Shown piece by piece: positions 1 to 64,000 of a DNA stretch of 64,000 nucleotides. A program made the position numbers and the translations under genes. The stretch is from Halomicrobium urmianum (lineage in GTDB: Archaea; Halobacteriota; Halobacteria; Halobacteriales; Haloarculaceae), in NCBI RefSeq assembly GCF_020217425.1, contig NZ_CP084090.1, positions 1,054,001 through 1,118,000 of the forward strand, written 5' to 3'. How positions within the stretch are numbered: the first letter of the stretch is position 1; every line of letters starts with the position of its first letter. Below the pieces are notes generated by a model, which made no database searches, was not told the origin of the DNA, and saw nothing but the letters and a program-made list of their open reading frames with translations.

Positions 1-1
1 C

Positions 2-679
2 GCGTTCGCCGAGTACGTGCGCGTCCCCGAGACCAACGTCGAGGACATCGGCGAGCTGTCCTTCGAGCAGGCCGCGCTCGCCGAGCCGCTGGCCTGCTGC
101 GTCCACGGCGTCGACCAGGTCGACCTCCGGCAGGGCGACAGCGTCGCCATCGTCGGTGCCGGACCGATCGGTCTGCTGCTGCTGCAGGCGTTCCGCAGCG
201 CCGGCGCGGCCCCCATCGTCGTCTCCGAGCCAGACGACGAGCGCCGCGAACTCGCCGCCGAGCTGGGCGCGGACGCCGTCGTCGACCCGGACGAGACCGA
301 CCCCGTCGAGGCCGTCCCCGCGGCCGCGGGCGGGCCGGTCGACGTCGGCGTTGAGGCCATCGGCCTCGTGCCCACCGTCGAGCAGGCCAACGCGGTGACC
401 GCGAAGGGCGGCGCGACGCTCGTCTTCGGCGTCCCGGCGGAGGACGCGACGATGGAGATCAGCCCCTTCGACGTCTTCTTCGACGAGGTGGGGTACCGCG
501 GCTCGTACTCGCTGACCACCGAGGACTTCGAGCGGGCGGTGACGCTGCTGCAGCACGGACGCATCGACGCCGATCGCCTGATCTCCCACCGCATCGGCCT
601 CGACGACCTGCCGTCCGCGTTCGACCGGATGGAGCGGACCGACGGCCTGAAGAACGTCGTCGTCCCCGACTCGGAGTAG
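2..679 (+). CDS. Zinc-dependent alcohol/polyol dehydrogenase, C-terminal part
   Basis: The reading frame is already open at the left edge, so the N-terminal catalytic zinc half is missing from the window. The visible 225 residues contain the end of the GroES-like domain (EPLACCVHGVD, typical of sorbitol/threonine dehydrogenase-like MDR enzymes) and a Rossmann fold with the NAD(P)-binding motif GAGPIG. The sequence ends with the usual family C-terminus. The family oxidises secondary alcohols or polyols to ketones with NAD(P)+. The substrate cannot be told from this half. An IclR regulator and an MFS transporter follow on the same strand, which fits a small catabolic locus, but the gaps are large and no operon is shown. 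Confidence 0.88.
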   Translation, partial: AFAEYVRVPETNVEDIGELSFEQAALAEPLACCVHGVDQVDLRQGDSVAIVGAGPIGLLLLQAFRSAGAAPIVVSEPDDERRELAAELGADAVVDPDETDPVEAVPAAAGGPVDVGVEAIGLVPTVEQANAVTAKGGATLVFGVPAEDATMEISPFDVFFDEVGYRGSYSLTTEDFERAVTLLQHGRIDADRLISHRIGLDDLPSAFDRMERTDGLKNVVVPDSE

Positions 680-948
680 CCCTTCTCTCCGGAACCCCTC
701 TCGGCGCCCCCAGTCTGCGTCTGGGGCCGCTTGCTCTACGCGGCCCGTCGACAGCCGCCGGTAGCGGATCCCGCCGCCCCGTTCACCTCTGCAGAACGAG
801 ATGATTGCCGAAACGGGAGCCGGAAATGATCCGGCTCGATCAAAGACCGTGACGTATGCGGTCCGGCCGCGACGCCGCCATACGCCCCCGGTCCGTTCTG
901 CTGTAGAGAACAGCGTTTTACCGGCCGCCCCCGTAGCCGCTGGTACGA

Positions 949-1710
949 ATGACCGAAAGCGGCCGATACGAGGTCGAGGCGACCGGGACGTCCATCGCGA
1001 TATTCGAGGCGCTGGTGGCCGCGGAGGACGGGCTCGGCGTGACGGCCCTCGCGCGGGAGACCGACCTCTCGAAGAGCGTCGTCCACAACCACCTGTCGAC
1101 GCTCCAGGCGCACGGCTACGTGGTCAAGCGAGACGGGACGTACGAACCGTCGCTTCGGCCGCTCGCACAGGGAGATCAGACTCGGGAGAACCTGGCCGTC
1201 TACGGCGCCGCCAGGGGCGAAATCGACAACCTCGCGTCGGCGACCGGAGAGACGACGGCCCTGTTCGTCAGGGAGGCGGACAGCGCCGTCCCGGTCTACG
1301 TCGCCCGGGGGGGCGAGAACTGGTCCCCGCCGTTCCGGGAGGGCGAGCGGTTCCCCCTCCACGCGACAGCGCCCGGCAAGTCGCTCATGACGTCAGTCCC
1401 GGCGGAGCGGCTCACCGAACTGATCGACGGGATGGATCTGTCGGCGGCCGACGACGCCTCCGACCCGGAGGAGTTCCGGGAGCAACTCCGGCAGGTCCGC
1501 GACGACGGCATCGCGTTCAGCAGAGCAGAACACCTCGACGGGGTCGTCGGCGTCGCGGCGCCGATCCCGTCGACGAACGGCAGCCGGCCCGCCGCCCTCG
1601 CCGTCTGCGGCCCGATCGAGCGCCTGAACGGCCGCTACCTGGAGGAGGACATCGCGGGCCAGGTCCTGAGCACGTCGACGTCGATCCAGGTCGCGCTGAC
1701 CAGCGAGTGA
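949..1710 (+). CDS. IclR-family transcriptional regulator
   Basis: This 253-residue protein has an N-terminal winged helix (about residues 12-75; LARETDLSKSVVHNHLSTL is the recognition region) and a C-terminal IclR effector domain (FPLHATAPGKSLM near residues 135-150, then GIAFSRAEHLDGVVGVAAPI). The length is normal for the family. IclR proteins bind small carbon metabolites and repress or activate nearby catabolic genes. A TTTTAC box about 32 bases before the ATG fits a leaderless archaeal promoter. The dehydrogenase gene upstream and the MFS gene downstream, both on the same strand, are the obvious candidate targets. The ligand is not predictable. Confidence 0.92.
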   Translation: MTESGRYEVEATGTSIAIFEALVAAEDGLGVTALARETDLSKSVVHNHLSTLQAHGYVVKRDGTYEPSLRPLAQGDQTRENLAVYGAARGEIDNLASATGETTALFVREADSAVPVYVARGGENWSPPFREGERFPLHATAPGKSLMTSVPAERLTELIDGMDLSAADDASDPEEFREQLRQVRDDGIAFSRAEHLDGVVGVAAPIPSTNGSRPAALAVCGPIERLNGRYLEEDIAGQVLSTSTSIQVALTSE

Positions 1711-2550
1711 ACCGGATCGGTTCCGGATAACGCCTGTACTCACGTTACGTGGAGACGGACCCGCTGACCAGTCGACGGTTTTAGTATAACAGAGGTACTG
1801 TCGTTACAATACAACCTATTTCGGTGACCGACGTCGGAGCGACCGTCGGTCGAGTTCTGGTCCGAAGGAACACCGGCACTGTACGTTCCCGGGAAGCACG
1901 TCCGTCGATATCCCCTTCGTCAGCAGATCGAGTCCGCATCGCCGCATCGGAACCGCCGCGGATACTGCGGCCGATCCTCCTCCCGAAAGCCGGGAAAGAA
2001 CAGATCGCGTATGTGAATAACGTTCTGATATTTGCTCGTCTCTTTCTCTGGATCACCAGTCCAGCGGGAGGTCGACGCTACGGTCGGGCACTGGAACCTG
2101 AACACGGCGTAGAGACGGTGATAGCCGTCAGTATAGCCGTGCGTGATGATGGAGACGAGTCGAAATCGTCCTCCCACGACGATCTGTGTCATCCGTCGCA
2201 CGATGAAGTTGCAAGCCCTGACGAACGTACGTCGTGCCGACTCCGGTCTGGATCGGTCTGCGCGCTGTGATCGGCTATCGCCGCGTGGTCGTGAGGAGTT
2301 CTGTATGACAATATTCATATACTATGCCAGAAGCATAAATATTATTATATACGAGTTAGCCGACCGTGCCGACGAGACAGACCGCCGAGGCCGCAGGCAC
2401 GTCGAGACGCACGCCGTCGGGGGCGGTCCCGCCACTGCCGACGTAGCGACGAGGCGTGAGTGAGGAACCGACAGCGGCGGACCCGGTTTGACCTATTCGA
2501 ACGTTACTCATCGACTCCTTTTCCCGTACGTGGAAATTGGGTCCGGGCAC
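1711..2550. other. Gene-free stretch between iclR-type and MFS genes
   Basis: No ORF here has convincing composition or family resemblance. The part around 2330-2360 is unusually AT-rich (AAATATTATTATATAC) and holds several TATA-like boxes, so a promoter in that area is possible, but it lies about 190 bases before the chosen MFS start. I see no repeat or IS end. Confidence 0.5.
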
Positions 2551-3723
2551 ATGCGCTGGCGCTACCAGGAGACTGTCTTGACGCTGTCCTCTCTCGCCTT
2601 TTTCGTGACGATGGTCGGGCGACTGGCGATCAGCCCGGTGATCCCGGACATCGCCGCCGACCTCGATATTTCCACCACTGCGATCGGCGCCGCGCTGACC
2701 GGCATGTGGATCACGTACGCGCTCGTCCAGTTTCCGAGCGGTGTGCTCGCCGATCGGTACGGGGAGCGGATCGTCATCCTGGTCGCGGTCGCCGGGACCG
2801 GCCTCACGGCGGTCGTCATCGCCGCGGCCCCGGCCTTCGGGCTCTTCGTCGTCGGGACGCTCCTGCTCGGCGCCGCCGCCGGCCTCCACTACAGCGTCGC
2901 GACGGCGCTGATCACGCGCACCTACGACGACATCGGGACGGCGATCGGCCTCCTCAACGCGGGCGGGCCGATGGCCGGCCTGATCACGCCCGTCGTCGTC
3001 GCCTGGGTCGCCGTCACTTACGACTGGCGACTGGCGATCGGACTCACCGCGGTCATCGCCGTCCCGGTCGCCGCCCTCTTCTGGTACGGCGTCCGCCCGA
3101 CGGAGCCACAGCGGCCCAATCAGTCGCTTCGAGACAGGCTGGACCCGGACGAGATCGGGGCGCTGCTGTCCCGTCGGACGATCGTCTTCACCGGCGTCGT
3201 CGCGGTCCTCTTCGACTTCACGTGGCAGGCGCTGTCCTCGTTCCTGCCGACGTTTTTCGTCCAGCACCACGGGTACTCCCAGACGCTCGCAGGGACGCTG
3301 TTCGCGGTATACTTCGCCGGCCACGGGGTGCTGCAGATCGGCGTCGGCGCGCTCGCCGATCGATACGGCCGCGACGCCGCCGCGGTGGCCTGCGCCGTGA
3401 CCGGCATCGCTGGCCTCGCGGTTCTCGTCGTCGGGTCTCGGCTGTGGGTGCTGGTCGGCGCGCTCCTGCTCCTCGGGTTCGGCATGGGATGGGCGGCCGC
3501 GGTGTTCCCCCGGTTCATGGACAACCTCGCGGCGAGCGAGCAGAACTTCGGGTTCGGCCTGATCCGGACGAGTTACATGGTGGTCGCCGCGACCGGGTCC
3601 GTCGTCGTCGGCGCGCTCGCCGACCGCCTCGACTGGACTGCCGCCTTCGGCGCACTGATCGCCCTGCTCGCAGTCGCCGGCGGGATGCTCGTCGTCAACC
3701 GCTCCCTCGATCTGGGATACTGA
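2551..3723 (+). CDS. MFS transporter
   Basis: This 390-residue protein has about 12 predicted membrane segments. The MFS signature GVLADRYGER sits in the loop after the second helix and is repeated as GALADRYGRD at the start of the second half, as expected from the internal duplication. Major facilitator proteins move small solutes using an ion gradient. The ATG at 2551 was chosen because the only longer option is a TTG that adds 21 residues with no hydrophobic character. The substrate is unknown. Its position after an IclR regulator suggests a sugar acid, aromatic or organic acid, but that is only context. Confidence 0.9.
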   Translation: MRWRYQETVLTLSSLAFFVTMVGRLAISPVIPDIAADLDISTTAIGAALTGMWITYALVQFPSGVLADRYGERIVILVAVAGTGLTAVVIAAAPAFGLFVVGTLLLGAAAGLHYSVATALITRTYDDIGTAIGLLNAGGPMAGLITPVVVAWVAVTYDWRLAIGLTAVIAVPVAALFWYGVRPTEPQRPNQSLRDRLDPDEIGALLSRRTIVFTGVVAVLFDFTWQALSSFLPTFFVQHHGYSQTLAGTLFAVYFAGHGVLQIGVGALADRYGRDAAAVACAVTGIAGLAVLVVGSRLWVLVGALLLLGFGMGWAAAVFPRFMDNLAASEQNFGFGLIRTSYMVVAATGSVVVGALADRLDWTAAFGALIALLAVAGGMLVVNRSLDLGY

Positions 3724-3838
3724 CGCCGTCGGTCCGCGTTCGGCGTCGGTACGGCCGCTATCGAAGCGACTGGGAGAAAGCGAGGTCAGTCCCGTCCGAC
3801 CGATCGGCGGTCAACCGGCGAGGCGTCTCGCCACTCGC

Positions 3839-4339
3839 TCAGAGCACGCGACGGCGAGTGGTCTGGGTCTCCACGCCGTCGTCCCACTCGATCGTGGCGT
3901 TGATGGCGATGCGTCCGTCGTTGCGCTGGATCCGATAGAGTCCGCGGGGACCGACGTCGATCGTCGAAGTCCGCCCGACCGTCTCGTTCGGGCGGAGGTC
4001 GCCGAGTTTGCCCGACTGGCGCCAGAGTGTCCGGCCGCTCGTCTTGACGCGCACAGTCATCGTGACGTTCTCTGCCGTCTCGTTACCGACGTTGGTCACG
4101 TTCGCCGCGACCAGGCGACAGTCCAGTCCGCACCGGCCAAGCACCTCGGCGTCGACGTCGAAGCGGTCGGTCTCGTCCGAGACCTGGGCGGCGCTACCGG
4201 CGTCGCCGGTCTGCAGGCCGGCGACTGGCGCGACGGCCGCGACCGGCGAGACGACGAGGGACAGTACCGCGAGGCCGACGAGCGCGCCCCGGGCGATTCG
4301 CTCTGCGGTCCGCGATCGTGTCTGATCGGATCGGCTCAC
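3839..4339 (-). CDS. Small exported protein with conserved Cys pair, hypothetical
   Basis: This 166-residue protein starts at a GTG (4339). It has a basic N-terminus, a hydrophobic segment at about residues 17-35 ending in Ala residues (signal peptide or anchor), and a beta-rich domain with several NxT/NxS sequons (NVTNVGNETAENVTM), typical of haloarchaeal cell-surface proteins. A CGLDC motif could form a disulfide. The middle part resembles a CARDB/Ig-like adhesion fold, but I do not recognise the family. A longer ORF reading to 4564 was rejected because its extra N-terminus is Arg/Pro-rich shadow sequence. It is divergent from the large surface-protein gene at 4592. Confidence 0.7.
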   Translation of the reverse strand: MSRSDQTRSRTAERIARGALVGLAVLSLVVSPVAAVAPVAGLQTGDAGSAAQVSDETDRFDVDAEVLGRCGLDCRLVAANVTNVGNETAENVTMTVRVKTSGRTLWRQSGKLGDLRPNETVGRTSTIDVGPRGLYRIQRNDGRIAINATIEWDDGVETQTTRRRVL

Positions 4340-4373
4340 CTCTGAAGTTACGTCCCGCCGGCCACGTCGCTTC

Positions 4374-4391
4374 TGCCGGCATTTGCCGGCA
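4374..4391. promoter_or_regulatory. Inverted repeat in divergent promoter region
   Basis: A perfect 7-base inverted repeat (TGCCGGC / GCCGGCA) with a 4-base AT spacer lies between two divergent genes, 34 bases upstream of the GTG at 4339. It could be an operator. No binding protein is suggested by the sequence. Confidence 0.35.
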
Positions 4392-4591
4392 CAACTTAGG
4401 GGCCGACGCTCCGTGAGCAACGCGCAAGAACCGACGGAACGAGAAGCGGGAACCGAGTCCGCTCGCTCGGCCCCTCGACGTCGGAAGTGCCGGTCTCGAC
4501 AGCGGGGTCGCGCTGGGCGGGGGTTCGGAGCCCCGAGCGAGCCGTCGAGAGCCGGAACGTTCATTTACTCGCTCGCCGACAGGAATCAACA

Positions 4592-6979
4592 GTGCAACCG
4601 ACACGCGCCGGATGCAGGACGTTCGTGGTCGCGCTCATGGTCGGCCTCGTCGCCGGCCCGGGAGCGGCCGCTGCGGGTGCGGTCGGGGCCAGCGACGTCG
4701 CCGCCCAGCAGGCGACGCCGACGACCAACGGGACGGACGTCGACGTCCAGCACGAGCGCCCGGAGAACGTGAGCCGGGAGGGCGACACGGAGGAACTGGC
4801 CCGGTGGCTCGAGGGACGCCTCGCCGGTCGGCTCGGAGAGAGCGCGATCAACGTCTCGGAGGGGCAGTACGAGCGCGCGGACGACATTCTGGGCGAGGAG
4901 TACCAGGCCCAGCTCGATCAGTACGTCGAGGTCGCCGGCGAGACGGACGGCGAAGGCGACGACCAGACGGCCGAGCAGCTGTCGGAGACCCGCGAGACCC
5001 AGCGGGCGTACGTCGACGCGGTGCAGACCTCGCAGTCGGAGTACGCGGCGTACGAGGAGGCGCGGGCGGCCGGGAACACGACCGCGGCGCGGCGCCACGC
5101 GCGGGAAGTGCTGCGGCAGAGCGAGCGCGCGGACCGGCTCGGCGAGTCGCTCCGGACGGACTTCGAGCAAATCGAGGACCGGACGGGGCGCTCGCTCGAC
5201 GAGAGCCAGGCGGCCATCGGGAACACGACCGAGGACGTCACGGAGCTGCGCAGCGAGGTCGCCGCCACGTTCCGCGAGACCGACCTGACGGTCGCCACCA
5301 ACGGCACGACCGTCGCGTTCGACGACCCGCTCCTCGTCGAGGGACGGGTCACCGACGAGAACGGCAGCGCCGTGGCGAACCAGCGCGGGCGCGTGCGGGT
5401 CCACGACCGGACCTACGCGGTCGAGACCGACGACGACGGGCGGTTCGCGGTGACCTACAGGCCCGTGACGCTGCCCGCGAACGCCAGCGCCGCCGCCGTC
5501 GAGTTCACCCCGCCGAACGCCTCGGCGTACCTCGCGGCGACGGCCAACGCCAGCGTCGCCGTCGAACCGGCCACGCCGACCCTGGACCTGCGGGTCTCGC
5601 CCGGGGAGGTCGAGTACGGCCAGCGGTTCGACGCGACGGTCCGGGCGACGGTCGACGGCCGGCCGGTCCCGGGCCTGGTCGTGGGGACCACCGTCGCCGG
5701 CGCGCTCCCAGACGACGCCCGCACCGGCGACGGCGGGTACGCCCGCATCCAGCGCGAGTTACCGGCGTCGGTCCGGCCGGGCGACGCCACCGTCCGCGCC
5801 GCCGCGGGCGATGCGGACCGCGCGCTCCAGCCAGCGAACGCCTCGTCGTCGGTGACCGTCCTCGAGACGGCGACGACCCTCACGGTCGAGGCCGACCGGA
5901 GCGGATCGACCGTGGTCGTCGCAGGTCGCCTGGTGACCGGTGAGTCCGGGCCGGCCGACGACGCGGAGGGGAGCGACACAGCAACGGAAGGCGACGCGGC
6001 GCCGGACGCGGGCGGCGGGGCCGCACCGGGGCCGAGCGGCGGACCCGCACCCGGACCGCGATCGAACGCCGCTCTCGGGGCCGGTCTCGCCGCCGTTCCG
6101 GGTGCAGATGCCGAACGGTCACCGGGGCTGGCGAGCGGCGCGGACTCCGGGTCCGGGGACGGCGTCGCCCTGCAGGCCGGGAGCGGCGACCAGTCCCAGG
6201 CGGCGGACGGCGACCCCGTGGACGGGCAGACGGTGACCGTCGTGGTCGGCGGCGAGCAGGTCGGGACGGCGGAGACCAACGGGTCCGGCGCGTACCGTCT
6301 GGCAGTCGACCGGGAGGACCTGCCGGACAACGCGTCGGGCCAGGTCGCCGTCGTCGCCCGCTTCGACGGGGGCGGGACGAACCTCGGCTCCGCGCGGGCT
6401 CGGACGACGCTGGCCGCCGGCGATGCTGACCTCGATACGGGTGCGTCGTCCCTGCTCGCCGACTTGATCGGCGTGGCCGTCTCAGACCGCTTCCTGGCGC
6501 TGGGCGGCGGCGCCGTCGCCGTCGCGCTCGTGGCGCTGGCCGCCGCGCTCCGCTGGCGCCGGTCGTCGCGGTCGAGCGACGCGGAGAGCACGTCCGTCGC
6601 CGAGGGCGGCGACGCGGTGCCGGCGGTAGCAGCAGAATCGACCGATCCGGTGGATCCCGAGCGGCCGCTCGGCCGGGCGCGGGAGGCGCTGTCCGGCGGC
6701 GACGGCGAGACGGCCGTGGTCTCGGCCTACGCGGCGAGCCGGCGGCACCTGGAGGGGCACGCGGGCCTGCCGGAGCACCTCACGCACCGGGAGTTCATGG
6801 CGGCCTGCGGCTCGCGCCTCGATTCGACGGAACGGGCCGCGCTCGCCACCGTCACGGACGCCTACGAGCTCGTTACCTTCGCGGGGGAAGGAGCGGTCGA
6901 CGCCGAGGACGCCGTCGACGCCGCGGCCGTGCTCCTCGCCGTGGAGTCGGACGCGTCCGGGGACGACAGTGGAAATTGA
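4592..6979 (+). CDS. Large membrane-anchored surface protein with DUF4129-like C-terminal domain
   Basis: This 795-residue protein starts at GTG 4592, with a TATA-like TTTACT about 25 bases before it. A signal peptide covers about residues 8-35. Then comes a helical, Glu/Gln-rich region (about 50-210), two or more Ig-like or carboxypeptidase-regulatory-like beta domains (about 240-450), a Gly/Pro/Ala-rich linker (about 455-540), another beta domain, and a membrane helix near residues 632-652. The cytoplasmic tail (about 690-790; SAYAASRRHLEGHAGLPEHLTHREF) matches the DUF4129 pattern. In other haloarchaea DUF4129 proteins occur near DUF1616 and transglutaminase-like genes. A DUF1616 gene lies downstream here, so a shared envelope role is plausible. 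Function is unknown. Confidence 0.8.
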   Translation: MQPTRAGCRTFVVALMVGLVAGPGAAAAGAVGASDVAAQQATPTTNGTDVDVQHERPENVSREGDTEELARWLEGRLAGRLGESAINVSEGQYERADDILGEEYQAQLDQYVEVAGETDGEGDDQTAEQLSETRETQRAYVDAVQTSQSEYAAYEEARAAGNTTAARRHAREVLRQSERADRLGESLRTDFEQIEDRTGRSLDESQAAIGNTTEDVTELRSEVAATFRETDLTVATNGTTVAFDDPLLVEGRVTDENGSAVANQRGRVRVHDRTYAVETDDDGRFAVTYRPVTLPANASAAAVEFTPPNASAYLAATANASVAVEPATPTLDLRVSPGEVEYGQRFDATVRATVDGRPVPGLVVGTTVAGALPDDARTGDGGYARIQRELPASVRPGDATVRAAAGDADRALQPANASSSVTVLETATTLTVEADRSGSTVVVAGRLVTGESGPADDAEGSDTATEGDAAPDAGGGAAPGPSGGPAPGPRSNAALGAGLAAVPGADAERSPGLASGADSGSGDGVALQAGSGDQSQAADGDPVDGQTVTVVVGGEQVGTAETNGSGAYRLAVDREDLPDNASGQVAVVARFDGGGTNLGSARARTTLAAGDADLDTGASSLLADLIGVAVSDRFLALGGGAVAVALVALAAALRWRRSSRSSDAESTSVAEGGDAVPAVAAESTDPVDPERPLGRAREALSGGDGETAVVSAYAASRRHLEGHAGLPEHLTHREFMAACGSRLDSTERAALATVTDAYELVTFAGEGAVDAEDAVDAAAVLLAVESDASGDDSGN

Positions 6980-7113
6980 AACTATCGCAGTTCGTTTCAG
7001 GACCTGATATCGGAGCGATAGCCGTCCGACGACGGAGCGACGCGAGAACGGATCGTCGGTCGGCGTGGTGCCGTCGCCAGTCGCTACCTGTCCTCGATGG
7101 TCCCGAACCCTCG

Positions 7114-7341
7114 TCACCGCGCGGGCGGGTCGCCGGCGCCGCGCGGGGCTTCCGTCGCCGGTTCGGACGGGCCGGCAACACGGCGCCTGATCCGACCGGG
7201 GACCGCGACGATCGGGCGGAGTCGGCGATAGACGGCCCGCCCGATCGTCCCGACCGTCAGCAGGACGACGTACGCCAGCCCCATCGCGAGCAGTACCCCC
7301 ACGTCCCACGCGTGGCGAACGACCGCAGAGCCCTTCGTCAT
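7114..7341 (-). CDS. Small single-span membrane protein, hypothetical
   Basis: This 75-residue protein starts at ATG 7341. A hydrophobic helix at about residues 12-34 (WDVGVLLAMGLAYVVLL) is followed by a strongly basic stretch (RRLRPIVAVPGRIRRR), so the C-terminus should face the cytoplasm. No family is recognised. It lies antisense between two larger plus-strand genes. It is short and could be spurious, but the helix plus basic tail is a sensible protein. Confidence 0.45.
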   Translation of the reverse strand: MTKGSAVVRHAWDVGVLLAMGLAYVVLLTVGTIGRAVYRRLRPIVAVPGRIRRRVAGPSEPATEAPRGAGDPPAR

Positions 7342-7520
7342 GCGACCCACTTGGCGCTCCGGACAGTAAAGCTACCCCCCGCAATTATCGATAGTGATAT
7401 CTGAGGAGGAGGTCGGCCGCTACTATCAGCTCCCAGTCACTATCTGCGCCACGGCGGGGTCGGCGAGTCGGCGGACGCGACCACGCCTTTTTTGACGGGG
7501 TGTCGCGTTCCTTCGACTCG

Positions 7521-8564
7521 ATGTCACGACGACGGACGTTCTGGCTGCTGGTCCCCCGGCCGGTCCGTCGGCTGCCCGCCGACCTCGCCGCCGCCGTCGC
7601 GGTGACGCTGGTCGTCAACGCGGCCGTGTTTCTGCCCGGGATCGCCGAGACGCCCCTGCGGCTCGTCGTCGGCCTCCCGTTCGTGCTGTTCGTCCCCGGC
7701 TACGTGTTCGTCGCCGCGCTGTTCCCCGAGGACGGCAGCCCCGCGGTGCGGGAGGACGTCGACCTCACCGGGGACGGCGAGGCGGACGCGACCGCGTGGG
7801 AGGACCGCAGCGGCGGCGTCGACGGCATCGAGCGCGTGGCGCTGTCCTTCGGCCTGATCATCGCCGTCGTCCCGCTGATCGGCCTCGCGCTGAACTTCAC
7901 GCCGTGGGGCATCCGCCTGGTCCCGATCATGGCCTCGCTGAGTGCGTTCGCCCTCGCAGGGGCCAGGCTGGCGGCCGCGCGCCGCTGGCAGCTTCCCCCC
8001 GAGGAACGCTTCCGCGTCCCCTACGGCCGGTGGTACGCCGACGCCCGCGCCGAACTGTTCGAGCCCGCCACGCGGACCGACGCCGCCCTGAACGCCCTGC
8101 TCGTGGTCAGCGTGCTGGTCGCGACCGCCAGCGTCGGCTACGCCGTCGCCGTTCCCCAACAGGGCGAGCAGTTCTCCGAGTTCTACCTCCTGACCGAGTC
8201 GGAGAGCGGCGACCTCGTCGCCGACGGCTACCCGACGAACTTCACCGCCGGCGAGCCACGCGAGTTGATCGTCGGCATCGGCAACCACGAGCACGAGCGG
8301 ACCGACTACACCGTCGTGGCCGAGATCCAGCGCGTCGAGGTGGTCGACAACGAGACCCGGGTACGCGAGGCGACCGAGGTGCGGCGCTTCGAGGCGACCG
8401 TCGCCCACAACGAGACCTGGCACCGCAGCCACGAGGTCGCACCGTCGACGACCGGCGAGCGTCTCCGCCTGCAGTACCTGCTGTACCGCGGCGATCCGCC
8501 CTCGCCGCTGAACCGGTCCGCGGCGTATCGGGACCTCCACCTCTGGGTGAACGTGTCGCGATAG
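7521..8564 (+). CDS. DUF1616 membrane protein
   Basis: This 347-residue protein has an N-terminal pair of membrane helices (LPADLAAAVAVTLVVNAAVF, then VVGLPFVLFVPGYVFVAALF), two more helices around residues 110-155 and one near 195-215. A C-terminal extracellular beta domain carries N-glycosylation sequons. The LPFVLFVPGY motif and the layout are those of the DUF1616 family, common in haloarchaea and methanogens and often near glycosylation or surface-layer genes. The ATG at 7521 was preferred over an upstream start that adds seven residues. Its role is unknown. Confidence 0.85.
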   Translation: MSRRRTFWLLVPRPVRRLPADLAAAVAVTLVVNAAVFLPGIAETPLRLVVGLPFVLFVPGYVFVAALFPEDGSPAVREDVDLTGDGEADATAWEDRSGGVDGIERVALSFGLIIAVVPLIGLALNFTPWGIRLVPIMASLSAFALAGARLAAARRWQLPPEERFRVPYGRWYADARAELFEPATRTDAALNALLVVSVLVATASVGYAVAVPQQGEQFSEFYLLTESESGDLVADGYPTNFTAGEPRELIVGIGNHEHERTDYTVVAEIQRVEVVDNETRVREATEVRRFEATVAHNETWHRSHEVAPSTTGERLRLQYLLYRGDPPSPLNRSAAYRDLHLWVNVSR

Positions 8565-9340
8565 GCCGTTTCAGGGTACCTCGTGTTCTCCTCCACGGAC
8601 ACGGTGTCCCAACAGCACGCGGACCGCGCTGTCGTACACGATATAGAATGACATTTCAGTGATTGATATCGCCCCAGCGTACTTTACAACTGGGAGAGTG
8701 GTTTCGCGTGCCGGAATCCCCCCGGATGCCGGCACCCCCATCAACCCCCACCATCGATAGCGATCCCGGTACACGGGGCTCCACCATCCCCGTGTGTCGT
8801 TTTCCTAGCTATTTAGGGGCCAATTTCTCATGGCTGGCTACCAATCGTAGCTATGCCGGGACTACGACGCTGCCCCGGCCCACCCACCCAAAGCAGGTCA
8901 CCGCCGAGAGGGCGTTGCACCCCTTTTGGCCGGTGACCTGACTCTCCCACGTCCCCTGGGGAGATGACAGCTGGCGAAGTCGGTGCGAACCGGGGGGTTC
9001 GTCCTCCCCACTTCGGACAACTGAGCGGTGTGCTTCGCTTTTAGCAGTGGACGTCGGGCAAGTATACCATACAATCGAACCCTCCATTTCGCCCGCCGGA
9101 ATCCCCCGGACGTACTCTCCAGTAATCGTCTATCTCTGGGCCAGGGACGATATGCGCAAGTAGTGGAAAGCCCGATCCGATCCGGTGGAGGTATCGCGTC
9201 TCCGGTCGTGATCGGTGCAGCCTCCTTGCTCAGCGATTGATCGAACGGTTCCCGAGAACATCGTCCCGCTCGTCCACTGATGTCATCGACAGAGGACCGA
9301 CGACAACCGGCTTCAGAGGCGGAGCGACCTTGCCGACGGC
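8565..9340. other. Hairpin-rich gene-free region
   Basis: No believable protein is encoded here. The stretch holds several inverted repeats: GTGCCGG/CCGGCAC at about 8708-8735, CACGGGG/CCCCGTG at about 8773-8795, a 10-base stem CAGGTCACCG/CGGTGACCTG bracketing about 8894-8940, and CGAACC/GGTTCG at about 8986-9001. A near-identical short segment (GCCGGAATCCCCC) occurs at about 8710 and again at about 9096. It may be a structured RNA or the remains of a mobile element. I could not match it to any RNA family I know. Confidence 0.4.
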
Positions 9341-9691
9341 TCACTCCCGTACGTAGACAGAAAGCTTCGTGATCGCTGATTCGTCCGCATTGAATTCGTA
9401 GACGTCACAGAACTGGACGTCGACCGGTTCGCCCTCGACAGTTCCGACCTTGCGTCCCTGGACCACAGACGCCTCCGGAACGTGAATACGGCGGCTCACC
9501 TCGTGTTCGGATTCCTGCGGCGGCTGCTCGTCGACTTTGAACGTCAGGAACTCGTCGATCCCCTCGATATCACGCTCGGGGTGCTCGTGGACGACGTCCG
9601 GTGTGAAAGCGTCGCGTAGCAGGTCTTTGTCTCCCTGGTCTATTCCATCCAGGTAGCGATCGATCAGCCGATCACGCTCGTCTTCGTTCAT
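9341..9691 (-). CDS. NTF2-like (SnoaL-type) small protein
   Basis: This 116-residue protein has the cone-shaped NTF2-like pattern: an N-terminal helix pair (DRLIDRYLDGIDQGDKDLLRD), then FTPDVVHEHP, and a C-terminal sheet ending ITKLSVYVRE. The length is normal for the family. Members range from small isomerases to plain ligand-binding proteins, so no activity can be assigned. It stands alone on the minus strand. Confidence 0.75.
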   Translation of the reverse strand: MNEDERDRLIDRYLDGIDQGDKDLLRDAFTPDVVHEHPERDIEGIDEFLTFKVDEQPPQESEHEVSRRIHVPEASVVQGRKVGTVEGEPVDVQFCDVYEFNADESAITKLSVYVRE

Positions 9692-9995
9692 ACGTGTCGG
9701 GGTCTGAAGGCTGGCGGTTAACCGTTGTGGGCTCGTCGGTGGCTACGGGTTTCAGAAGGGCGCGTCTCCTCTATCGTTCGCCATCGCCGGCCTCTCGCGT
9801 CTCTACCGGACGATCGTCGTCCGCTCAGGCCCGGATCAGTACGTGGATTTGTTTGTCGGGCTGCTCGTCGGCGGCGCCGCGATGGATTCTCGCGGAGCGG
9901 CGTCTTCCTCGCCTCTTGTCGGGTCGCCGGTAGAACGACGAACTGTGTAATGCGGTCGCATGCGACGACCGGTCGGCTGGCCGGAACGACTCCAG
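9692..9995. other. Gene-free stretch
   Basis: There is about 300 bases between the NTF2-like and UspA genes. ORFs in it are Arg/Ser-rich shadows and I see no repeat or IS end. Confidence 0.5.
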
Positions 9996-10394
9996 TCACG
10001 TCTCGTCGTCGGGACTGCAGACGATAACAGGTCGATCAGTGCCCAGGATGACTTCCTGGGAAACGCTTCCGAAGAGGGCCTTTCCGGCCGGTGAGCGCTT
10101 CCGGCCAGCGAGGCAGATCGCGTCGACGTCGAGGTCGTCGGCGGTCTCGATGACGGTTTCAGCGGGGTCGCCACTCGTTTCGTGGTACGCTACGTCGCTA
10201 CCGGCGTCCTCGAGGACCTCGGCAGCGCGTCTCACGGAGCCGACCTGGGTTACCGATCCGCCCTCCGGGTTGTCAGTGAAATCGTGGAACAGGTGCGCCG
10301 TCAGGTTCTCGCTGTCGAACAGCTCACTGACCGTCTCCGCCTGGACGATGGCGCGCTCGTCGTCTGTACCGATGGGCAACAGGATGTGGACCAT
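9996..10394 (-). CDS. UspA-type universal stress protein
   Basis: This 132-residue protein begins MVHILLPIG and ends with the UspA ATP-binding motif G-x2-x-G-x9-G-S (AGRKRSPAGKALFGSVSQEVI), followed by the terminal strand DRPVIVC. It is a single domain of normal length, so probably a cytoplasmic nucleotide-binding dimer. The start at 10394 was chosen over one 21 bases upstream because a TATA-like ATACTTATTTG lies about 25-30 bases before it, which fits a leaderless transcript. The client process is unknown. Confidence 0.9.
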   Translation of the reverse strand: MVHILLPIGTDDERAIVQAETVSELFDSENLTAHLFHDFTDNPEGGSVTQVGSVRRAAEVLEDAGSDVAYHETSGDPAETVIETADDLDVDAICLAGRKRSPAGKALFGSVSQEVILGTDRPVIVCSPDDET

Positions 10395-10436
10395 CACGTG
10401 AGAAAATGCCGTCACTGAGCAAATAAGTATGGGTGA

Positions 10437-11616
10437 CTACATATTACCGCGCAGTAGTGTGGCCGAATTGACCGTCGACACCGACCACTCGCCCTCGATG
10501 GCGCGCTCGTAGGCGTCTTCGGCCTGGTCGGCCACGGCGTCCCAGTCGAACTGCTCGGCGCGCGTTTGCGGCTCCTCGTCGGGTCGCGCTCCGTCCAGCG
10601 CCTCCTCGAGCGTCGCCGCGAGCGCGTCCGCGGTGGGGTCGATCAGGTAGCCGGCGTCGCCGATCACCTCGTCGGCCGCCGAATCGGGGTGGTCGGCGGC
10701 GATCACCGCGCAGTCGGCCGCCATCGCCTCGGCGAAGGTCAGCCCGAAGCCCTCGCGGGTCCACGGCGACGCGAACACGTCCGTCGCGCGCATGTGTCCG
10801 AGGACGTCCTCGTACTCCTCCAGGAAGCCCAGGAACTCGACGCGGTCGGCGTGGGTCATGTCGTCGCGCTGCGCCTCGAGTCGCTCGCGCTCCGGACCGT
10901 CGCCGACGACCCCCAGCGTCGCGGTCGTCGGCCACCCGATCGAACGCTTCCAGCAGGAGGTCGACGTTCTTGTGTTCGACCAGTCGCCCGGCGAAGAGGA
11001 CGTCGTAGCCCGATTCCGGGCGCGACGCCGTCCGTATCTGCTCGACGTCGATGCCGTTCGGGACGACGGCCACGCCCTCGCGATCGGGCCCGACGCCGGC
11101 CAGCCGATCGGCCGTGATCCCCGAGACGGCGACGGGGTACTGCGGGACGTTCGCCGTGAGTCGCTCGGCGACCTTCCCGCCCGACGCGAGCGCGCCCAGG
11201 TACTCCTCCCAGTAGTCCCCCCACACCTTGTGCCACGTCGTCACCAGCGGCACGCCGGTTCCGACGCACGCGACCTTCGCCGAGAGCACCGGGAAGTACG
11301 GGAACACCGAGGCGACGACGAGGTCGTGCTCGCTCCGCCGCAGGCGCTTGCGCAGCGGCCACGCCGCCCGGGCCGCGAAGTCGATCGCCTCCGTGATCGA
11401 GCGACGGTCGTCGACGTACAGCTCCGCCTCCGGCGCGACCGCCCGCAGCGTCATCCCCTCGTGTTCCGTCTCCTCGGGCCCGTCCCAGAAGTGCCGCCCG
11501 TAGATCGTGACGTCGTGGCCCGCCGCGACCAGGCGAGTCCCGATCTCGTGGATGCGCTTCTGCGCACCTCCGGTGATGAAGGGGTGGACAACGTTAGAGA
11601 GAAACGCCACACGCAT
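10437..11616 (-). pseudogene. GT4-type glycosyltransferase with an internal frameshift
   Basis: The first part (from 11616 to about 10925) encodes a normal GT-B N-terminal half: MRVAFLSNVVHPFITGGAQKRIHE, acceptor-side Rossmann fold, then VVPNGIDVEQI and VLFAGRLVEHKNVDLLLEAF. Near 10920-10930 the frame changes. The rest of the protein continues in another frame as TLGVVGDGPERERL, then the donor-sugar motif EGFGLTFAEAMAADCAVIA and a typical C-terminus ending at 10437. All segments of one retaining glycosyltransferase are present, so a single 1- or 2-base indel explains it: a recent mutation or a sequencing error. The promoter (AAATAATATT about 25-30 bases before the start) is intact. Confidence 0.85.
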
Positions 11617-11720
11617 GTGTCGTAGCGATCAAATCGTCACCACAATATTATTTCGGAAGCCACGAATCGGGAACAGAGGACAACGGCGTCCCCGCCAATC
11701 GCAGGTCCCGTTCCGCTGGG

Positions 11721-12317
11721 TCACCGCTCCGTCTTCCCCTCGTCAGCCCGGACAGTCCACGGGCGAGCCAGCGGACCGCTGGCGACGGCTCCCTCGACGT
11801 ACTGCGTTCCGAGGTCGGTGATGCGGTACTTGCCGCGCTCGACCCGCTCGACGAACCCGTGGTCTTCCAGCTCGGCGAGGCGGCGGTTGACCTCCTCGCG
11901 GCTGTAGTCGATGTTGTAGGCGATGATCGCGGGCGTGAGCACCAGGTCCTTCGAGTGGAACAGCCGGAGGACGTCGTCGTCCATCGGCGTCATCCACGCC
12001 GCGCGCTGGCGGACCTGGACGGGCTCTTCGAGGAGCACGTCCGCCCACGCGTCGCGGCGCAGGTCGTTCTCCAGCGGGTCGTACAGCCCGAGGACGACCA
12101 TGAGCGCGGCGAGGCCGTGGACCCAGTGGACCAGCGACGGGGCCGCGAGCTCCGTGACGGGCCCACCGATGAGGAACAGCACCAGGCCGGCGACCGTCAG
12201 CAGGAGGAATCGGTCGTAGTCGACGACGGTAGGCCTGACGAGGACGGAGGCGATGCCCAGGCCGGTCAGGAGGCCGACGGCCAGGTTGTAGGCGGCGAAG
12301 GGGAAGCCCTCGAGCAT
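11721..12317 (-). CDS. Membrane protein with C-terminal winged-helix domain
   Basis: This 198-residue protein starts at ATG 12317. The N-terminal half has about four hydrophobic segments (YNLAVGLLTGLGIASVLV; FLLLTVAGLVLFLIGGPV; HWVHGLAALMVVLGLY). The C-terminal half is a winged helix (LTPAIIAYNIDYSREEVNRRLAELEDHGFVERV, then GKYRITDLG), as in PhiH1/PadR-like haloarchaeal regulators. Such one-component proteins may sense a membrane state and bind DNA. It is cotranscribed with the small membrane protein at 12320: the two genes are 2 bases apart. Confidence 0.75.
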   Translation of the reverse strand: MLEGFPFAAYNLAVGLLTGLGIASVLVRPTVVDYDRFLLLTVAGLVLFLIGGPVTELAAPSLVHWVHGLAALMVVLGLYDPLENDLRRDAWADVLLEEPVQVRQRAAWMTPMDDDVLRLFHSKDLVLTPAIIAYNIDYSREEVNRRLAELEDHGFVERVERGKYRITDLGTQYVEGAVASGPLARPWTVRADEGKTER

Positions 12318-12319
12318 CG

Positions 12320-12619
12320 CTATCCCTCCGCGGCCCGGCGTTCGATCCGGCGGTGGGTCGCGATAACGAGCCAGATGACGACGGCCACGACGGTGTAGAG
12401 CGCGCTGCGGAGCGTCTCGAGCAGTACTGTGTCGGGTTCGGCGACGAACAGGACGACGTGGTAGCCGATCGTCGCCGACATCGTCACCGAGAGCAGCGCG
12501 ACCACCGTCCCGAACGGCGACTCGCGGAGGACGTTCCAGAACAGGACCGCGAGGAGCACGGCTCCAGTCCCGCTCGCGATGGCGAAGAGCGCGCCCAGCG
12601 TGTGGACGGTCGTGTCCAT
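12320..12619 (-). CDS. Small three-helix membrane protein, hypothetical
   Basis: This 99-residue protein is almost entirely three hydrophobic segments (LGALFAIASGTGAVLLAVLF; VVALLSVTMSATIGYHVVLF; ALYTVVAVVIWLVIATH) with a basic tail RRIERR. It ends 2 bases before the start of the winged-helix membrane protein, so the pair should be translated from one message and may form a complex. The family is not known to me. Confidence 0.7.
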   Translation of the reverse strand: MDTTVHTLGALFAIASGTGAVLLAVLFWNVLRESPFGTVVALLSVTMSATIGYHVVLFVAEPDTVLLETLRSALYTVVAVVIWLVIATHRRIERRAAEG

Positions 12620-12676
12620 GCACGACCCTTGGGGCCGGAGTTCCTTCAGTCCGGTTCCGAGCGGGAGTGGCTATGT

Positions 12677-12697
12677 AGGGCGGCCTTACGCCGCCCT
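12677..12697. other. GC-rich hairpin in divergent intergenic region
   Basis: A perfect 7-base stem (AGGGCGG/CCGCCCT) with a 7-base loop lies between the divergent genes at 12619 and 12806. It could be an operator for either promoter or a stray IS200-like hairpin. Confidence 0.3.
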
Positions 12698-12805
12698 CAC
12701 TCGTTGTGCGTTCGGGATAACTGGAGCGTACAGACCCCTCACCGATTCCCTGTGCGCGTCGGTCGGTCGATAACAAAGGGCGTCCGGGCCCCAGCTAGCG
12801 ACGCT

Positions 12806-13159
12806 ATGGCTCTGACAGAGATCCCCCACGTCGGCGAGAACGACGAGATGGCAGAGTGCATCGACGACTGCCTCGAGGCCGCACAGGCCTGCGAGTGGTG
12901 CGCGGACGAGTGCGCCCAGCTGGGCGACGAGGACATGGCGCGCTGCATCCAGCTGTGCCGAGACGTCGCCGACCTGGCCGTGCTGCACGCCCAGTTCATG
13001 GCGCGAGACTCGGGATACCGCAAGCAGATCGCCAGGGTCTGCGCCGGCGTCTGCGAGGAGTGCGCCGAAGAGTGCGAGCGTCACGACCACGAGCACTGTC
13101 AGGTCTGCGCGGACGTGGTCAGCGACTGCGCGGAGACCTGCCGCGAGATGGCCGACTGA
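12806..13159 (+). CDS. Cys-rich four-helix-bundle copper-binding protein
   Basis: This 117-residue protein carries 14 or more cysteines and several His residues in helical spacing (CIDDCLEAAQACEWCADEC; VCAGVCEECAEECERHDHEHC), the pattern of the four-helix bundle copper-binding family (DUF326/Csp-like). These store or buffer Cu(I) with Cys thiolates lining a helical bundle. There is no signal peptide, so a cytosolic protein is expected. It is followed after 245 bases by a DUF4396 membrane protein, a family that often accompanies it in haloarchaea, which supports a metal-handling role for this gene group. Confidence 0.88.
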   Translation: MALTEIPHVGENDEMAECIDDCLEAAQACEWCADECAQLGDEDMARCIQLCRDVADLAVLHAQFMARDSGYRKQIARVCAGVCEECAEECERHDHEHCQVCADVVSDCAETCREMAD

Positions 13160-13404
13160 GGCGGTCCCCAGCCGAGAACTCGTTCCCGCGTCCGTTCACC
13201 AGCCGTCCCGGCCCTGCCCGCCTCGACTGGTGACCGACGCGCTGACGCGCGACCCCGACCGCTCACGACGACCCTCTTTCGACGTGACGACGCGAACACG
13301 CTGATGCAACCCGAGACTCCATCCACGATCGACAGTCGAGCGCTCGACCGGACGGGAGCGCCCGGTACAGCCAGCGGTGCCGGACCGAGGCCAGGTGAGC
13401 CACC

Positions 13405-15183
13405 GTGAAGCCCTGGAAGGCGCTCGCGGTGGGCGTCGCCGCCCTCGCGGCCGTACTCGTCGCCACCCAGCCGCTCTACGTCGTCGGGCTGACGCTGTTC
13501 GACTACGGCGAGACCCCAGAAGAGTCGTACGCGACGGTCCAGACGAAGGACGTCAGCCGGTTCCCCGCGGACGACCCGCAGCGACAGAGCGAACTGACGG
13601 CCAGGGCGGCGCGGCCGCCCGGGTCCGGCCTGAACTACTCGACTGTGGTCCGGGTTCCCGAGGGCGACTGGCAGGCGGCGCTCGCGGCCTCTCGCCTGCG
13701 CGCGAGCGCGGACGCTCTGCTGCTGTACGGGAACGCCACCCCGCCCGAGACCGGGACCGCGTCCGACGTCTCGACGGTGACCGTCTCCGGGGGCAGTCCC
13801 GCGGAGACGGCCGCCGCGCTCGCCACCCGCGGGAACGGGACCGGCGGCGCGAGCACGGATACCGTCGTCGTCGTCAACGGCGAGAAACCGCAGTGGGCGC
13901 TGCCGGCCGCCGCCTGGAGCGCCTACTCCGGCGACCCGATCCTGTACGCGACCGAGGACGAGGTGCCCGAGGCGACGCGGCGGGCGATCGACGAGCTGAA
14001 CGCCAGCCACGCCTACGTCCTCGCGCCGCCCGGGCTCGTGAGCGACGACGCGCTCGGATCGCTGGACGTGGAGTGGACGCGCGTCGCGGGCGACACGCCC
14101 CAGGCCCACGCGGTCGAGATCGCGGAGTTCCGCGACGAGTCACGGGACTTCGGCTGGGGCATCCACGAGCGCGACAAGGTCGGGTATTATAACTTCATGC
14201 TGGTCAACCCCTCGGAGCCGGCCCACGCCGTCTCGGCGGCGAACCTCCAGTGGGGCAAGGCCGGGCCGATCCTCCTGGTCGACGAGGACGGCACCCTGCC
14301 GCCGGTCACGGAGGGGTACGCCTGGCAGACCCAGCCGGCGTGGTTCACGTCGCCGATGGAGGGGCCGTTCAACCACCTGTTCGCGATGGGGACCACCGAC
14401 CAGGTCTCGTGGGTGACGCAGGGCCGGCTCGACTACGCGGTCGAGATCACGCCCTACCGCCACCAGGGAGCCGGGCTGAGCCCGCTCGAGGCGGTCGCCG
14501 GCGTGTGGGCGGCCGTCTGCCTCCTCGGTGCGTCGTTCGCCTTCGTCCACTCGCGCCACCGGCTGACGGCGCTGAACGACTGGACCAAGATGGTCTGGCC
14601 GCTGCTGACGCTCCTGATCGGGCCGGTCGGGCTCGCGCTCTACTGGGCGAGCTACCGGGGCCGGCAGGTCGTCGACACCGAGCAGGGACCCCGGGTGTTG
14701 CGACCGTACTGGCTCCGCGCGGCGACGGCGACCGCGATGGGGGTCGGCTTCGCCGCGAGCACGATGATCGCGACCGCCTTCCTGCTGACGTATTTCGGAA
14801 TCCCGATGGTCGTCTTCGACGGGCCGCTGTTCTGGCTCGGGAACGCGATGACGCTGCTGATCGTGATCGTCTACGCCGTCGCCTTCCTCGTCTCGTGGCT
14901 CGTCTTCCACGTACCCATGCTCAGGGACTCTCAGGGAATGGACACGCGCTCCGCGGCGCGGCGAGGCGCACAGCTGGTCGCCGTGAGCATGACGAGCGTC
15001 TCCGTCGGCATGATGGGCGGGATGTGGATCCTCATGATGATGGAGCTGCCGATGATGCCCGGCGACGACAACCTGCTGTGGTTCGGCGTGATGAGCTTCG
15101 CCACGCTGGTCGGGTTCGTCATCGCCTGGCCGGTCAACGGGCTGCTCGTCCGGAAAGGGCTCAAGCCGGGTGGTGCGCTGTGA
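13405..15183 (+). CDS. DUF4396 membrane protein with cell-wall-binding-repeat-like ectodomain
   Basis: This 592-residue protein starts at GTG 13405, with GGTGA 7 bases before it. One N-terminal helix (about 8-28) leads to an outside domain (about 35-365) with stretches like the cell wall binding repeat 2 family (DTVVVVNGEKPQWALPAAAW; DPILYATEDEVPEATRRAI). The C-terminal 220 residues are a DUF4396 membrane domain (TKMVWPLLTLLIGPVGLALYW; Met-rich MMGGMWILMMMELPMMPGD; WPVNGLLVRKGLKPGG). The Met-rich membrane stretch could bind Cu(I). The stop codon overlaps the next gene's start (GTGA), so the two are translationally coupled. The domain fusion is unusual. Confidence 0.8.
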   Translation: MKPWKALAVGVAALAAVLVATQPLYVVGLTLFDYGETPEESYATVQTKDVSRFPADDPQRQSELTARAARPPGSGLNYSTVVRVPEGDWQAALAASRLRASADALLLYGNATPPETGTASDVSTVTVSGGSPAETAAALATRGNGTGGASTDTVVVVNGEKPQWALPAAAWSAYSGDPILYATEDEVPEATRRAIDELNASHAYVLAPPGLVSDDALGSLDVEWTRVAGDTPQAHAVEIAEFRDESRDFGWGIHERDKVGYYNFMLVNPSEPAHAVSAANLQWGKAGPILLVDEDGTLPPVTEGYAWQTQPAWFTSPMEGPFNHLFAMGTTDQVSWVTQGRLDYAVEITPYRHQGAGLSPLEAVAGVWAAVCLLGASFAFVHSRHRLTALNDWTKMVWPLLTLLIGPVGLALYWASYRGRQVVDTEQGPRVLRPYWLRAATATAMGVGFAASTMIATAFLLTYFGIPMVVFDGPLFWLGNAMTLLIVIVYAVAFLVSWLVFHVPMLRDSQGMDTRSAARRGAQLVAVSMTSVSVGMMGGMWILMMMELPMMPGDDNLLWFGVMSFATLVGFVIAWPVNGLLVRKGLKPGGAL

Positions 15184-16421
15184 CCGACCGCAGCCGCCGG
15201 AAGTTCCTGCGGGATCTGGCCGCCCTCCCGGCCGGGGCCGGGGTCGCCGGCGCGGCCGTGGCCGCGTCCGAGGGCGAGCGAGCGTCCCAGGGCGCGGACG
15301 AGGAGACCGGACCGGAGTCGGTCGAGTACGACCCGTCGACGGTCACGACGATGACGACCCGGCTGGCCGGCGAGAGCGACTACGAGACGGCGGCGGCGAT
15401 CACCCAGAACGTCTACACGGCGATCAACGAGCACACGCGCCCGGGCGCGGTGATCCTCGTCAGCGACAGCGACCTCGGCGCAGCGCTGCCGGGGGTCACC
15501 TTCATCCACCACCCGATCGACGGCGCCGTCCTGCTGACGGAGCGGGACTCGCTGCCCGCGGCGACCCGCGAGGAGATCCAGCGGCTCCACCCTGAGGGCG
15601 TCCACGTCGACGGCGACACGCAGGCCTACGTCGTCGGCGGCGAGCGCTACGTCAGCGCCGACGTCGAGCGGGAACTGCAGGCGATGGGCCTGAAGACCAG
15701 CCGGATCGAGGGCCAGACGCCCGTGGAGGTCGCGGCCAATGCGGACCAGTACCTCAGCACGATCCACGCTAACCACCGGGACACCGCGTACGTCGCGAGT
15801 CTCGACGACCTCCGGACGGCGATGCCGGCCCAGTCCTGGAACGCCCACGGCGGCGACGGCTTCCTCTACGTCGGCGACGACCGCATTCCCGGGCCGACGC
15901 GCCGCCAGCTCGAGGCCCGCTTCGACGAGGCGTACATGTACCTCCTCGGCGACGAGAGCAAGATCAGCGCCACCGTCGCGCGGGACCTCGCGCAGTTCGG
16001 ACACGTCCAGCGCATCCCGCAGGGCTCGGACCCCTACGGACTGAGCGTCGGCCTCGCGGGGTACAAGGACATCGGACGGAACCAGGGCTGGGTGTTCGGC
16101 GAGTGGGGACGGTCGATCGGCTGGGGCATCGCGGAGAGCGGGCACAACTTCGTCTTCGTCAATCCCGAAGACTGGCAGGTCGCCCTGCCGGCCTGCGTCG
16201 AGAGCCACCGCGGCAAGCACGGCCCGATGCTCTGCGTCGAGCAGGACGGCGTCCCGGAGACGGTCGCGAACTACCTGACGAACCTCACTCGACCCCACGA
16301 GGCCGCGCCCTACGACCGGAAGTACAACCACGGCTGGGTCGTCGGCGGCCCGGACCAGATCAGCCGGCGGGTGCAGGGACAGCTACACGCCATGCTACAG
16401 GAACCGGGTGACGCCCGATGA
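15180..16421 (+). CDS. Tat-exported cell-wall-binding-repeat-2-like protein
   Basis: This 413-residue protein starts at GTG 15180, overlapping the previous stop. The N-terminus SRRKFLRDLAALPAG is a Tat signal. The body repeats the CWB2 pattern: TRLAGESDYETAAAI, then GAVLLTERDSLPAATREEI and TQAYVVGGERYVSADVEREL. A later segment (GWGIAESGHNFVFVNPEDW; KHGPMLCVEQDG) is clearly paralogous to the ectodomain of the upstream DUF4396 protein (GWGIHERDKVGYYNFMLVNP; KAGPILLVDEDG). The soluble and membrane versions probably interact or bind the same surface ligand. It overlaps the next gene by ATGA. Confidence 0.8.
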   Translation: MTDRSRRKFLRDLAALPAGAGVAGAAVAASEGERASQGADEETGPESVEYDPSTVTTMTTRLAGESDYETAAAITQNVYTAINEHTRPGAVILVSDSDLGAALPGVTFIHHPIDGAVLLTERDSLPAATREEIQRLHPEGVHVDGDTQAYVVGGERYVSADVERELQAMGLKTSRIEGQTPVEVAANADQYLSTIHANHRDTAYVASLDDLRTAMPAQSWNAHGGDGFLYVGDDRIPGPTRRQLEARFDEAYMYLLGDESKISATVARDLAQFGHVQRIPQGSDPYGLSVGLAGYKDIGRNQGWVFGEWGRSIGWGIAESGHNFVFVNPEDWQVALPACVESHRGKHGPMLCVEQDGVPETVANYLTNLTRPHEAAPYDRKYNHGWVVGGPDQISRRVQGQLHAMLQEPGDAR

Positions 16422-16951
16422 GACGGCTGGTAGCGGCCTTCGACGACGGCGAGGACGCCGAGGCCGCCAGGGACGCCCTCCGCGGGGCGGGTCTGGACCC
16501 GTCCGAGCCCGACGTCGACGACCCATTCTTCGACCCGACCGTCGCGATGCCGGAGGAGCGCGGGCTCGCCTGGGGCGGCCTGCTCGGCGGGCTTCTGGGC
16601 GCCGTCCTGCTGCTCGCCGTGAGCCGGCACCTCGTGCCCGCGTGGCGATTCGCGCCGATCATGGCCTCCGGGCCGTACGCGCTCACCTTCCTCGGGTTCG
16701 GGCTCGGCGCGGCCAGCGGCGGCTTCCTCGGCGGACTGCTCGGTACGTACCGGCGCGTCCCCGAGCGGGAGCGCCCGCGCGTCGCCGTCGTGGTCTCGGA
16801 GCGTCGCGCCCGGGAGGCGACGTCGCTGCTCCGGGACCACGGCGCGGCGGCCGTCGACGACGTAGTGTCGCATCACGAGCACCCGCAGGCGTCGGAGGTC
16901 GGTAGCGGGCGGACGGGCGGCGGTGGAAATACGGACGGCGACGGACGATAA
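16418..16951 (+). CDS. Glycine-zipper membrane protein, hypothetical
   Basis: This 177-residue protein starts with a small alpha/beta part (RRLVAAFDDGEDAEAARDALR, resembling the start of GsiB/YflT-like stress proteins). Two membrane segments rich in Gly zippers follow (WGGLLGGLLGAVLLLAV; LGFGLGAASGGFLGGLLG). A second cytosolic alpha/beta piece comes next (RVAVVVSERRAREATSLLRDHG), then a Gly-rich tail. The ATG overlaps the previous stop, so it belongs to the copper/DUF4396 operon. It has no assigned role. Confidence 0.75.
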   Translation: MRRLVAAFDDGEDAEAARDALRGAGLDPSEPDVDDPFFDPTVAMPEERGLAWGGLLGGLLGAVLLLAVSRHLVPAWRFAPIMASGPYALTFLGFGLGAASGGFLGGLLGTYRRVPERERPRVAVVVSERRAREATSLLRDHGAAAVDDVVSHHEHPQASEVGSGRTGGGGNTDGDGR

Positions 16952-17110
16952 CGGGGACGAGAACGACGTGACCGATGGCGGTTCTGGTCGTGATGCTGCC
17001 CGGGGTGATCGACTTCCCCACCCCTACAGGTCCGGGATTCCCCGGTGGAGGTATCACGGCTTCGCGTCAGTCGGCCCGGTCTCGCCATCGGAAGAACCGG
17101 ATTCGTCGCT

Positions 17111-17191
17111 CTAGTAGAGATTGAACGCGATGACACACTCGAAGGGCGCTCCGGGTGCCCCTCGATGTGGAAATATTTTCGACTTCTACAG
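17111..17191. repeat. 85-bp hairpin repeat, copy 1 (diverged)
   Basis: Outer arm CTAGTAGAGATTGAA, inner stem around CTCCGGGTGCCCCTCGA, right arm TTCGACTTCTACAG. It is the most decayed plus-side copy: the arms no longer match fully. It is in orientation 2 (the ACACTC side on the left). It lies about 160 bases after the end of the 16418 gene. Confidence 0.85.
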
Positions 17192-17207
17192 GCGGAGCAG
17201 GCCGAGT

Positions 17208-17230
17208 GCCTCGGGGCTTGACCCCGAGGC
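17208..17230 (+). mobile_element. Solo IS200/605 right-end hairpin
   Basis: The hairpin GCCTCGGGG-CTTGA-CCCCGAGGC is the exact reverse complement of the hairpin just downstream of the tnpB gene at 26889-26911. No tnpB lies next to it, so it is a stranded right end of a related element. Its transcript, read to the right, would correspond to the 3' part of a TnpB guide RNA. Confidence 0.65.
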
Positions 17231-17303
17231 GGTTCACTGTAGTGTCGAACCCCGGATCGATCTATTCGACCAACAGCGATGAGATCGGCAATACCTTGAA
17301 CAA

Positions 17304-17311
17304 TATTTATA
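17304..17311 (+). promoter_or_regulatory. TATA box of dsbA-like gene
   Basis: ATTTATAC lies 26 bases before the ATG at 17337, in an AT-rich stretch. This spacing puts the transcription start at or next to the start codon, as usual for haloarchaeal leaderless messages. Confidence 0.6.
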
Positions 17312-17336
17312 CGTAATCGATAACAACTTCCAGTTA

Positions 17337-18086
17337 ATGGACATTCCCGATATCAACCGCCGGACAGTACTCACGTTCGCTAGTGGAGCAATCACTGGTG
17401 GAGCAATCACTGGTGGATATCTCACCTCGCTATCTGAACTCGATACCCGTTCCGCTCGACCGCAGACGGAAAACCCAACGCCGACTGAGGGGGAAGACAC
17501 GGAGGAGACCTCGCCTCCGGTACAGCTCTCGAATCGACCGCGTCTCGGCTCTGACGAAGCGCCCGTGACGATGTTGTACTATTCAGACTTCCAGTGCCCG
17601 TTCTGTGCGAAGTTCGAAGCAGAGGCGCTTCCAGAGATCCAGGACAACCATATCTCGTCTGCAGAAGAGGTTCGTCTGATCGTCAAACCGCTCGGCGTGT
17701 TTGGCGATGACTCGCTCCGGGCGGCCCAGGCTGCACATTCCGTCTGGCGTCAGGTTGACGGGGATCAGGACATCTTCTGGTCGTGGTACGAGACGGTCAC
17801 GGACGCGTATGACGGGGAGCAGAACTCCGGGTGGGCGTCTGTCGACAACCTCGTTTCCCTTTCGGATTCGTTTAACGGCGTTAGCGGCGATTCAATCCGC
17901 ACCCATCTCGAAAACAGCAAGTACGAATCAGCCGTAGCGGCTGATTTCGAAGAAGGGCGTGAACAGGGTCTACAGGGGACGCCCTATTTCATCGTCTACG
18001 GTGACGACTTCGATGAGTCTCGAACGATATCTGGAGCCCAGCCGTACTCACGGTTCGAGACGGTCATCGACAGTTATCTCGAGTAA
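17337..18086 (+). CDS. Tat-exported DsbA-family thiol oxidoreductase
   Basis: This 249-residue protein has a Tat-type N-terminus (NRRTVLTFASGAITGG), a Thr/Glu-rich linker, and a thioredoxin fold with the CPFC active site at Cys87-Cys90. A cis-Pro loop follows (GLQGTPYFIVYGDD). This is the DsbA/DSBA-like thioredoxin-4 layout. It should form or isomerise disulfides in exported proteins. The next gene starts on the last base of its stop codon (TAATG) and encodes a membrane protein with a CxxC pair that could be its redox partner. Confidence 0.88.
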   Translation: MDIPDINRRTVLTFASGAITGGAITGGYLTSLSELDTRSARPQTENPTPTEGEDTEETSPPVQLSNRPRLGSDEAPVTMLYYSDFQCPFCAKFEAEALPEIQDNHISSAEEVRLIVKPLGVFGDDSLRAAQAAHSVWRQVDGDQDIFWSWYETVTDAYDGEQNSGWASVDNLVSLSDSFNGVSGDSIRTHLENSKYESAVAADFEEGREQGLQGTPYFIVYGDDFDESRTISGAQPYSRFETVIDSYLE

Positions 18087-18619
18087 TGACACACATCCAC
18101 CAGCGTTTACACGAGACGGGTTCGGGCGCGTGGGAAGCTACCAGATTCACACTTGGTAATCCACGTCGTGCTCTAGAAACGCTACTTATTACGATTGCTT
18201 TGTTTGCAGGGTTGCTGCTCGTGACATTCCCGACGTACTCGTATCAGATGATGCTGGCTGGTCCCCAGTACTGGGTCGAATCTCTCACATCGTTGTGGTG
18301 GCTCACCCTCGAATCGGAAGGGGTGTTCGGGGGAATTACGGTGATCGGTTACGCGATAATTGGCGGTATGATGATGCGGCTCGCAGTAACTCGAACGAAG
18401 GCGACCACAAATTCTGGAGGTCGTGGGATCGCGGCGATGCTTCCCGGGGCCTTCGTGATCGGCTGTGCAGGTTGTGGAGCCGGACTCCTCGGACTGATTG
18501 CAGGCGTCAGTTCAGTGACGGCGGTTTCGGTTGCCGGTCCGGTCTTCCGAGGTCTCGGCATCGTACTGGCCGTATACTATCTCGGCCGTGCAGGCGATCC
18601 TCGCGCGTGTAGCGTTTGA
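18086..18619 (+). CDS. Membrane protein with GCAGCG motif, probable DsbA partner
   Basis: This 177-residue protein has about four membrane helices. The third is followed by GAFVIGCAGCGAGLLGLIAG, with Cys127 and Cys130 as a CxxC pair at the membrane. Translation is coupled to the DsbA-like gene by a 1-base overlap. A DsbB- or VKOR-like job (re-oxidising the exported DsbA) fits the context and the Cys pair, but the sequence is not a member of either family that I can recognise. Confidence 0.65.
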   Translation: MTHIHQRLHETGSGAWEATRFTLGNPRRALETLLITIALFAGLLLVTFPTYSYQMMLAGPQYWVESLTSLWWLTLESEGVFGGITVIGYAIIGGMMMRLAVTRTKATTNSGGRGIAAMLPGAFVIGCAGCGAGLLGLIAGVSSVTAVSVAGPVFRGLGIVLAVYYLGRAGDPRACSV

Positions 18620-18657
18620 TCCCCCCACGGCGAAACAGTAGATGCGAACGCCGAAAT

Positions 18658-18936
18658 CTATGTGCCACGCTGATCGTCTGTAGCGGAGTCGTCGCTCACT
18701 TCGCAGACGCCAGCCCGTTCGAGTACGGAGAGCAAGGCCTGCTCACGACTCGAGAAGCGACTCCGGCTCTCGCCGCCACCTTCGGTCTCGATATGGGCCT
18801 GCCACTCGCCGGTCGACCGCTCTCGAATCGTCCACTCGATCCTGCAGTGATCGGCGTCGATAGAGACGTCGAGTACGCCGCTGCGGTCCTGGATTACCAC
18901 GACGGCCTCTTCGGACGCACTGTCGCTTGCTATCAT
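18658..18936 (-). CDS. Small acidic hypothetical protein
   Basis: This 92-residue ORF begins MIASDSASEEAVVVIQD. It has an alternating strand pattern (SGVLDVSIDADHCRIEWTI), a helix (SREQALLSVLERAGV) and the acidic composition expected of a real haloarchaeal protein. It is convergent with the CxxC membrane protein gene. An upstream in-frame ATG at 18972 is possible. No family is recognised. Confidence 0.4.
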   Translation of the reverse strand: MIASDSASEEAVVVIQDRSGVLDVSIDADHCRIEWTIRERSTGEWQAHIETEGGGESRSRFSSREQALLSVLERAGVCEVSDDSATDDQRGT

Positions 18937-18972
18937 TGCGACCACCCGACAGCGGATCCCGTAGCGATGCAT

Positions 18973-20137
18973 CCGGTCACGACGCCGTTCGAGTCGTCGA
19001 TGCCGTCCTCGCTTCTCATTGACCGGGACGGGGCACCGCCGGCGTCCGGCGTGACGTTCACGGACGCAGTCACCTCTCGTCCCTGGCCGGCCCGTCTGAC
19101 CGATGCCGTCGAGCCACCCGACACGGACTCCGTCCTCTCACAGCGTACGAACTGCTCGCCACTGCAGTTTCGACCGGGATCGTCAGTGGGCTCTGTCCAC
19201 GCTTCGCACGCGGTCCCGATCGACTGCCGGTCCCCAGAACGCACGTTCTGGAACATAGCTGCGACCTCACTTCCAGTTACTAAATATTTATTGGGTATAC
19301 TAGATGTGTGTCGCGAGTACCGGACCCAGCGACCACGACTTCTAGCAGCTCGTCAGAAGGTCGCCCCCTGCAGGCGATACCGTACTGCCGCCTGCCGCAA
19401 GCGGTGTGGGTCTGCCTCTAGCAGTCGCTACGGAGCCACGCTTCGACTGGCCGGCTGACGGCGGAGTCTCCGACGGAACAGGGCGAGTTCCCCGGCGTCG
19501 TCCGAAACACGAGTCTTCGGGCTGGCGAGTGAACTTCGCTCTCACGAACGACTCGCTCTCGCGGACGTCAGGTCGGTTCGACGACGTCGGTACGCGAGGG
19601 GCACTCCGCAGAGACCCCCGTCGCACCGTCGTTCTCCTCCGATTCGATCAGTTGATGCACTGACTGTCGCTCTGTTTCGCAGTTCGGGCAACTGCCGAGT
19701 GAGGGTCGATCACGACTCAGAGACGGGCAGTGGACGTCCCGGCGTCTCGCACGACGCTCTTCAGTGTACAGGATACGACGCCAACGTGTTTGTTATTATA
19801 ACCTTGTGCTAGATTACAGTTTTCTCCTCGGTCACTCTTACTATGCATTTCAGCCGGGAACGTGATGCTGCTCGGACTCGCCTCTGACAGCTACTCCGAG
19901 CACGTGCCCGTTCGTCGTCCTGCCCGGCGGCGAGCGGGTGAACGCGATTCTGGAACCGTCTGTCGGCTAGCCGCTGCTGTCGCAGTGAGCCGCCGTTACC
20001 CGCGCTGCACGACGTCCAGCGCGTCGATCCGCTTCGGTCGGGGATACTGTTCGAAGGACTCCTATGCTGGCTCTTCGGCTACGAGACCGCTGTCGTACAC
20101 TCGGTACAGCTGGGCAGCTCTTGGAGGATTGCCGTTG
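18973..20137. other. Gene-poor stretch
   Basis: About 1.2 kb without a convincing gene. ORFs in it have Arg/Ser/Pro-rich shadow composition. An AT-rich spot at about 19280-19300 (TAAATATTTATTGGGTATAC) is promoter-like but leads to no recognisable protein. It is probably decayed accessory DNA. Confidence 0.45.
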
Positions 20138-20217
20138 TAGTAGAAATTGAAACTAGTTACACATCGAGGGGCATCCCGGGTGCCCCTCGAGTGTGTCAGC
20201 GCGTTCAATTTCTCCGC
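20138..20217. repeat. 85-bp hairpin repeat, copy 2
   Basis: Left arm GTAGTAGAAATTGAAAC, inner stem CATCGAGGGGCATCCCGGG with its complement, right arm GCGTTCAATTTCTCC (outer end decayed). It is in orientation 1 (CTAGTTACAC on the left). Its right edge abuts the stop codon of the HalOD1 gene at 20217-20219. Confidence 0.9.
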
Positions 20218-20558
20218 TAGCTAACTGTGCTCTCGGCTGACTGCGTCGAATCAGACGTAGCTTGGACGTCGTAGATCTGAACGACGCCGTCGCTCCGGAT
20301 CGCCACGTCCCAGCCATCGACCGTGGCCTCGAGTCGCAACGGCCGTGGAGCCGAGTCCGGATACTCCTCGACCAGCGTCTCCATGCTGTCACCGTCGACG
20401 ATCGTCCCGAGGGGTGTGATCTCGTCGGGCTCGGCGTCCTGGACTGCCGCTAACGCGTGTATCAGTGCGAGGACTGCTGACTGGCCACATTCCGGGTCGA
20501 AGTCTGTTTCGTGGACGGGGGTGCGATCCGCGGCACCTTTCAACTCAGTATCAGGCAT
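20217..20558 (-). CDS. HalOD1 output-domain protein
   Basis: This 113-residue protein matches the haloarchaeal HalOD1 domain: GQSAVLALIHALAAVQDAEP, then TPLGTIVDGDSMETLV and a terminal sheet VDGWDVAIRSDGVVQIYD. HalOD1 is an output domain of unknown activity, found alone or behind sensory and receiver domains. The start at 20558 was chosen because a TATA-like ATCTTAAG lies about 25-30 bases upstream on the minus strand. The gene ends at the edge of hairpin repeat copy 2. Confidence 0.8.
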   Translation of the reverse strand: MPDTELKGAADRTPVHETDFDPECGQSAVLALIHALAAVQDAEPDEITPLGTIVDGDSMETLVEEYPDSAPRPLRLEATVDGWDVAIRSDGVVQIYDVQATSDSTQSAESTVS

Positions 20559-20725
20559 TGGCAACTCATAGCATGTACCATCACTTAAGATATTGGTTGA
20601 TGTACACTTATCCACAGCTACTCTAGCAACGCCTAGCAGTTGCCTCGATCGGCGCCAACCCTGAAGGGGAGCCCCCGACGAGAAGTTTACGTGGACGTCA
20701 TAGCCCCGGAGTGGCGTTGCCGTCT

Positions 20726-22090
20726 CTAGCGCTGATCACCACCGTCCGGGAGGTGCTGGTCGAAGTACCCCTGGCGGTAGAGGAGCACGCCTCCGACGAC
20801 GAGAACGGTGACCAGGATCAGCGCGACGACGAGGAGCCCGGAGCTCCCCTCTCTGTCGCCGGCGGGCGATTCGGCCGTCCCCGTCGGCGTCCCGGTTTCC
20901 GTCTCCGTGCCGCGGTCGCCGGTCGTCACCTCGATCGTTCCCGCGGCCGTCCCGCTGACGCCGATCTCGTAGGTACCCTCGGCGTCGAAGGACGCCGTGA
21001 ACGTCACCGTCTCGGACGCCCCGGCACCGACGGTCACGCGTTCCTGCTGCACCGTCTCTCCGTCGACGGTCAGGTTCGCCGTGAAGGTGTCCTCCGTCGT
21101 GCCGACGTTCTCGACGGTCGCCGTGACAGTGGTCTCCTCGTTCACGGCGAGTTCGCTGTCCTCGGCGGCCGCCTCGGTGACCCTGACGACGGGATCGGCG
21201 TCGTCCCCGGTCTGGACGCCGATCGCGTACGGGCTGAAGCCGGGCGAGCTCGCCTCGTACGTGTCGTCGCCGAGGGACTCGGTGTCGAGAGCGGTCCACT
21301 CGCCGTCGGCGTACCGGTACAGGCTCACGTTCTCCGGTACCGTCCCGGACGGCAGCGCGCCGGAGCGGACCCGGAACCGGTAGTCGACCGACGAGACGGC
21401 CTCGTCGTCGAGCAACTGGACGCCGAAGCCGGTGACGCCGATGCCGTCCTCGACGGCGGTGGTGCCGAGGTCGGCAGTGCGAGTCACCCCGGCACCGGTC
21501 ACGGGGATCTCGGCCCGGGCGCCGTCGGAGGTCGCGGTGACGTCGACGCCGTCGACACCGTCGCCGGGCACGGCACCGCCGCCGCTACCGGGATTATCAC
21601 CGGGACCGTCGCCGTCCTCTCCGTCGTCGCCGTCCTCTCCGTCGTCGCCGTCGTCAGGGACGTCCCCGGTTCCGGAGAGCGGAACGGCGATCGGCGATTC
21701 GGTGTCGTCGGTGGCGATCTTCAGGTGAGCCGTCTGCCGACCGTCGGCCGCCGGCGCGAACGTGACGGTGACGCCCTCGCTGTCGCCCGGACTGACGCGT
21801 TCTCCGTCAGGTGCGTCGACGACCCGGAAGTCGGCGTGTTCGTCCGTGACGGAGACATCCCGCACGTCGAGCGGGGCGTCGCCCGCGTTGCTGAGCGTGA
21901 CCGTCCGCGTCTCCGACTCGCCGACCGCGACGTCGCCGAACGCGAGCGACTCCGGCAACTGCCGTCCGCGTTGGCCGCGATCGAATGGGACGCGGAACGC
22001 CCCTCGCTTTCCAGTTGGCCGCCGTAGGCCGCCGACTGTCGGTCGTCGCCGCTGGACAGTCCGTCTGGCTTGCGCAGCGGTGTCCCACAT
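20726..22090 (-). CDS. Surface protein with choice-of-anchor-D, PGF-pre-PGF and CARDB-like domains; 5' end disrupted
   Basis: From about residue 45 this is a normal surface protein: an ASH/choice-of-anchor-D domain (LAFGDVAVGESETRTVTLSN), an Asp/Gly-rich linker, a PGF-pre-PGF-like domain (SVDYRFRVRSGALPSGTVPENV; SPYAIGVQ), a CARDB-like domain, a Thr-rich stretch and a C-terminal helix (LLVVALILVTVLVVGGVLLY). The first 44 residues are Arg-rich and lack a signal peptide. The next frame over the same bases (about 21965-22085) reads as more normal coding sequence, so a frameshift or 5' truncation is likely. A short repeat array lies just upstream. Confidence 0.65.
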   Translation of the reverse strand: MWDTAAQARRTVQRRRPTVGGLRRPTGKRGAFRVPFDRGQRGRQLPESLAFGDVAVGESETRTVTLSNAGDAPLDVRDVSVTDEHADFRVVDAPDGERVSPGDSEGVTVTFAPAADGRQTAHLKIATDDTESPIAVPLSGTGDVPDDGDDGEDGDDGEDGDGPGDNPGSGGGAVPGDGVDGVDVTATSDGARAEIPVTGAGVTRTADLGTTAVEDGIGVTGFGVQLLDDEAVSSVDYRFRVRSGALPSGTVPENVSLYRYADGEWTALDTESLGDDTYEASSPGFSPYAIGVQTGDDADPVVRVTEAAAEDSELAVNEETTVTATVENVGTTEDTFTANLTVDGETVQQERVTVGAGASETVTFTASFDAEGTYEIGVSGTAAGTIEVTTGDRGTETETGTPTGTAESPAGDREGSSGLLVVALILVTVLVVGGVLLYRQGYFDQHLPDGGDQR

Positions 22091-22150
22091 AGACAGAGAC
22101 GACTACGGCCGGGAGTAGTCTCGTTGTCTACGCTGCCGGTTCAGACACAC

Positions 22151-22349
22151 ACCACCGTTTCAATTGTTCTTGCAATCGGAGACCCCACCCGCTGTTCACG
22201 TACCACCGTTGCGAATGGTCTTGGAACGAGGGGGGAGACACACCACCGTTTCAGTTGTTCTGGGGAGGCGAGTACAGGGTCTCTTCGTCTACCACCGTTT
22301 CAAATGTTCTCAGGAGCCATCATAGACACACCACTATTTCAATTGTTCT
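22151..22349 (+). repeat. Array of five phased 20-bp direct repeats
   Basis: Copies of ACCACCGTTTCAATTGTTCT start at 22151, 22202, 22242, 22291 and 22330. Copies 1, 3 and 4 differ at no more than 2 positions; copies 2 and 5 are more diverged. Start-to-start distances are 51, 40, 49 and 39 bases, alternating near 5 and 4 helical turns. The array precedes the MNT/HEPN operon. It could be protein-binding iterons. Confidence 0.85.
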
Positions 22350-22745
22350 ACGCAGCGGTACAGTTTGACACATCACCCGTCGACCGAAGCGTCAGTCTGC
22401 CAGACGTGAATCCGCTCCTGCAGTTGCGTGGAGCCGATCGTCCCGCTGCCGGTCCCGGGCACCGCGACATCGGCCTGCCACTGGTATCCCTGTATCGTCA
22501 GCTCGCGTCGAGCGTCATCGGTTCATCGGACTGGAGTATCACCTCCTCTCGACCGGAGCCACCGGGAGACCGCTGTTTCCAGGGATAGGCACGAAGCGCC
22601 CGACGACAGCCGGGACGTTCTATCGCACCGGGTCTTCGCCAGCGAGAACACGGAACGCAGAGGGGGGATCGTCTCGGTGGTTCCGGTCGGGTGCCGTCGC
22701 TGTGGCAGCGATAGCATATGAATAATACCACACGATACTAATAGT

Positions 22746-22753
22746 CTTTAAGT
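22746..22753 (+). promoter_or_regulatory. TATA box of MNT/HEPN operon
   Basis: CTTTAAGT lies 25 bases before the ATG at 22778 in an AT-rich stretch, consistent with a leaderless transcript. Confidence 0.55.
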
Positions 22754-22777
22754 AGTACTGCAAAGTAATCCTTGCCA

Positions 22778-23470
22778 ATGAAAACGGAATCGAACGGTAT
22801 TTCTACTGATAGAACGCAGATAGCGGTCGACGTTCCCGTTCGAGACGGCCGGTTGCTAAAGGGCGATGCCACAGAAGACGTCCTGCTGTTTTTGACGCGG
22901 CATCACGACGAGTCGTTCTCGATGACGGACGTCGCCGAGGCGGTCGGCTACACGCGGCCGACGATCACCAAGACGGTCGACGTCCTCGCCAACAACGACC
23001 TCGTCGTCGAGGAACGCGACGGGACGCGTCGGCTCGTGCAGATCAACCGCGACCGGCTGACCCGTCCGGACGACCCTTACCTCGAGGTTCCGCAGTCGGA
23101 GTTCCACGCCCCCGTGAAGGCGGCGACAGAGGCGTTGCTGGACGAACTCGCCGGCGTCCTCGCCGTCGTCCTCTACGGGAGCGTCGCCCGCGGCGAGGCC
23201 GACCGCCGCAGCGACGTCGACCTCTGGGTGCTGGTGCGCGAGGACAGGCTGGGCAATCAACGACGGGCGAACCGCGTCAGGCAGTCCCTCGAAGGGGAAG
23301 CGTTCGACGGCGACCGTTACGCCTTCGAGATCGACGTCGAGGGCCTGCAGGCCGTTCCGAACTACGCGGACGATCTGCGCGATATCCTCCGCGACGGTAT
23401 CGCCCTCCACCGGACGGACGAGTTCGACACGGTCCGCCAGATGGTCATGCACGGTGATGCCGATGAGTGA
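22778..23470 (+). CDS. MNT nucleotidyltransferase antitoxin with N-terminal winged helix
   Basis: This 230-residue protein has a winged helix at about residues 30-85 (MTDVAEAVGYTRPTITKTVD) and a minimal nucleotidyltransferase domain from about 108. The Pol-beta motif is G-S-x10-D-x-D (YGSVARGEADRRSDVDLW; Asp146 and Asp148). In MNT/HEPN pairs the MNT protein AMPylates and silences the HEPN RNase. The added DNA-binding domain suggests it also represses its own operon, perhaps at the repeats upstream. The ATG at 22778 was preferred over a TTG 6 bases earlier. The HEPN gene overlaps its 3' end. Confidence 0.88.
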   Translation: MKTESNGISTDRTQIAVDVPVRDGRLLKGDATEDVLLFLTRHHDESFSMTDVAEAVGYTRPTITKTVDVLANNDLVVEERDGTRRLVQINRDRLTRPDDPYLEVPQSEFHAPVKAATEALLDELAGVLAVVLYGSVARGEADRRSDVDLWVLVREDRLGNQRRANRVRQSLEGEAFDGDRYAFEIDVEGLQAVPNYADDLRDILRDGIALHRTDEFDTVRQMVMHGDADE

Positions 23471-23969
23471 TCCGAACGCCGTCAGGGAGGCGCTCGACGC
23501 GGCCGTCGACGCCTTCAACGAGGCGGGCCACGGTATCCCGACGCGAGAACCGGCGATCGACGCGGACGCCGACTGGAAGACGCAGCTCACCAAAGGGTGT
23601 CGGCTCCTCGCCGTCGTCGAGGAGATCGGGGGCGGCGGCTACTACACCGCCGTCGTCGAGCTGTGCTTCGGTATCGTCGAACGGTCGCTGGAGGCGTTCC
23701 TCATCGCGGAGGGCGGCGATGAACTGCGCGACTTCCAGACGGACTCGCACGACCGTTGCTACGACCGGGCGGCGCGATTTGGCCTCTTTACGCGGAGGCT
23801 GGCCCGCGAACTCAAAGACCTGTACGGCGACAACCGGACGGACAGCTACTACGGTGGCCGGCATCCGACGAGCCAGCAGGCCGATGCGATGTACCGGTTG
23901 GCCCGCGAAATCCACCGACACGTCACTGACCAGATCCGTGAAGGCGGAGTGTGTAACTGCGATCGGTGA
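23463..23969 (+). CDS. HEPN-domain toxin partner of MNT
   Basis: This 168-residue all-helical protein overlaps the MNT gene by 8 bases. It has the HEPN layout: a four-helix bundle with LAVVEEIGGGGYYTAVVELC and ERSLEAFLI. The catalytic region is near DNRTDSYYGGRHPTSQQADAM, where an Arg and a His flank a Tyr pair. The spacing differs from the usual R-x4-6-H, as is common in haloarchaeal versions. HEPN toxins cut RNA. ATG codons at 23457 and 23463 are both possible. The C-terminus has Cys-x-Cys (VCNCDR). Confidence 0.8.
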   Translation: MSDPNAVREALDAAVDAFNEAGHGIPTREPAIDADADWKTQLTKGCRLLAVVEEIGGGGYYTAVVELCFGIVERSLEAFLIAEGGDELRDFQTDSHDRCYDRAARFGLFTRRLARELKDLYGDNRTDSYYGGRHPTSQQADAMYRLAREIHRHVTDQIREGGVCNCDR

Positions 23970-24033
23970 CCGAGCGAGAGAGCGTTGACCGCCGGAGTTG
24001 TAGAGGCCGTTGCCTGCGACTTCTTCACGGTGA

Positions 24034-24198
24034 ATGCTGACGGTGCCCGGTGTTCTGGACCGGTACGATCACACTCGGGGCCGTGCCGGCGGCGTCTACT
24101 ATGCGTACGAACTCGCGGTCGATCTGGAGACGGTGCTGTCCGCACTGGACGACGTCCGTGCCCTGGACCCGATCGACGTCTCGAATCTCAGTGGCTAG
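24034..24198 (+). CDS. Short ORF after MNT/HEPN, hypothetical
   Basis: This 54-residue ORF has coding-like composition (RAGGVYYAYELAVDLETVL; ALDDVRALDPIDVSNL) and begins MLTVPGVLDRYDH. It lies 64 bases after the HEPN gene and ends 10 bases before an inverted copy of the 20-bp repeat. It may be a third member of the toxin-antitoxin locus or the 3' remnant of a larger gene. No family is recognised. Confidence 0.4.
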   Translation: MLTVPGVLDRYDHTRGRAGGVYYAYELAVDLETVLSALDDVRALDPIDVSNLSG

Positions 24199-24208
24199 CA
24201 CCCCTTCG

Positions 24209-24228
24209 AGAACAATTGAAACGATGGT
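24209..24228 (-). repeat. 20-bp repeat, inverted single copy
   Basis: AGAACAATTGAAACGATGGT is the reverse complement of the array repeat at 22151 with one mismatch. The flanking GTGTGT also matches the ACACAC that precedes array copy 1. With the array it brackets the MNT/HEPN locus. Confidence 0.8.
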
Positions 24229-24261
24229 GTGTGTGTCCAGTCCAGTGTTACTACGAGGGTC

Positions 24262-24349
24262 AACTATCGTAGAAATTGAATGAACTGACACACTCGAGGG
24301 ACACTCCGGGTGCCCCTCGATGTGTAACTAGTTTCAATTTCTACTATAG
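24262..24349. repeat. 85-bp hairpin repeat, copy 3
   Basis: Left arm CTATCGTAGAAATTGAA, inner stem ACTCCGGGTGCCCCTCGA, right arm GTTTCAATTTCTACTATAG. It is in orientation 2 and is nearly intact apart from one base in the outer left arm. It lies 64 bases after the short ORF ending at 24198. Confidence 0.92.
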
Positions 24350-24565
24350 CTCCGATCGCTATTCGGTTCCATTCCGTACTAGCGGACGGTCGATCCGAAT
24401 ACAACGATCGGAAGAACACTGGTCTCTGGTCATGTGAACCGGTTTCACAGAGATGTACAGACTGTGAATGTCGACATCGTGTCGGTGCCGTGCTCTGGCT
24501 CGGAGAATTCCTCGACCGTAATCTACCGCGTGTGAGTCCAGCCAGCTGCTCGTCCCCGGTATCGT

Positions 24566-25048
24566 TCAGAGCAACTGATTCCAGGCGAGTGCTTGAAGCC
24601 GCGGTTCGGTGGATTCTGTTGAGACCTTGTAGAAATGTTTACAAATTGGTCTGTTCGTCGTTTTATCCCTTCGAATACTCGTTCGACAGCGTTCCGATTT
24701 CCATGAGTAACGTGCTGAAACCGGAGGCTGTAGCGGCGGATCACGGCCTGAAGCCACGACGCTCCGTCGACGAGAAACAGGGCGTCGGCGACGTCGCGTT
24801 TCTCGCGGGGTTCGCGGAGAAACCGTTCGGTGAGTGCGATCGTATACGCCGGATGAAGCCTGACGTGCTGAATTCGTCTGTCGCGGACCCGGCCGCCGCC
24901 AAAGCCAGTGGCGTTCATCGTCCAGTCGAATCACCGTCTCCTCCAGCGCTACGCGATTCGGTGGTTTACCGTCCTCGGACTGTATATCGGCCTTCCGCAT
25001 CCAGTTGTGGACGATCGTCTGACAGCGATCGACGCCAAAGATATAGAG
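24566..25048 (-). pseudogene. IS6-family (ISH14/15-like) transposase relic, frameshifted
   Basis: Read on the minus strand from 25048, one frame gives IFGVDRCQTIVHNWMRK and PPNRVALEETVIRLDDERHW, the N-terminal and first-Asp/Glu part of haloarchaeal IS6-type DDE transposases. Another frame (24523-24918) carries the middle: ALTERFLREPREKRDVADAL, then RFQHVTHGNRNAVERVFEGI, which includes the catalytic Glu. The first frame resumes with TEPRLQALAWNQLL and stops at 24566. The 5' end is missing and at least two frameshifts are needed, so it is dead. I could not find the terminal repeats. Confidence 0.8.
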
Positions 25049-25160
25049 AGTTGATACTGTACTAATAAGTTATAATTCGGCCGCAGACGGATGGATGCTG
25101 AGTTTCATCAGCGGTTGCAGTGTCGCTTCTCGCTCCACGAGCTCTCACTCGTGGCCTCCG

Positions 25161-25246
25161 CTATAGTAGAAATTGAATGCACTGACACACTCGAGTGACA
25201 CTCCGGGTGCCCCTCGATGTGTAACTAGTTTCAATTTCTACTATCG
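25161..25246. repeat. 85-bp hairpin repeat, copy 4
   Basis: Left arm CTATAGTAGAAATTGAA, right arm TTCAATTTCTACTATCG, inner loop CTCCGGGTGCCCC. Orientation 2. Nearly identical to copy 3 (GACACTCCGGGTGCCCC shared). It lies about 110 bases upstream of the IS6 relic's 5' side and 250 bases before the phosphodiesterase gene. Confidence 0.92.
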
Positions 25247-25499
25247 GTCTCGTGGGGCGGTCGATCTCGGGCATGGACACCGAGAAATCGGTCCGACTCG
25301 TTCTTCGGTCCGTCTCTGAACAGTACCTTGGATCGGTCCGAATCGATATAAGGACAGATGATAATAACTGGTCTATGACTAGAACGGAGTGCAGACCAGC
25401 TGCCTCTTATTGGCAGACCAACGCTAGCGGATCGTCCCTGTTGAAGCGCCGTGTGAGAAACCGTCACTACCTAGCTGTAGACTATTCGCACAACCACTC

Positions 25500-26885
25500 A
25501 TGACGTCAGAGCGCATCTGTCTAATCGATGCCGTCGGACTCACGCCGGAACTGATCGGTGAACACACGCCTGTACTACAGTCGCTGGCGGAGGCTGGCGG
25601 GTCGACCGGCGCGCAACCGTTGACGGGTGTCACACCGGCAGTCACGCTCACCCCCCAGGCGTCGGTACTGACCGGTACCCCTCCTTCCCAGCACGGAGCC
25701 GTCGCCAACGGCTGGCTGTACGACACCCAGGAGATCCGCCTCTGGCAACAGTCGCGTCAATTGATACAGGGGGAGACGGTCTACGAGGCCGCCAGGGAGG
25801 AATTCGGCGACTCGTTTACCACCGCGTTGATCTTCGCCTGGTTCAGTCAGGGAGCGCTCGCTGCCGACTACCGGGTAATTCCGAAGCCGTGGTACGGATC
25901 GGACGGCAACAAGGTCTTCGACATTCACGGCGCACCGGCGTCGTACGTCGAGGACCTGAAGGATACTCTCAGCGAGTTCCCCTTCCACACCTTCTGGGGG
26001 CCTCAGTCGGGTTCGGCGGCGACCGAGTGGATCGCCGACGCGACGGCGAAGACGCTCCGGGAGCGTCAGCCGAATCTCACGATCACGTACCTGCCGGTAC
26101 TCGACTACCCGTTCCAGAAGCACGGACCGGATCACCCGAAGTCCCGTGAGGCGCTGACGAAACTCGACGAGTACGTCGGACGGATCCGCGAAGCGGCCGA
26201 GGAGACTGACACGAAACTCGTGCTGTTCTCGGAGTACGGCATCACGTCGGTCTCCCGACCGATACACCTGAACCGGCTGTTTCGCGAGCAGGGCTGGCTG
26301 AGCGTCCGGGACGGCCCGTTCGGTGAGCAACTCGACGTCCACCAGTCCGAAGTGTTTGCCGTCGCGGACCACCAGGTGGCGCACGTGTACGTCCGAGATC
26401 CTGATCGGGTGTCGACGGTGAAGGCGCTGCTCGAGGATGTCGACGGGGTCGGAGAGGTCTGGGGCGACGCTGAGAAGGCCAAAAACGGGCTCGATCACCC
26501 CCGATCGGGCGAGCTAGTCGCGCTGGCTGAACCGGACAGCTGGTTCACCTACTACTTCTGGTTCAACGACGACCGCGCGCCAGACTACGCGCGAAGCGTC
26601 GCGATCCACGACAAACCCGGGTACGACCCGGTGGAGATGTTCTTCGATCCCGAGCTCGCGTATCCGAAGCTCACGGCCGGGCTGACGCTGGCGAAGAAGA
26701 AACTGGGCTTCCGATACCGCATGAGTCTGATACCGCTCGACGCTTCCCTCGTCCAGGGCAGTCACGGACTACCGCCGGCCTCTCCGGAGGAAGGGCCCGT
26801 CCTTGTCAGCCCGGATCTCACCCCGCCGGACGATCCCACGATGCTCGATATCAAACCATGGCTACTCGAACAGTACCGGTCGTAA
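25500..26885 (+). CDS. Alkaline phosphatase superfamily phosphodiesterase (nucleotide pyrophosphatase-like)
   Basis: This 461-residue protein begins with the AP-superfamily metal motif CLIDAVGLTP. The nucleophile region is VTLTPQASVLTGTPPSQHG, where Thr replaces the phosphatase Ser, as in NPP-type phosphodiesterases. The other metal ligands fit LPVLDYPFQKHGPDHP, SEYG and QGSHGLPP near the C-terminus. There is no signal peptide or membrane helix, so it should act in the cytoplasm. The substrate class is phosphodiester or pyrophosphate; nothing closer can be said. It stands alone between a hairpin repeat and a transposon whose right end begins 4 bases after its stop. Confidence 0.82.
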   Translation: MTSERICLIDAVGLTPELIGEHTPVLQSLAEAGGSTGAQPLTGVTPAVTLTPQASVLTGTPPSQHGAVANGWLYDTQEIRLWQQSRQLIQGETVYEAAREEFGDSFTTALIFAWFSQGALAADYRVIPKPWYGSDGNKVFDIHGAPASYVEDLKDTLSEFPFHTFWGPQSGSAATEWIADATAKTLRERQPNLTITYLPVLDYPFQKHGPDHPKSREALTKLDEYVGRIREAAEETDTKLVLFSEYGITSVSRPIHLNRLFREQGWLSVRDGPFGEQLDVHQSEVFAVADHQVAHVYVRDPDRVSTVKALLEDVDGVGEVWGDAEKAKNGLDHPRSGELVALAEPDSWFTYYFWFNDDRAPDYARSVAIHDKPGYDPVEMFFDPELAYPKLTAGLTLAKKKLGFRYRMSLIPLDASLVQGSHGLPPASPEEGPVLVSPDLTPPDDPTMLDIKPWLLEQYRS

Positions 26886-26888
26886 ATC

Positions 26889-26911
26889 GCCTCGGGGTCA
26901 AGCCCCGAGGC
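26889..26911 (-). ncRNA. Right-end hairpin, probable 3' end of TnpB guide RNA scaffold
   Basis: A perfect 9-base stem with a 5-base loop lies 19 bases after the tnpB stop on the minus strand. In characterised IS200/605 elements the guide RNA scaffold ends at such a structure. That this hairpin is transcribed is inferred from family knowledge. Confidence 0.55.
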
Positions 26912-26930
26912 TTTCGCGTGGACTCCCGTT

Positions 26931-28148
26931 CTATGCCTCAACCGAGGCAGGGGGCACGTACTCCCCGCTCACGTTCAGCGTCCCGCGATTCAAGCGCACA
27001 TCTACGGGTGCGCCTCCATCGTCTGCGTTTTGCCGACGACAGAGATACTGCAAACCGATGTTTTTTGAGGCGTTGTAGTCGGCGTGGTTCTCATATCCGC
27101 ACTGCTGACACTCGAACGACTCTCCGTTACGGTTATCGTCGTGGGTAAACCCACACGTCGAACAACGTTTCGACGTATTGCGCGGGTCAACTTGTACGGC
27201 TTCGATACCGTGTTCTTTGGCTTTGTATTCGACGTACTCGTAGAGGCGTCGGAACGCCCAGACGTGTTGCCACGTCGCCTCGGGGATATTCTCCCGAATG
27301 TGGGTCAAGTCCTCAAACACGATGTGCGAACAGTCGTTCTCGACGGCCTCCTCGATAAGTTCGTTCGCCACCGTGTGCAGGTGTATCTCGAAGCGTCCGT
27401 ACTCTTTCTGCCCGACTGACTCGATGTTTTCGTGGGCGTGGCGAGAGCCACACTGCTGAAGCGAGCCACGGCGTTTCTCGTACTCTCGTCGCCAATGGTT
27501 GAACTCGTCTGCCGACCAGAATCGTCCCGTCGAAGCAACGGCGAGGTTGTTCACGCCCAAATCCACACCAAGGACTGTTCTGTGCTTGGACTCGGATTCA
27601 GGCGGGTCCTCGTCTGCTTCGACTTTCCGCATTGAGGCGTGGAGATACCAGTCACCGTCTCGGTATTGTAAGTGCGCCATCCGAAACTCGAAATCCTCGT
27701 CGGAGACGTACTTGGTTGGCGGTGTCTCCGAGTCGTCGGGGAGAATGTAGTCGCACTCGACGCGCCCATCCACGGTCGAGAGGGAAACGTGGTCGCGGTG
27801 GAACGTCGCACTCCGCTTGTCGTAGACCGCGCTATCGGCAGAAAAGTGCGGTTGTGACGTGTTCTCACCGCGTTCGAGACGCGAGACTCCGCTTTTGACG
27901 GCTTCGACCGCCCTGCGAATCCCTTTCTGGACGAGATTCGCGGTAAGGTCGGTTTCGTCGCGGAGTCGGTCGTAGAGGGCGCGTTCGGCTTTGGCTTTCG
28001 AGGTGACGTGGTAGCCATCGTCGCCGTGCCAGCACCATTCGCTCGCGGTGTTGGCGCAGTGTTTGAACTGCTCGACAGTCTCTCGAAGCGAATCGTCGGC
28101 TCCTTCGGGAGTGTCGAGTTTGATGACGGCGGTACGACGGTATTCCAC
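26931..28148 (-). CDS. tnpB: TnpB RNA-guided endonuclease
   Basis: This 405-residue protein starts at GTG 28148. All RuvC catalytic residues are visible: Asp196 (LGVDLGVNN), Glu279 (VFEDLTHIRE) and Asp357 (HADYNASKN). The zinc ribbon has Cys329, Cys332, Cys347 and Cys350. Length is normal for haloarchaeal TnpB. TnpB uses a guide RNA made from the element's right end to cut DNA at sites next to a target-adjacent motif, which keeps the element in place after excision. The guide RNA scaffold should overlap the end of this ORF and finish after the 26889 hairpin, with the guide read from flanking bases below 26885. Confidence 0.92.
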   Translation of the reverse strand: MEYRRTAVIKLDTPEGADDSLRETVEQFKHCANTASEWCWHGDDGYHVTSKAKAERALYDRLRDETDLTANLVQKGIRRAVEAVKSGVSRLERGENTSQPHFSADSAVYDKRSATFHRDHVSLSTVDGRVECDYILPDDSETPPTKYVSDEDFEFRMAHLQYRDGDWYLHASMRKVEADEDPPESESKHRTVLGVDLGVNNLAVASTGRFWSADEFNHWRREYEKRRGSLQQCGSRHAHENIESVGQKEYGRFEIHLHTVANELIEEAVENDCSHIVFEDLTHIRENIPEATWQHVWAFRRLYEYVEYKAKEHGIEAVQVDPRNTSKRCSTCGFTHDDNRNGESFECQQCGYENHADYNASKNIGLQYLCRRQNADDGGAPVDVRLNRGTLNVSGEYVPPASVEA

Positions 28149-28240
28149 CGTGTTTTCACATATACGGACGGCGTTACTTATACGTTTGGGAGTCGGCCTG
28201 CCGTAGTGACATGGTTTGTGTCATCTGGTGTCGGCTTCCT

Positions 28241-28261
28241 CCCCGACCTCAAGGGTCGGGG
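28241..28261 (-). mobile_element. Left-end hairpin of the tnpB element
   Basis: A perfect 8-base stem (CCCCGACC/GGTCGGGG) with a 5-base loop lies about 90 bases upstream of the tnpB start. Foldback hairpins at both ends are the TnpA recognition sites in this group. Confidence 0.6.
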
Positions 28262-28463
28262 CATCCGCCTCGTACTGCCTGTGAATTGACAGTCAACGCG
28301 CTAGGACTCGTCTGGATGTTCCACTGCCTCCGATCCTGCTTCGATACTCTCGTCTCGCCGTTCAGTGTAGTCTTTACCGCGCCCATTTAGTGTGTTAGAT
28401 GCCAATATTCTGTTTAATATATATGATAATTATATAGTATAAAAGTAAATATAAATTTTATTC

Positions 28464-28483
28464 GTCCCCGTGAAGACGGGGAC
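28464..28483. other. GC-rich hairpin in AT-rich surroundings
   Basis: A perfect 8-base stem GTCCCCGT/ACGGGGAC with a GAAG loop sits directly after a strongly AT-rich stretch (28390-28460). It may be another IS200-type end hairpin or a terminator-like structure. The AT-rich left flank supports a mobile-element end. Confidence 0.4.
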
Positions 28484-28577
28484 CGAGGCGTTGCTGGACA
28501 AGCTCGACGGCGACTTCGCCTTCGTTGAGGAGGTTGAAGACGGCCGAAACTACGCTGTCGTCGTCGACGCCGCGTAA
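28470..28577 (+). pseudogene. Short coding fragment, possibly from an MNT-like gene
   Basis: A 35-residue frame from a GTG reads VKTGTEALLDKLDGDFAFVE and ends NYAVVVDAA. Its first part resembles VKAATEALLDELAG in the MNT protein at 22778, the segment just before the nucleotidyltransferase motif. The similarity covers only about 14 residues, so the origin is uncertain. Confidence 0.3.
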
Positions 28578-28661
28578 TATAAATAGGCCCGATATTATCG
28601 TCTGATCGTTAGTTGTGAAAATACCGTGAATTTATTTTGTTAACACCTGCGGAAACTCTTT

Positions 28662-28673
28662 GTTATATATATA
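28662..28673 (+). promoter_or_regulatory. TATA box region of winged-helix gene
   Basis: TTATATATATAC lies 33 bases before the ATG at 28706, in a low-GC stretch without a Shine-Dalgarno sequence. Confidence 0.5.
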
Positions 28674-28705
28674 CGTTGGGCAAGCAAAAGCTAGATTAGT
28701 AAAGT

Positions 28706-29605
28706 ATGCCTAAACAAACGGAATCAGTGTCAAGTGGGGTGCCACGTGCTGTTATCCACAAGCGAATTCTGGATATTGCTGAGGCGAATCCAGAGGCGTC
28801 GATGACAGCTATCGCCAACCAGGTCAGCGGTGCCTCGACGGAACTCGTCGAGGAAGTCCTGGCCGAATACGGTGATCCTGACAGCGAACCAATGGGTGCT
28901 GAAAATGGTTCGAAGGCAAATGATCAATCGGGCGGGGGATCATCGACTGCCGAATTAGCCGACAATGACGGAGGAACGACACCGTATGCAACTCCCGGTG
29001 AGAGAACGACAACCGCCGACTCCGAGAGCATAGAGACGTCGGCGAGCAGTAGCCGTGCCAGGTCCACGGTCAGTGGCGAGACAGAATCAGACAGTTCGTC
29101 GGACACCGCTCATCTACGATCGCAACTGTCCCAAGAGCAGCTCGAAACGTTACGGGTCATCCAGAGGCGGCCCGAGGCGACACAGGTCGAGATCGCAGCC
29201 GAACTCGGTGTCTCCCGAGCGACCGTGAGCAACCGGGTCAACGACGTCGAGGGTTTTGACTGGCAGAACCGGAACGAACTCGTCGACGTCGTCATCGAAG
29301 ACAGCACGAGCGACAACGCAGGTGGTTGCACCCCGATCGAAGACGACGATATCGTGGACGAAGATCAGCCAAGTCCTACCTACGTAGCGGATGAGAGCGA
29401 CGATATCGCGGCACAGATCGACAGAATCGGCGCCCGGCTTGATGAGATCGAGAATGTCATCGAGAATGATTCCTCAGGTGCGACGGAGGAACCGACGCTC
29501 GTGATCGAAGACCCGGATCTGATATACAGCGTCGTGCGGGCGATTATCGGAGACGGTGAACTCACCGAAGCAGAGGAACGCCAGTTCCTCTTGGCAGTAC
29601 TATAG
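28706..29605 (+). CDS. Winged-helix DNA-binding protein (paralogue of 34048 gene)
   Basis: This 299-residue protein has an N-terminal helical segment (HKRILDIAEANPEASMTAIA, a possible second HTH), a long Ser/Thr/Asp-rich linker (about 65-135), and a winged helix at about 138-195 (QLSQEQLETLRVIQRRPEAT; ELGVSRATVSNRVNDVEGFD). The C-terminal helical piece ends DGELTEAEERQFLLAVL. The winged helix plus C-terminal piece is shared with the protein at 34048. Such regulators often control mobile regions in haloarchaea, but the target is unknown. The gene lies between the tnpB element and a MITE. Confidence 0.75.
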   Translation: MPKQTESVSSGVPRAVIHKRILDIAEANPEASMTAIANQVSGASTELVEEVLAEYGDPDSEPMGAENGSKANDQSGGGSSTAELADNDGGTTPYATPGERTTTADSESIETSASSSRARSTVSGETESDSSSDTAHLRSQLSQEQLETLRVIQRRPEATQVEIAAELGVSRATVSNRVNDVEGFDWQNRNELVDVVIEDSTSDNAGGCTPIEDDDIVDEDQPSPTYVADESDDIAAQIDRIGARLDEIENVIENDSSGATEEPTLVIEDPDLIYSVVRAIIGDGELTEAEERQFLLAVL

Positions 29606-29701
29606 AGCCTTCTACTACTCGGTCGTAGCGAAGCTCGAAACGGCTACTGCAGAACTTGACACGTGGGTCGTGATTGCTACGGGAACCGGAGCTGGCATCC
29701 T

Positions 29702-29931
29702 GAACAGTCTGCTCTGTTGAATCCGCAGGCAGCGCGGGGATCGAGGGTGAGTACACGGTCATCAGGCGCCAGCGGCGATAGATTCTCACACGCGAACTTC
29801 GAACGATGGAGGTAGTTTCGGAGAGCGAGAGTCAATTCCGAACAGCCAGCTGTTGCTGACTCCTGCTCGAACGCTTGAGGCTAGTCCGCCGATCCCGCTG
29901 CCGTCATCGGATTCAACAGAGCAGAACAGTC
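29702..29931. mobile_element. 214-bp MITE with 16-bp terminal inverted repeats and 8-bp target duplication
   Basis: The element runs 29710-29923. Its ends are TGCTCTGTTGAATCCG and the exact reverse complement. The 8 bases GAACAGTC flank both ends directly (29702-29709 and 29924-29931). It has no coding capacity. The TGTTGAAT-type end resembles IS5/IS903-group termini, so a full-length relative elsewhere probably supplies the transposase. Confidence 0.85.
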
Positions 29932-30005
29932 CATTCGCGGTCGTGATGGCGTCACTGTCGAGGAGTTTCATCTCCAGATGAACTCCGGGGCGGTCACTAT
30001 GAGTG

Positions 30006-30029
30006 CTGTAGCAGTTTGTCCTGCTACAG
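30006..30029. other. Perfect 9-base hairpin
   Basis: CTGTAGCAG and CTGCTACAG separated by 6 bases. It lies between the MITE and a decayed IS200/605 end and may be the remains of an element terminus. Confidence 0.35.
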
Positions 30030-30079
30030 TCTCCGGTCCCACTAGTCTCGTAGTCGCGTGACCAGAGCCACCATGATCG

Positions 30080-30114
30080 GTGTGAACCTCCTCGGAATTA
30101 AGCCACGAAGCATT
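30080..30114 (-). mobile_element. Decayed IS200/605 right end
   Basis: GTGAACCTCCTCGGAATTAA followed by GCCACGAAGC is recognisably the minus-strand version of the right end seen at 17208-17237, with several substitutions in the hairpin stem. Confidence 0.5.
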
Positions 30115-30154
30115 CGACATGCCCCGTTCATAAACCGGCCAGGACACGTATTTA

Positions 30155-30325
30155 TCAGTCGACCGTCCTCGTGAAGTCGCACTTGGGACAGCTAATCTTC
30201 ATCTGGGCGTTGATTCCGCCAGGTGGCTTCTTTCTGTGGTTCAGTAATGATCCACAGTCCGGACAAGTCGAGGGAGTGTCAGACAACTGTTCTATTAGAT
30301 TGTATTTAACTGTTTCACTGAACAA
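30155..30325 (-). CDS. Small zinc-ribbon protein or 3' remnant of one
   Basis: The minus-strand frame ending at 30155 encodes two CxxC knuckles, STCPDCGSLLNHRKK and KISCPKCDFTRTVD, separated by 24 residues. This is a classical treble-clef/zinc-ribbon arrangement, as in haloarchaeal CPxCG small proteins. The frame is open back to a stop near 30343 but has no ATG or GTG; a TTG at 30325 gives 56 residues. It could be a complete small protein with a rare start, or the end of a lost longer gene. Confidence 0.45.
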   Translation of the reverse strand: MFSETVKYNLIEQLSDTPSTCPDCGSLLNHRKKPPGGINAQMKISCPKCDFTRTVD

Positions 30326-31824
30326 TACTGTCGTTAAATGGCGTTATGAACTAACGTACATCGTTAACATAGTTGACGGAAATCGAATGACTAACGAGAT
30401 CGGTTTCGGACCTGCGGCAGGTACGTCTCCCCGCCAGTGGTAAGCGATTCTATAGAGTATACGTCCTTCCTTCGTCAGTGAGGGCTCTTGGTAGCTGAGT
30501 CACCTGCACCTACTGTAAGAATGCTATAAAATCGCAGCTCTCGTGGATGGCAAACTGCATCATATATGGTGTCAACCTTACGTAAATCTATTAAATCGAT
30601 AGCTACCTCTAATCTTCTCTTATTGGGCACTCGAATACCAGTAGCCATGAAGTGCCGGAAACAGCCACGGAGCGCACTCGCTCCGTGGACTATGGACTGT
30701 GGGTAGGCGCAAACCGGAATCCGGGCAGATCCGGCGCCCAATAGTAGATATTCAAGTATAAAGTATCTTTCCCAAATGTATCATGCAGAGGTACTTACTT
30801 GAGAAGCGACCAGCACATTCGGGGCGGATTGATATCTCAAGTCATAATGTCGTCAGTTCAGGGTCCTGTCGGTGACGTAATGGGAGTGGGGCGGATCTCC
30901 GTCCCCGACTTCCATATACGTCCACTGGTGAACGAGCCGAGCTCGCACCTGCACTGCCAAGGCCAGTCAATCTCGGCACATAGCATACTCCCACACTGAA
31001 ACATATAGGTAACAAATGGTGCGCACAGCTGGTGTTTGTGGAATAAATAGCAGCCAGATGACGACCAGAAACCATTATTCCCGGATCAACAACTGTCTGG
31101 GGACACGGTTAACCGTCTCACTATCGTCGTTGAGCCGTGACAGGAGAACCGATAGATCAGTCTGGACAGGGTGAGGATTCTATACGGAGAGTCCCGTGAT
31201 CGGTCACTGGCGTCTGGAACGGTTCTCTGTTCCGAGGTTCGGAGGGCAAAGGTGCCCTCACAGGTGATCCGAGTTGATAGCCCCCTCATTGAGAGCCGAG
31301 AGCTAGATACTCCCGGCAATGACCAGTCATCTACCATCGTACAAATAATTGACGTAACAATATCACATATGATAGCACCTGTTACACTTCAGCTGAGACG
31401 CCGATCAGTGACACGCTTGTCGCACCGTGGATCCGACCCAGTTGGTTTTCTGGGTGCCCCGTTTCGCGCGAGTAGCGGCGGTAGTACTTGCGAGCAGGGG
31501 AGATACGCTTCTATCGATGACCGTCGTTCTGTGGGTGAGTGTCTCGCATCGGTTGAGATGAGGGCGGTAGAAGGAGCGTAGAGTTCTGCCCACGGTGTAG
31601 CTACCGCATCTCGTGAGGGGGTCTTCCGGGACCACACCCGGCGTGGAAGATATTTACTCGGTTGTTAAAAAAACTACACCATCTGTTTTGATCAGTTAGA
31701 TAGAAACCACGGCAGGCGGTAGTTGGCCGGTCAGTCGGTGTGGGTGAGGCGAGCTCGGTGCCTGCTACTAGACCGGTACCGCTCACGGTTAGCGATTCAG
31801 TCTAGTGCCGAAGTAGCTCCGCCG
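30326..31824. other. Gene-free accessory stretch
   Basis: About 1.5 kb with no credible protein. It is AT-richer than the window average, with scattered short inverted repeats including the strong hairpin at 30665. I see no intact IS end besides that possibility. Confidence 0.45.
30665..30688. other. Strong hairpin and adjoining possible structured RNA
   Basis: A perfect 10-base stem CCACGGAGCG/CGCTCCGTGG with a CACT loop is followed at about 30704-30741 by a second possible structure (GGCGC ... GCGCC enclosing CCGGAATCCGG). Two adjacent GC-rich folds in AT-rich DNA suggest either an IS200/605 end with its guide RNA scaffold or an unrelated small RNA. No tnpB is nearby. Confidence 0.4.
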
Positions 31825-31910
31825 CTATAGTAGCAATTGAAACTAGTTACACATCGAAGGGCACCCCGGGTGCCCCCCGAGTGTGTCCCTGCGTTCAATT
31901 GCTACTATAG
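31825..31910. repeat. 85-bp hairpin repeat, copy 5 (compensated arm change)
   Basis: Left arm CTATAGTAGCAATTGAAAC and right arm GTTCAATTGCTACTATAG. Relative to the common arms, the A-to-C change on the left is matched by T-to-G on the right, so pairing is kept. Orientation 1. One A/C mismatch is in the inner stem. Confidence 0.93.
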
Positions 31911-32311
31911 ACCGGTTCGTCGGACGCTCGTAGGTCGTTCGGGAGCTGCACCCACCTCCAGACTCTCGTCAGGTCCGTATTCGGTTCGGGAAGAGGGGAG
32001 GATGAGTAACCGAGGGCCCTACTGCCCCGAGTGCCACCCCTGACAGAAGGACGGGACAGGTCCTCTATCTGTCGCCGGGGATGCGAATCCGGCAGTACAC
32101 CAATTATGTATCCTCATATAAATAAGTAATTGCGAAGTGTAAAGCAGGCGTTGGAGTCCGAACTGCAGAGTCGCCGTGCTAGCACCTCGACGAAGAGCGT
32201 ATCGGTACGTCGTGTACTGGCAGTACCGCTCCAGCCGAAACGGCTCGATCGTCTGTGACGGGAGCGCGTATCGATCCCTGAGATCGGACGGGCGAATCGG
32301 ACTGACCTCGT

Positions 32312-32396
32312 CGATAGTAGAGATTGAAACTAGTTACACATCGAGGGGTACCCCGAGTGCTCCTCGAGTGTGTCAGTGCGTTCAATCTCTACTATA
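32312..32396. repeat. 85-bp hairpin repeat, copy 6 (compensated arm change)
   Basis: Left arm AGTAGAGATTGAAAC and right arm GTTCAATCTCTACTATAG: an A-to-G change is matched by T-to-C. In the inner stem two changed positions would pair as G-U in a plus-strand RNA. Orientation 1. It lies 402 bases after copy 5 in the same orientation. Confidence 0.93.
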
Positions 32397-33111
32397 GTCC
32401 ATAGTCCGACTTGGAACGGGAGGTCGGCTCGTCGATCCACGTGCGTTCCGCCTTTCGATGCCATCGCTGTGGACCGGCTGCGATCGGTGGGGCAGTGGAC
32501 GTGGGCGCCCACCCCCACCATTGCTGTCAGATTAGCGGCCAGACGGGTCCATGTCCGCTGTCCCACACCGGGCGCTTGCCCGGCGTCGATTGGTTGATAG
32601 CCGTCTCACAAATAGGTCATCTCCAGCGACAGCTCTCGAGATACGACGTATTCCCGAACGGCCGACCTCGTGCCGCTGCTTCGGAGTTGAGCGTCGCGGC
32701 GGTGCGGCCAGTACTGACCGGGCCGCCTTTCGAAGGGGGGTAGTGGGGGGATGCCGGGGTGACAGGCAGACAGGTGACTCCCGTTCGAGGCCTGCAGTGT
32801 TGTCACCCGCGTGTCGTGCACACGATCGCACAGACCACCTGGGTTGCCATCACAAGGCAGATCGTCCGGGCTGGGACGACCCCGGCGACAGTCAGTTGTG
32901 TTTAGGCAACTAAATAATTAACGACGTAGCATAAATTAGCTGTAGGTGGTGGTAATGCTAGACAGGTCTGGGACAGGTCGCTGGTCACGGCCGACAGAGG
33001 CGGACGCTGTTACAGGGCTGGCGCGCCGCCGGAGATGCCACACCGAAGTGGCCGACGAGAGATGAACGTCGTTCGGGACACCCGTGGATATCGGCATCGA
33101 AGCGTTCCTCG
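32397..33111. other. Gene-free stretch
   Basis: About 700 bases with only shadow-like ORFs (Arg/Ser/Pro-rich) and no recognised repeat. It ends at the stop codon of the DUF7504-type gene. Confidence 0.45.
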
Positions 33112-33744
33112 TCACCGGGCCCTGAACTGCCACTCGCCACCGTCGCGCTCGAGGACGCCGTCTACGAGCTGGCGGAACATCGCGATTGTTTGCTCGTCGT
33201 GGACCGTCGGGTCCATGTGGAAGTGCGCGATCGCTCCAGCCTGCGTGAATCGCTCGGTAACGAGATGGACGAACTTGAAGAGGTCTTCCTGGGAGACGTA
33301 CTGGAGCAGGGGTGTCAGCGAGTGGAAACAGACGGCGAGTTGCTGCTCGGCGTCCGTGTCGGTTAATTCGTCGACCGCCTCCGTGATTTCGATGCCGAGT
33401 CTGGTGAGGTTAGACGGCGACGACACGGTCCTGATCGAGGGTTTTTCACACGCACCTGGGGGATCCTCCGTCGTCGGGCCGGACGAGGCCGACCGCGTAG
33501 ACGTACCGATGTTGATCACCGTCGCTGCCGCGGGCGGCACGTCGGCGTGCTCTTCCCACTGTCGAACTCGATCTCCGGGCAACTGCGTGACCGTTACCTC
33601 GAGGACCGCCTCTTCGCTCGGCGGTGCGAGCGTCAGCAGGTCCATACAGATCGACGACTCCGTGGCACCGAACTCGGGTGCGAGTACGAGCACGTTCTCA
33701 CCAGAGGAGACCGACTCTCTGATCGCGGATGCACTCTGACTCAT
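33112..33744 (-). CDS. DUF7504-type haloarchaeal regulator-like protein
   Basis: This 210-residue protein resembles the haloarchaeal DUF7504 family, with a RecA/KaiC-like core that has lost a clear Walker A. Hallmarks are ENVLVLAPEFGATESSICMD, then INIGTSTRS, SSPSNLTRLGIEITEAV, VCFHSLTPLLQYVSQEDLFK and GAIAHFHMDPTVHDEQTIAM. Members lie near HalOD1 proteins and sensor kinases and are thought to have signalling roles. A TATA-like TTTTAATAC about 30 bases upstream on the minus strand supports the ATG at 33744. It is divergent from the winged-helix gene at 34048. Confidence 0.78.
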   Translation of the reverse strand: MSQSASAIRESVSSGENVLVLAPEFGATESSICMDLLTLAPPSEEAVLEVTVTQLPGDRVRQWEEHADVPPAAATVINIGTSTRSASSGPTTEDPPGACEKPSIRTVSSPSNLTRLGIEITEAVDELTDTDAEQQLAVCFHSLTPLLQYVSQEDLFKFVHLVTERFTQAGAIAHFHMDPTVHDEQTIAMFRQLVDGVLERDGGEWQFRAR

Positions 33745-34028
33745 TCAACTATTGTCCAGTCATGGTGGTACTATGTATTAAAATTATGGAACGTTTACGA
33801 TCCAGACCGACAGATGTAGCTGTCCGATACGGATTGAAAGGCGATACCTTCCGCTTCGCATAGGCGTAACTAAACGCCGAAGCCAGACGCTATCAACCAG
33901 TATATCGCGTCTTCCGACTCTGAATCCGGGGTGCCGGCCGACGCCACTCGATCGGAGACCGTCGATAATTGCCCGTGTTCAGTGTTGGATAGTAGCAATA
34001 TTTTTTTATGTAGGTGGTGAGTGTCTCT

Positions 34029-34044
34029 CCCCTGTACCAGGGGA
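34029..34044 (+). promoter_or_regulatory. Hairpin just before start codon of winged-helix gene
   Basis: CCCCTG/CAGGGG with a short loop ends 4 bases before the ATG at 34048. A TATA-like TTTTTTATG lies about 45 bases before the ATG, so this message probably has a short leader and the hairpin could limit ribosome access. Confidence 0.4.
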
Positions 34045-34047
34045 CCC

Positions 34048-34596
34048 ATGAGTAATTCAACAGATCATCCGGCAGTACCGGACTCGATCGGACAGCGACA
34101 GGTCGTGGACGGGGCAGAGGAGACGCTACAGGCTGGGGCTAACGCGGAAGACTGCTATCCAGATCCGGAGGAGTTGACGCCGAAGCAACGGGAAACGATG
34201 CGCGCGATCAGGGAACACCCGAATGCGACCCAGCGGGAACTGGCTGACCGCCTCGACGTCACCAGTCCGACGATAAGCGTCCGAGTGAACAACATCGACG
34301 GTTTCGACTGGGAGAATCGCCAGGCGTTCGCCGAGGCTGTCCTGGGTGGTCCTCAATCAACCAGTGATGGGGAACGCGGCGTCGGAGCGGCCACTGACGC
34401 GGCTGACGACGTCGACGACATCGTTCAGCAACTGGAGTCGATCAGCGAGACGTGTGATCGACTGGTCTCTGACACGTCGGAATCCGTCGACATCGATCCC
34501 GAGCTCAGACACAAAGTCACGCACGCCTGCATGGAAGCCAACTACATCACCGAAGACGAGGAGCGACGGCTGCTAGAGATGATGATCAATGCCTGA
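34048..34596 (+). CDS. Winged-helix DNA-binding protein (paralogue of 28706 gene)
   Basis: This 182-residue protein has a winged helix at about residues 42-98 (LTPKQRETMRAIREHPNATQ; RLDVTSPTISVRVNNIDGFD), an acidic linker and a C-terminal helical piece (DPELRHKVTHACMEANYITE, then DEERRLLEMMINA). Both conserved parts match the 28706 protein (VNDVEGFDWQN versus VNNIDGFDWEN). The N-terminal part present in that paralogue is absent here. The gene stops 6 bases before hairpin repeat copy 7. Confidence 0.75.
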   Translation: MSNSTDHPAVPDSIGQRQVVDGAEETLQAGANAEDCYPDPEELTPKQRETMRAIREHPNATQRELADRLDVTSPTISVRVNNIDGFDWENRQAFAEAVLGGPQSTSDGERGVGAATDAADDVDDIVQQLESISETCDRLVSDTSESVDIDPELRHKVTHACMEANYITEDEERRLLEMMINA

Positions 34597-34626
34597 ACGG
34601 TGCTATAGTAGAAATTGAAACTAGTT

Positions 34627-35563
34627 GGCCGTGGTGAATCGCCAGACGTAGCTTGATTTCACGGTGTCACGGCTCGCTTGATGTTGTGAACGACACATTT
34701 CAGGACGATTTCGCGGAACTCCCGAAACCACGCTCGCGCACGCACGGCGTCGCCGAGCGTGCGCTTGATCGTCGAGAAGACGGTTTCACACGTCGATCGT
34801 TGGCGGTAGCGAGGCCCATCGATCCGCGCGTTGTGCGCGTGATCGATGGGCCGGAACTCGCGGTGTTTGATCAGTGGTCTCACGCCCTCATCGCGGAGTT
34901 TCTCGCGTAATTCCATCCAGTCGTAGCCTTTGTCTGCAGCGAGGCTGGCCAGGTCGCCCGCGTTGCGGCGGGCGACCTGCCAGCCGAGCTGTGTGTCGTG
35001 GCGTTTCTCGGTCGTACAGTGAACGTCCAGAATCGCGTGGCTTTCTGTGTCGACGAGCGCAGTCGTTTTGAGCGTCTGGACGCGGTAATTCGTCCGGCGG
35101 CAGTAGTGTTTGCTGGCGGTTTCGCGGTCGAAGAACGTCGCGTCGATGGCGGCGTGACCGCTTGGCTCGTGCAGCTGCGCCGAGAGGCGCAGCAGTACTC
35201 GCCAGAGCGCTGTCTTGATTCTGTCAAACCACTTGACTAGCGTGGAGTGGTCGGGAAGATCGGCCGCGTTGAGGCCGATCTCCCCGAGTATTTGTGGCAT
35301 CTCACTCAGCAAATCGAGTGCTTCTCGGTAGGATTTTTCCAGGTAAACCCGCAGACAGTGCAGCGACACTACCGCATACTCGGCGAAGCCGCCACCCCCT
35401 TCGGGGGCGGCGACTTCGCCTCGCCCACCAACAGCATTTTTAGCTAACTGAACGACTTTGCTCGTGAAGCGGGAAATTTTCGACATAGGCATCGACGGTT
35501 TCCCGCTTCACTTTCCTCGTTCTGACGGTCGAAGCCGACGCCGTCTAGCGATTCACCAGAGCC
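34627..35563 (-). mobile_element. 937-bp IS5-type insertion sequence
   Basis: The terminal inverted repeats match at 19 of 22 positions (left GGCCGTGGTGAATCGCCAGA, right end inverted GGCTCTGGTGAATCGCTAGA). A 9-base target duplication AAACTAGTT lies at 34618-34626 and 35564-35572. The GG(C/T)-TGAATC termini and 9-base duplication fit the IS903-like side of the IS5 family. The element has one full transposase gene and looks recently inserted. Confidence 0.95.
34659..35492 (-). CDS. IS5-family DDE transposase
   Basis: This 277-residue protein has an N-terminal DUF4372/IS5-type helical part (SLHCLRVYLEKSYREALDLL; LPDHSTLVKWFDRIK) and a DDE RNase H fold: Asp117 (HAAIDATFFDRE), Asp187 (LAADKGYDW) and Glu236 (QRSTCETVFSTIKR, the Y/STxE-x6-K signature). 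It is full length with no frameshift, so it is probably active. Two in-frame ATGs lie 6 bases apart; the first is used here. Confidence 0.92.
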   Translation of the reverse strand: MPMSKISRFTSKVVQLAKNAVGGRGEVAAPEGGGGFAEYAVVSLHCLRVYLEKSYREALDLLSEMPQILGEIGLNAADLPDHSTLVKWFDRIKTALWRVLLRLSAQLHEPSGHAAIDATFFDRETASKHYCRRTNYRVQTLKTTALVDTESHAILDVHCTTEKRHDTQLGWQVARRNAGDLASLAADKGYDWMELREKLRDEGVRPLIKHREFRPIDHAHNARIDGPRYRQRSTCETVFSTIKRTLGDAVRARAWFREFREIVLKCVVHNIKRAVTP

Positions 35564-35762
35564 AAACTAGTTACACATCGAGGGACACCCAGGGTGCCCC
35601 TCGAGTGTGTCAGTGCGTTCAATTTCTACTATAGGTCGAACGGTCGCAAGGCGCGCGGTCGAACCGGAGTCCGGTACCGATTCGGGGTGGTGTAGTGCAA
35701 GTTGGTCCGGTCAGCGCGGAATCGCGCTGCACGTCGGACCCTGGGTGAGCCGTTCACGTTTC

Positions 35763-35832
35763 TGCTGGAACTGCGATGGGCGTTTGGTGGCTCGTCTTGC
35801 TGGAACTGCGATAGGCGTTCGGTGGTTCGTCT
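35763..35832. repeat. Tandem duplication, 35-bp unit
   Basis: Two adjacent 35-base units beginning TGCTGGAACTGCGAT differ at three positions (G/A, T/C and C/T). It is non-coding in any frame I would accept. Confidence 0.9.
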
Positions 35833-35991
35833 CGGAGGCTATCTGCCGGACATCGAACCCCGGCGGACCGGTCGGCCCCGCGATCGCAGCATCTTCTAGC
35901 GGGCGCTAGAGCCGCGCGCGGAACAGGATCGGCCACAGCTCGTCGAAGTCACACCTCCACGATACGGACCAATCGGGCAACGAGCGCCGGT

Positions 35992-36011
35992 AGAACAGTT
36001 GAAACGGAGGT
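35992..36011 (-). repeat. 20-bp repeat, distant single copy
   Basis: AGAACAGTTGAAACGGAGGT matches the reverse complement of the 22151 array repeat at 18 of 20 positions. It lies about 190 bases before the ABC importer's first gene. Confidence 0.65.
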
Positions 36012-36170
36012 TGACAGCGGTTACGAACGATGTACGCTCGTCGTAAGTGACGAACAGTCCGACTAGACTGGCGGTAGACAGTGCGTGCGTTCTCCCGATC
36101 CGACCGCCGGGACCGTGTTATCGGCCGAGAGGGCGGTTCTGTCCTCCCATCGAGGCGTAAGTTCGCAATG

Positions 36171-36178
36171 CTTTATAG
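36171..36178 (+). promoter_or_regulatory. TATA box of nucleoside importer operon
   Basis: CTTTATAG lies 29 bases before the ATG at 36200 (35 before 36206). It supports one of these two starts for a leaderless message over the TTG at 36182. Confidence 0.6.
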
Positions 36179-36199
36179 TCCTTGAATGACACCGGCAAG

Positions 36200-37438
36200 A
36201 TGGCTATGAGCTCCGATTCAGACCAGACTACCAAATCTGGCCGAGAGTACGCTCGCAAGCTGACGGCGAGCGACATCGACAGGCGTACCGTGCTTCGATC
36301 AGGTGCTGGCGTCGCTCTGGGCGGACTATTCGCCGGCTGTTCGGGGGACGGGGGTTCCGGAGACACTCCCACTGAAACGGACGAGACAGAGGGCGGCGGC
36401 GACGGTGAGACGACCGACGAGTCGACCACGGAAACCACGACGTCGGGCGGGGACTCGGGAGAGGCGACGAACATCGCGATCATCTCCAGTCCGGCGGGCT
36501 TCGGTGACCAGGCGTTCAACGACCTCGCGTGGCAGGGACTCCAGTCCGCCGCAGAGGAACACAACATCGAACTCCAGCAGGTCGAGGAGACGAACCAGGC
36601 CAACTACGGGACCGTTCAGTCGCGGCTGGCCGAGAGCTCCAATCCCGATTACGACCTGATCGTGATGGTCGGTTACCAGCACACGCAGGCTCTGCAGGAG
36701 AACGCCCAGCAGTACTCGGACCAGCGATGGATGCTGATCAACGACCACATCGATCAGGACAACGTGGCGGGCTACATCTGGGCCAACCACGAGATGTCGT
36801 TCCAGGCGGGCGTGCTCGCCGGCACGATGACGACCCGCGAGTTCTCTCACGAGGGTAACTCGCTCAATCCCGACAACGCCACGGTCGGCTTCGTCGGTGG
36901 CGTCGACGGTGCACTCATCAACGCCTTCGAGCGCGCGTACGTCGCGGGCGCTGAGTGGGTCAACGAGGATGTCAACGTCCAGGTCGGCTACATCGGGAAC
37001 TACAACGACACGCAAACGGCGTCGAACATCGCCTCCTCGCAGTACGACGCCGGCGCGGACATCGTCTATCACGCGGCCGCGGCCGCGGGACGTGGCGTCT
37101 TCCAGGCTGCCCAGGACGCCAGCCGGTTCGCAATCGGCGTCGACGCCGATCAGTCCGTGACGCTGCCGGACTACCAGGACGTCATCATGGGCTCGGCGAT
37201 CAAGCGGATCAACGAGGGCACCCGGATGGTGGCGTCCGCGGTCGCTCAGGACAACTGGAGCGAGGTCAACGGCCGGAACGTCCTCGGGCTCGAAGAGGAC
37301 GCCGTCGCTATGGTGCTCGGCGATACCGTCGGCGATCAGCTGCCCGACGTGGTTCAGGAGAACCTGGACGAGGCGAAGCAGGGAATCGTCGACGGCGACA
37401 TCTCGGTCCCCTGTAGCGCGAGTGGCTGCAACAACTGA
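36200..37438 (+). CDS. BMP-family nucleoside-binding lipoprotein
   Basis: About 412 residues. The N-terminus combines a Tat motif (DRRTVLRSGAG) with a lipobox (GGLFAGCSGDG), so a Tat-exported lipoprotein is expected, followed by a Thr/Glu-rich tether. The body is a BMP/PnrA-type periplasmic-binding fold: IAIISSPAGFGDQAFNDLAW, then DLIVMVGYQHTQAL, VGFVGGVDGALINAFERAY and VGYIGNYNDTQTA. The family binds purine nucleosides or autoinducer-like furanosides. The downstream ATPase and two permeases complete the importer. The C-terminal CSASGCNN has a possible disulfide. Confidence 0.92.
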   Translation: MAMSSDSDQTTKSGREYARKLTASDIDRRTVLRSGAGVALGGLFAGCSGDGGSGDTPTETDETEGGGDGETTDESTTETTTSGGDSGEATNIAIISSPAGFGDQAFNDLAWQGLQSAAEEHNIELQQVEETNQANYGTVQSRLAESSNPDYDLIVMVGYQHTQALQENAQQYSDQRWMLINDHIDQDNVAGYIWANHEMSFQAGVLAGTMTTREFSHEGNSLNPDNATVGFVGGVDGALINAFERAYVAGAEWVNEDVNVQVGYIGNYNDTQTASNIASSQYDAGADIVYHAAAAAGRGVFQAAQDASRFAIGVDADQSVTLPDYQDVIMGSAIKRINEGTRMVASAVAQDNWSEVNGRNVLGLEEDAVAMVLGDTVGDQLPDVVQENLDEAKQGIVDGDISVPCSASGCNN

Positions 37439-37486
37439 CTGACCGGTCACCGAACCGGTTTTCCGAAACGACGACACTCACCACCA

Positions 37487-39049
37487 ATGAGCGACACAAC
37501 GGCACCCGCGGTCGAACTCGACGGCATCACCAAGCGGTTCGGTGACGTCGTCGCCAACGACGGCGTGGACCTCACGGTCGACAGCGGGACGGTCCACGCG
37601 CTCGTCGGCGAGAACGGCGCGGGCAAGACGACGTTGATGAGTATCCTCTACGGCCTCTACGATTCCGACGGCGGGACGATCCGGATCGACGGCGAGCCCC
37701 AGCAGTTCGACTCTCCTCGGGACGCCATCGACGCCGGTGTCGGGATGATACATCAGCACTTCCAGCTGATCGACACGATGACCGTCGTCCAGAACGTCAT
37801 CCTGGGCCACGAACCGACCGACGCCGGGCTCGTCGACGAGGACGACGCCCGCGATCGCATCCGCGAGGTCTGTGACACCTACGGGTTCGACGTCGATCAG
37901 TACCTCGACGCGCCCGTCGAGGAACTCGGCGTCGGCGTCCAGCAACACGTCGAGATCGTCAAGAGCCTCTACCGCGGGGCCGACGTGCTGATCCTCGACG
38001 AGCCGACCGCCGTGCTCACTCCCCAGGAGGTCGAGGAGCTATACGATGTGATGGAGGAACTGACCGAAGACGGTCGATCACTTATCTTCATCACCCACAA
38101 GCTCGAGGAGGCGATGACGGCCGCCGACAGAATCACAGTCCTGCGCGACGGGAAGTCCGTCGGTACCGTCGACGCCGACGAGACCACCGAGCAGGAACTC
38201 GCCCGCATGATGGTCGGACGTGACGTCCTGTTCGACACCGAGGAGCGCACGACCGAGCCCGGCGACGTGATCCTCGAGACGCAGGACCTGCGCGTCCGCG
38301 ACGACCGCGACATCGAACAGGTCAGCGGCGTCGATCTCACCGTCCGATCGGGTGAAGTGCTCGGTATCGCCGGCGTCGACGGGAACGGTCAGGCCGAACT
38401 CGTCGAGGCGATCACCGGTCTCAGGTCTGCCGAGTCCGGGACGGTCACGTTCCAGGGCGAGGACTTCCAGGATATGAGTCGGCGCGAGCGCATCGAGTCG
38501 GGTATCGCCTACATCCCGGAGGACCGCCAGGAAGAAGGCCTCGTTCAGGACTACAACCTCGTCCGTAACGCCCTCCTCGGGAACCAGACTATCGAGCCGT
38601 ACGTCGAGGGCGGGTTCATCGACTGGAGCACCGTGCGCGAGCACGCCGCGGACGTCATCGAGGCGTACGACGTTCAACCGCCAAATCCGGACGCCGACGC
38701 GGCGTCACTGTCCGGTGGTAACCAGCAGAAGTTCGTCGTCGGGCGCGAACTGGAACGCGATCCAGACCTCGTCGTCGCCTCGCACCCGACCCGTGGAGTC
38801 GACATCGGTTCGATCGAGTTCATCCACAACCGCCTGGTCGACATGCGCGACGCCGGCTTGGGCGTCCTGCTGGTCTCCTCGAAGCTCGACGAGATCCAGA
38901 AGCTCTCGGACCGCCTGGCCGTGATGTACGAGGGCGAGTTCGTCGACGTCGTCGATCCCGACGACGTGACGGAGTCCGAGATCGGCCTCATGATGGCCGG
39001 CCGCGGAGCGTCCGAGTCCGACGCAGAGGAAGAGGAGGTCCAGCCGTGA
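37487..39049 (+). CDS. Nucleoside ABC transporter ATPase (two ATP-binding domains)
   Basis: This 520-residue protein has two fused ABC domains, as in RbsA/NupA. Domain 1 has Walker A GENGAGKTTL, the Q-loop region MIHQHFQLIDTMTV, Walker B DVLILDEPTAVLTP and switch His (IFITHKLEEAM). Domain 2 has a degenerate Walker A (GVDGNGQAELV), signature LSGGNQQKFVVGRELERDP and a Walker B region changed to LVVASHPTRGVD. Such asymmetry is normal for this class. It starts 48 bases after the lipoprotein gene and overlaps the first permease gene. Confidence 0.95.
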   Translation: MSDTTAPAVELDGITKRFGDVVANDGVDLTVDSGTVHALVGENGAGKTTLMSILYGLYDSDGGTIRIDGEPQQFDSPRDAIDAGVGMIHQHFQLIDTMTVVQNVILGHEPTDAGLVDEDDARDRIREVCDTYGFDVDQYLDAPVEELGVGVQQHVEIVKSLYRGADVLILDEPTAVLTPQEVEELYDVMEELTEDGRSLIFITHKLEEAMTAADRITVLRDGKSVGTVDADETTEQELARMMVGRDVLFDTEERTTEPGDVILETQDLRVRDDRDIEQVSGVDLTVRSGEVLGIAGVDGNGQAELVEAITGLRSAESGTVTFQGEDFQDMSRRERIESGIAYIPEDRQEEGLVQDYNLVRNALLGNQTIEPYVEGGFIDWSTVREHAADVIEAYDVQPPNPDADAASLSGGNQQKFVVGRELERDPDLVVASHPTRGVDIGSIEFIHNRLVDMRDAGLGVLLVSSKLDEIQKLSDRLAVMYEGEFVDVVDPDDVTESEIGLMMAGRGASESDAEEEEVQP

Positions 39050-40176
39050 GCGCCGCGCTAGACCGCACGCGGGCGGCCGTCGACCAGATGGCGGATCGGA
39101 TGCTCGAGGCGAGCGTCCTGGAGCGGTTCGCTATCGCCATCGCGTCGACGCTGCTCGCCTTGCTGATCGGCTCGGTGATCGTCACCGCGACCGGCTACGA
39201 CGCCGTCACGTTCGTCTCGGCGCTGGTGTACGGCGCGGTGGGCAGTAGCTCGAACGTCGCGTTTACGCTCCGACAGTCGACGATGCTCATCCTCACGGGC
39301 GTGGCCGTCGCTGTCGCCTTCCGCGCCGGCGTGTTCAACATCGGGGTCCAGGGCCAGTTCGTCGTCGGCGGCTTCGCGACTGCGGTGACGATCCTCTTTC
39401 TGGCGCCGGTCCTCCCGGGCGGCGCCGTCGGCGGCGTCGTCCTCATGGTCCTCGGAACCATCGCGGCGATCGTCGCCGGCGGCGCGTACGCCGCGCTGCC
39501 GGGACTCATGAAGGCGTACGCGGGCGCGAACGAGGTGATCACGACCATCATGCTGAACTTCATCGCCTCCGGCGTCGTCTACTTCCTCATCGACGCCTAC
39601 CTCAGCCCGGAGGGGACCTCCGCGCCGAACACCGAGTCCTTCCCCGAATCCGTGGCTCTCCCGGGAATCGTCTTCAACAGTGGTTCGTTCTCGGTCATCG
39701 GCCTCGGTGTCGCACTCCTGGCGGCGGTCGTCGTCTTCGTCTTCTTGAACCGGACGAGCTTCGGGTACGACCTCGTGACCAGCGGTCACCAGGAATCCGC
39801 GGCCGCATACTCCGGCGTCGACGCCGATCGGATGATCGTCTCGACGATGACGATCTCCGGGATGGTCGCCGGCCTGGCCGGCGCCGTCTTCGCTATCATG
39901 ATCCTCGGGTACTACAGCGATCCCGCGACGTTCCCGACGTTCGGTTTCGACGCAATCGCCGTGAGTCTGCTCGCGGCGAACAACCCGCTCGCCGTCGTTC
40001 CCGCGGCGCTGCTGTTCGGCGGTCTCGACGCCGGCGGCCAGTACATCGGCTTCACGCTCAACGTCCCGGCCGAACTCGTCGACGGCGTCGTCGGGCTCAT
40101 CGTCCTGTTCGTCGCGGCACCGGAGCTGTTCCGGATGAGCGCCAAGCGACTCGGTCTGGGAGGTGACGCCGAATGA
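39046..40176 (+). CDS. Nucleoside ABC transporter permease 1
   Basis: This 376-residue BPD_transp_2-type permease has about 9 membrane helices. Family hallmarks are GVFNIGVQGQFVVGGFATAV, ANEVITTIMLNFIASGVVYF, and GVDADRMIVSTMTISGMVAG. Its start codon overlaps the stop of the ATPase gene by 4 bases (GTGA). It should form a heterodimeric channel with the 40173 permease. Confidence 0.95.
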   Translation: MSAALDRTRAAVDQMADRMLEASVLERFAIAIASTLLALLIGSVIVTATGYDAVTFVSALVYGAVGSSSNVAFTLRQSTMLILTGVAVAVAFRAGVFNIGVQGQFVVGGFATAVTILFLAPVLPGGAVGGVVLMVLGTIAAIVAGGAYAALPGLMKAYAGANEVITTIMLNFIASGVVYFLIDAYLSPEGTSAPNTESFPESVALPGIVFNSGSFSVIGLGVALLAAVVVFVFLNRTSFGYDLVTSGHQESAAAYSGVDADRMIVSTMTISGMVAGLAGAVFAIMILGYYSDPATFPTFGFDAIAVSLLAANNPLAVVPAALLFGGLDAGGQYIGFTLNVPAELVDGVVGLIVLFVAAPELFRMSAKRLGLGGDAE

Positions 40177-41228
40177 GCGTCGCCGACTACGCCGCCGAGA
40201 ACCGACTCACCGTCAGCGGCGCGCTGGTCGTCCTGCTGGTCGTGGCCGTCGGCGTCGCCCTGGACCTTCCCGGGTCCCGACTGCTGACCGTCGGCATGAT
40301 CCAGCGGTCATTCCAGGCGGCGATGCCGATCGCGCTCGCAGCCATCGGCGGGTTGTACGCCGAGAAGAGCGGGGTCTTCAACATCGGCCTCGAGGGGTTC
40401 ATGATCTTCGGCGCGCTGACCGCGGCCGCAGCGGCGTGGCTGATCTCGGGCGACGCGCCGATCTCGCAGATGGACCTGTGGCTCGCCATCCTCGTCGCCG
40501 TGCTGTTCACCGCCGTGCTGACGGTGGCGTTCGCGGTCCTGACGATTCGGTACAAGGCCGACCAGATCGTCGCGGGCCTCGCCGTGTGGTTCATCGGCCT
40601 CGGCTTCGGTCCGTTCGGCGCCACAGTCCTCTGGGGCGGGGTCTCCAGCCCCACGCTCAAGAACGTGAACAACGTCGTCATTCCGGGACTCGTCGAGCTG
40701 CCGGTCGTCGGCCGGTTGCTGTTCGACGCCTCGCCGCTCGTCATGCTCACCGTCGTCCTGACGGTGCTGGCCTGGATCGTCCTCTACCGGACCCGGTACG
40801 GGTACTGGATCCAGGCGGCCGGCGAGAACCCGGAGGCGCTGGACACGGCGGGCGTCAACGTCAACCGCGTCCGCTACGCCACGGTGATCTTCTCCGGTGC
40901 GATGGCCGGACTGGCGGGTGCCGTGCTCTCGGTTGGCCTCAGCAGTGGGTTCACCGGGACCGGCGTGACGATGGTCAACGGCCGCGGGTGGATCGCCATC
41001 GTCGCCTACCTGTTCGGCAACTACAACCCGATCGGGACCTTCTTCGCCTCGCTGCTGTTCGGCGCGATGGACATGCTCCAGATCCAGTTACAGACGATCG
41101 GTATCGCCTTACCGGGGAGCATTACCGGCCTGTTCCCCTACCTCGCCGTGCTCGTCGTCCTGACGCTGTTCGGGTACACGCGGGTGCCCGCAGCGGTCGG
41201 CGAGCCCTACGAAACCGAGGAGGAGTGA
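40173..41228 (+). CDS. Nucleoside ABC transporter permease 2
   Basis: This 351-residue permease of the same family has SGVFNIGLEGFMIFGALTAA, ADQIVAGLAVWFIGLGFGPF, and GAMAGLAGAVLSVGLSSGFT. It overlaps the first permease gene by ATGA, so the four genes form one operon. It completes a BmpA-NupABC-like importer. No nucleoside-cleaving or kinase gene follows. Confidence 0.95.
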   Translation: MSVADYAAENRLTVSGALVVLLVVAVGVALDLPGSRLLTVGMIQRSFQAAMPIALAAIGGLYAEKSGVFNIGLEGFMIFGALTAAAAAWLISGDAPISQMDLWLAILVAVLFTAVLTVAFAVLTIRYKADQIVAGLAVWFIGLGFGPFGATVLWGGVSSPTLKNVNNVVIPGLVELPVVGRLLFDASPLVMLTVVLTVLAWIVLYRTRYGYWIQAAGENPEALDTAGVNVNRVRYATVIFSGAMAGLAGAVLSVGLSSGFTGTGVTMVNGRGWIAIVAYLFGNYNPIGTFFASLLFGAMDMLQIQLQTIGIALPGSITGLFPYLAVLVVLTLFGYTRVPAAVGEPYETEEE

Positions 41229-41444
41229 CCACCGTCATGGCCCACGTGGTCCCGAGCGGAGAACGCTCCGGTGTACGACGGGCCGCCGGGAACCATCTGT
41301 TTTCACTGCGAGCGGAGGACGCGAATGCGAACGTACGCCTGTCACGAAAGGCGGTCAGAGCGGGAGTCCACCGACACCCCCGCCCTTTCGAGAAGGCCCC
41401 AGTCCGGGCTGAACTGGGATGGTTTTCTGGACAGAAGGGTACAC

Positions 41445-42134
41445 CTAAACCCCGGACGGCGTCTGTTCGTAATCGGATATGCTACACGTCTGATCACCCG
41501 ACGTCTCCGTCGGCTCCGGCGACGGCGTGGCCGTCTCCGTCTCCGTCGTCTCGGTATCGGTCGGCGGTTCGGTAGCCGTTGCCGTTTCGGTCACTGTCGG
41601 TGTGTCCGTGTCAGTCGACGGCGGTGTGTCCGTCGGCGTGTCGGTACCGGCTGGTGGTTCAGTGGCCGTCGGCGTGTCGGTACCGGCTGGTGGTTCAGTG
41701 GCCGTCGGCGTGTCGGTGTCTCTCGGCGTCGACGTCGGGGTGGCCCCCTCGTCCGACGTGTCCGTTTCGTCACCTCCGCCTCCACCGCCTGCATCAGCGT
41801 TGTCGTCGTCTTCGGGAGCCGACGATCCGTGGTCGCCGTCGTCGGCAGGCGGCGTGTCGGTTTCCGTCCGAGACGGCGTCTCCGCGTCAGTATCGCTCTC
41901 CGTCGGGGGCGGCTCTGTGACCGTCTCTGTCGCTTCCTCGGGAGCGATCTCGGTCACGGTTGCCGCCGAGCCGCCGGCTGTCGTCTCCGTCGGCGGGGCC
42001 TTCGCCCCGCCATCACTACCCGTGTCGTTCGCGTCCTCGGGATCGCTCGCGTCATCGCCGACGAAGACGAAGCTAACACCTCCACCAGCGAACGCGATCC
42101 CCGCCCCGAGGATCTGTCGTCGCGATAGGTCCAT
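41445..42134 (-). CDS. Tat-exported Thr/Pro/Glu-rich low-complexity protein
   Basis: This 229-residue protein starts MDLSRRQILGAGIAFAGGG, a Tat signal. Nearly all the rest is Thr/Pro/Asp/Glu-rich repeats (TDTPTATEPPAG twice in tandem) with a Gly run and a C-terminal Cys (GDQTCSISDYEQ). Such sequence is a heavily O-glycosylated wall spacer in other haloarchaeal surface proteins. No enzymatic domain is present. The tandem unit is encoded by a 36-base duplication at about 41639-41710. Confidence 0.7.
   Translation of the reverse strand: MDLSRRQILGAGIAFAGGGVSFVFVGDDASDPEDANDTGSDGGAKAPPTETTAGGSAATVTEIAPEEATETVTEPPPTESDTDAETPSRTETDTPPADDGDHGSSAPEDDDNADAGGGGGGDETDTSDEGATPTSTPRDTDTPTATEPPAGTDTPTATEPPAGTDTPTDTPPSTDTDTPTVTETATATEPPTDTETTETETATPSPEPTETSGDQTCSISDYEQTPSGV
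41639..41710. repeat. 36-bp tandem duplication inside the Thr-rich gene
   Basis: Two adjacent 36-base units beginning GTGTCGGTACCGGCTGGTGG are identical by eye. The unit is a multiple of three, so the frame is kept and the protein gains 12 residues. Confidence 0.85.
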
Positions 42135-42352
42135 TCGTTAACACCTCTATGACTAGATCGAATATTACTACCATTTAATTTTTGGTTACTTACGCTCTCA
42201 GACCATTGGAAAATCCATCGGCAAGTATCGTCTATTCTGCCGAGCCCAGACCATGCGGACGATAGAGACGGAGTTTCCCCCACTCTGGTATCGTCCGCTC
42301 TGCCGGGACGAACGGAGCGCGATCCGCTCTCGAGGTGGCGATACGCTCCTGG

Positions 42353-42360
42353 TATATAAA
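42353..42360 (+). promoter_or_regulatory. TATA box before leader ORF and isomerase/DUF1080 gene
   Basis: TATATAAA lies 27 bases before the ATG at 42387, the standard leaderless spacing. It therefore points to the short ORF at 42387, not to the main gene's ATG about 100 bases later. Confidence 0.65.
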
Positions 42361-42386
42361 TGACTTCATAGTTCATTGGACTACTC

Positions 42387-42488
42387 ATGACTACACTGAC
42401 TGGAATAGGGCAACTAACTAACGCCAGATCGGCCAAACAATGGCGACAGCACTCGTCCAAGAGTGTTGCAGATTACGTGTACCCATGA
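42387..42488 (+). CDS. Leader ORF, 33 residues, coupled to next gene
   Basis: The frame begins MTTLTGIGQLTNARSAKQWR and ends DYVYP. Its TGA overlaps the ATG of the 42485 gene by the ATGA pattern. With the TATA box in place, a leaderless message would be entered by ribosomes here and passed to the main gene by termination-reinitiation. No Shine-Dalgarno sequence precedes 42485. The peptide resembles nothing I know; it may act only through its translation. Confidence 0.5.
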   Translation: MTTLTGIGQLTNARSAKQWRQHSSKSVADYVYP

Positions 42489-44884
42489 AGGAACTAGATC
42501 AGATGCATTCGGACGAGAAGAGCAGCAGGAGTCGCTCGATGAACCGACGAAACGTGCTCAAAGGGCTCGGAGCCGTCGGACTCGGTAGTTCGATTTCGGG
42601 ACTCGCACAGGCACAAGGACGGGGCAACAGTAAAGACCGCTCTCAAGGGGGTCAAGCCGAGATCCCGATTTCCACGCAGTTCTGGACGTACAACAACTCC
42701 GACCTGTCGGTCGCAGAGCTCATCTACGAATCTGCCAACGCCGGCTACGACGCCGTCGAACCGTTTTACATCGACGACGAGGAAGCGGTCGCCACGGCGC
42801 TCGAGGAGACTGGGCTGGAACTCTCTAGCGCACACGTGGGCATCGAGCAACTCGAAGACGACTTCGAGGAAACGATCGAGACGTACTCCCAGTTCGGTGC
42901 CGACGCGCTCATTCACGCCTACAAAGGCGGTGGCACCTGGGAGAGCAAGGAGTCGATTATCGAGTGGGCAGAACGGGTCAACGAGGTCGCTGACAGAGTC
43001 GCCGAAGCGGGGATGGAGTTCGGCTACCACAACCACGATCAGGAGTTCCAGACGATCGACGGGCGCTACGGGTTCGACATCTTCGCCGAACACGTCAACG
43101 ACAACGTCCACCTGCAGCTGGACGTCGGCTGGGCGCTCGTCGGCGGTGCCGATCCGGTCGCCGTCCTCAATAGACACAGCGACGAGATCCGGTCGCTGCA
43201 CATGAAGGATATGACCGAGGATGGGGGCTTCACCGAGATCGGCGAGGGAGACGTCGACATGAAAGCCCTCGCGAACGTCGCCCGAGGCGCTGCAGACGTC
43301 GACTACCTCATCTACGAATACGACGGCGCACCCGAACCGGTCGAGTCCCTCTACACCGGCGCCGAATTCCTCGAACGCTGGAACGGTCCTCGCCATCGGG
43401 CCGGCGTGCCCTCTGAGGAGTGGCCGTCACGTGTCGTACCTGGTGATGGGGGACTTAGCGGAGACCCACCGTCCGATGCGACGATCCTCTGGGACGGCGA
43501 CAGTGCCACTCTCGACGACTGGCAACACCTCGATGGTCGAGACGCCGAGTGGACTGAACACGGCGCCGAAGACGACGATGACGGCTACGATTACTTCAGG
43601 ACCAATCTCGGAACCGGGGGCATCCAGCCCAAGGAGGCGCTGGGCGACGTGCACCTCCATCTCGAGTGGCAGATCCCCGAGGAATTCGACGGGCTCCAGA
43701 ACGGTCAGGGACCAGGAAACAGCGGCCTGTTCATGATGGAGTCCTACGAGTTCCAGATCCTCCAGAGCCACGACAACCCGACCTACCCGAGCGGGTACGC
43801 CGGGTCGTTTTACCTAGCGACCGACGAGGACGACGACGGCGACGGGGGCAGTGCACCGCTCGTTCTCCCGATTCGACCGCCCGGCGAATGGCAAGAGTTC
43901 GACATAATCTGGCGAGGTCCACGCTCTGAAGACGGCGAACTGGTTCGGTATCCACAGGTGACGCTGTTCTTTAACGGCGTGGCAGTTCAGGTCCACAACG
44001 ATATTCCCGGTCCCAACTGGTGGAAGGACATTCGGGACTTCTTCGCGGACAACGGACATCCTCAGGGCGACGACGGCGAGCTCCTCGAGGAACTCCCCTT
44101 CTACCTGCAGGACCACGGTCGTGACCAAGACGTGGTTCGCTTCCGGAACATCTGGTATCGCGATCTCCCCGAGGATCCCGTCGAGATCGAGGATCCCGAT
44201 GCAATGCCGGAATACGATACCGCCGGTGGCGACTGGGAGGACCCTGAGCTGATTTCCCCTGGCGGGACAGGCACGACTGGTGAAGCGCCGGGCGATGCCG
44301 AGATGCTGATTGACGGTGGTGATCTTAGCGCATGGGAGAGCACTGATGGTGGCGAGCCAGGATGGAACGAGAAGGGTGACTACGTCGAAGTCGAACCGGG
44401 AACCGGTGATATCCAGACCACGAGGTCGTTCGGCGACGCACAGTTCCACATTGAATACCGTGTTCCGACGGACGTCGAAGGAGACGGCCTCGATCGAGGG
44501 GCCAGCGGTGCCCTAGTGCTGGGCGAGTACGAAATACAGATCCTCGACACCTTCATGAACGGCGTCGACGCCGACGCGTGGGCCGGTGCGTACGTCGATC
44601 AGGCCGCACCACATCACGACGCAGTCCGGAGACCTGGTGAATGGCAGCAGCTCGATATCGTCTGGCAGGGGCCACGGTTCGAAGACGGCGAGCTCGTCCA
44701 GGAAGCACAGGCCACTGTCCTGCTTAACGGCGTTACTGTGCAGACGCGACTCTTCGTCGAAGGGCCGAACGCTGACGGCTCGCTCGGTGAGTACGAGGAC
44801 CACGCGTCGGAACTACCGCTCCGGCTCCAGGAAGACGGTAGTCGAGTCCAGTTCCGAAACACCTGGTCGCGATCGCTTGACTGA
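42485..44884 (+). CDS. Tat-exported sugar isomerase/epimerase barrel fused to two DUF1080 domains
   Basis: This 799-residue protein has a Tat motif MNRRNVLKGLGAVGLG near residue 19. A xylose-isomerase-like TIM barrel covers about 57-308 (NAGYDAVEPFYIDDEE; FGYHNHDQEF; LQLDVGWALVGGADP; HMKDM, which carry the metal-binding Glu/Asp/His positions). Two DUF1080 (3-keto-disaccharide hydrolase) domains follow at about 329-562 and 605-799. The first shares NSGLFMM-SYEFQILQSHDN with the large protein at 54788. The family pairing suggests extracellular isomerisation and cleavage of a keto-glycoside. ATGs at 42503 and 42539 are alternative starts. Confidence 0.88.
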   Translation: MKELDQMHSDEKSSRSRSMNRRNVLKGLGAVGLGSSISGLAQAQGRGNSKDRSQGGQAEIPISTQFWTYNNSDLSVAELIYESANAGYDAVEPFYIDDEEAVATALEETGLELSSAHVGIEQLEDDFEETIETYSQFGADALIHAYKGGGTWESKESIIEWAERVNEVADRVAEAGMEFGYHNHDQEFQTIDGRYGFDIFAEHVNDNVHLQLDVGWALVGGADPVAVLNRHSDEIRSLHMKDMTEDGGFTEIGEGDVDMKALANVARGAADVDYLIYEYDGAPEPVESLYTGAEFLERWNGPRHRAGVPSEEWPSRVVPGDGGLSGDPPSDATILWDGDSATLDDWQHLDGRDAEWTEHGAEDDDDGYDYFRTNLGTGGIQPKEALGDVHLHLEWQIPEEFDGLQNGQGPGNSGLFMMESYEFQILQSHDNPTYPSGYAGSFYLATDEDDDGDGGSAPLVLPIRPPGEWQEFDIIWRGPRSEDGELVRYPQVTLFFNGVAVQVHNDIPGPNWWKDIRDFFADNGHPQGDDGELLEELPFYLQDHGRDQDVVRFRNIWYRDLPEDPVEIEDPDAMPEYDTAGGDWEDPELISPGGTGTTGEAPGDAEMLIDGGDLSAWESTDGGEPGWNEKGDYVEVEPGTGDIQTTRSFGDAQFHIEYRVPTDVEGDGLDRGASGALVLGEYEIQILDTFMNGVDADAWAGAYVDQAAPHHDAVRRPGEWQQLDIVWQGPRFEDGELVQEAQATVLLNGVTVQTRLFVEGPNADGSLGEYEDHASELPLRLQEDGSRVQFRNTWSRSLD

Positions 44885-44901
44885 TCTCCACTAGATACTA
44901 G

Positions 44902-44986
44902 CTATAGTAGAGATTGAACGCACTGACACACTCGAGGGGCGCCCGGGGTGCCCCTCGATGGGTGAATAGTTTCGATTTCTACTATA
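44902..44986. repeat. 85-bp hairpin repeat, copy 8
   Basis: Left arm CTATAGTAGAGATTGAACG, centre GGGGCGCCCGGGGTGCCCCT, right arm TTCGATTTCTACTATAG. Orientation 2. The arms carry two uncompensated differences, unlike copies 5 and 6. It starts 18 bases after the stop of the isomerase/DUF1080 gene. Confidence 0.93.
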
Positions 44987-45624
44987 GTCTCCTCGGAGCA
45001 AGAAAACGCGAACCCCCCTCTAAACCGACCCCGTATTTCAGAAATTTCGAGAGATAGCTACGCTGCTGTGCTGGAGCAGCCAGTCGTATTCATCGCGCAC
45101 GTGTGACGGAATGCTATCGAAGTGGAGTCGGTCGTGTACTCTTTTCCCGACGTTGTTGCTTACCGAGCGACTCTACGACGGATCCGCCAGGTAGCGACGG
45201 ACCCGCTCTCGGTCGGCTACTGAGTGCACTACCGCTCTCCGGCGACCCGAACCGCGGCGCAGCAGCTTGCGTTCGTCTAGAGACGAACCTGATCGAGACG
45301 TACCGTTTACAGATACCAGCGATGGGGTACCGAAACTGGGTCGGACAGTGCTTCCCGGTAGCCGACTGTAACGTGTCCCCCCAGGGGAAGGGGACACGGA
45401 CTGTCCGGCACAACGCCGGATCACGTGCCGGTACCGAAGGATTGCAGGTCCGGCATTTCGATAGACGCCGTCGCCCTTGATGGGTTTTCTGGCGCACTAG
45501 GACCCGAGGACGACAGCGCCACCCGGTGTTGCAATCGATCTAGCACGCACCGCCGCTCCGCTACGCACGACGAGGTACCGGTCTTACCCCGTGTTCAGAC
45601 GAACGCGTCCCCGGACGAGGTCAC
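44987..45624. other. Gene-free stretch
   Basis: About 640 bases with no credible protein or repeat. It lies between the convergent isomerase/DUF1080 and DUF3105 genes. Confidence 0.5.
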
Positions 45625-46323
45625 TTATCGAACCGGATTCTCCGGTCCGCGTCCGAGGTATTCGGCGGTGAACGCACGGACTGTCGCGGGATCGTACTCG
45701 TCCATCGTGAGCCGTTTCTCCCACGCAGTCAGCACGTACGCTGCGTCCGGGTCCGCCTGCGGGTTCGGGACGGCGATGAAACTCTGCCAGGGGTCTTGAT
45801 ACGCGTTCGCGTAGCTCTCCAGGTTCTCTCTCTCGTCGGCCGAGAGCTGACTCGGATCGTAATAGACCACGACGGCGCCGTGTTCTAGCGAGTGGACGAG
45901 CGCGCCGTAGGATTGCGGGTCGGAGTACACGCCCGCACTGACGGTCGACGAGTAGTGTCGGCCGCCGGTCGGCGGGACGGTGGAGTAATTGACGTCCGCG
46001 TCTTCCGGGACGTGCTCTATACTCGTGGCCTGTTCGGTCTGTACCTGCGATACGATCGTGTCGTTCCCGTGCTCGGGGAGTGCTACCTGGTTCGCACCTC
46101 CCTGCCCCATGAACATGGTCACGTAGATCGTGACCGCGACTGACAGCAAGAAGACGACCCCGAAGGCGAGTGACCGCGTGCTACCAGGGACGCGGCTCCC
46201 GAGCCGGTTCTCTCGGGGCGGTCCCTCGATCGGTCCGACGTCCTCTCCGTGGGCCTCCCGGCGGTGGAGGCGGTAGTCGTCCTCCGACTCGAACGATGCA
46301 TCACACTTGTCACACGATGGCAT
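45625..46323 (-). CDS. DUF3105 membrane protein with N-terminal C2H2-type zinc finger
   Basis: This 232-residue protein starts at ATG 46323. Cys4, Cys7, His20 and His25 (MPSCDKCDASF, then YRLHRREAH) form a single C2H2-like finger on the cytoplasmic side. A membrane helix follows at about 53-73 (LAFGVVFLLSVAVTIYVTMF). The outside domain matches DUF3105: YSTVPPTGGRHYSSTVSAGV, HSLEHGAVVVYYDP and WEKRL. DUF3105 function is unknown; conserved His residues (GRHY, LEHG) could bind a metal. It is divergent from tatA. Confidence 0.85.
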   Translation of the reverse strand: MPSCDKCDASFESEDDYRLHRREAHGEDVGPIEGPPRENRLGSRVPGSTRSLAFGVVFLLSVAVTIYVTMFMGQGGANQVALPEHGNDTIVSQVQTEQATSIEHVPEDADVNYSTVPPTGGRHYSSTVSAGVYSDPQSYGALVHSLEHGAVVVYYDPSQLSADERENLESYANAYQDPWQSFIAVPNPQADPDAAYVLTAWEKRLTMDEYDPATVRAFTAEYLGRGPENPVR

Positions 46324-46448
46324 ACCCACCGTTTCCGTACAGAGCGTTTCAAATGTTTCGCCTAGGGTTACTAGACTCGCCCGTTCGACATCGGCTGACG
46401 TATCCACCTGACTGGGCGGAAAATCGGCGTCTGATACTAACTCGCAAA

Positions 46449-46456
46449 AAGATTAT
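46449..46456 (+). promoter_or_regulatory. TATA box of tatA
   Basis: ATTATATG lies about 26 bases before the ATG at 46482, so a leaderless message is expected. Confidence 0.55.
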
Positions 46457-46481
46457 ATGATCCACTCACAAATTCGCGAGT

Positions 46482-46736
46482 ATGCCGCAAGTTCCAGTTG
46501 CCCAGATAGGCATGCCAGGGACGCAGGAGATGATGATCATTCTGGCGCTGGCGATCATGCTGTTCGGGGCGCAGAAAATCCCGAAGCTCGCCAGGTCGAC
46601 CGGAGAAGCGATGGGCGAATTCAAGAAGGGGCGCAGGCAGGTCGAACAGGAACTCAACGAACTCAAGGAGGAGTCCGGCGAGTCGGCCTCCAGCGAAAAC
46701 GCGAAGACGGCCTCGTCGGAACCGGTGCGGGAGTAA
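46482..46736 (+). CDS. tatA: Sec-independent translocase TatA/E-type subunit
   Basis: This 84-residue protein has the TatA pattern: a short outside N-terminus, one membrane helix (QEMMIILALAIMLFGAQKIP), the hinge FG, an amphipathic helix (KLARSTGEAMGEFKKGRRQV) and an acidic tail. TatA oligomers open the membrane for folded Tat substrates. It lies among genes for at least six Tat-type exported proteins, so it may be a dedicated or extra copy. No tatC is in the window. Confidence 0.93.
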   Translation: MPQVPVAQIGMPGTQEMMIILALAIMLFGAQKIPKLARSTGEAMGEFKKGRRQVEQELNELKEESGESASSENAKTASSEPVRE

Positions 46737-47677
46737 CCTCGGTTCCGGGCCCACCTCGATTCTTGGGCGGTTTTCTCGAACGAAGGGAACGAATCGATCC
46801 TCGGAGCCGGCGGTGGCTCAGTCCGGATCGAACCCGGGCCGGCGACCGGGCGTCCCCTCGATGAATCACGGCAGTGCCGTCACCCGAGTCCCTTCGAGGT
46901 TCGGTTACGGGATCTAGCAGCGAGCTGTTTCCGTGGCGAGTGCACGGGAACCGCGCTAGAACCTACCGGACAGACTCTGCGCCGGACTACGGGCTCACCA
47001 CTCTAGCAGAACGTCCCTCTTCCGGGATGCCGTCTAGACCGCGCTAGATCGGACGGTGATCCCGCGGCTCCCTCCCGATTGTTCCGCCATCCGGGACTGC
47101 ATAACGAAAGTACCCTTGTTATTCTTCCTGGCTGTTCCCGATTGCCTGACAATCTATTACGGTGTTTCTCGGTACTATCTGGTTACTACGGACGGACGAG
47201 TTCCGGTGCCGAGTCCCTGTACTGGCCTCGACCCGCGCTGCCGTCGTAGAGGGGAGGCCGGATCGGACGCGACGGCGGTCGTCATTTCTCGTCCTCATCA
47301 ACCGAGTAACTCGACGGAGTCTCCGAACCAGATGTGACCGCCAAAATTAAATACAATCTGTCTGATGACTATGTCGCACGGTCGCGTTGCGGTAGCCACG
47401 CGGAGACGTGCGACGATCGCCCCTTGCGGGACGGAGACAGTCACATGTGCGATTTCACGCCCGACGGGTTGCCCGATACGGACAGGCGCGGTGTACCACG
47501 CGTCTGGGCCCGACCGGAGAGGGATACGGCACGGCCGTCACCAGCGAGAGTGCCGCCGACGTCGACGAAGCGGTCGGGCCCGTACCGGCAACGGGACGGG
47601 CGGGCGAGACGGGAGCCAGCGGCCTCGGCGGTGACGTATCGGACGCCAACCGGATACGAGATCGAAGAACTGCGACA
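46737..47677. other. Long upstream region of the first large surface enzyme
   Basis: No confident gene in about 940 bases. A TATA-like AAATTAAATAC lies at about 47344-47354. A 115-codon frame from 47334 ends in TGA overlapping the next gene's ATG (47678-47681) and might be a coupled leader, but its Arg-rich composition makes this doubtful. The next gene's frame is also open back to 47408 with an Arg-rich extension, which I do not include. Confidence 0.45.
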
Positions 47678-50600
47678 ATGACAGATGACAGTTCCACGAA
47701 CGACGCGGAGGACGTATCGACGTTGACCACTGACCGCCGGCGGTTCCTGCAGGCAGCCACCGTCGCTGGCACCGGCCTCACCGGCATCGGCGGTTTCGCC
47801 AGCGCGCAGCAGAGTAGCGACACCCACATCGAACTGGAGGCCGTGACGGTCGAGACCAGCGGCGGTCGCGGCCGCTCGGAGTTCGCCTGGGAGGACGGCG
47901 AGGGCGGCGTCGTACGCGGCCCGCCCGAGGAGGTCTGTTCGATAGCCGGCGGCACCCACCTCTGGGTAGGCGTCTCGCCCGACTCCATCGCCGAACTGAC
48001 CAACCCCACGCTGGAACTCACGGCCGGCGAGACCTACACGGTCGAGTGGACCAACACCGACGGCGAGGAGCACAACTTCGTCATCGCCGACGCCGACGGT
48101 ACCGAACTCGTCGCGTCCGAGACCGTCTCTGAGGAAGGCGCCACCCAGTCCGTCGAGTTCGAGGCCACGGAAGAGATGGCCACCTACTACTGCGACCCAC
48201 ATTCGACCTCCCAGCGGGGAGACGTCCGGATCGCCGACGGCACGCCCTTCGAACTGAGCGGGCTGGACCCCTCGGAGGCGACCGTCACGATGGGTGACGT
48301 GGCGAGCTTCGACGTCACCGTCACGCACACCGGCGACGGCAGCGAGACGGGGACGGTGACGCTGTCGGTGGACTCCCAGCAGATGGACTCGCGGGAGGTG
48401 ACGCTGGACGCCGGCGCGTCCACGACGGTCTCCCTGGACGTGGACACGACGGGCCTGACCGCGGGCGATCGCACGGTCGTCGTCGCGAGCGGCGGCTCGC
48501 GGGTCAGCGGAACGCTCACCGTCGAAGCGGACGACGAGTGGATCCAGCTGTTCAACGGCGAGGACCTGGACGACTGGACGCCGAAGTTCTCCGGTCGCGA
48601 GCCCGGCGTGAACTACAACGACGTCTTCACCGTCGAAGACGGCGTCCTCAGGGTCGGTTACGGCGACTACGGCGACGAGTGGGACAGCGTGTTCGGCCAC
48701 CTGTTCTACGACGGCGAGTTCTCCCACTACGCGCTCCGGGCGGAGTACCGGTTCGTCGGGGAGCAGGTCTCCGGCGCCCCGGACTGGGCCTTCCGGAACA
48801 ACGGGCTGATGCTCCACGGCCAGACCCCGGAGGAGATGGACGTCGATCAGGACTACCCCGACTCCATCGAGGTCCAGCTCCTGGGGCAGTCGGCCGACAG
48901 CGACGGGACCCGGACGACCGCCAACGTCTGTACGCCGGGAACCAACATCGTCATGGACGGGTCGCTACACGAGCAGCACTGCACCAGTTCCAGTTCCGAC
49001 ACCTATCGAGGCGACCAGTGGGTGACCGTCACGGTCATCGTTCGTGGAAACGAGCTGATACGTCACGTCGTCGAGGACGACGGCGTCGTCATGCAGTACA
49101 CGGAGCCCCAGCTGGACGACGGTACGCCGCTCGACTCGGGGACGATCTCCATCCAGTCGGAGAGCCACCCGACGGAGTTCCGCACGATCGAACTGAAGCC
49201 GATCGATCCCGAGGCGCCGATCGAAGCGGTCGAGCCGTCGAGCCCGCTCTGGAGCAGCTACACCAAGGACGAGCTGGCCTCGGGCCTCGAACAGCCGATG
49301 GCGATCGAGGTCACGCCGGACCACCGGGTCTTCTTCACCACGCGCGGGCCGCCGGTCGACGGGGACGGAAACACCGCGACGACGGAGGTCGGCGTGGTCG
49401 ATCCGGAAACCGAGGAGGTCACGACGGCGCTCGAACTCGACGTCCACACCTCCGGCGAGGACGGGTTGCAGGGGCTCACCCTGGACCCGGACTTCGAGGA
49501 GAACGGCTGGATCTACCTGTACTACTCCGCGCCCCACGAGATCATCGACGAGGAACCGCACAAGCGGCTGTCGCGCTTCACGGTCAACGGCGACACGATC
49601 GATCCGGAGTCCGAAGTCGAGATCCTCAGGGTCCCGGCGGCGGACAACCCCTGCTGTCACGTCGGCGGTGACCTCGAGTTCGGGCCGGAGGGGAACCTCT
49701 TCCTCTCGACCGGCGACGACACGAGCCCGTTCCAGTCCAGCGGCTACACTCCGATCGACGAACGCGACGGTCGCGAGCTGTTCGACGCGCAGCGGTCGTC
49801 CGCGAACACGAACGACCTCCGCGGGAGCATCCTCCGGATCAGTCCGAACGACGACGGCACCTACGACATCCCGGACGGCAACATGTTCACCGGTCCGGAG
49901 TACGCCGACGCGCGCGAGAACGACCTCGTACGGGAGGAAATCTACGTGATGGGGTGTCGCAACCCCTTCCGCATGGACGTCGACGAGGACGGCGTCCTGT
50001 ACTGGGCCAATTACGGTGCCGACGCGGGCGCCTGGGACGCCGAACGCGGACCGCCGGGCATCGTCGAGTTCAACCGCGCAGAGGAACCCGGCTTCTACGG
50101 GTGGCCGTACGTCGTCGGGCCCGACATCCCCTTCGTCGACGGCGAGTTCGCCACAGAGGACGGCGAGCGGGTGTTCAACTCCTCCGGCGAGCCGTTCGAT
50201 CCGGAGAACCTGCGGAACACCTCGCCGAACAACACCGGACTCACTGAGTTACCGGAGCCCGAGCAGCCGGTGATCTGGTACCCCTACAGCTGGGACGGCC
50301 TGCTGAACTCGCCGCCCGACTACGCTACGGAGTACCTGCCCGACGAGCCGCCGTTCCCGGACTTCGAGGGCGGCGCTCCGATGGGCGGGCCGGTCTACGA
50401 TTTCCGGGACTCCTACGACCAGAACGCCCTGCCGGAGCGCTTTTTCGACGGGAAGCAACTCATCGGCGAATGGGGTCAGCAGTGGCTCAGGTACGTGTCC
50501 TACGACGACGACGGGGCGGTCGAGGAGATCGACGAGTTCATGCCGGACGAGTCGTTCCTCTCGCCGATGGACCTGACCGTCGGTCCGGACGGGACGCTGT

Positions 50601-53077
50601 ACCTCCTGGAGTGGGGCGACGGGTACGCCGGCAGTCCCATGTCCTCGCAGTCGGGCATCTACCGGATCGAGCGGGCGGTGAACGTCGACTTCCCCGACGT
50701 CGAGAACGGCGAAGTCGCCAGCGGGCCGGGGACGACGACAACGGTGAACGGGACGGTCACGAACCCGTTCGACTCCGCTATCCAGAACGGCGAGGTCTCG
50801 CTCGGCGCGCCTGACGACGCCCCGATCGAGGTGACGCCGGTCGAGGGCCAGACCTTCGACTCGCTCGGGCCGTACCAGTCCCAGTCGATGTTCTGGGAGG
50901 TGACGATTCCCGATGGGAGCAGCGGCAGCCACGACCTGACGGCGACCGTCAGCTACACCGGCACCGAGGGCGAGCACAGTCGCAGCGAGCCGGCGTTCAC
51001 GGTCACGGTCGGACAGCGTCTGAACCTCGCCGGCGACTGGCAGTTCCAGACCGGCGACGACGCCGGCTGGAGCGACCCGTCGTTCGACGACAGCGGCTGG
51101 GAGACCGTCGAGCTTCCGGATCACTGGGAGGACCATTCGGACTACACGGACGCCGAGGCGTTCGGGTGGTATCGGAAGACCGTGACCGTCCCCGAGAGCT
51201 GGGAGGACCGGGACGTCACGCTACAGGCAGGCATGATCGACGACGTGGACGAGACGTTCGTCAACGGCACCAGAGTCGGTCAGACGGGCACGTTCCCCGA
51301 GAACGGCTACGATACCGCCTGGGACGCGCCACGCGAGTACACGGTCAGCGGCGAGACCATCGACTACGGCGGCGAGAACGTCGTCGCTATCCGCGTCTAC
51401 GACGGCGACGGCCCCGGCGGACTCTACGAGGGACCGCTCCTGATGAGCCCGTCGTCCGACAGCGGCGGCGGCGACCAGACGCTCCAGGACGGCCTGGAGG
51501 CGCACCTCCCGCTGGACGGCGACACGCCGACGAACGAGGTCACCGGCGCTGACGCCACTCTCCAGGGCGGCGTAGCGACCGGCCAGTCGGGCGTCGTCGG
51601 GAACGCCTACGAGGTCCACACCAACCAGGAGACCGGCGTCGAGATCCCGCCCGCTGAGGCCGAGCCCGGTGACGCGGTCGTGACCGAGTCCCTCCCGCTC
51701 AACGGCGAGGCCGCGACCGCCGCCGCGTGGATCAACGTCACCGACCACGAGCAGTGGGCCCGCGCGCCGTTCCAGGTCGGCGGCTCGCCCGCCGCCCTCA
51801 CGAACGGCTGGGACCTCGAGTTCTCCTCGAACGACGACGCGATCATCCCGCAGGTCTGGCAGGACGGGTCCCCGAGTCGGGGTAGCGGTCCCGATCCGAT
51901 CCCGATCGATCGTGAGACGTGGTACTTCGTCGTGATGGTCGTCGACGGCGGGGACTCTCGGCTCCACGTGTTCGACCAGAACGGCGAAATCGACGCCTCG
52001 CCCCGGTCCTGGTCCGGTTCGCGCACCCAGACCGACGAGGCGCCCCTCGTGCTCGGGACGGGCCAGGGCTACGACATGGCCGGCCGGATCGACGACGTCT
52101 GGGCGTACTCCCGTGCGCTCTCCCCGGACGAGGTCAGCGATCTCCATTCGCTGTCTCTCGAGGGCGACAGCGACGGAGGAAACGCGCTCGACGACACGCC
52201 CGCCGACTGGTCGACCACGACGTACGGCGGATCGGCCGAACACGCCTACGTCGCCGGCGAGGCCGCCGGCGGTGACCGGAGCGTCAACATCGCCTCGTCG
52301 AGCGGTGCCGACGCGTCCTGGGTCCAGACCGTCAGTCTCGAGCCGAACACCGAGTACACCGTCCGCGCGCAGGTCAAGACCGAGGACGTCCAGCCCGTCG
52401 ACGGCACCGGACAAGCGGACGTCTCGGGGGCCCCGTTCGGCGCGACGATCAGCGTCGGGACCATCGCGAACGCGAACTACCCGGACGTCTCCGGTCCGAT
52501 CCCGGAGCCGCTGACGGGGACCAACGACTGGACCACGCTCGAGACCACGTTCGACAGCGGCGACTACGACGGCGTCGACTACGGGGCGGTCGAGGTACTC
52601 GCGCTGTTCGGCGGCTACGGCCAGGCGACCGGCACCGCGTGGTACGACGACTTCGAGCTCGTCGGCCCCGACGGGAACGACCTGCTCTCGAACGCCGGCT
52701 TCGAGACCGGTAGCACAGCCGCCATCGATCCGTCGACGACGATCCAGCTCGGCGGACAGGTCAGCGGCTGGACGGGGCAGGGCCCCGCGAGCATCGAAGG
52801 GACCTCGAATCCCACGCTCACGCTACAGGCCGGCGAGACCTACACGGTCGAGTGGGTGAACCTCGACGGGATCGGTCACAACTTCGAGGTCCTCGATCAC
52901 GACCAGCCGGACTACTCCGGCCACGTCGTCGACGGCGTCTCAACGGGCACCATGTCCACCGAGGGCGAAACGCAGACCGTCGAGTTCACGGCCACCGAGG
53001 AAATGGTTCGATACCAGTGCCGCCCACACCGCACAGGCATGCACGGCGATATCGAGGTGGTCGACAGCGGACAGTAA
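47678..53077 (+). CDS. Giant Tat-exported enzyme A: cupredoxin, DUF1080, sugar dehydrogenase propeller, LamG-like, cupredoxin
   Basis: 1,799 residues. In order: Tat signal (DRRRFLQAATVAG, about 18-32); cupredoxin 1 (about 48-185; EEHNFVI and YYCDPHSTSQ, with Gln at the axial position); CARDB-like (about 190-285); DUF1080 (about 286-510; WIQLFNGEDLDDW); GSDH glucose/sorbosone dehydrogenase beta-propeller (about 520-1000; NPCCHVGGDLEFGPEGNLFL); CARDB-like; beta-galactosidase-type sandwich (about 1113-1260); LamG/concanavalin-like (about 1270-1497); carbohydrate-binding-like; C-terminal cupredoxin (about 1690-1799; GHNFEVL, YQCRPHRTGMHG, a full His/Cys/His/Met blue copper site). It probably oxidises and cleaves surface glycosides. 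Confidence 0.88.
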   Translation: MTDDSSTNDAEDVSTLTTDRRRFLQAATVAGTGLTGIGGFASAQQSSDTHIELEAVTVETSGGRGRSEFAWEDGEGGVVRGPPEEVCSIAGGTHLWVGVSPDSIAELTNPTLELTAGETYTVEWTNTDGEEHNFVIADADGTELVASETVSEEGATQSVEFEATEEMATYYCDPHSTSQRGDVRIADGTPFELSGLDPSEATVTMGDVASFDVTVTHTGDGSETGTVTLSVDSQQMDSREVTLDAGASTTVSLDVDTTGLTAGDRTVVVASGGSRVSGTLTVEADDEWIQLFNGEDLDDWTPKFSGREPGVNYNDVFTVEDGVLRVGYGDYGDEWDSVFGHLFYDGEFSHYALRAEYRFVGEQVSGAPDWAFRNNGLMLHGQTPEEMDVDQDYPDSIEVQLLGQSADSDGTRTTANVCTPGTNIVMDGSLHEQHCTSSSSDTYRGDQWVTVTVIVRGNELIRHVVEDDGVVMQYTEPQLDDGTPLDSGTISIQSESHPTEFRTIELKPIDPEAPIEAVEPSSPLWSSYTKDELASGLEQPMAIEVTPDHRVFFTTRGPPVDGDGNTATTEVGVVDPETEEVTTALELDVHTSGEDGLQGLTLDPDFEENGWIYLYYSAPHEIIDEEPHKRLSRFTVNGDTIDPESEVEILRVPAADNPCCHVGGDLEFGPEGNLFLSTGDDTSPFQSSGYTPIDERDGRELFDAQRSSANTNDLRGSILRISPNDDGTYDIPDGNMFTGPEYADARENDLVREEIYVMGCRNPFRMDVDEDGVLYWANYGADAGAWDAERGPPGIVEFNRAEEPGFYGWPYVVGPDIPFVDGEFATEDGERVFNSSGEPFDPENLRNTSPNNTGLTELPEPEQPVIWYPYSWDGLLNSPPDYATEYLPDEPPFPDFEGGAPMGGPVYDFRDSYDQNALPERFFDGKQLIGEWGQQWLRYVSYDDDGAVEEIDEFMPDESFLSPMDLTVGPDGTLYLLEWGDGYAGSPMSSQSGIYRIERAVNVDFPDVENGEVASGPGTTTTVNGTVTNPFDSAIQNGEVSLGAPDDAPIEVTPVEGQTFDSLGPYQSQSMFWEVTIPDGSSGSHDLTATVSYTGTEGEHSRSEPAFTVTVGQRLNLAGDWQFQTGDDAGWSDPSFDDSGWETVELPDHWEDHSDYTDAEAFGWYRKTVTVPESWEDRDVTLQAGMIDDVDETFVNGTRVGQTGTFPENGYDTAWDAPREYTVSGETIDYGGENVVAIRVYDGDGPGGLYEGPLLMSPSSDSGGGDQTLQDGLEAHLPLDGDTPTNEVTGADATLQGGVATGQSGVVGNAYEVHTNQETGVEIPPAEAEPGDAVVTESLPLNGEAATAAAWINVTDHEQWARAPFQVGGSPAALTNGWDLEFSSNDDAIIPQVWQDGSPSRGSGPDPIPIDRETWYFVVMVVDGGDSRLHVFDQNGEIDASPRSWSGSRTQTDEAPLVLGTGQGYDMAGRIDDVWAYSRALSPDEVSDLHSLSLEGDSDGGNALDDTPADWSTTTYGGSAEHAYVAGEAAGGDRSVNIASSSGADASWVQTVSLEPNTEYTVRAQVKTEDVQPVDGTGQADVSGAPFGATISVGTIANANYPDVSGPIPEPLTGTNDWTTLETTFDSGDYDGVDYGAVEVLALFGGYGQATGTAWYDDFELVGPDGNDLLSNAGFETGSTAAIDPSTTIQLGGQVSGWTGQGPASIEGTSNPTLTLQAGETYTVEWVNLDGIGHNFEVLDHDQPDYSGHVVDGVSTGTMSTEGETQTVEFTATEEMVRYQCRPHRTGMHGDIEVVDSGQ

Positions 53078-53272
53078 TCGGGGCGTCGAACCGCCCGCGC
53101 CGACTCGCTCGGCGCCCACGAGCGGGTGACCAGGGGCCGTCACAACCGTTCACCGCGACGGTCCCTCTGCGACCCTCGACGTCAGCGACCGAGTGACCGG
53201 CGTAACGCCGAACCACGAAGAGGATCGCTCCGACTCCGCGGACGATATCGCAGGACGGTCGCGATCCGCGTT

Positions 53273-53357
53273 TATAGTAGAAATTGAACGCAGTGACACA
53301 CTCGAAGGGCACCCGGGGTGCCCCTCGACGTGTGAATAGTTTCAATTTCTACTATAG
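53273..53357. repeat. 85-bp hairpin repeat, copy 9
   Basis: Left arm TATAGTAGAAATTGAACG, centre AAGGGCACCCGGGGTGCCCC, right arm AGTTTCAATTTCTACTATAG. Orientation 2, fully paired outer arms. It lies about 195 bases after giant enzyme A and is not repeated after the 54788 gene. Confidence 0.95.
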
Positions 53358-53604
53358 GACGGCGAAGGACACCTGAACTCCGACGAGGGCCGATCCCGAT
53401 GCTTCGGAGGTAGTGGACGGCAGCGGCCCTCGCCCTCGCCGCACGTTTGCTGTTAGTTACTTGCCGTTCTGTCCTAGGTAGTGTTCAGTTCTCCATCAAA
53501 TATAAGTAGGATCGTTGATTATCTAAGACCGGTCACACGTTCGCGACGGGGAGTGATCGCCGCGCGGAGGTGTAACACCACCCATCAACGGGGTACACAG
53601 AGCA

Positions 53605-54693
53605 ATGTCCAAGGACACATCTGACGGTCTGTACGACGCAGACAGACGTAGCGTACTCAAATACCTGGGAACGTCGGGGGTAGTCGCCGCCGGCTCTGGG
53701 CTCGGGCTGACGATGTTCAGCGGCTCGGGCGCGGCCGCGTCGGCGGACATCTCGGCGTCGAACCCGGAAGCGCTGTCGAGCGACGACGGCACGGTCGACG
53801 AGGTGTTCATCAAGCCGTCGCTGTCGGTTTCGTGGGACGGCTTCGACGACGTCGTCGGCAAAGTCCGCATCCTGGTCGAGGCCGCCACCGGCGCGTCCGA
53901 CCTGGACCCGCCCGAAATCGCCGACCTCGACTTCATGCCGGTGTTCCGCGCCACGGGTTACGCCAACGGGACGGACAACGACAGCGAAGAGGAGACGGGC
54001 CCGGGCACCAGCGGCCAGTACCAGATCAACTGGTTCGACGGCGACCGCCGTATCACCCTGTTCGACGAGGACGGCGCGCCCGACTACGAGAACGCCGGGT
54101 ACAACTGCGGCGCGACGATGGAGTCGTACCTCAGCGGCACGCTCATGGGCGACCCCATCGACGGCGCCCAGAACGGCTTCTACGGCGCCGCCGGCAGCAC
54201 CGACGCCTTCGAGGAGACCACCGACGCCGGCACCAACGACACGACGGTATATCTTCGGTACACGATCAGTCTCCACCGGCCGGACATCTCGTTCGTCACC
54301 GAAGACAACTACGCGCTGGACGCCGAGGACGTCCGCCCGTTCTCGCCGCTAGCGATGGTGGACGGTGACGGCGGCCAGTATCCCGACCTCACCGCCGAGG
54401 AGTACGGTACTACGGTCACCAGCGACGACGCCGACGACTACGACGCGCTGTCGGCCGGCGACCTCGTCCATGCCACGGCCGTCCCCTACGGCGTCATGCA
54501 GGACAGCACCGACCACCCGGCGCTGATGACCAGTTACGCCAACTTCACCGTCACCGTCGACAACGAACAGGCCAGCGCCAACGCCTCCGGCGACACCGGC
54601 GCCGGCGCCGAAGTCGACGAGGACGTCGGGACCCTCACCGACGGCGACGCAGGCGGCAACGAGACGAGCGGCAACGAAAGCTCGAACGAGTAA
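53605..54693 (+). CDS. Tat-exported beta-rich protein, unknown family (copy 1)
   Basis: This 362-residue protein has a Tat signal (DADRRSVLKYLGTSG) and a helix rich in Gly/Ala ending SGAAASAD. A beta-rich domain follows (EVFIKPSLSVSWDGFDDVVG; GQYQINWFDGDRRITLFDED; YLRYTISLHRPDISFVTEDN). One Cys (YNCGAT) is visible. The tail is Asn/Gly/Ser/Glu-rich with sequons. It is paralogous to 61211 and always sits just upstream of a short ORF and a giant enzyme gene, so it is probably a partner or structural subunit of that enzyme. Family unknown. Confidence 0.82.
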   Translation: MSKDTSDGLYDADRRSVLKYLGTSGVVAAGSGLGLTMFSGSGAAASADISASNPEALSSDDGTVDEVFIKPSLSVSWDGFDDVVGKVRILVEAATGASDLDPPEIADLDFMPVFRATGYANGTDNDSEEETGPGTSGQYQINWFDGDRRITLFDEDGAPDYENAGYNCGATMESYLSGTLMGDPIDGAQNGFYGAAGSTDAFEETTDAGTNDTTVYLRYTISLHRPDISFVTEDNYALDAEDVRPFSPLAMVDGDGGQYPDLTAEEYGTTVTSDDADDYDALSAGDLVHATAVPYGVMQDSTDHPALMTSYANFTVTVDNEQASANASGDTGAGAEVDEDVGTLTDGDAGGNETSGNESSNE

Positions 54694-54707
54694 CAGAGGA
54701 ACGAGAG

Positions 54708-54791
54708 ATGAACGACCTACGGCGGACGGACACTGACGTACCGGACGAGCGCAACCGACTGATCAGTTCCCGGAACTGGACGACAGCATGA
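54708..54791 (+). CDS. Leader ORF, 27 residues, coupled to giant gene B
   Basis: The frame begins MNDLRRTDTDVPDERNRLIS and ends NWTTA. The TGA overlaps the ATG of the giant gene (ATGA). GAGG lies about 8-10 bases before its own ATG. A related ORF precedes the third giant gene at 62368, sharing the RR-TD-DV pattern. It lies 14 bases after the 53605 gene, so the three ORFs form one transcription unit. Confidence 0.45.
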   Translation: MNDLRRTDTDVPDERNRLISSRNWTTA

Positions 54792-57700
54792 CAACCGAAG
54801 ATATGGACCAACAGGCTGATGCGGACGGTGAATCGGAATCGAACGACGACTGGCGTCGCGTCCTGCAAGCGGGCATCGGCGCGGCCGGGCTGACCGGCCT
54901 GGCCGGCCTCACCAGCGCCCAGCAAGGCAGTCAGAATCTCATCGAACTAGAGGCGGTGACGGTCGAGACCAGCGGCGGTCGCGGCCGCTCGGAGTTCGCC
55001 TGGGAGGACGGCGAGGGCGGCGTCGTACGCGGCCCGCCCGAGGAGGTCTGTTCGATAGCCGGCGGCACCCACCTCTGGGTAGGCGTCTCGCCCGACTCCA
55101 TCGCCGAACTGACCAACCCCACGCTGGAACTCACGGCCGGCGAGACCTACACGGTCGAGTGGACCAACACCGACGGCGAGGAGCACAACTTCGTCATCGC
55201 CGACGCCGACGGTACCGAACTCGTCGCTTCGGACACGATCGCCGAAGAGGGCGCCACCCAGTCCGTCGAGTTCGAGGCCACCGAGGAGATGGCCACCTAC
55301 TACTGCGGGCCTCACTCGGAGTCCCAGAGCGGCTCCATCGAGGTCAGCGTCTCGGCCGGTGAGGTCGAGGTCAGTAACCTCGATCCGAGCAGCGTGACGG
55401 TCTCGCAGGGCGACGCGGTCGACTTCTCGGCGACGGTGTCCAACACCGGCGACAGCAGCCTCACGCAGGTCGTCTCCCTCTCGATCGACGGGAGTCAGGT
55501 CGCCTCCAAGGAAGTGTCACTCGACGCGGGCGCGGAGACGTCCGTTTCGTTCACGGGCGTCGACACGTCTGACCTCTCGGACGGGGACCACACCGTCACT
55601 ATCGCCAGCGGCGGCTCGCAGGTCTCCGGGACGCTCACCGTCGAGGTGGACGACGCCGACGGCGACTGGCACCGCGACCTCGACGTGCCGACGAATCCCG
55701 AGGAGGCGACGAACTGGGACAACTACGAGGTCACCAACGTCTTCTCGACCGGGACGATCTCAAGCGAGTACGACCTCAAGGACGGCGAAGAGGGCGAGTG
55801 GATGCAGATGGACGTCGACGCCCAGGGCCGCATCTGGGTGGTCACCCGCGGGGCGTCCTTCGTCACCGAAGGCGACGGCTACGCCGAGGTCGCCTGGGTC
55901 GACCCCGACTCCGGCGAGCATCAGCTCGCTCTCGAGATCCCGGTCGCGTTCCACGGGGGCCACGTCGCCGATTCCGGCGAGGTGTCCGCCGCCCGCGAAC
56001 TCGGCGGGCAGGGAATCGCCATCGACCCCGACTTCGAGGACAACGGGTACGTGTACGTCATGTACCACCCCTCGAGCGACGACCTGGAACTCGTGGACAA
56101 CCCCTACGACGACAACATCGTCTTCGCGAACATGCGCGTGTCGCGGTTCACGATGCAGGACGACGGAACGCTCGACCCCGACTCCGAGAAGGTCGTCTTT
56201 ACGGTCCCCGAACAGTGGCACACCTGCTGTCACCACGGCGCCTACATCACCTTCGGGGAAGACCGCGAGTTCTACATCTCCACCGGCGACAACTCCAACA
56301 ACGTCGGCAATCCCGACAACCTGGTCAACTGGTTCATGGGCGACGAGCGCCAGGGTATGATCCACGGTCGTCCTGGCCCGGTCGCCGACGCCCAGCGCAC
56401 CTCCGGGAACACGGCCGACAAGCGCGGCAAGGTTCACCGGATCGTCCTCAACGAGGACGGCACCTACGACATCCCCGACGGCAACCTCAAGGAACACTGG
56501 GAAGAGGAGACCGGCGAGTCGTACTCCGACGACGAGTTCCTGCCGTCGATCTACGTGATGGGCCTGCGCAACCCCTTCACCATCACCTACGACGATCACA
56601 GCGGCTACCTCTGGACCGGTCACTACGGCAACGACGGCGGGAGCATCAGCGACCTCGGAATGAGCGGCTTCGGGGACTACCACCTGTGGTGTGAACCGGG
56701 TAACGCCGGCTACCCCTACTACCGGGCGTACTACCCCTACCGGGACTACGACTTCGAGAACGACGAGGTCGGTCAGCCGTTCTGGCCGGACAACCTGCGC
56801 AACGAGTCGGTGAACAACACGGGCATCGAGAACATCCCGAACGTGACGCCGGCGCTGATCTGGCATCCCCAGAGCTTCGACGACTACGAGAACGCCCTCG
56901 ACATCCACCCGTGGCTCGACCAGCCCCGACCCGGCGAAGTCACCTACCCCGAGCTAGATGCCGGTGGATCGGCAGACGTCGGCGTCGTCTACCGCTACGA
57001 CGAGGGGTACAGCGAGCACGCGCTCCCGCCGTACTTCGACGGGAAGCCGTTCTTCATGAACCCGAGCAACGCCGACGTCGTCCGCTACCTGACGTTCAAC
57101 GACGACGGCAGCCTCGACATCAACGAGTTCGGAGCGCGCGACGGCGTCGCCGCGGCCTACGACATGAAGGTCCTGCCGGACGGTCGGCTGGCCATCATGG
57201 GGATGTACTCGGGGATCCACATCGTCGAGTACAACGGCCCGGCGCCCGGTTACCAGCCCCCGCCCGAAGAAGAACAGCCCGACCGCGTCGAGCCCGCCGC
57301 CGACGGTCTCAGCGGCGACCCGCCGGGCGACGCGACCGTCCTCTGGGACGGCGACGACGCCACGCTGGACGGCTGGGAACAGCTGGACGGATCCGAAGCG
57401 CAGTGGAACGAGACCGCCGACTACTTCGAGGTAGATCCGTCTGACCCGGACGTTGAGGGCAATGTCCGGCCGAAGGAGGATCTGGGTGACGTCCACCTCC
57501 ACCTCGAGTGGCGCGTTCCGGAAGAGGTCGCCGGCGAAGCCGAGGGCCAGGGGCCGGGCAACAGTGGCCTGTTCATGATGGAGACCTACGAGTTCCAGAT
57601 CCTCCAGAGCCACGACAACCCAACCTACCCGAGCGGCTACGCTGGATCCTTCTACAAGTACCAGGAGGGCGGCGGCAGCGCGCCGCTCGCGATGCCGATC

Positions 57701-60643
57701 CGCCCGCCGGGCGAGTGGAACTCCTACGATCTGATCTGGCGCCGCCCCCGGTTCGACGACGACGGCAACGTCGTCCGTCTGCCGCAGGCGACGCTGCTGT
57801 TCAACGGCGTCGTCGTCCAGCAGCACCTCAACATCCCGGGTCCCGTCTGGTACGACACGCTGTACCCGTTCGACCACGAGGACTTCGGCCACCCGCGCGA
57901 CGAGAACGGCAACTTCCTGACGGAAGCGCCGTTCCACCTGCAGAACCACGGCAACGACTACGACGTCGTGCAGTACCGCAACGTCTGGTACCGCGACCTG
58001 CCCGAGCGCCCGGTCACCGAGAGCGAGCACCCGGACAACGTTCCGGAGTACTCGACCTCCGGCGGTCCCTACTACCTGCCGAACGGCGACCAGTACCAGC
58101 CGCAGCAGATTAGCCCCGGTGGATCCGGTACCACCGGCACGCCGCCGGGCGACGCCGACGTGTTGCTCGACGACTCGATCACCATCCAGCCCGGCGACGG
58201 CGACTGGGTGAGCGACAGCAAGTACGGCGACGCTCAGGTGCACGTCGAGTACCGCATCCCCGAGGACGTCGAGGGCGAGGGGCCGCTGCGCGGCAACAGC
58301 GGCGTCCTGATGATGGGCAACTACGAGATCCAGATCCTCGACACCTGGGAGAACCCGGTCGAAGCCGACGAGTGGGCCGGCGCCTACACCCACCAGAACG
58401 GGCCGCATCACGACGCGGTCCGCGAACCCGGCGAGTGGCAGCAGCTGGACCTCGTCTGGCAGGCGCCACGGTTCTCGGGCGGCGAGCTCGAGAAGCCGGC
58501 GCAGGTCACGGCGTTCCTCAACGGCGTGGCCGTCCAGACGCGCCTCGTCGTCGACGGACCTAACAAAGGCTTCACCGTCAACCCGTACAGCGAACACGGG
58601 AAGATGCCGCTGCGCCTCCGGGAGGAAGGCAGCGAGATCGACTTCCGCAACGCCTGGATCCGGGAGGAGCAAGCCGAACTCGTCAGCGACGAACCGTCCG
58701 AGCCGGAGCAGCTGTCGGCGCCCATCGGGCTCGACCTCGGCGGCCTCCACACCGACGAGACCGTCACGGTCGACGGCCTCGAGTTCCTGCCGACGCCGTC
58801 TCAGTCCGAGCAGGTCGGCATCGAGGAGAACCGGACGCTCGACGCGGACGAGAAGTACTGGCCCGAGCAGGTTACAGTCGAACCCGAACCGCGTGAGTCG
58901 CCGGGCGCGACTGACTCGGGTCGGCCGCTGAACGAGGAGCAGAATCTCGGAACCAATCCGGACATCGAGGGCACCGAGCACGACTCGATGTACTGGACCG
59001 AGCAGTGGTCGAACGACGAACTCAACTACACGTTCGACATCGAGAACGGCGTCTACGAGGTGACGCTACACTTCGCGGAGGTCTGGTTCGCCGGCGAGGA
59101 CACGCGCGTGTTCAGCGGCTCCGTCAACGGCGAGACTGTCTTCGAGGAGCTCGACCTCTACGCCGACCACGGTCCGGACACCGCCGTGACGTTCTCGCAC
59201 GTCACCGAGGTGACGGACAACGAACTGGTCGTCTCGCTCGAGTCGTCCGTCGAGAACCCGAAGATCAGCGGCATCGAGATCCGGGAAGTGGACAAGGTCG
59301 CCCACTACGACGCCACGACGCTGGAGCTCTCGGACGGCGACGCGGTGTCGTCCTGGTCCGACGCCGGCGGCGTCGGCCCCGATCTGACTCAGAGCGACTC
59401 CGCCGCTCAGCCGACCTTCCAGACGGACGTCGCTAACGGCAACCCGACGGTCCGCTTCGAGGGCGACGGCGACTACATCAACGCCGACGAGGTCGTCACC
59501 GAGGACACCGCGGGCGTCACGATGGCCGCGGCGTTCCGGACGAGCGACCCCACCGTTCCCCGCCAGACGATCATGTACAACGGGAGCGACGGTGAGCTGA
59601 ACGGCTACGGCGCCTACGTCAACAACGAGGCAGGGTCTGGACCTGCGTCCGAAGGCTACGTCAACGGCCTCTACGGCGGCGTGAACTGGTGGTGGTCGGA
59701 CACGACCGTCGGTGCTGACAACTTCCACGTCGTGACCTGGACCGTCCCCGAGGACGAGCCCGATCACCCGGTGCTCCGACTGGACGGCCAGGAGCTTGAC
59801 ACGGAACTGCAGATCGACCCGGCCGAACCCGAGACGCCGACCACCCAGTTCGGCATCGGCTACGACGACGGCGCCGTCGACGAGCGACCGCCGTTCTTCG
59901 CCGGCGACATCGGCGAGGTGCGGGTCTACAACCGCGAGCTGTCGGGCGCCGAGCTGTCACAGCTCGAGAGCGACCTCGGCGAGAAGTGGGGCGCGGACGT
60001 CCAGGCACCGGACCTGTCGGCTGGACTGGCCGGCCACTGGACGTTCGAGTCCGGTAACGTCGACGGCGACACCGTCCTCGACAAGTCCGGCAACGGTCAC
60101 GACGGGACCGTTCAGGGCGGCGTGACGACCGACCTCTCGGCCCCGACCGTGGGTGGCGCCGCGGAGTTCAACGGCAGCGACGGGACCGTCGTCGTCCCCA
60201 ACGCCGATGGGCTCGACCCGGCCGCGTACACGGTCTCGGCCTGGCTCAAGACGGACGCCACCGGTCCGTGGGCAGCGGTCCTCGGAAAGGAGAACTCGAT
60301 GTGGTGTGGCTTCAACAACGACACGGGTCAGCCGCGCTTCGACCCGTACAACGGTGCAGAACAGGGTGACTACTTCAGTTCGGACACCGCTGTGGACGAC
60401 GGCAGCTGGCACCACGTCGTCTATCGTCACGCACCGTCCGAGGACACCTCGCGTATCTACGTCGACGGCCAGCAGGTGGGCTCCATGGACGGGGCCACTG
60501 AATCGCCTGCCGCCGACACCTCGCTCGGAATCGGCTCGAAGTCGGGCTTCAAGGACTGGTTCAGCGGCACGCTCGCAGACGTGCGCCTCTACGACCGTCC
60601 CCTCTCCGAGTCGAAGATCTCCCTGCTCAGCCAGCAGGGTTGA
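54788..60643 (+). CDS. Giant Tat-exported enzyme B: cupredoxin, sugar dehydrogenase propeller, two DUF1080, malectin-like, two LamG-like
   Basis: 1,951 residues. In order: Tat-like start (DDWRRVLQAGIGAAG); cupredoxin (about 52-185; EEHNFVI, YYCGPHSESQ, axial Gln); CARDB-like (about 190-285); GSDH propeller (about 305-817; EGEWMQMDVDAQGRIWVVTR, HTCCHHGAYITFGEDREFYI); DUF1080 (about 840-1075); DUF1080 (about 1105-1295); malectin-like (about 1310-1500; ENGVYEVTLHFAEVWFAGED); concanavalin-like (about 1503-1730); LamG (about 1738-1951; LAGHWTFESGNVDGDTVLDK). It has the same machinery as enzyme A but with the DUF1080 domains after the propeller and no C-terminal cupredoxin. Predicted role: surface glycoside oxidation and cleavage. 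Confidence 0.88.
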   Translation: MTTEDMDQQADADGESESNDDWRRVLQAGIGAAGLTGLAGLTSAQQGSQNLIELEAVTVETSGGRGRSEFAWEDGEGGVVRGPPEEVCSIAGGTHLWVGVSPDSIAELTNPTLELTAGETYTVEWTNTDGEEHNFVIADADGTELVASDTIAEEGATQSVEFEATEEMATYYCGPHSESQSGSIEVSVSAGEVEVSNLDPSSVTVSQGDAVDFSATVSNTGDSSLTQVVSLSIDGSQVASKEVSLDAGAETSVSFTGVDTSDLSDGDHTVTIASGGSQVSGTLTVEVDDADGDWHRDLDVPTNPEEATNWDNYEVTNVFSTGTISSEYDLKDGEEGEWMQMDVDAQGRIWVVTRGASFVTEGDGYAEVAWVDPDSGEHQLALEIPVAFHGGHVADSGEVSAARELGGQGIAIDPDFEDNGYVYVMYHPSSDDLELVDNPYDDNIVFANMRVSRFTMQDDGTLDPDSEKVVFTVPEQWHTCCHHGAYITFGEDREFYISTGDNSNNVGNPDNLVNWFMGDERQGMIHGRPGPVADAQRTSGNTADKRGKVHRIVLNEDGTYDIPDGNLKEHWEEETGESYSDDEFLPSIYVMGLRNPFTITYDDHSGYLWTGHYGNDGGSISDLGMSGFGDYHLWCEPGNAGYPYYRAYYPYRDYDFENDEVGQPFWPDNLRNESVNNTGIENIPNVTPALIWHPQSFDDYENALDIHPWLDQPRPGEVTYPELDAGGSADVGVVYRYDEGYSEHALPPYFDGKPFFMNPSNADVVRYLTFNDDGSLDINEFGARDGVAAAYDMKVLPDGRLAIMGMYSGIHIVEYNGPAPGYQPPPEEEQPDRVEPAADGLSGDPPGDATVLWDGDDATLDGWEQLDGSEAQWNETADYFEVDPSDPDVEGNVRPKEDLGDVHLHLEWRVPEEVAGEAEGQGPGNSGLFMMETYEFQILQSHDNPTYPSGYAGSFYKYQEGGGSAPLAMPIRPPGEWNSYDLIWRRPRFDDDGNVVRLPQATLLFNGVVVQQHLNIPGPVWYDTLYPFDHEDFGHPRDENGNFLTEAPFHLQNHGNDYDVVQYRNVWYRDLPERPVTESEHPDNVPEYSTSGGPYYLPNGDQYQPQQISPGGSGTTGTPPGDADVLLDDSITIQPGDGDWVSDSKYGDAQVHVEYRIPEDVEGEGPLRGNSGVLMMGNYEIQILDTWENPVEADEWAGAYTHQNGPHHDAVREPGEWQQLDLVWQAPRFSGGELEKPAQVTAFLNGVAVQTRLVVDGPNKGFTVNPYSEHGKMPLRLREEGSEIDFRNAWIREEQAELVSDEPSEPEQLSAPIGLDLGGLHTDETVTVDGLEFLPTPSQSEQVGIEENRTLDADEKYWPEQVTVEPEPRESPGATDSGRPLNEEQNLGTNPDIEGTEHDSMYWTEQWSNDELNYTFDIENGVYEVTLHFAEVWFAGEDTRVFSGSVNGETVFEELDLYADHGPDTAVTFSHVTEVTDNELVVSLESSVENPKISGIEIREVDKVAHYDATTLELSDGDAVSSWSDAGGVGPDLTQSDSAAQPTFQTDVANGNPTVRFEGDGDYINADEVVTEDTAGVTMAAAFRTSDPTVPRQTIMYNGSDGELNGYGAYVNNEAGSGPASEGYVNGLYGGVNWWWSDTTVGADNFHVVTWTVPEDEPDHPVLRLDGQELDTELQIDPAEPETPTTQFGIGYDDGAVDERPPFFAGDIGEVRVYNRELSGAELSQLESDLGEKWGADVQAPDLSAGLAGHWTFESGNVDGDTVLDKSGNGHDGTVQGGVTTDLSAPTVGGAAEFNGSDGTVVVPNADGLDPAAYTVSAWLKTDATGPWAAVLGKENSMWCGFNNDTGQPRFDPYNGAEQGDYFSSDTAVDDGSWHHVVYRHAPSEDTSRIYVDGQQVGSMDGATESPAADTSLGIGSKSGFKDWFSGTLADVRLYDRPLSESKISLLSQQG

Positions 60644-61210
60644 TCTAGCTGCGGACTGAGACTTTCCCCCCCGGGGCACTTCGCCCCGCGGGAATCCCGC
60701 GTCCACGGACGCTCCGTCGAATCTGTGTCCGCGACCTCGGGGCCGGCGGAGCGCAGGCCGCCGTGACCGCGCTCCGCTGTCGACGACTGGCTGGTGAGTT
60801 CTGGTCGACTGTCCGCCCGCCTCGGCCGCCCCGAGTCGCTTTCCCCGTCGCGAGCACGCACGGCAGTGTACCCGTCTGGTCATCGTCCCCGTCGCGTGTT
60901 CTTCGGGTCGTTGTATCGACGCCAGTACGTCGATCGGCCGAGCGACCGCTGGCTCGCGAAGACGCGCGGAACGGGTTGGCGAGGCCGCGAAGCATCACTT
61001 ACTGATTCGGCTCTTGATCGCGCCAGTACCACAGCCAGTGTGATTATAGACTTCACATCCGGATTCTGTACGATCACGGGGCATTCGTTTCGTCCCCAAA
61101 AACCTTTTAGTCAGTCGGCATGTTTGTACCGTCACGCACTTCCGGGTTCGAGGCAGCCGCGCGGAAGTGCGCCAAATACTCACACCCCAGTCGGGTGGTG
61201 AGAGAGATAT
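60644..61210. other. Gene-free stretch
   Basis: About 570 bases with only shadow ORFs. The CCCCGGGGCACTTCGCCCC segment at about 60668-60687 is GC-rich and partly self-complementary. I see no promoter that stands out; AACCTTTTAGTC at about 61101-61112 is one weak candidate for the next gene. Confidence 0.45.
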
Positions 61211-62353
61211 ATGCCACGGCTCATATTAGACAACATACACGACACGGATCGACGCAGCGTGCTGAAAATGCTCGGTGCAGGCGGTGCCGCAGCCGCCGGT
61301 GGCGGGTTCGGGCTCACCGCCCTGACTGGTTTAGGTGCGGCCGCCTCTGCCGACATCTCGGCCTCGAATCCCGAGGCACTCACGAGCGACGACGGCTCGG
61401 TCGACGAGGTGTTCGTCAAGCCGTCGCTGTCAGTCTCCTGGGACGGCTTCGACGACGTCGTCGGGAAAGTACGGATCCTGATCGAGGCCGCCACCGGCGC
61501 GTCCGACCTGGATCCGCCCGAAATTCAGGAACTCGATTACACGCCCGTCTTCAGGGCGACGGGTTACGCCAACGGGACGGACAACGACAGCGAAGAGGAG
61601 ACGGGCCCGGGCACCAGCGGCCAGTACCAGATCAACTGGTTCGACGGCGACCGCCGTATCACCCTGTTCGACGAGGACGGCGCGCCCGACTACGAGAACG
61701 CCGGGTACAACTGCGGCGCGACGATGGAGTCGTACCTCAGCGGCACGCTCATGGGCGATCCGATCGACGACGCCCAGAACGGCTTCTACGGCGCCGCCGG
61801 CAGCACCGACGCCTTCGAGGAGACCACCGACGCCGGCACCAACGACACGACGGTATATCTTCGGTACACGATCAGTCTCCACTGGCCGGACATCTCGTTC
61901 GTCACCGAAGACAACTACGCGCTGGACGCCGAGGACGTCCGCCCGTTCTCGCCGCTAGCGATGGTGGACGGTGACGGTGGTCAATATCCCGACCTCACCG
62001 CCGAGGAGTACGGTACTACGGTCACCAGCGACGTCGCCGACGACTACGATGCGCTGTCGGCCGGCGACCTCGTCCATGCCACGGCCGTCCCCTACGGCGT
62101 CATGCAGGACAGCACCGACCACCCGGCGCTGATGACCAGCTACGCCAACTTCACCGTCACCGTCGACAACGAACAGGCCAGCGCCAACGCCTCCGGCGAC
62201 ACCGGCGCCGGCGCCGAAGTCGACGAGGACGTCGAAACCATCGCCGACGACGACGCAAGCGGCAACAGCACTGACGACGCCGATACACTGCCCGACGCTG
62301 ACAACGGCACCGTCGGTAACCAGACCGGTGGTAACGGAACCTCGAACGAGTAG
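61211..62353 (+). CDS. Tat-exported beta-rich protein, unknown family (copy 2)
   Basis: 380 residues, paralogue of the 53605 protein. The Tat signal differs (DTDRRSVLKMLGAGG, then GLTALTGLGAAAS), but the central part from about SEEETGPGTSGQYQINWFDG through NYALDAEDVRPFSPLAMVDG is nearly identical in protein and DNA. The tail is longer and Asn/Asp-rich (DADTLPDADNGTVGNQTGG). GGTGGTGAGAG about 8-14 bases before the ATG could be a Shine-Dalgarno sequence. It is followed by a leader ORF and the third giant gene. Confidence 0.82.
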   Translation: MPRLILDNIHDTDRRSVLKMLGAGGAAAAGGGFGLTALTGLGAAASADISASNPEALTSDDGSVDEVFVKPSLSVSWDGFDDVVGKVRILIEAATGASDLDPPEIQELDYTPVFRATGYANGTDNDSEEETGPGTSGQYQINWFDGDRRITLFDEDGAPDYENAGYNCGATMESYLSGTLMGDPIDDAQNGFYGAAGSTDAFEETTDAGTNDTTVYLRYTISLHWPDISFVTEDNYALDAEDVRPFSPLAMVDGDGGQYPDLTAEEYGTTVTSDVADDYDALSAGDLVHATAVPYGVMQDSTDHPALMTSYANFTVTVDNEQASANASGDTGAGAEVDEDVETIADDDASGNSTDDADTLPDADNGTVGNQTGGNGTSNE

Positions 62354-62367
62354 ATTAGAGCCGCACG

Positions 62368-62457
62368 ATGAGACACCGACGACTGACAGACGCTGACGTA
62401 TCGAACGACGCAACCGACCGATCGATTCCCCGAAGGAGGCGACAGCATGACGACTGA
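62368..62457 (+). CDS. Leader ORF, 29 residues, overlapping giant gene C
   Basis: The frame begins MRHRRLTDADVSNDATDRSI and its stop lies 11 bases inside the next gene. It corresponds to the 27-residue ORF at 54708 (RR-TD-DV pattern kept) but the C-terminal frame differs. Here a strong GGAGG lies 8 bases before the 62447 ATG, so the giant gene can start on its own. Confidence 0.35.
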   Translation: MRHRRLTDADVSNDATDRSIPRRRRQHDD

Positions 62458-64000
62458 AGATACAGATCAAATGTCAAACGCGGACGGCGAATCGGAATCG
62501 AACAGCAACCTGCAGCAGTTCCTGAAAGCGGGCATCGGCGCGGCCGGGCTGACCGGCCTGGCCGGCCTCACCAGCGCCCAGCAAGGCAGTCAGAACCTCA
62601 TCGAACTAGAGGCGGTAACGGTCGAGACCAGCGGCGGTCGCGGCCGCTCGGAGTTCGCCTGGGAGGACGGCGAGGGCGGCGTCGTGCGCGGCCCGCCCGA
62701 GGAGGTCTGTAACATCGTCGGCGGGACCCACGTCTGGGTGGGCGTTTCGCCCGACTCCATCGCTGAGGTCACGAATCCGACGCTGGAGCTGACCGCCGGC
62801 GAGACCTACACGGTCGAGTGGACCAACACCGACGGCGAGGAGCACAACTTCGTCATCGCCGACGCCGACGGCACCGAACTCGTCACCTCTGATACCGTCT
62901 CCGAGGAAGGCGCCACCCAGTCCGTCGAGTTCGAGGCCACGGAAGAGATGGCCACCTACTACTGCGGGCCTCACTCGGAGTCCCAGAGCGGCTCCATCGA
63001 GGTCAGCGTCTCGGCCGGCGAGGTTGAGGTCAGTAACCTCGATCCGAGCAGCGTGACGGTCTCGCAGGGCGACGCGGTCGACTTCTCGGCGACGGTGTCC
63101 AACACCGGCGACAGCAGCCTCACGCAGGTCGTCTCCCTCTCGATCGACGGGAGTCAGGTCGCCTCCAAGGAAGTGTCACTCGACGCGGGCGCGGAGACGT
63201 CCGTTTCGTTCACGGGCGTCGACACGTCTGACCTCTCGGACGGGGACCACACCGTCACTATCGCCAGCGGCGGCTCGCAGGTCTCCGGGACGCTCACCGT
63301 CGAGGTAGACGCGGTAGACAGCGACTGGCATCGCGACCTCGACGTGCCGATCAACGCCGAGGAGGCGACGAACTGGGACAACTACGAGGTCACCAACGTC
63401 TTCTCGACCGGGACGATCTCAAGCGAGTACGACCTCAAGGACGGCGAAGAGGGCGAGTGGATGCAGATGGACGTCGACGCCCAGGGCCGCATCTGGGTGG
63501 TCACCCGCGGGGCGTCCTTCGTCACCGAAGGCGACGGCTACGCCGAGGTCGCCTGGGTCGACCCCGACTCCGGCGAGCATCAGCTCGCTCTCGAGATCCC
63601 GGTCGCGTTCCACGGGGGCCACGTCGCCGATTCCGGCGAGGTGTCCGCCGCCCGCGAACTCGGCGGGCAGGGAATCGCCATCGACCCCGACTTCGAGGAC
63701 AACGGGTACGTGTACGTCATGTACCACCCCTCGAGCGACGACCTGGAACTCGTGGACAACCCCTACGACGACAACATCGTCTTCGCGAACATGCGCGTGT
63801 CGCGGTTCACGATGCAGGACGACGGAACGCTCGACCCCGACTCCGAGAAGGTCGTCTTTACGGTCCCCGAACAGTGGCACACCTGCTGTCACCACGGCGC
63901 CTACATCACCTTCGGGGAAGACCGCGAGTTCTACATCTCCACCGGCGACAACTCCAACAACGTCGGCAATCCGGATAACGAAGTTAATTGGTTCATGGGC
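62447..64000 (+). CDS. Giant enzyme C, N-terminal part (runs off window)
   Basis: 518 codons are visible and the frame is open at the right edge. It mirrors enzyme B: cupredoxin (EEHNFVI; YYCGPHSESQ), CARDB-like, and the start of the GSDH propeller (EGEWMQMDVDAQGRIWVVTR; CCHHGAYITFGEDREFY). From about 62960 the DNA is almost identical to 55300 onward. The leader differs: NSNLQQFLKAGIGAAG replaces DDWRRVLQAGIGAAG, so the twin arginines are lost. Export by Tat is therefore in doubt for this copy. The rest of the gene is not in the window. Confidence 0.85.
   Translation, partial: MTTEDTDQMSNADGESESNSNLQQFLKAGIGAAGLTGLAGLTSAQQGSQNLIELEAVTVETSGGRGRSEFAWEDGEGGVVRGPPEEVCNIVGGTHVWVGVSPDSIAEVTNPTLELTAGETYTVEWTNTDGEEHNFVIADADGTELVTSDTVSEEGATQSVEFEATEEMATYYCGPHSESQSGSIEVSVSAGEVEVSNLDPSSVTVSQGDAVDFSATVSNTGDSSLTQVVSLSIDGSQVASKEVSLDAGAETSVSFTGVDTSDLSDGDHTVTIASGGSQVSGTLTVEVDAVDSDWHRDLDVPINAEEATNWDNYEVTNVFSTGTISSEYDLKDGEEGEWMQMDVDAQGRIWVVTRGASFVTEGDGYAEVAWVDPDSGEHQLALEIPVAFHGGHVADSGEVSAARELGGQGIAIDPDFEDNGYVYVMYHPSSDDLELVDNPYDDNIVFANMRVSRFTMQDDGTLDPDSEKVVFTVPEQWHTCCHHGAYITFGEDREFYISTGDNSNNVGNPDNEVNWFMG

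Follow-up and report, generated by a model that had tools for sequence, protein, structure and literature searches.

PVC-type proteins are among the described systems that come closest to the locus presented here. They are large, multidomain proteins that combine a propeller, a carrier and carbohydrate-binding modules (LamG) and occur as many paralogues; their function is described as unknown (PMC5615132). PVC and Bacteroidota genomes contain many copies of such haem-fused sugar-dehydrogenase-like proteins. As for glycoside cleavage, genetic work in Caulobacter links DUF1080 to the use of 3-keto-glycosides and, in the text of the same paper, one DUF1080 protein is described as an endo-xanthanase/lichenase (PMC9007349); the family also overlaps CBM66 (PMC5673643). 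In AtOGE, a demonstrated 3-keto-glycoside beta-eliminase, His132, Asp163, His189 and Glu233 are the metal ligands and His134 is catalytic (PMC10628242).

In this context, the haloarchaeal locus is interpreted, with moderate confidence, as a duplicated, module-shuffled cluster of ~60 kb for extracellular oxidative glycoside breakdown, wired by copper and probably involving 3-keto cleavage.

Extent and Gene Content of the Locus

The window (the whole 64-kb stretch of DNA analysed) holds the left third of the cluster, which extends from 42.4 to ~101.6 kb in window coordinates, i.e., ~3 times the length visible in the window. Eight giant proteins and five small proteins, forming five small/giant pairs, are encoded in the whole cluster, together with (i) a copper nitrite reductase; (ii) a Gfo/Idh oxidoreductase; (iii) another sugar-isomerase barrel; and (iv) ThuA and PKD modules. 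Gene calls were taken from selected stretches of the genome. Chance open reading frames can be ruled out, since the frames are long (814 to 1951 aa), GC3 is ~0.9 in them and the encoded proteins are strongly acidic; the frame of G1 has a GC3 of 0.73.

Table 1. Features of the cluster and the adjoining importer, in window coordinates.
Feature	Position	Strand	Basis and remarks
BMP-type ABC importer	36182..41228	+	Pfam; SBP comparison
Importer lipoprotein SBP	36182-37438	+	
Importer ATPase	37487-39049	+	
Importer permeases	39046-40176 and 40173-41228	+	
G1, 814 aa, exported	42440..44884	+	Pfam; Tat start probably at 42539
G1 sugar-isomerase-like barrel (AP_endonuc_2)	42665-43399	+	Pfam 1.5e-16; PDB 8BVK 3.3e-17
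G1 DUF1080 a, DUF1080 b	43445-44185, 44279-44875	+	Pfam 1.3e-51
TatA family gene	46482..46736	+	PF02416 1.6e-14
G2, 1889 aa	47408..53077	+	Pfam; Tat start more likely near 47678
G2 cupredoxin, DUF1080, GSDH propeller	47951-48241, 48536-49201, 49256-50674	+	Pfam
G2 NPCBM_assoc, GH2-type sugar-binding domain	50726-50959, 51026-51397	+	Pfam
G2 LamG, C-terminal cupredoxin	51473-52156, 52748-53068	+	Pfam
S1, small Tat-exported protein	53605..54693	+	Sequence comparison; directly upstream of G3
G3, 1951 aa	54788..60643	+	Pfam; local profiles
G3 cupredoxin, CARDB, GSDH	55064-55348, 55397-55600, 55787-57226	+	Pfam; local profiles
G3 DUF1080 (two), malectin	57323-57997 and 58169-58663, 58706-59293	+	Pfam; local profiles
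G3 C-terminal end: LamG-like, then LamG	LamG 60008-60640	+	Pfam; local profiles
S2, S1 paralogue	61211..62353	+	89% identical to S1; directly upstream of G4
G4, 1684 aa	62447-67501	+	Pfam; cut by window end at 64000
G4 cupredoxin, GSDH	62723-63007, from 63446	+	Pfam
NirK, copper nitrite reductase	68211-69491		TIGR02376 380 bits, cut-off 296 (equivalog); outside window
DUF7133-type protein, 1669 aa	96602-101611		TIGR02604 165 bits, cut-off 122; outside window

All the domains named in an earlier note on this DNA (cupredoxin, GSDH propeller, DUF1080, isomerase barrel, malectin and LamG) are present well above the Pfam cut-offs, and the TatA gene and the two paralogous small exported proteins that it listed are equally real. 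Its four giants in 22 kb correspond to genuine frames, the fourth lying mostly beyond the window end. The proposal that oxidase, carrier, lyase and binding domains share one chain holds only in part: G1, the sole barrel protein among the giants of the window, has neither carrier nor propeller, and barrel and cupredoxin are joined only in a 1874-aa protein outside the window. G3 and G4 are 94% identical over 4 kb and thereafter carry different binding modules; G4 shares the core of G3, followed by C-terminal malectin-CBM9 modules.

The domains and export signals are read directly from the sequences, as are the copper ligands, eliminase residues, haem/copper pattern and lack of PF01578 presented below. 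A Tat motif is present in G2 (TDRRRFLQ), but G4 lacks the twin-arginine pair, with LQQFLK where its near-identical paralogue reads WRRVLQ. All the giants gave negative results for transmembrane segments and for a lipobox. Because no membrane anchor was found, "secreted" fits these predicted exported proteins better than "surface machine".

The small proteins form a family of five copies in the cluster, the other copies being 86-97% identical to S1, and Halorubrum saccharovorum carries the same small/giant pairs. No useful relatives were found in PDB, Pfam, plasmids, phages or viral contigs, and the AlphaFold model, built from three sequences, has a pLDDT of 32.

A survey of gene order in other haloarchaea, as had been suggested, revealed a conserved neighbourhood: the BMP-type importer adjoins cupredoxin-GSDH genes in Haladaptatus, Natronococcus and Halocatena, whose SBPs near these genes are 52-66% identical to the one found here. 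Eight DUF1080 domains (PF06439) exceed the curated cut-off in this genome. As the family is patchy in haloarchaea (14/392) and present in none of six congeners, its distribution suggests horizontal acquisition.

Catalytic Sites

The GSDH propellers match PF07995, a six-bladed propeller. Characterised GSDH enzymes oxidise at C1, not at C3. In the AlphaFold model of G2, the propeller fold matches PQQ sugar dehydrogenases, and HHIP is found among the fold and sequence matches; the DUF1080 part of this model, a check on structure that had also been called for, is of low confidence. The residues aligned with H144, D163, R228 and N229 of sGDH are conserved (H751, D770, R851 and N852 in G2; H482, D501, R594 and N595 in G3), and in an alignment of 33 sequences the catalytic His, Asp and Arg-Asn vary little or not at all. 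Hence, the propellers have not lost their catalytic residues, and they retain that half of the quinoprotein site in which catalysis takes place. Identity to sGDH and Asd is ~20%, and the second-half PQQ residues (Lys377, Arg406 and Arg408 of sGDH) could not be aligned. In this genome, PqqB gave no match over the cut-off and PqqC no match, the latter search also giving none in control genomes; no lack of PQQ is therefore claimed.

The G1 barrel, aligned to 8BVK, retains 5/5 of the AtOGE residues, namely the metal ligands H197, D228, H254 and E293 and the catalytic H199; the loss of catalytic residues is not seen here either. DUF1080 matches PDB 4QHZ at 1.9e-39.

Copper Domains and Their Haem-Bearing Counterparts

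The cupredoxins of this cluster are all intact, with His, Cys-x2-His and an axial Gln (N-terminal domains, seven of seven) or Met (C-terminal domains). In haloarchaeal GSDH/DUF7133 proteins, Cys-x2-His and Met were present in every C-terminal cupredoxin found, and the copper cysteine is lost in the N-terminal ones of the Haladaptatus, Natronococcus and G183 proteins. No CxxCH motif occurs in any cluster protein, nor in haloarchaeal GSDH or DUF7133 proteins, where cupredoxins are present in 24/38 and in all, respectively. In bacteria, 20 DUF7133 open reading frames carry either a CxxCH haem motif (11) or an azurin-like cupredoxin (nine), never both or neither, and 26 GSDH frames (Bacteroidota) have CxxCH and none a cupredoxin. 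On sequence grounds, the fused electron carrier is interchangeable (haem or copper) across the superfamily, a point that is new here, and this substitution in relatives makes the domain most sensibly an electron carrier. Its fusion is not obligatory, since a carrier is missing in 14/38 haloarchaeal GSDH proteins and in most actinobacterial ones.

In a search whose positive controls worked, 10 of the 11 carrier genomes, this one included, had no member of the cytochrome-c assembly family PF01578. A copper domain in place of haem would suit a host that has no such assembly protein.

In the DUF7133 tree, one cupredoxin-bearing haloarchaeal protein nests within the haem-bearing clade, and the ThuA-DUF7133 protein of haloarchaea is placed next to its Rhodothermota counterpart. 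An invention of the copper swap by haloarchaea was rejected, for the C-termini of Bacteroidota ThuA-DUF7133 proteins hold azurin-like cupredoxins. In the GSDH tree, a 100/100 branch separates haloarchaeal from bacterial proteins. A single recent swap within GSDH is not supported, as cupredoxin presence needs ~10 changes on this tree; since the haem-bearing bacterial GSDHs form one clade, fusion to haem and fusion to copper may have arisen separately.

The same catalytic domains occur with copper wherever no haem c is produced; this amounts to a natural experiment and argues for the fused domain as the acceptor of the electrons. Soluble copper proteins make this function testable, spectroscopy being easier than with surface haem proteins.

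Proposed Mechanism and Alternatives

In the proposed mechanism, exported propeller dehydrogenases (of the GSDH type, and of the DUF7133 type elsewhere in the cluster) would oxidise a sugar and pass electrons, singly, to type 1 copper domains of the same chain and from these, via halocyanin, to a terminal acceptor, for which the clustered copper nitrite reductase is one candidate. Both copper sites of NirK are present as read in the sequence, its motifs PHNVDLH, YHC, YHVSSGM and FHPIGN being presumably the corresponding ligands. The oxidised glycoside, probably a 3-keto one, would next be split by DUF1080 and metal-dependent isomerase-like barrels, through either beta-elimination or hydrolysis. 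Binding modules (malectin, LamG, CBM9 and PKD) would direct the enzymes to the substrate, and the BMP-type importer would take up a product. The copper domain would do the job of the fused c-type haem in many bacterial relatives. We infer the electron flow, keto-glycoside chemistry, substrate and role of the small proteins. Of the exported, oxidation-then-cleavage system with a fused carrier that the earlier note envisaged, the propeller, copper and eliminase residues are intact; C3 oxidation, PQQ use and a polysaccharide substrate stand as predictions. It is distinctly unlikely that the N-terminal Gln-ligated (stellacyanin-like, low potential) and C-terminal Met-ligated (higher potential) coppers form a built-in ladder to NirK for sugar-driven, haem-free extracellular nitrite reduction.

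A single cell-surface machine oxidising a polysaccharide, as initially proposed, is possible but doubtful. Each chain has several binding modules, and the near-identical G3 and G4 differ in theirs, as if for different polymers; however, no anchor was found on the giants, the only barrel giant of the window is apart from carrier and propeller, and an importer of BMP type is expected for small molecules. Rather unlikely, too, is that the propellers oxidise aldoses (free or at reducing ends) at C1 to lactones like sGDH and Asd, DUF1080 and isomerase domains being ordinary hydrolases, lyases or binding modules with no 3-keto link. Halorubrum saccharovorum turns lactose into lactobionic acid, and the closest solved structures are those of PQQ sugar dehydrogenases, which are C1 oxidisers. 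The endo-xanthanase/lichenase activity ascribed to a DUF1080 protein points the same way, but the Caulobacter genetics point to 3-keto-glycosides (PMC9007349), fusions of GSDH with DUF1080 or ThuA exist in haloarchaea and bacteria alike, and the intact beta-eliminase site of G1 is expected to require a keto substrate.

It would be far more surprising if the propellers were non-catalytic binding or scaffold domains like the hedgehog-interacting protein, with structural or copper-scavenging cupredoxins. Despite the HHIP matches, the PQQ-synthesis genes not found (the PqqC search lacking a positive control) and the N-terminal cupredoxins without copper cysteine, this very improbable reading conflicts with the near-invariant catalytic residues, the C-terminal copper sites intact in every case and the mutual replacement of haem and copper in relatives. 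On the preferred reading, the cluster suggests that glycosides are broken down in archaea by an oxidative, non-hydrolytic route.

Comparison With Known Systems

The statement that no haloarchaeal pathway of this form has been described held in the literature searched, but the domain combinations already occur in bacteria, where ThuA-GSDH-haem, ThuA-DUF7133-cupredoxin, DUF7133-haem and GSDH-DUF1080 fusions were found. The parts are known from bacteria, and it seems that the copper-only archaeal version is undescribed.

Like the PVC-type haem-binding CxxCH proteins (TIGR02604/DUF7133) and the planctomycete-specific cytochrome c (PSCyt) proteins, the cluster has propellers, carriers, LamG-type modules and many paralogues. 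Unlike TIGR02604 proteins, its 1669-aa protein has no CxxCH and bears a cupredoxin at each end, and the propeller of this protein groups with Bacteroidota/Rhodothermota ThuA-DUF7133-cupredoxin proteins. With the soluble and aldose PQQ sugar dehydrogenases (sGDH and Asd, respectively), the propellers share the fold and the first-half active-site residues; they differ from them in sequence and in their fused carriers, and residues around the second PQQ half-site do not align. As in the bacterial 3-keto-glycoside pathway (LacABC, DUF1080 and AtOGE-type eliminases), there are DUF1080, an isomerase-like eliminase, Gfo/Idh and ThuA; in contrast to it, no GMC flavoprotein LacA was found among the genes examined, and oxidation is assigned to the fused propellers. 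Finally, Bacteroidota ThuA-GSDH-cytochrome c proteins also join ThuA and GSDH on one chain with the carrier C-terminal to the propeller, but while their carrier is a c-type haem, the haloarchaeal one is a halocyanin-like cupredoxin accompanied by extra binding modules.

Layout and Extent of the Cluster

In the haloarchaeal genome (4.25 Mb, six contigs; the window is C1:1054001-1118000), genes were called by GC3 and protein acidity, and Pfam/NCBIfam scans of these calls bore out every domain named in the earlier note. The same procedure shows that the cluster extends beyond the window end, reaching eight giant exported-type multidomain proteins (G1-G8) and five small Tat-type partners (S1-S5), each small gene lying directly upstream of a giant gene.

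Main features (window numbering unless stated)
Feature	Position	Strand	Remarks
BMP-type importer	36182-41228		just upstream of cluster
S1	53605-54693
S2	61211-62353
G4	62447-67501
Copper nitrite reductase	68211-69491		TIGR02376 380 bits, cut-off 296
Isomerase-like barrel protein	69719-70726	(-)
Gfo/Idh/MocA oxidoreductase	71729-73012
S3	at 73576
G5	74570-79318		resembles G2
S4	at 81333
G6	82565-88189		cupredoxin-barrel-barrel-ThuA-GSDH-malectin-PKD-cupredoxin
S5	at 88538
G7	89538-94943		cupredoxin-ThuA-GSDH-malectin-LamG-LamG
G8	96602-101611	(-)	cupredoxin-ThuA-DUF7133-HEAT-CBM-PKD-cupredoxin
Haladaptatus sp. DYF46 DUF7133 protein	L033 189-4889		DUF1080-DUF1080-malectin-DUF7133-malectin-cupredoxin

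G3 and G4 share 94% identity across 4 kb and have divergent binding modules thereafter, which indicates that a gene was duplicated and that the targeting modules were exchanged afterwards. The G4 N-terminus (62447-62580) carries LQQFLK in place of the twin-arginine WRRVLQ of its near-identical paralogue and, in consequence, Tat export of G4 is doubtful. The nitrite reductase, of the copper type and apparently intact, sits within the sugar-oxidation cluster. On the left flank (24000-36000), which looks like an island border, GC falls to 53-60% and a DDE transposase is found at 34659-35492. Relatives of the small Tat proteins occur in 63 of 392 haloarchaeal genomes, mostly without giants; close copies are paired with giants in this cluster and in Halorubrum saccharovorum.

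Haem and Copper Carriers

Two propeller types were compared: (i) the glucose/sorbosone dehydrogenase (GSDH) propeller; and (ii) DUF7133. The GSDH open reading frames (ORFs) came from a genome scan with the GSDH alignment (the best 80 loci of 589 matches, hence skewed to close relatives), together with haloarchaeal loci from the genome search and a few plasmid-collection loci. In this set, biased to close relatives, the 38 haloarchaeal ORFs comprise 24 with a cupredoxin, 14 with neither carrier and none with the haem c motif CxxCH; the 83 bacterial ORFs, under the same bias, comprise 26 with CxxCH (all Bacteroidota), 57 with neither (mostly Actinomycetota) and none with a cupredoxin. Many of the 14 carrier-less haloarchaeal ORFs resemble Tat lipoproteins, and two (L149, L156) have a separate cupredoxin ORF within several kb.

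The pattern is clearer in DUF7133: the 20 bacterial ORFs divide into 11 with CxxCH and nine with an azurin-like C-terminus (for instance, YVCTFPGHWRGMNG), none having both or neither. Every haloarchaeal DUF7133 protein has a cupredoxin (four in one set; seven ORFs from six loci in another, including one protein broken into two ORFs). The cytochrome-c assembly family is missing from 10 of the 11 carrier genomes, and haloarchaea in general have few and puzzling cytochromes c (PMC4429474), which would account for the survival of copper forms alone.

As to how copper came to be there, nine haloarchaeal DUF7133 proteins form a single clade adjoining a Rhodothermota copper protein (support 96/93) and, therefore, were probably acquired with copper already in place. 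The propeller of the Haladaptatus sp. DYF46 protein branches among the haem-bearing bacterial proteins (support 95/90, nested in a clade with 100/99), although the chain terminates with a halocyanin-like domain; this protein is the strongest candidate for a genuine haem-to-copper exchange. The GSDH tree fully separates haloarchaeal from bacterial sequences, and the haem and copper fusions there may have arisen independently.

Active Sites

The GSDH profile (ten domains) aligns to PQQ sugar dehydrogenases, with equivalents of His144, Asp163, Arg228 and Asn229 of soluble PQQ glucose dehydrogenase (sGDH) conserved; we take their role to be that described for sGDH. In the AlphaFold model of G2 residues 141-1095 most of the propeller has pLDDT >90, and its top PDB matches are PQQ sugar dehydrogenases, the hedgehog-interacting protein ranking lower. 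An adjacent cysteine pair precedes the catalytic His (CCH) in 95 of 121 GSDH proteins, thus in most of the haloarchaeal and bacterial members (e.g., G2 aa 749-751), and possibly forms a vicinal disulfide next to the cofactor.

The top match of the isomerase-like barrel of G1 is AtOGE (8BVK), a Mn-dependent 3-keto-O-glucoside beta-eliminase with defined metal ligands and catalytic His (PMC10628242), all of which the barrel keeps.

The axial copper ligand is Met in all C-terminal cupredoxins and Gln in the N-terminal ones of this cluster, a striking split (Fisher p 2e-6, overstated since the sequences are related). The copper Cys is lost in the N-terminal cupredoxins of Haladaptatus, Natronococcus and related copies.

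Neighborhood and Distribution

Counterparts of the importer's binding protein are encoded close to cupredoxin-GSDH genes in three other haloarchaea, with identities of 66% for Haladaptatus pallidirubidus, 52% for Natronococcus sp. CG52, and 64% for Halocatena salina. Genes for isomerase-like barrels, DUF1080 or Gfo/Idh also occur at these three loci, joined in two cases by a multicopper oxidase gene. DUF1080 has a patchy distribution, consistent with horizontal transfer: of 392 haloarchaeal genomes, 14 have it above the cut-off, with none of the six congeners among them.

The same three loci carry TatD, UbiA and isomerase-like genes (inositol-3-phosphate synthase in two), a gene set resembling the bacterial ebo cluster. 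A type I phosphodiesterase at 25500-26885 is 31-35% identical to those adjoining them; the remaining ebo-like genes were not seen within the window. In the genome of the window, a further cupredoxin-GSDH protein is encoded at ~588 kb on C1 (L180 7606-11403), with the gene for a DUF7405 protein a few genes away.

Proposed Mechanism and Comparison With Known Systems

In the scheme rated most likely, (i) the propeller would oxidize a sugar, substrate and cofactor being the weakest step; (ii) electrons would pass to copper on the same chain and then to halocyanin, nitrite reductase or an oxidase; (iii) DUF1080, for which cleavage of 3-keto-glycosides has genetic support in bacteria (PMC9007349), and the barrel would cleave the oxidized glycoside; and (iv) a small product would be imported.

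No description of the copper-only haloarchaeal set, of a cluster on this scale or of haem/copper exclusivity was found in the literature searched. The individual parts and several of the fusions are already known from bacteria, and the cluster appears to be a variant of an already known, poorly characterized kind of system.

Follow-up and report, generated by a model that had tools for sequence, protein, structure and literature searches.

Tethered redox domains are usually taken for electron relays, and work on nitrite reductases is starting to question that view. A close described system is TsNirK, which we take to be the three-domain copper nitrite reductase of Thermus. In excerpts of its description, TsNirK carries Gln and Met type-1 copper sites on one chain, and electron transfer from T1CuC to T1CuN is proposed (PMC6400189). 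The three-domain nitrite reductase of Hyphomicrobium denitrificans (2dv6, 6tfd, 6tfo) has a tethered N-terminal cupredoxin that was the best fold match for the domains studied here. Excerpts of one report place the tethered copper of the Hyphomicrobium enzyme too far away for effective transfer (PMC7201279), and a passage of the TsNirK paper states that this copper was shown to be incapable of electron shuttling (PMC6400189).

Protein A differs from these enzymes in combining two predicted copper sites with a dehydrogenase. It is encoded in a 64,000-nucleotide stretch of the Halomicrobium urmianum chromosome (NZ_CP084090.1; C1:1054001-1118000), referred to below as the window. By translation, the protein is a single open frame of 1799 aa with an ATG start at 47678 and an end at 53077, while the mechanical ORF finder begins the same frame upstream, at a GTG at 47408. 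The domain order in window coordinates is as follows.

47678..53077, + strand: protein A; Tat signal, cupredoxin (Gln), DUF1080, GSDH propeller, NEW3, beta-galactosidase-like jelly roll, LamG, cupredoxin (Met) (translation; Pfam)
47678..47809, + strand: leader with the twin-arginine (Tat) motif TDRRRFLQA, residues 1-44, boundary estimated (sequence, read by eye without a Tat-model score)
47999..48232, + strand: N-terminal cupredoxin, residues 108-185 (HMM match; AlphaFold; PDB match)
48536..49198, + strand: 3-keto-disaccharide hydrolase domain (DUF1080, PF06439), residues 287-507 (Pfam 1.1e-30)
49250..50671, + strand: GSDH-type propeller (PF07995), residues 525-998 (Pfam 6.6e-27; alignment; sGDH catalytic residues)
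50726..50959, + strand: NEW3 / NPCBM_assoc domain (Pfam)
51026..51397, + strand: beta-galactosidase-like jelly roll, non-catalytic (Pfam: BetaGal_ABD2 above the cut-off, Glyco_hydro_2_N just under it)
51671..52138, + strand: Laminin_G_3 (concanavalin-like) domain (Pfam)
52805..53059, + strand: C-terminal cupredoxin, residues 1710-1794 (Pfam; AlphaFold; PDB match)

Judged by its twin-arginine leader, protein A is exported. No description of such cupredoxin-dehydrogenase fusions was found in the titles and abstract openings of the literature searched.

An earlier note on this DNA had placed a cupredoxin at each end of the chain, and both domains were borne out by HMM matches and by models. In the Pfam scan, PF00127 Copper-bind matched protein A in two stretches (8e-18, best at 1714-1794); compared with this strong C-terminal match, the one at the N-terminus was weak, with a sub-threshold Cupredoxin_1 at residues 111-177. 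The structure prediction that the note had proposed agrees at the level of fold. The AlphaFold model of the C-terminal domain has a mean pLDDT of 94.7. That of the N-domain has block means of 85-97 over model residues 41 to 130, its overall mean of 76.2 being lowered by the start, where the first ~31 residues fall below 50. When compared with the PDB, both models matched the tethered N-terminal domain of the Hyphomicrobium nitrite reductase 2dv6 best, with a Z of 15.8 and an rmsd of 1.6 over 102 residues for the N-domain and a Z of 14.8 and an rmsd of 2.0 over 104 residues for the C-domain. According to these models, both ends of protein A fold as cupredoxins.

The predicted ligands were read from alignments of 68 N-terminal and 46 C-terminal domains.

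48071..48073, + strand: His132, predicted copper ligand, N-domain (alignment)
48191..48193, + strand: Cys172, predicted copper ligand, N-domain (alignment)
48200..48202, + strand: His175, predicted copper ligand, N-domain (alignment)
48212..48214, + strand: Gln179 (CAG), axial Met position, N-domain (alignment; pattern search)
52877..52879, + strand: His1734, predicted copper ligand, C-domain (alignment)
53018..53020, + strand: Cys1781, predicted copper ligand, C-domain (alignment)
53027..53029, + strand: His1784, predicted copper ligand, C-domain (alignment)
53039..53041, + strand: Met1788, predicted axial copper ligand, C-domain (alignment)

The equatorial His, Cys, His set is present at both ends, and copper is probably bound at both sites. 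The C-terminal site aligns with the full His/Cys/His/Met set (H1734/C1781/H1784/M1788) in the motif that the earlier note had quoted. At the N-terminal site (H132/C172/H175/Q179), Gln179 occupies the Met column of the alignment, again in the motif as quoted (YYCDPHSTSQ), and the ligand loop, YYCDPHSTSQRG, contains no further Met. An axial Met is usual, not universal, in type-1 copper cupredoxins. The note's likening of this site to stellacyanin holds for the axial Gln and fails for the sequence family: the phytocyanin model, presumably plant Cu_bind_like, is absent among the Pfam matches of protein A up to E 0.1, and the N-domain goes to PF00127/PF13473. The N-terminal site may act as a Gln site, yet on this evidence the domain is no stellacyanin.

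The claim of a dehydrogenase propeller between the two copper sites was also upheld, by the PF07995 match and by the catalytic residues. The propeller aligns with the Acinetobacter soluble glucose dehydrogenase (sGDH) 1c9u, in which we take His144, Arg228-Asn229 and Gln76 to be active-site residues. His144 and Arg228-Asn229 (1c9u numbering) align to a His and an Arg-Asn in protein A, and this His is invariant in the 17 propellers aligned. Gln76 aligns to a Glu, as it does in 3a9g, presumably an archaeal aldose sugar dehydrogenase, which also matches the propeller. The GSDH Pfam model covers only its positions 1-222 of 332 in protein A, leaving the last third of the propeller outside. Since protein A scores 73.6 bits against the full-length, sGDH-like subfamily model TIGR03606 of NCBIfam, far below the cut-off of 434.55, it was assigned only as far as the Pfam family and not to that subfamily. 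By its likeness to sGDH the propeller would use PQQ as cofactor, and a sugar or glycoside is the presumed substrate. A search of the host for PQQ synthesis gave no pqqE over the cut-off and no pqqC match, with control searches likewise below the cut-off.

Whether the Gln lowers the potential of the N-terminal site was considered by analogy with characterized proteins. In the part of the source consulted, rusticyanin has a potential of 667 mV and its Met148Gln mutant one of about 563 mV, and one table lists stellacyanin, with Gln, at 265 mV and the Met site of the A. cycloclastes nitrite reductase at 240 mV (PMC11881046). The first comparison suggests that the N-terminal site is plausibly the lower-potential one of protein A. 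The axial ligand by itself leaves the order of potentials undecided, because stellacyanin does not lie below the A. cycloclastes Met site.

Protein A is one of seven giants, named A-G, that lie in a row between 1101 and 1156 kb of the host chromosome. All seven carry an N-terminal cupredoxin with His-Cys-His-Gln. A C-terminal cupredoxin with Met is present in A, D, E and G; by Pfam and ligand alignment, B, C and F have none. Giants A-F carry GSDH, and G carries a DUF7133/PVC-type propeller that scores above the threshold for the 'PVC-type heme-binding CxxCH protein' model. DUF1080, ThuA, AP_endonuc_2, malectin, PKD and LamG modules are distributed across the giants. Those of the neighbours that fall in the window are given here, together with the copies of a companion protein and the importers beside genes of relatives.

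42440..44884, + strand: exported neighbour; AP_endonuc_2 TIM barrel and two DUF1080 (Pfam)
54788..60643, + strand: protein B, 1951 aa; Gln-type N-terminal cupredoxin (55112-55345), CARDB, GSDH, two DUF1080, malectin, two LamG; C-terminal cupredoxin absent (translation; Pfam; alignment)
62447..64000, + strand: protein C, 1684 aa, running beyond the window; Gln-type N-terminal cupredoxin (62771-63004), GSDH, two DUF1080, malectin, CBM9; C-terminal cupredoxin absent (Pfam; alignment)
Window 53605-54693 and 61211-62353; L009:9576-10664, L010:333-1499 and L010:7538-8623: companion protein copies, host
L044:8978-10075 and L044:16710-17792: companion protein copies, G097
L152:29974-34886 and L154:1-3748: importers beside cupredoxin-GSDH genes of relatives

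The companion is a Tat-exported protein of ~360 aa that precedes each of giants B to F, its copies sharing 89-99% DNA identity, and it also precedes two giants of the genome G097 at 68-70% protein identity. It had no family match in Pfam, NCBIfam or the PDB (a lone PDB match at E 0.18 is not meaningful). As judged by gene order, companion and giant form a repeated two-gene unit. Upstream of the giants, the exported neighbour at 42440-44884 has an AP_endonuc_2 domain that is sugar isomerase/epimerase-like, with a weak IolE match. An ABC importer made up of a BMP/PnrA-like binding protein, an ATPase and a permease also lies near the giants, at 36206-40173 of the window. Cupredoxin-GSDH genes adjoin an annotated BMP-family importer in Natronococcus sp. 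CG52 and an ABC importer in Halocatena salina; the reading frames L152_35214 and L154_3890 each carry a cupredoxin. This proximity hints at uptake of the product.

The N-domain was matched at 1e-10 in 163 of 391 haloarchaeal genomes, while close copies of the giants were found, besides the host, in just one of the 391, G097, which belongs to a different family. The pattern Y-Y-C-x2-H-S-x-S-Q occurred seven times in the host, four times in G097 and in one unrelated sequence elsewhere among these genomes; the reversed pattern, used as a control, gave none in the host. The family-wide search returned no second genome of the host's genus with a comparable match, and G281 and G138 have just an ordinary one-ended relative (ligands read in G281, match alone in G138). 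In the whole-protein scan of named genomes, GSDH relatives were found only in bacteria. G097 encodes a counterpart of protein A with identical architecture (L044_11498). Two more of its giants, at L045 and L046, have an N-terminal Gln and a C-terminal Met site and are frame-broken, one break lying beside an unreadable base; the breaks are either assembly errors or decaying genes.

In a tree of 110 rows and few columns, the Gln domains of the host and G097 form one clade (support 100/99), which by this topology has one origin. The host N-domains share 74-94% DNA identity pairwise, with dS of 0.17-0.83 and dN/dS of 0.09-0.46 over the 21 pairs, and in A, D and the G097 counterpart the dN/dS of the N-domain is similar to those of the propeller and the C-domain. 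By these rates, the host N-domains are related copies under purifying selection. The Gln is constant in all 12 members of the clade, adjacent loop residues vary, and His-Cys-His-Gln is complete in the seven host giants and in four of the five G097 domains. Purifying selection and the fixed Gln suggest that the site has a function in this clade, possibly in a relay. A Gln N-site also occurs in another lineage, in a ThuA-GSDH protein of G436 (L128:5027-7729; YYCGTHSDTQ) without a C-terminal cupredoxin; its domain sits apart from the Gln clade on a long branch and may represent a second origin of Gln. Three readings of the Gln sites were set aside. A chance motif was ruled out by the domain-level matches and pattern counts, seven independent cases in the host by their single clade and DNA identity, and recent gene conversion as sole explanation by the substantial dS.

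Ligand sets were read in a sample of relatives comprising 104 ORFs and plasmid loci, taken best first among the matches listed. In the 17 two-ended dehydrogenases sampled, the C site was intact with Met in every one, while the N site was Met-type in seven (four of G271, three of G436) and Gln-type in five (A, D, E, G and one of G097) and had lost its Cys in the other five (two of G183, with Ser and Asn; two of Haladaptatus pallidirubidus, with the first His gone too; and one of G264, on a contig matching Natronococcus sp. CG52). The frame-split L045 and L046 and the dehydrogenase-less L047 were left out of the 17. Among 60 one-ended N-cupredoxin proteins, 57 of them with a recognised propeller, 55 were Met-type, five Gln-type and none Cys-less; small or multi-cupredoxin proteins of other layout were left out, as was L069_6355, aligned as Gln-type with a Met beside the Gln in its loop. 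Fisher tests that ignore descent gave p 0.0003 both when two-ended proteins were compared with one-ended ones for Cys loss and when N sites were compared with C sites for non-canonical ligand sets. On the tree, the G183 and Haladaptatus losers form one clade beside an intact relative, the G264 loser lies beside another intact relative, and a third place of Cys loss, L047, falls inside the Gln clade. Because only two of these losses are events in the dehydrogenase set, the asymmetry is weakly significant, a directional trend. None of the 17 and 60 proteins sampled was without Cys at every cupredoxin that it had.

L047:13537-15642, from G097, encodes a 701-aa exported protein with a cupredoxin, CBM9, two PKD and a further cupredoxin, without a dehydrogenase; Ser replaces Cys at its N-terminal site. 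On a plasmid of Natronococcus sp. CG52, L152:19335-22502 encodes a GSDH protein with 71% identity to residues 286-997 of protein A. That gene comes after a short transposase-like gene, and its N-terminal cupredoxin was not found.

Judging from the ligand sets, some relatives do without the N-terminal site and others without the C-terminal site, and none of those sampled does without both. The simplest account is that one copper outlet is needed and that a second is free for retuning or loss. We lean slightly towards the view that the sites of this family are redundant outlets rather than an obligate low-to-high-potential relay. The earlier note had proposed a built-in relay, which would run from a quinone propeller to a low-potential Gln copper and on to a high-potential Met copper, or in reverse, before reaching an external acceptor. 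Such a series draws support from A, D and the G097 counterpart, the only three proteins of exactly this architecture, all of which have kept an N-terminal Gln site and a C-terminal Met site, from the purifying selection on the N-domain, and from the solved precedent of TsNirK, whose two sites, according to excerpts of its description, lie about 14 Å apart on one chain (PMC6400189). As a general mechanism the relay was not supported by the comparison. An obligate route from propeller to N to C is doubtful because loss of the N site would isolate C, yet five of the 17 two-ended relatives have lost N and kept C; C as compulsory exit is doubtful because B, C and F, three Gln giants without it, would then be dead ends. 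In sequence the two sites also lie over 1500 residues and several domains apart, and the tethered N-terminal copper of the Hyphomicrobium enzyme is, in the excerpts cited, too distant from its core (PMC7201279; PMC6400189). We regard the serial relay as unlikely for the family, and a relay in protein A itself as possible. It is similarly doubtful that A and its architecture-mates form a Gln-then-Met two-step relay from the quinone propeller while the wider family represents a series in which a tethered site was retuned and then lost.

That related N-domains, including the one of the dehydrogenase-less L047, have lost Cys and His more than once could also mean that the N-domain of protein A is redox-inactive, serving folding, export or binding to carbohydrate or a surface, with Gln as a step to site loss. 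This reading is improbable given the ligand sets kept complete in the Gln clade and the selection on the N-domains, and it would leave B, C and F with no copper outlet. A propeller that is not a PQQ dehydrogenase, being lectin- or lactonase-like and yielding no electrons, with the cupredoxins engaged in, for example, copper storage, would fit the partial coverage by the GSDH model and the replacement of Gln76 by Glu. We consider it very unlikely, as the catalytic His and Arg-Asn equivalents are retained, 3a9g matches and likewise has Glu at that position, and cupredoxins or cytochrome c stand beside the same propeller in many relatives.

We propose, under the reading of redundant outlets, that the exported modular protein A would oxidise a glycoside or sugar at its PQQ-type GSDH propeller and that its DUF1080 domain probably cleaves the oxidised sugar. 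Electrons would leave the propeller via the cupredoxins on the same chain, which would fill the role of the cytochrome c fused in at least one bacterial relative. The older arrangement would be a single copper domain at the N-terminus, because most haloarchaeal relatives sampled have just that one, Met-type. A second Met-type domain would then have been gained at the C-terminus; once there were two outlets, the one at the N-terminus could have changed freely, turning to Gln in the clade of A and losing ligands elsewhere, and in proteins with both, the C-terminal outlet would be the one that stays constant. We infer here both the direction of electron flow and the order of domain gain.

Around related propellers there are natural variants with both sites, with one Gln site, with the N-terminal site only or with the C-terminal site only. 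These haloarchaeal variants make the role of a second tethered copper testable by comparison. The one-ended cupredoxin-GSDH fusions of haloarchaea (~620-900 aa), annotated as 'PQQ-dependent sugar dehydrogenase', have the N-cupredoxin and propeller families in common with protein A and differ in their single copper domain, which is Met-type in most of those sampled; in the four scanned with Pfam, nothing but cupredoxin and GSDH was matched. Bacterial GSDH fusions join the propeller to PKD/CBM or ThuA modules. That of Runella slithyformis (WP_013921610) has GSDH, PKD, CBM6 and a fused cytochrome c (CKACH, domain 616-695) and no cupredoxin, while those of Embleya and Salsipaludibacter have neither carrier. 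The CxxCH motif, present once in the Runella relative, was found in none of 80 propeller-plus-cupredoxin ORFs. In haloarchaea, cupredoxins may take the place that a fused cytochrome c has on this dehydrogenase family in some bacteria, a suggestion drawn from few cases, since two other bacterial relatives have neither.

The matched chains of 1c9u and 3a9g, which have the propeller family and catalytic residues in common with protein A, lack a fused copper domain, and their overall similarity to it is low. The H. denitrificans enzyme is a hexameric nitrite reductase bearing a single tethered domain and, unlike protein A, is not a dehydrogenase. TsNirK resembles protein A in having Gln and Met type-1 sites in one chain with the Met site C-terminal. 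TsNirK is built around a nitrite reductase with type-2 copper and protein A around a GSDH propeller with DUF1080; Pfam gave no nitrite reductase domain in protein A. The Gln site is part of the catalytic core in TsNirK and a separate N-terminal domain in protein A. The pairing of Gln and Met type-1 sites on a single chain is already known from TsNirK; what is new here is that it occurs with a dehydrogenase and that the relatives form a natural series in which sites are lost.
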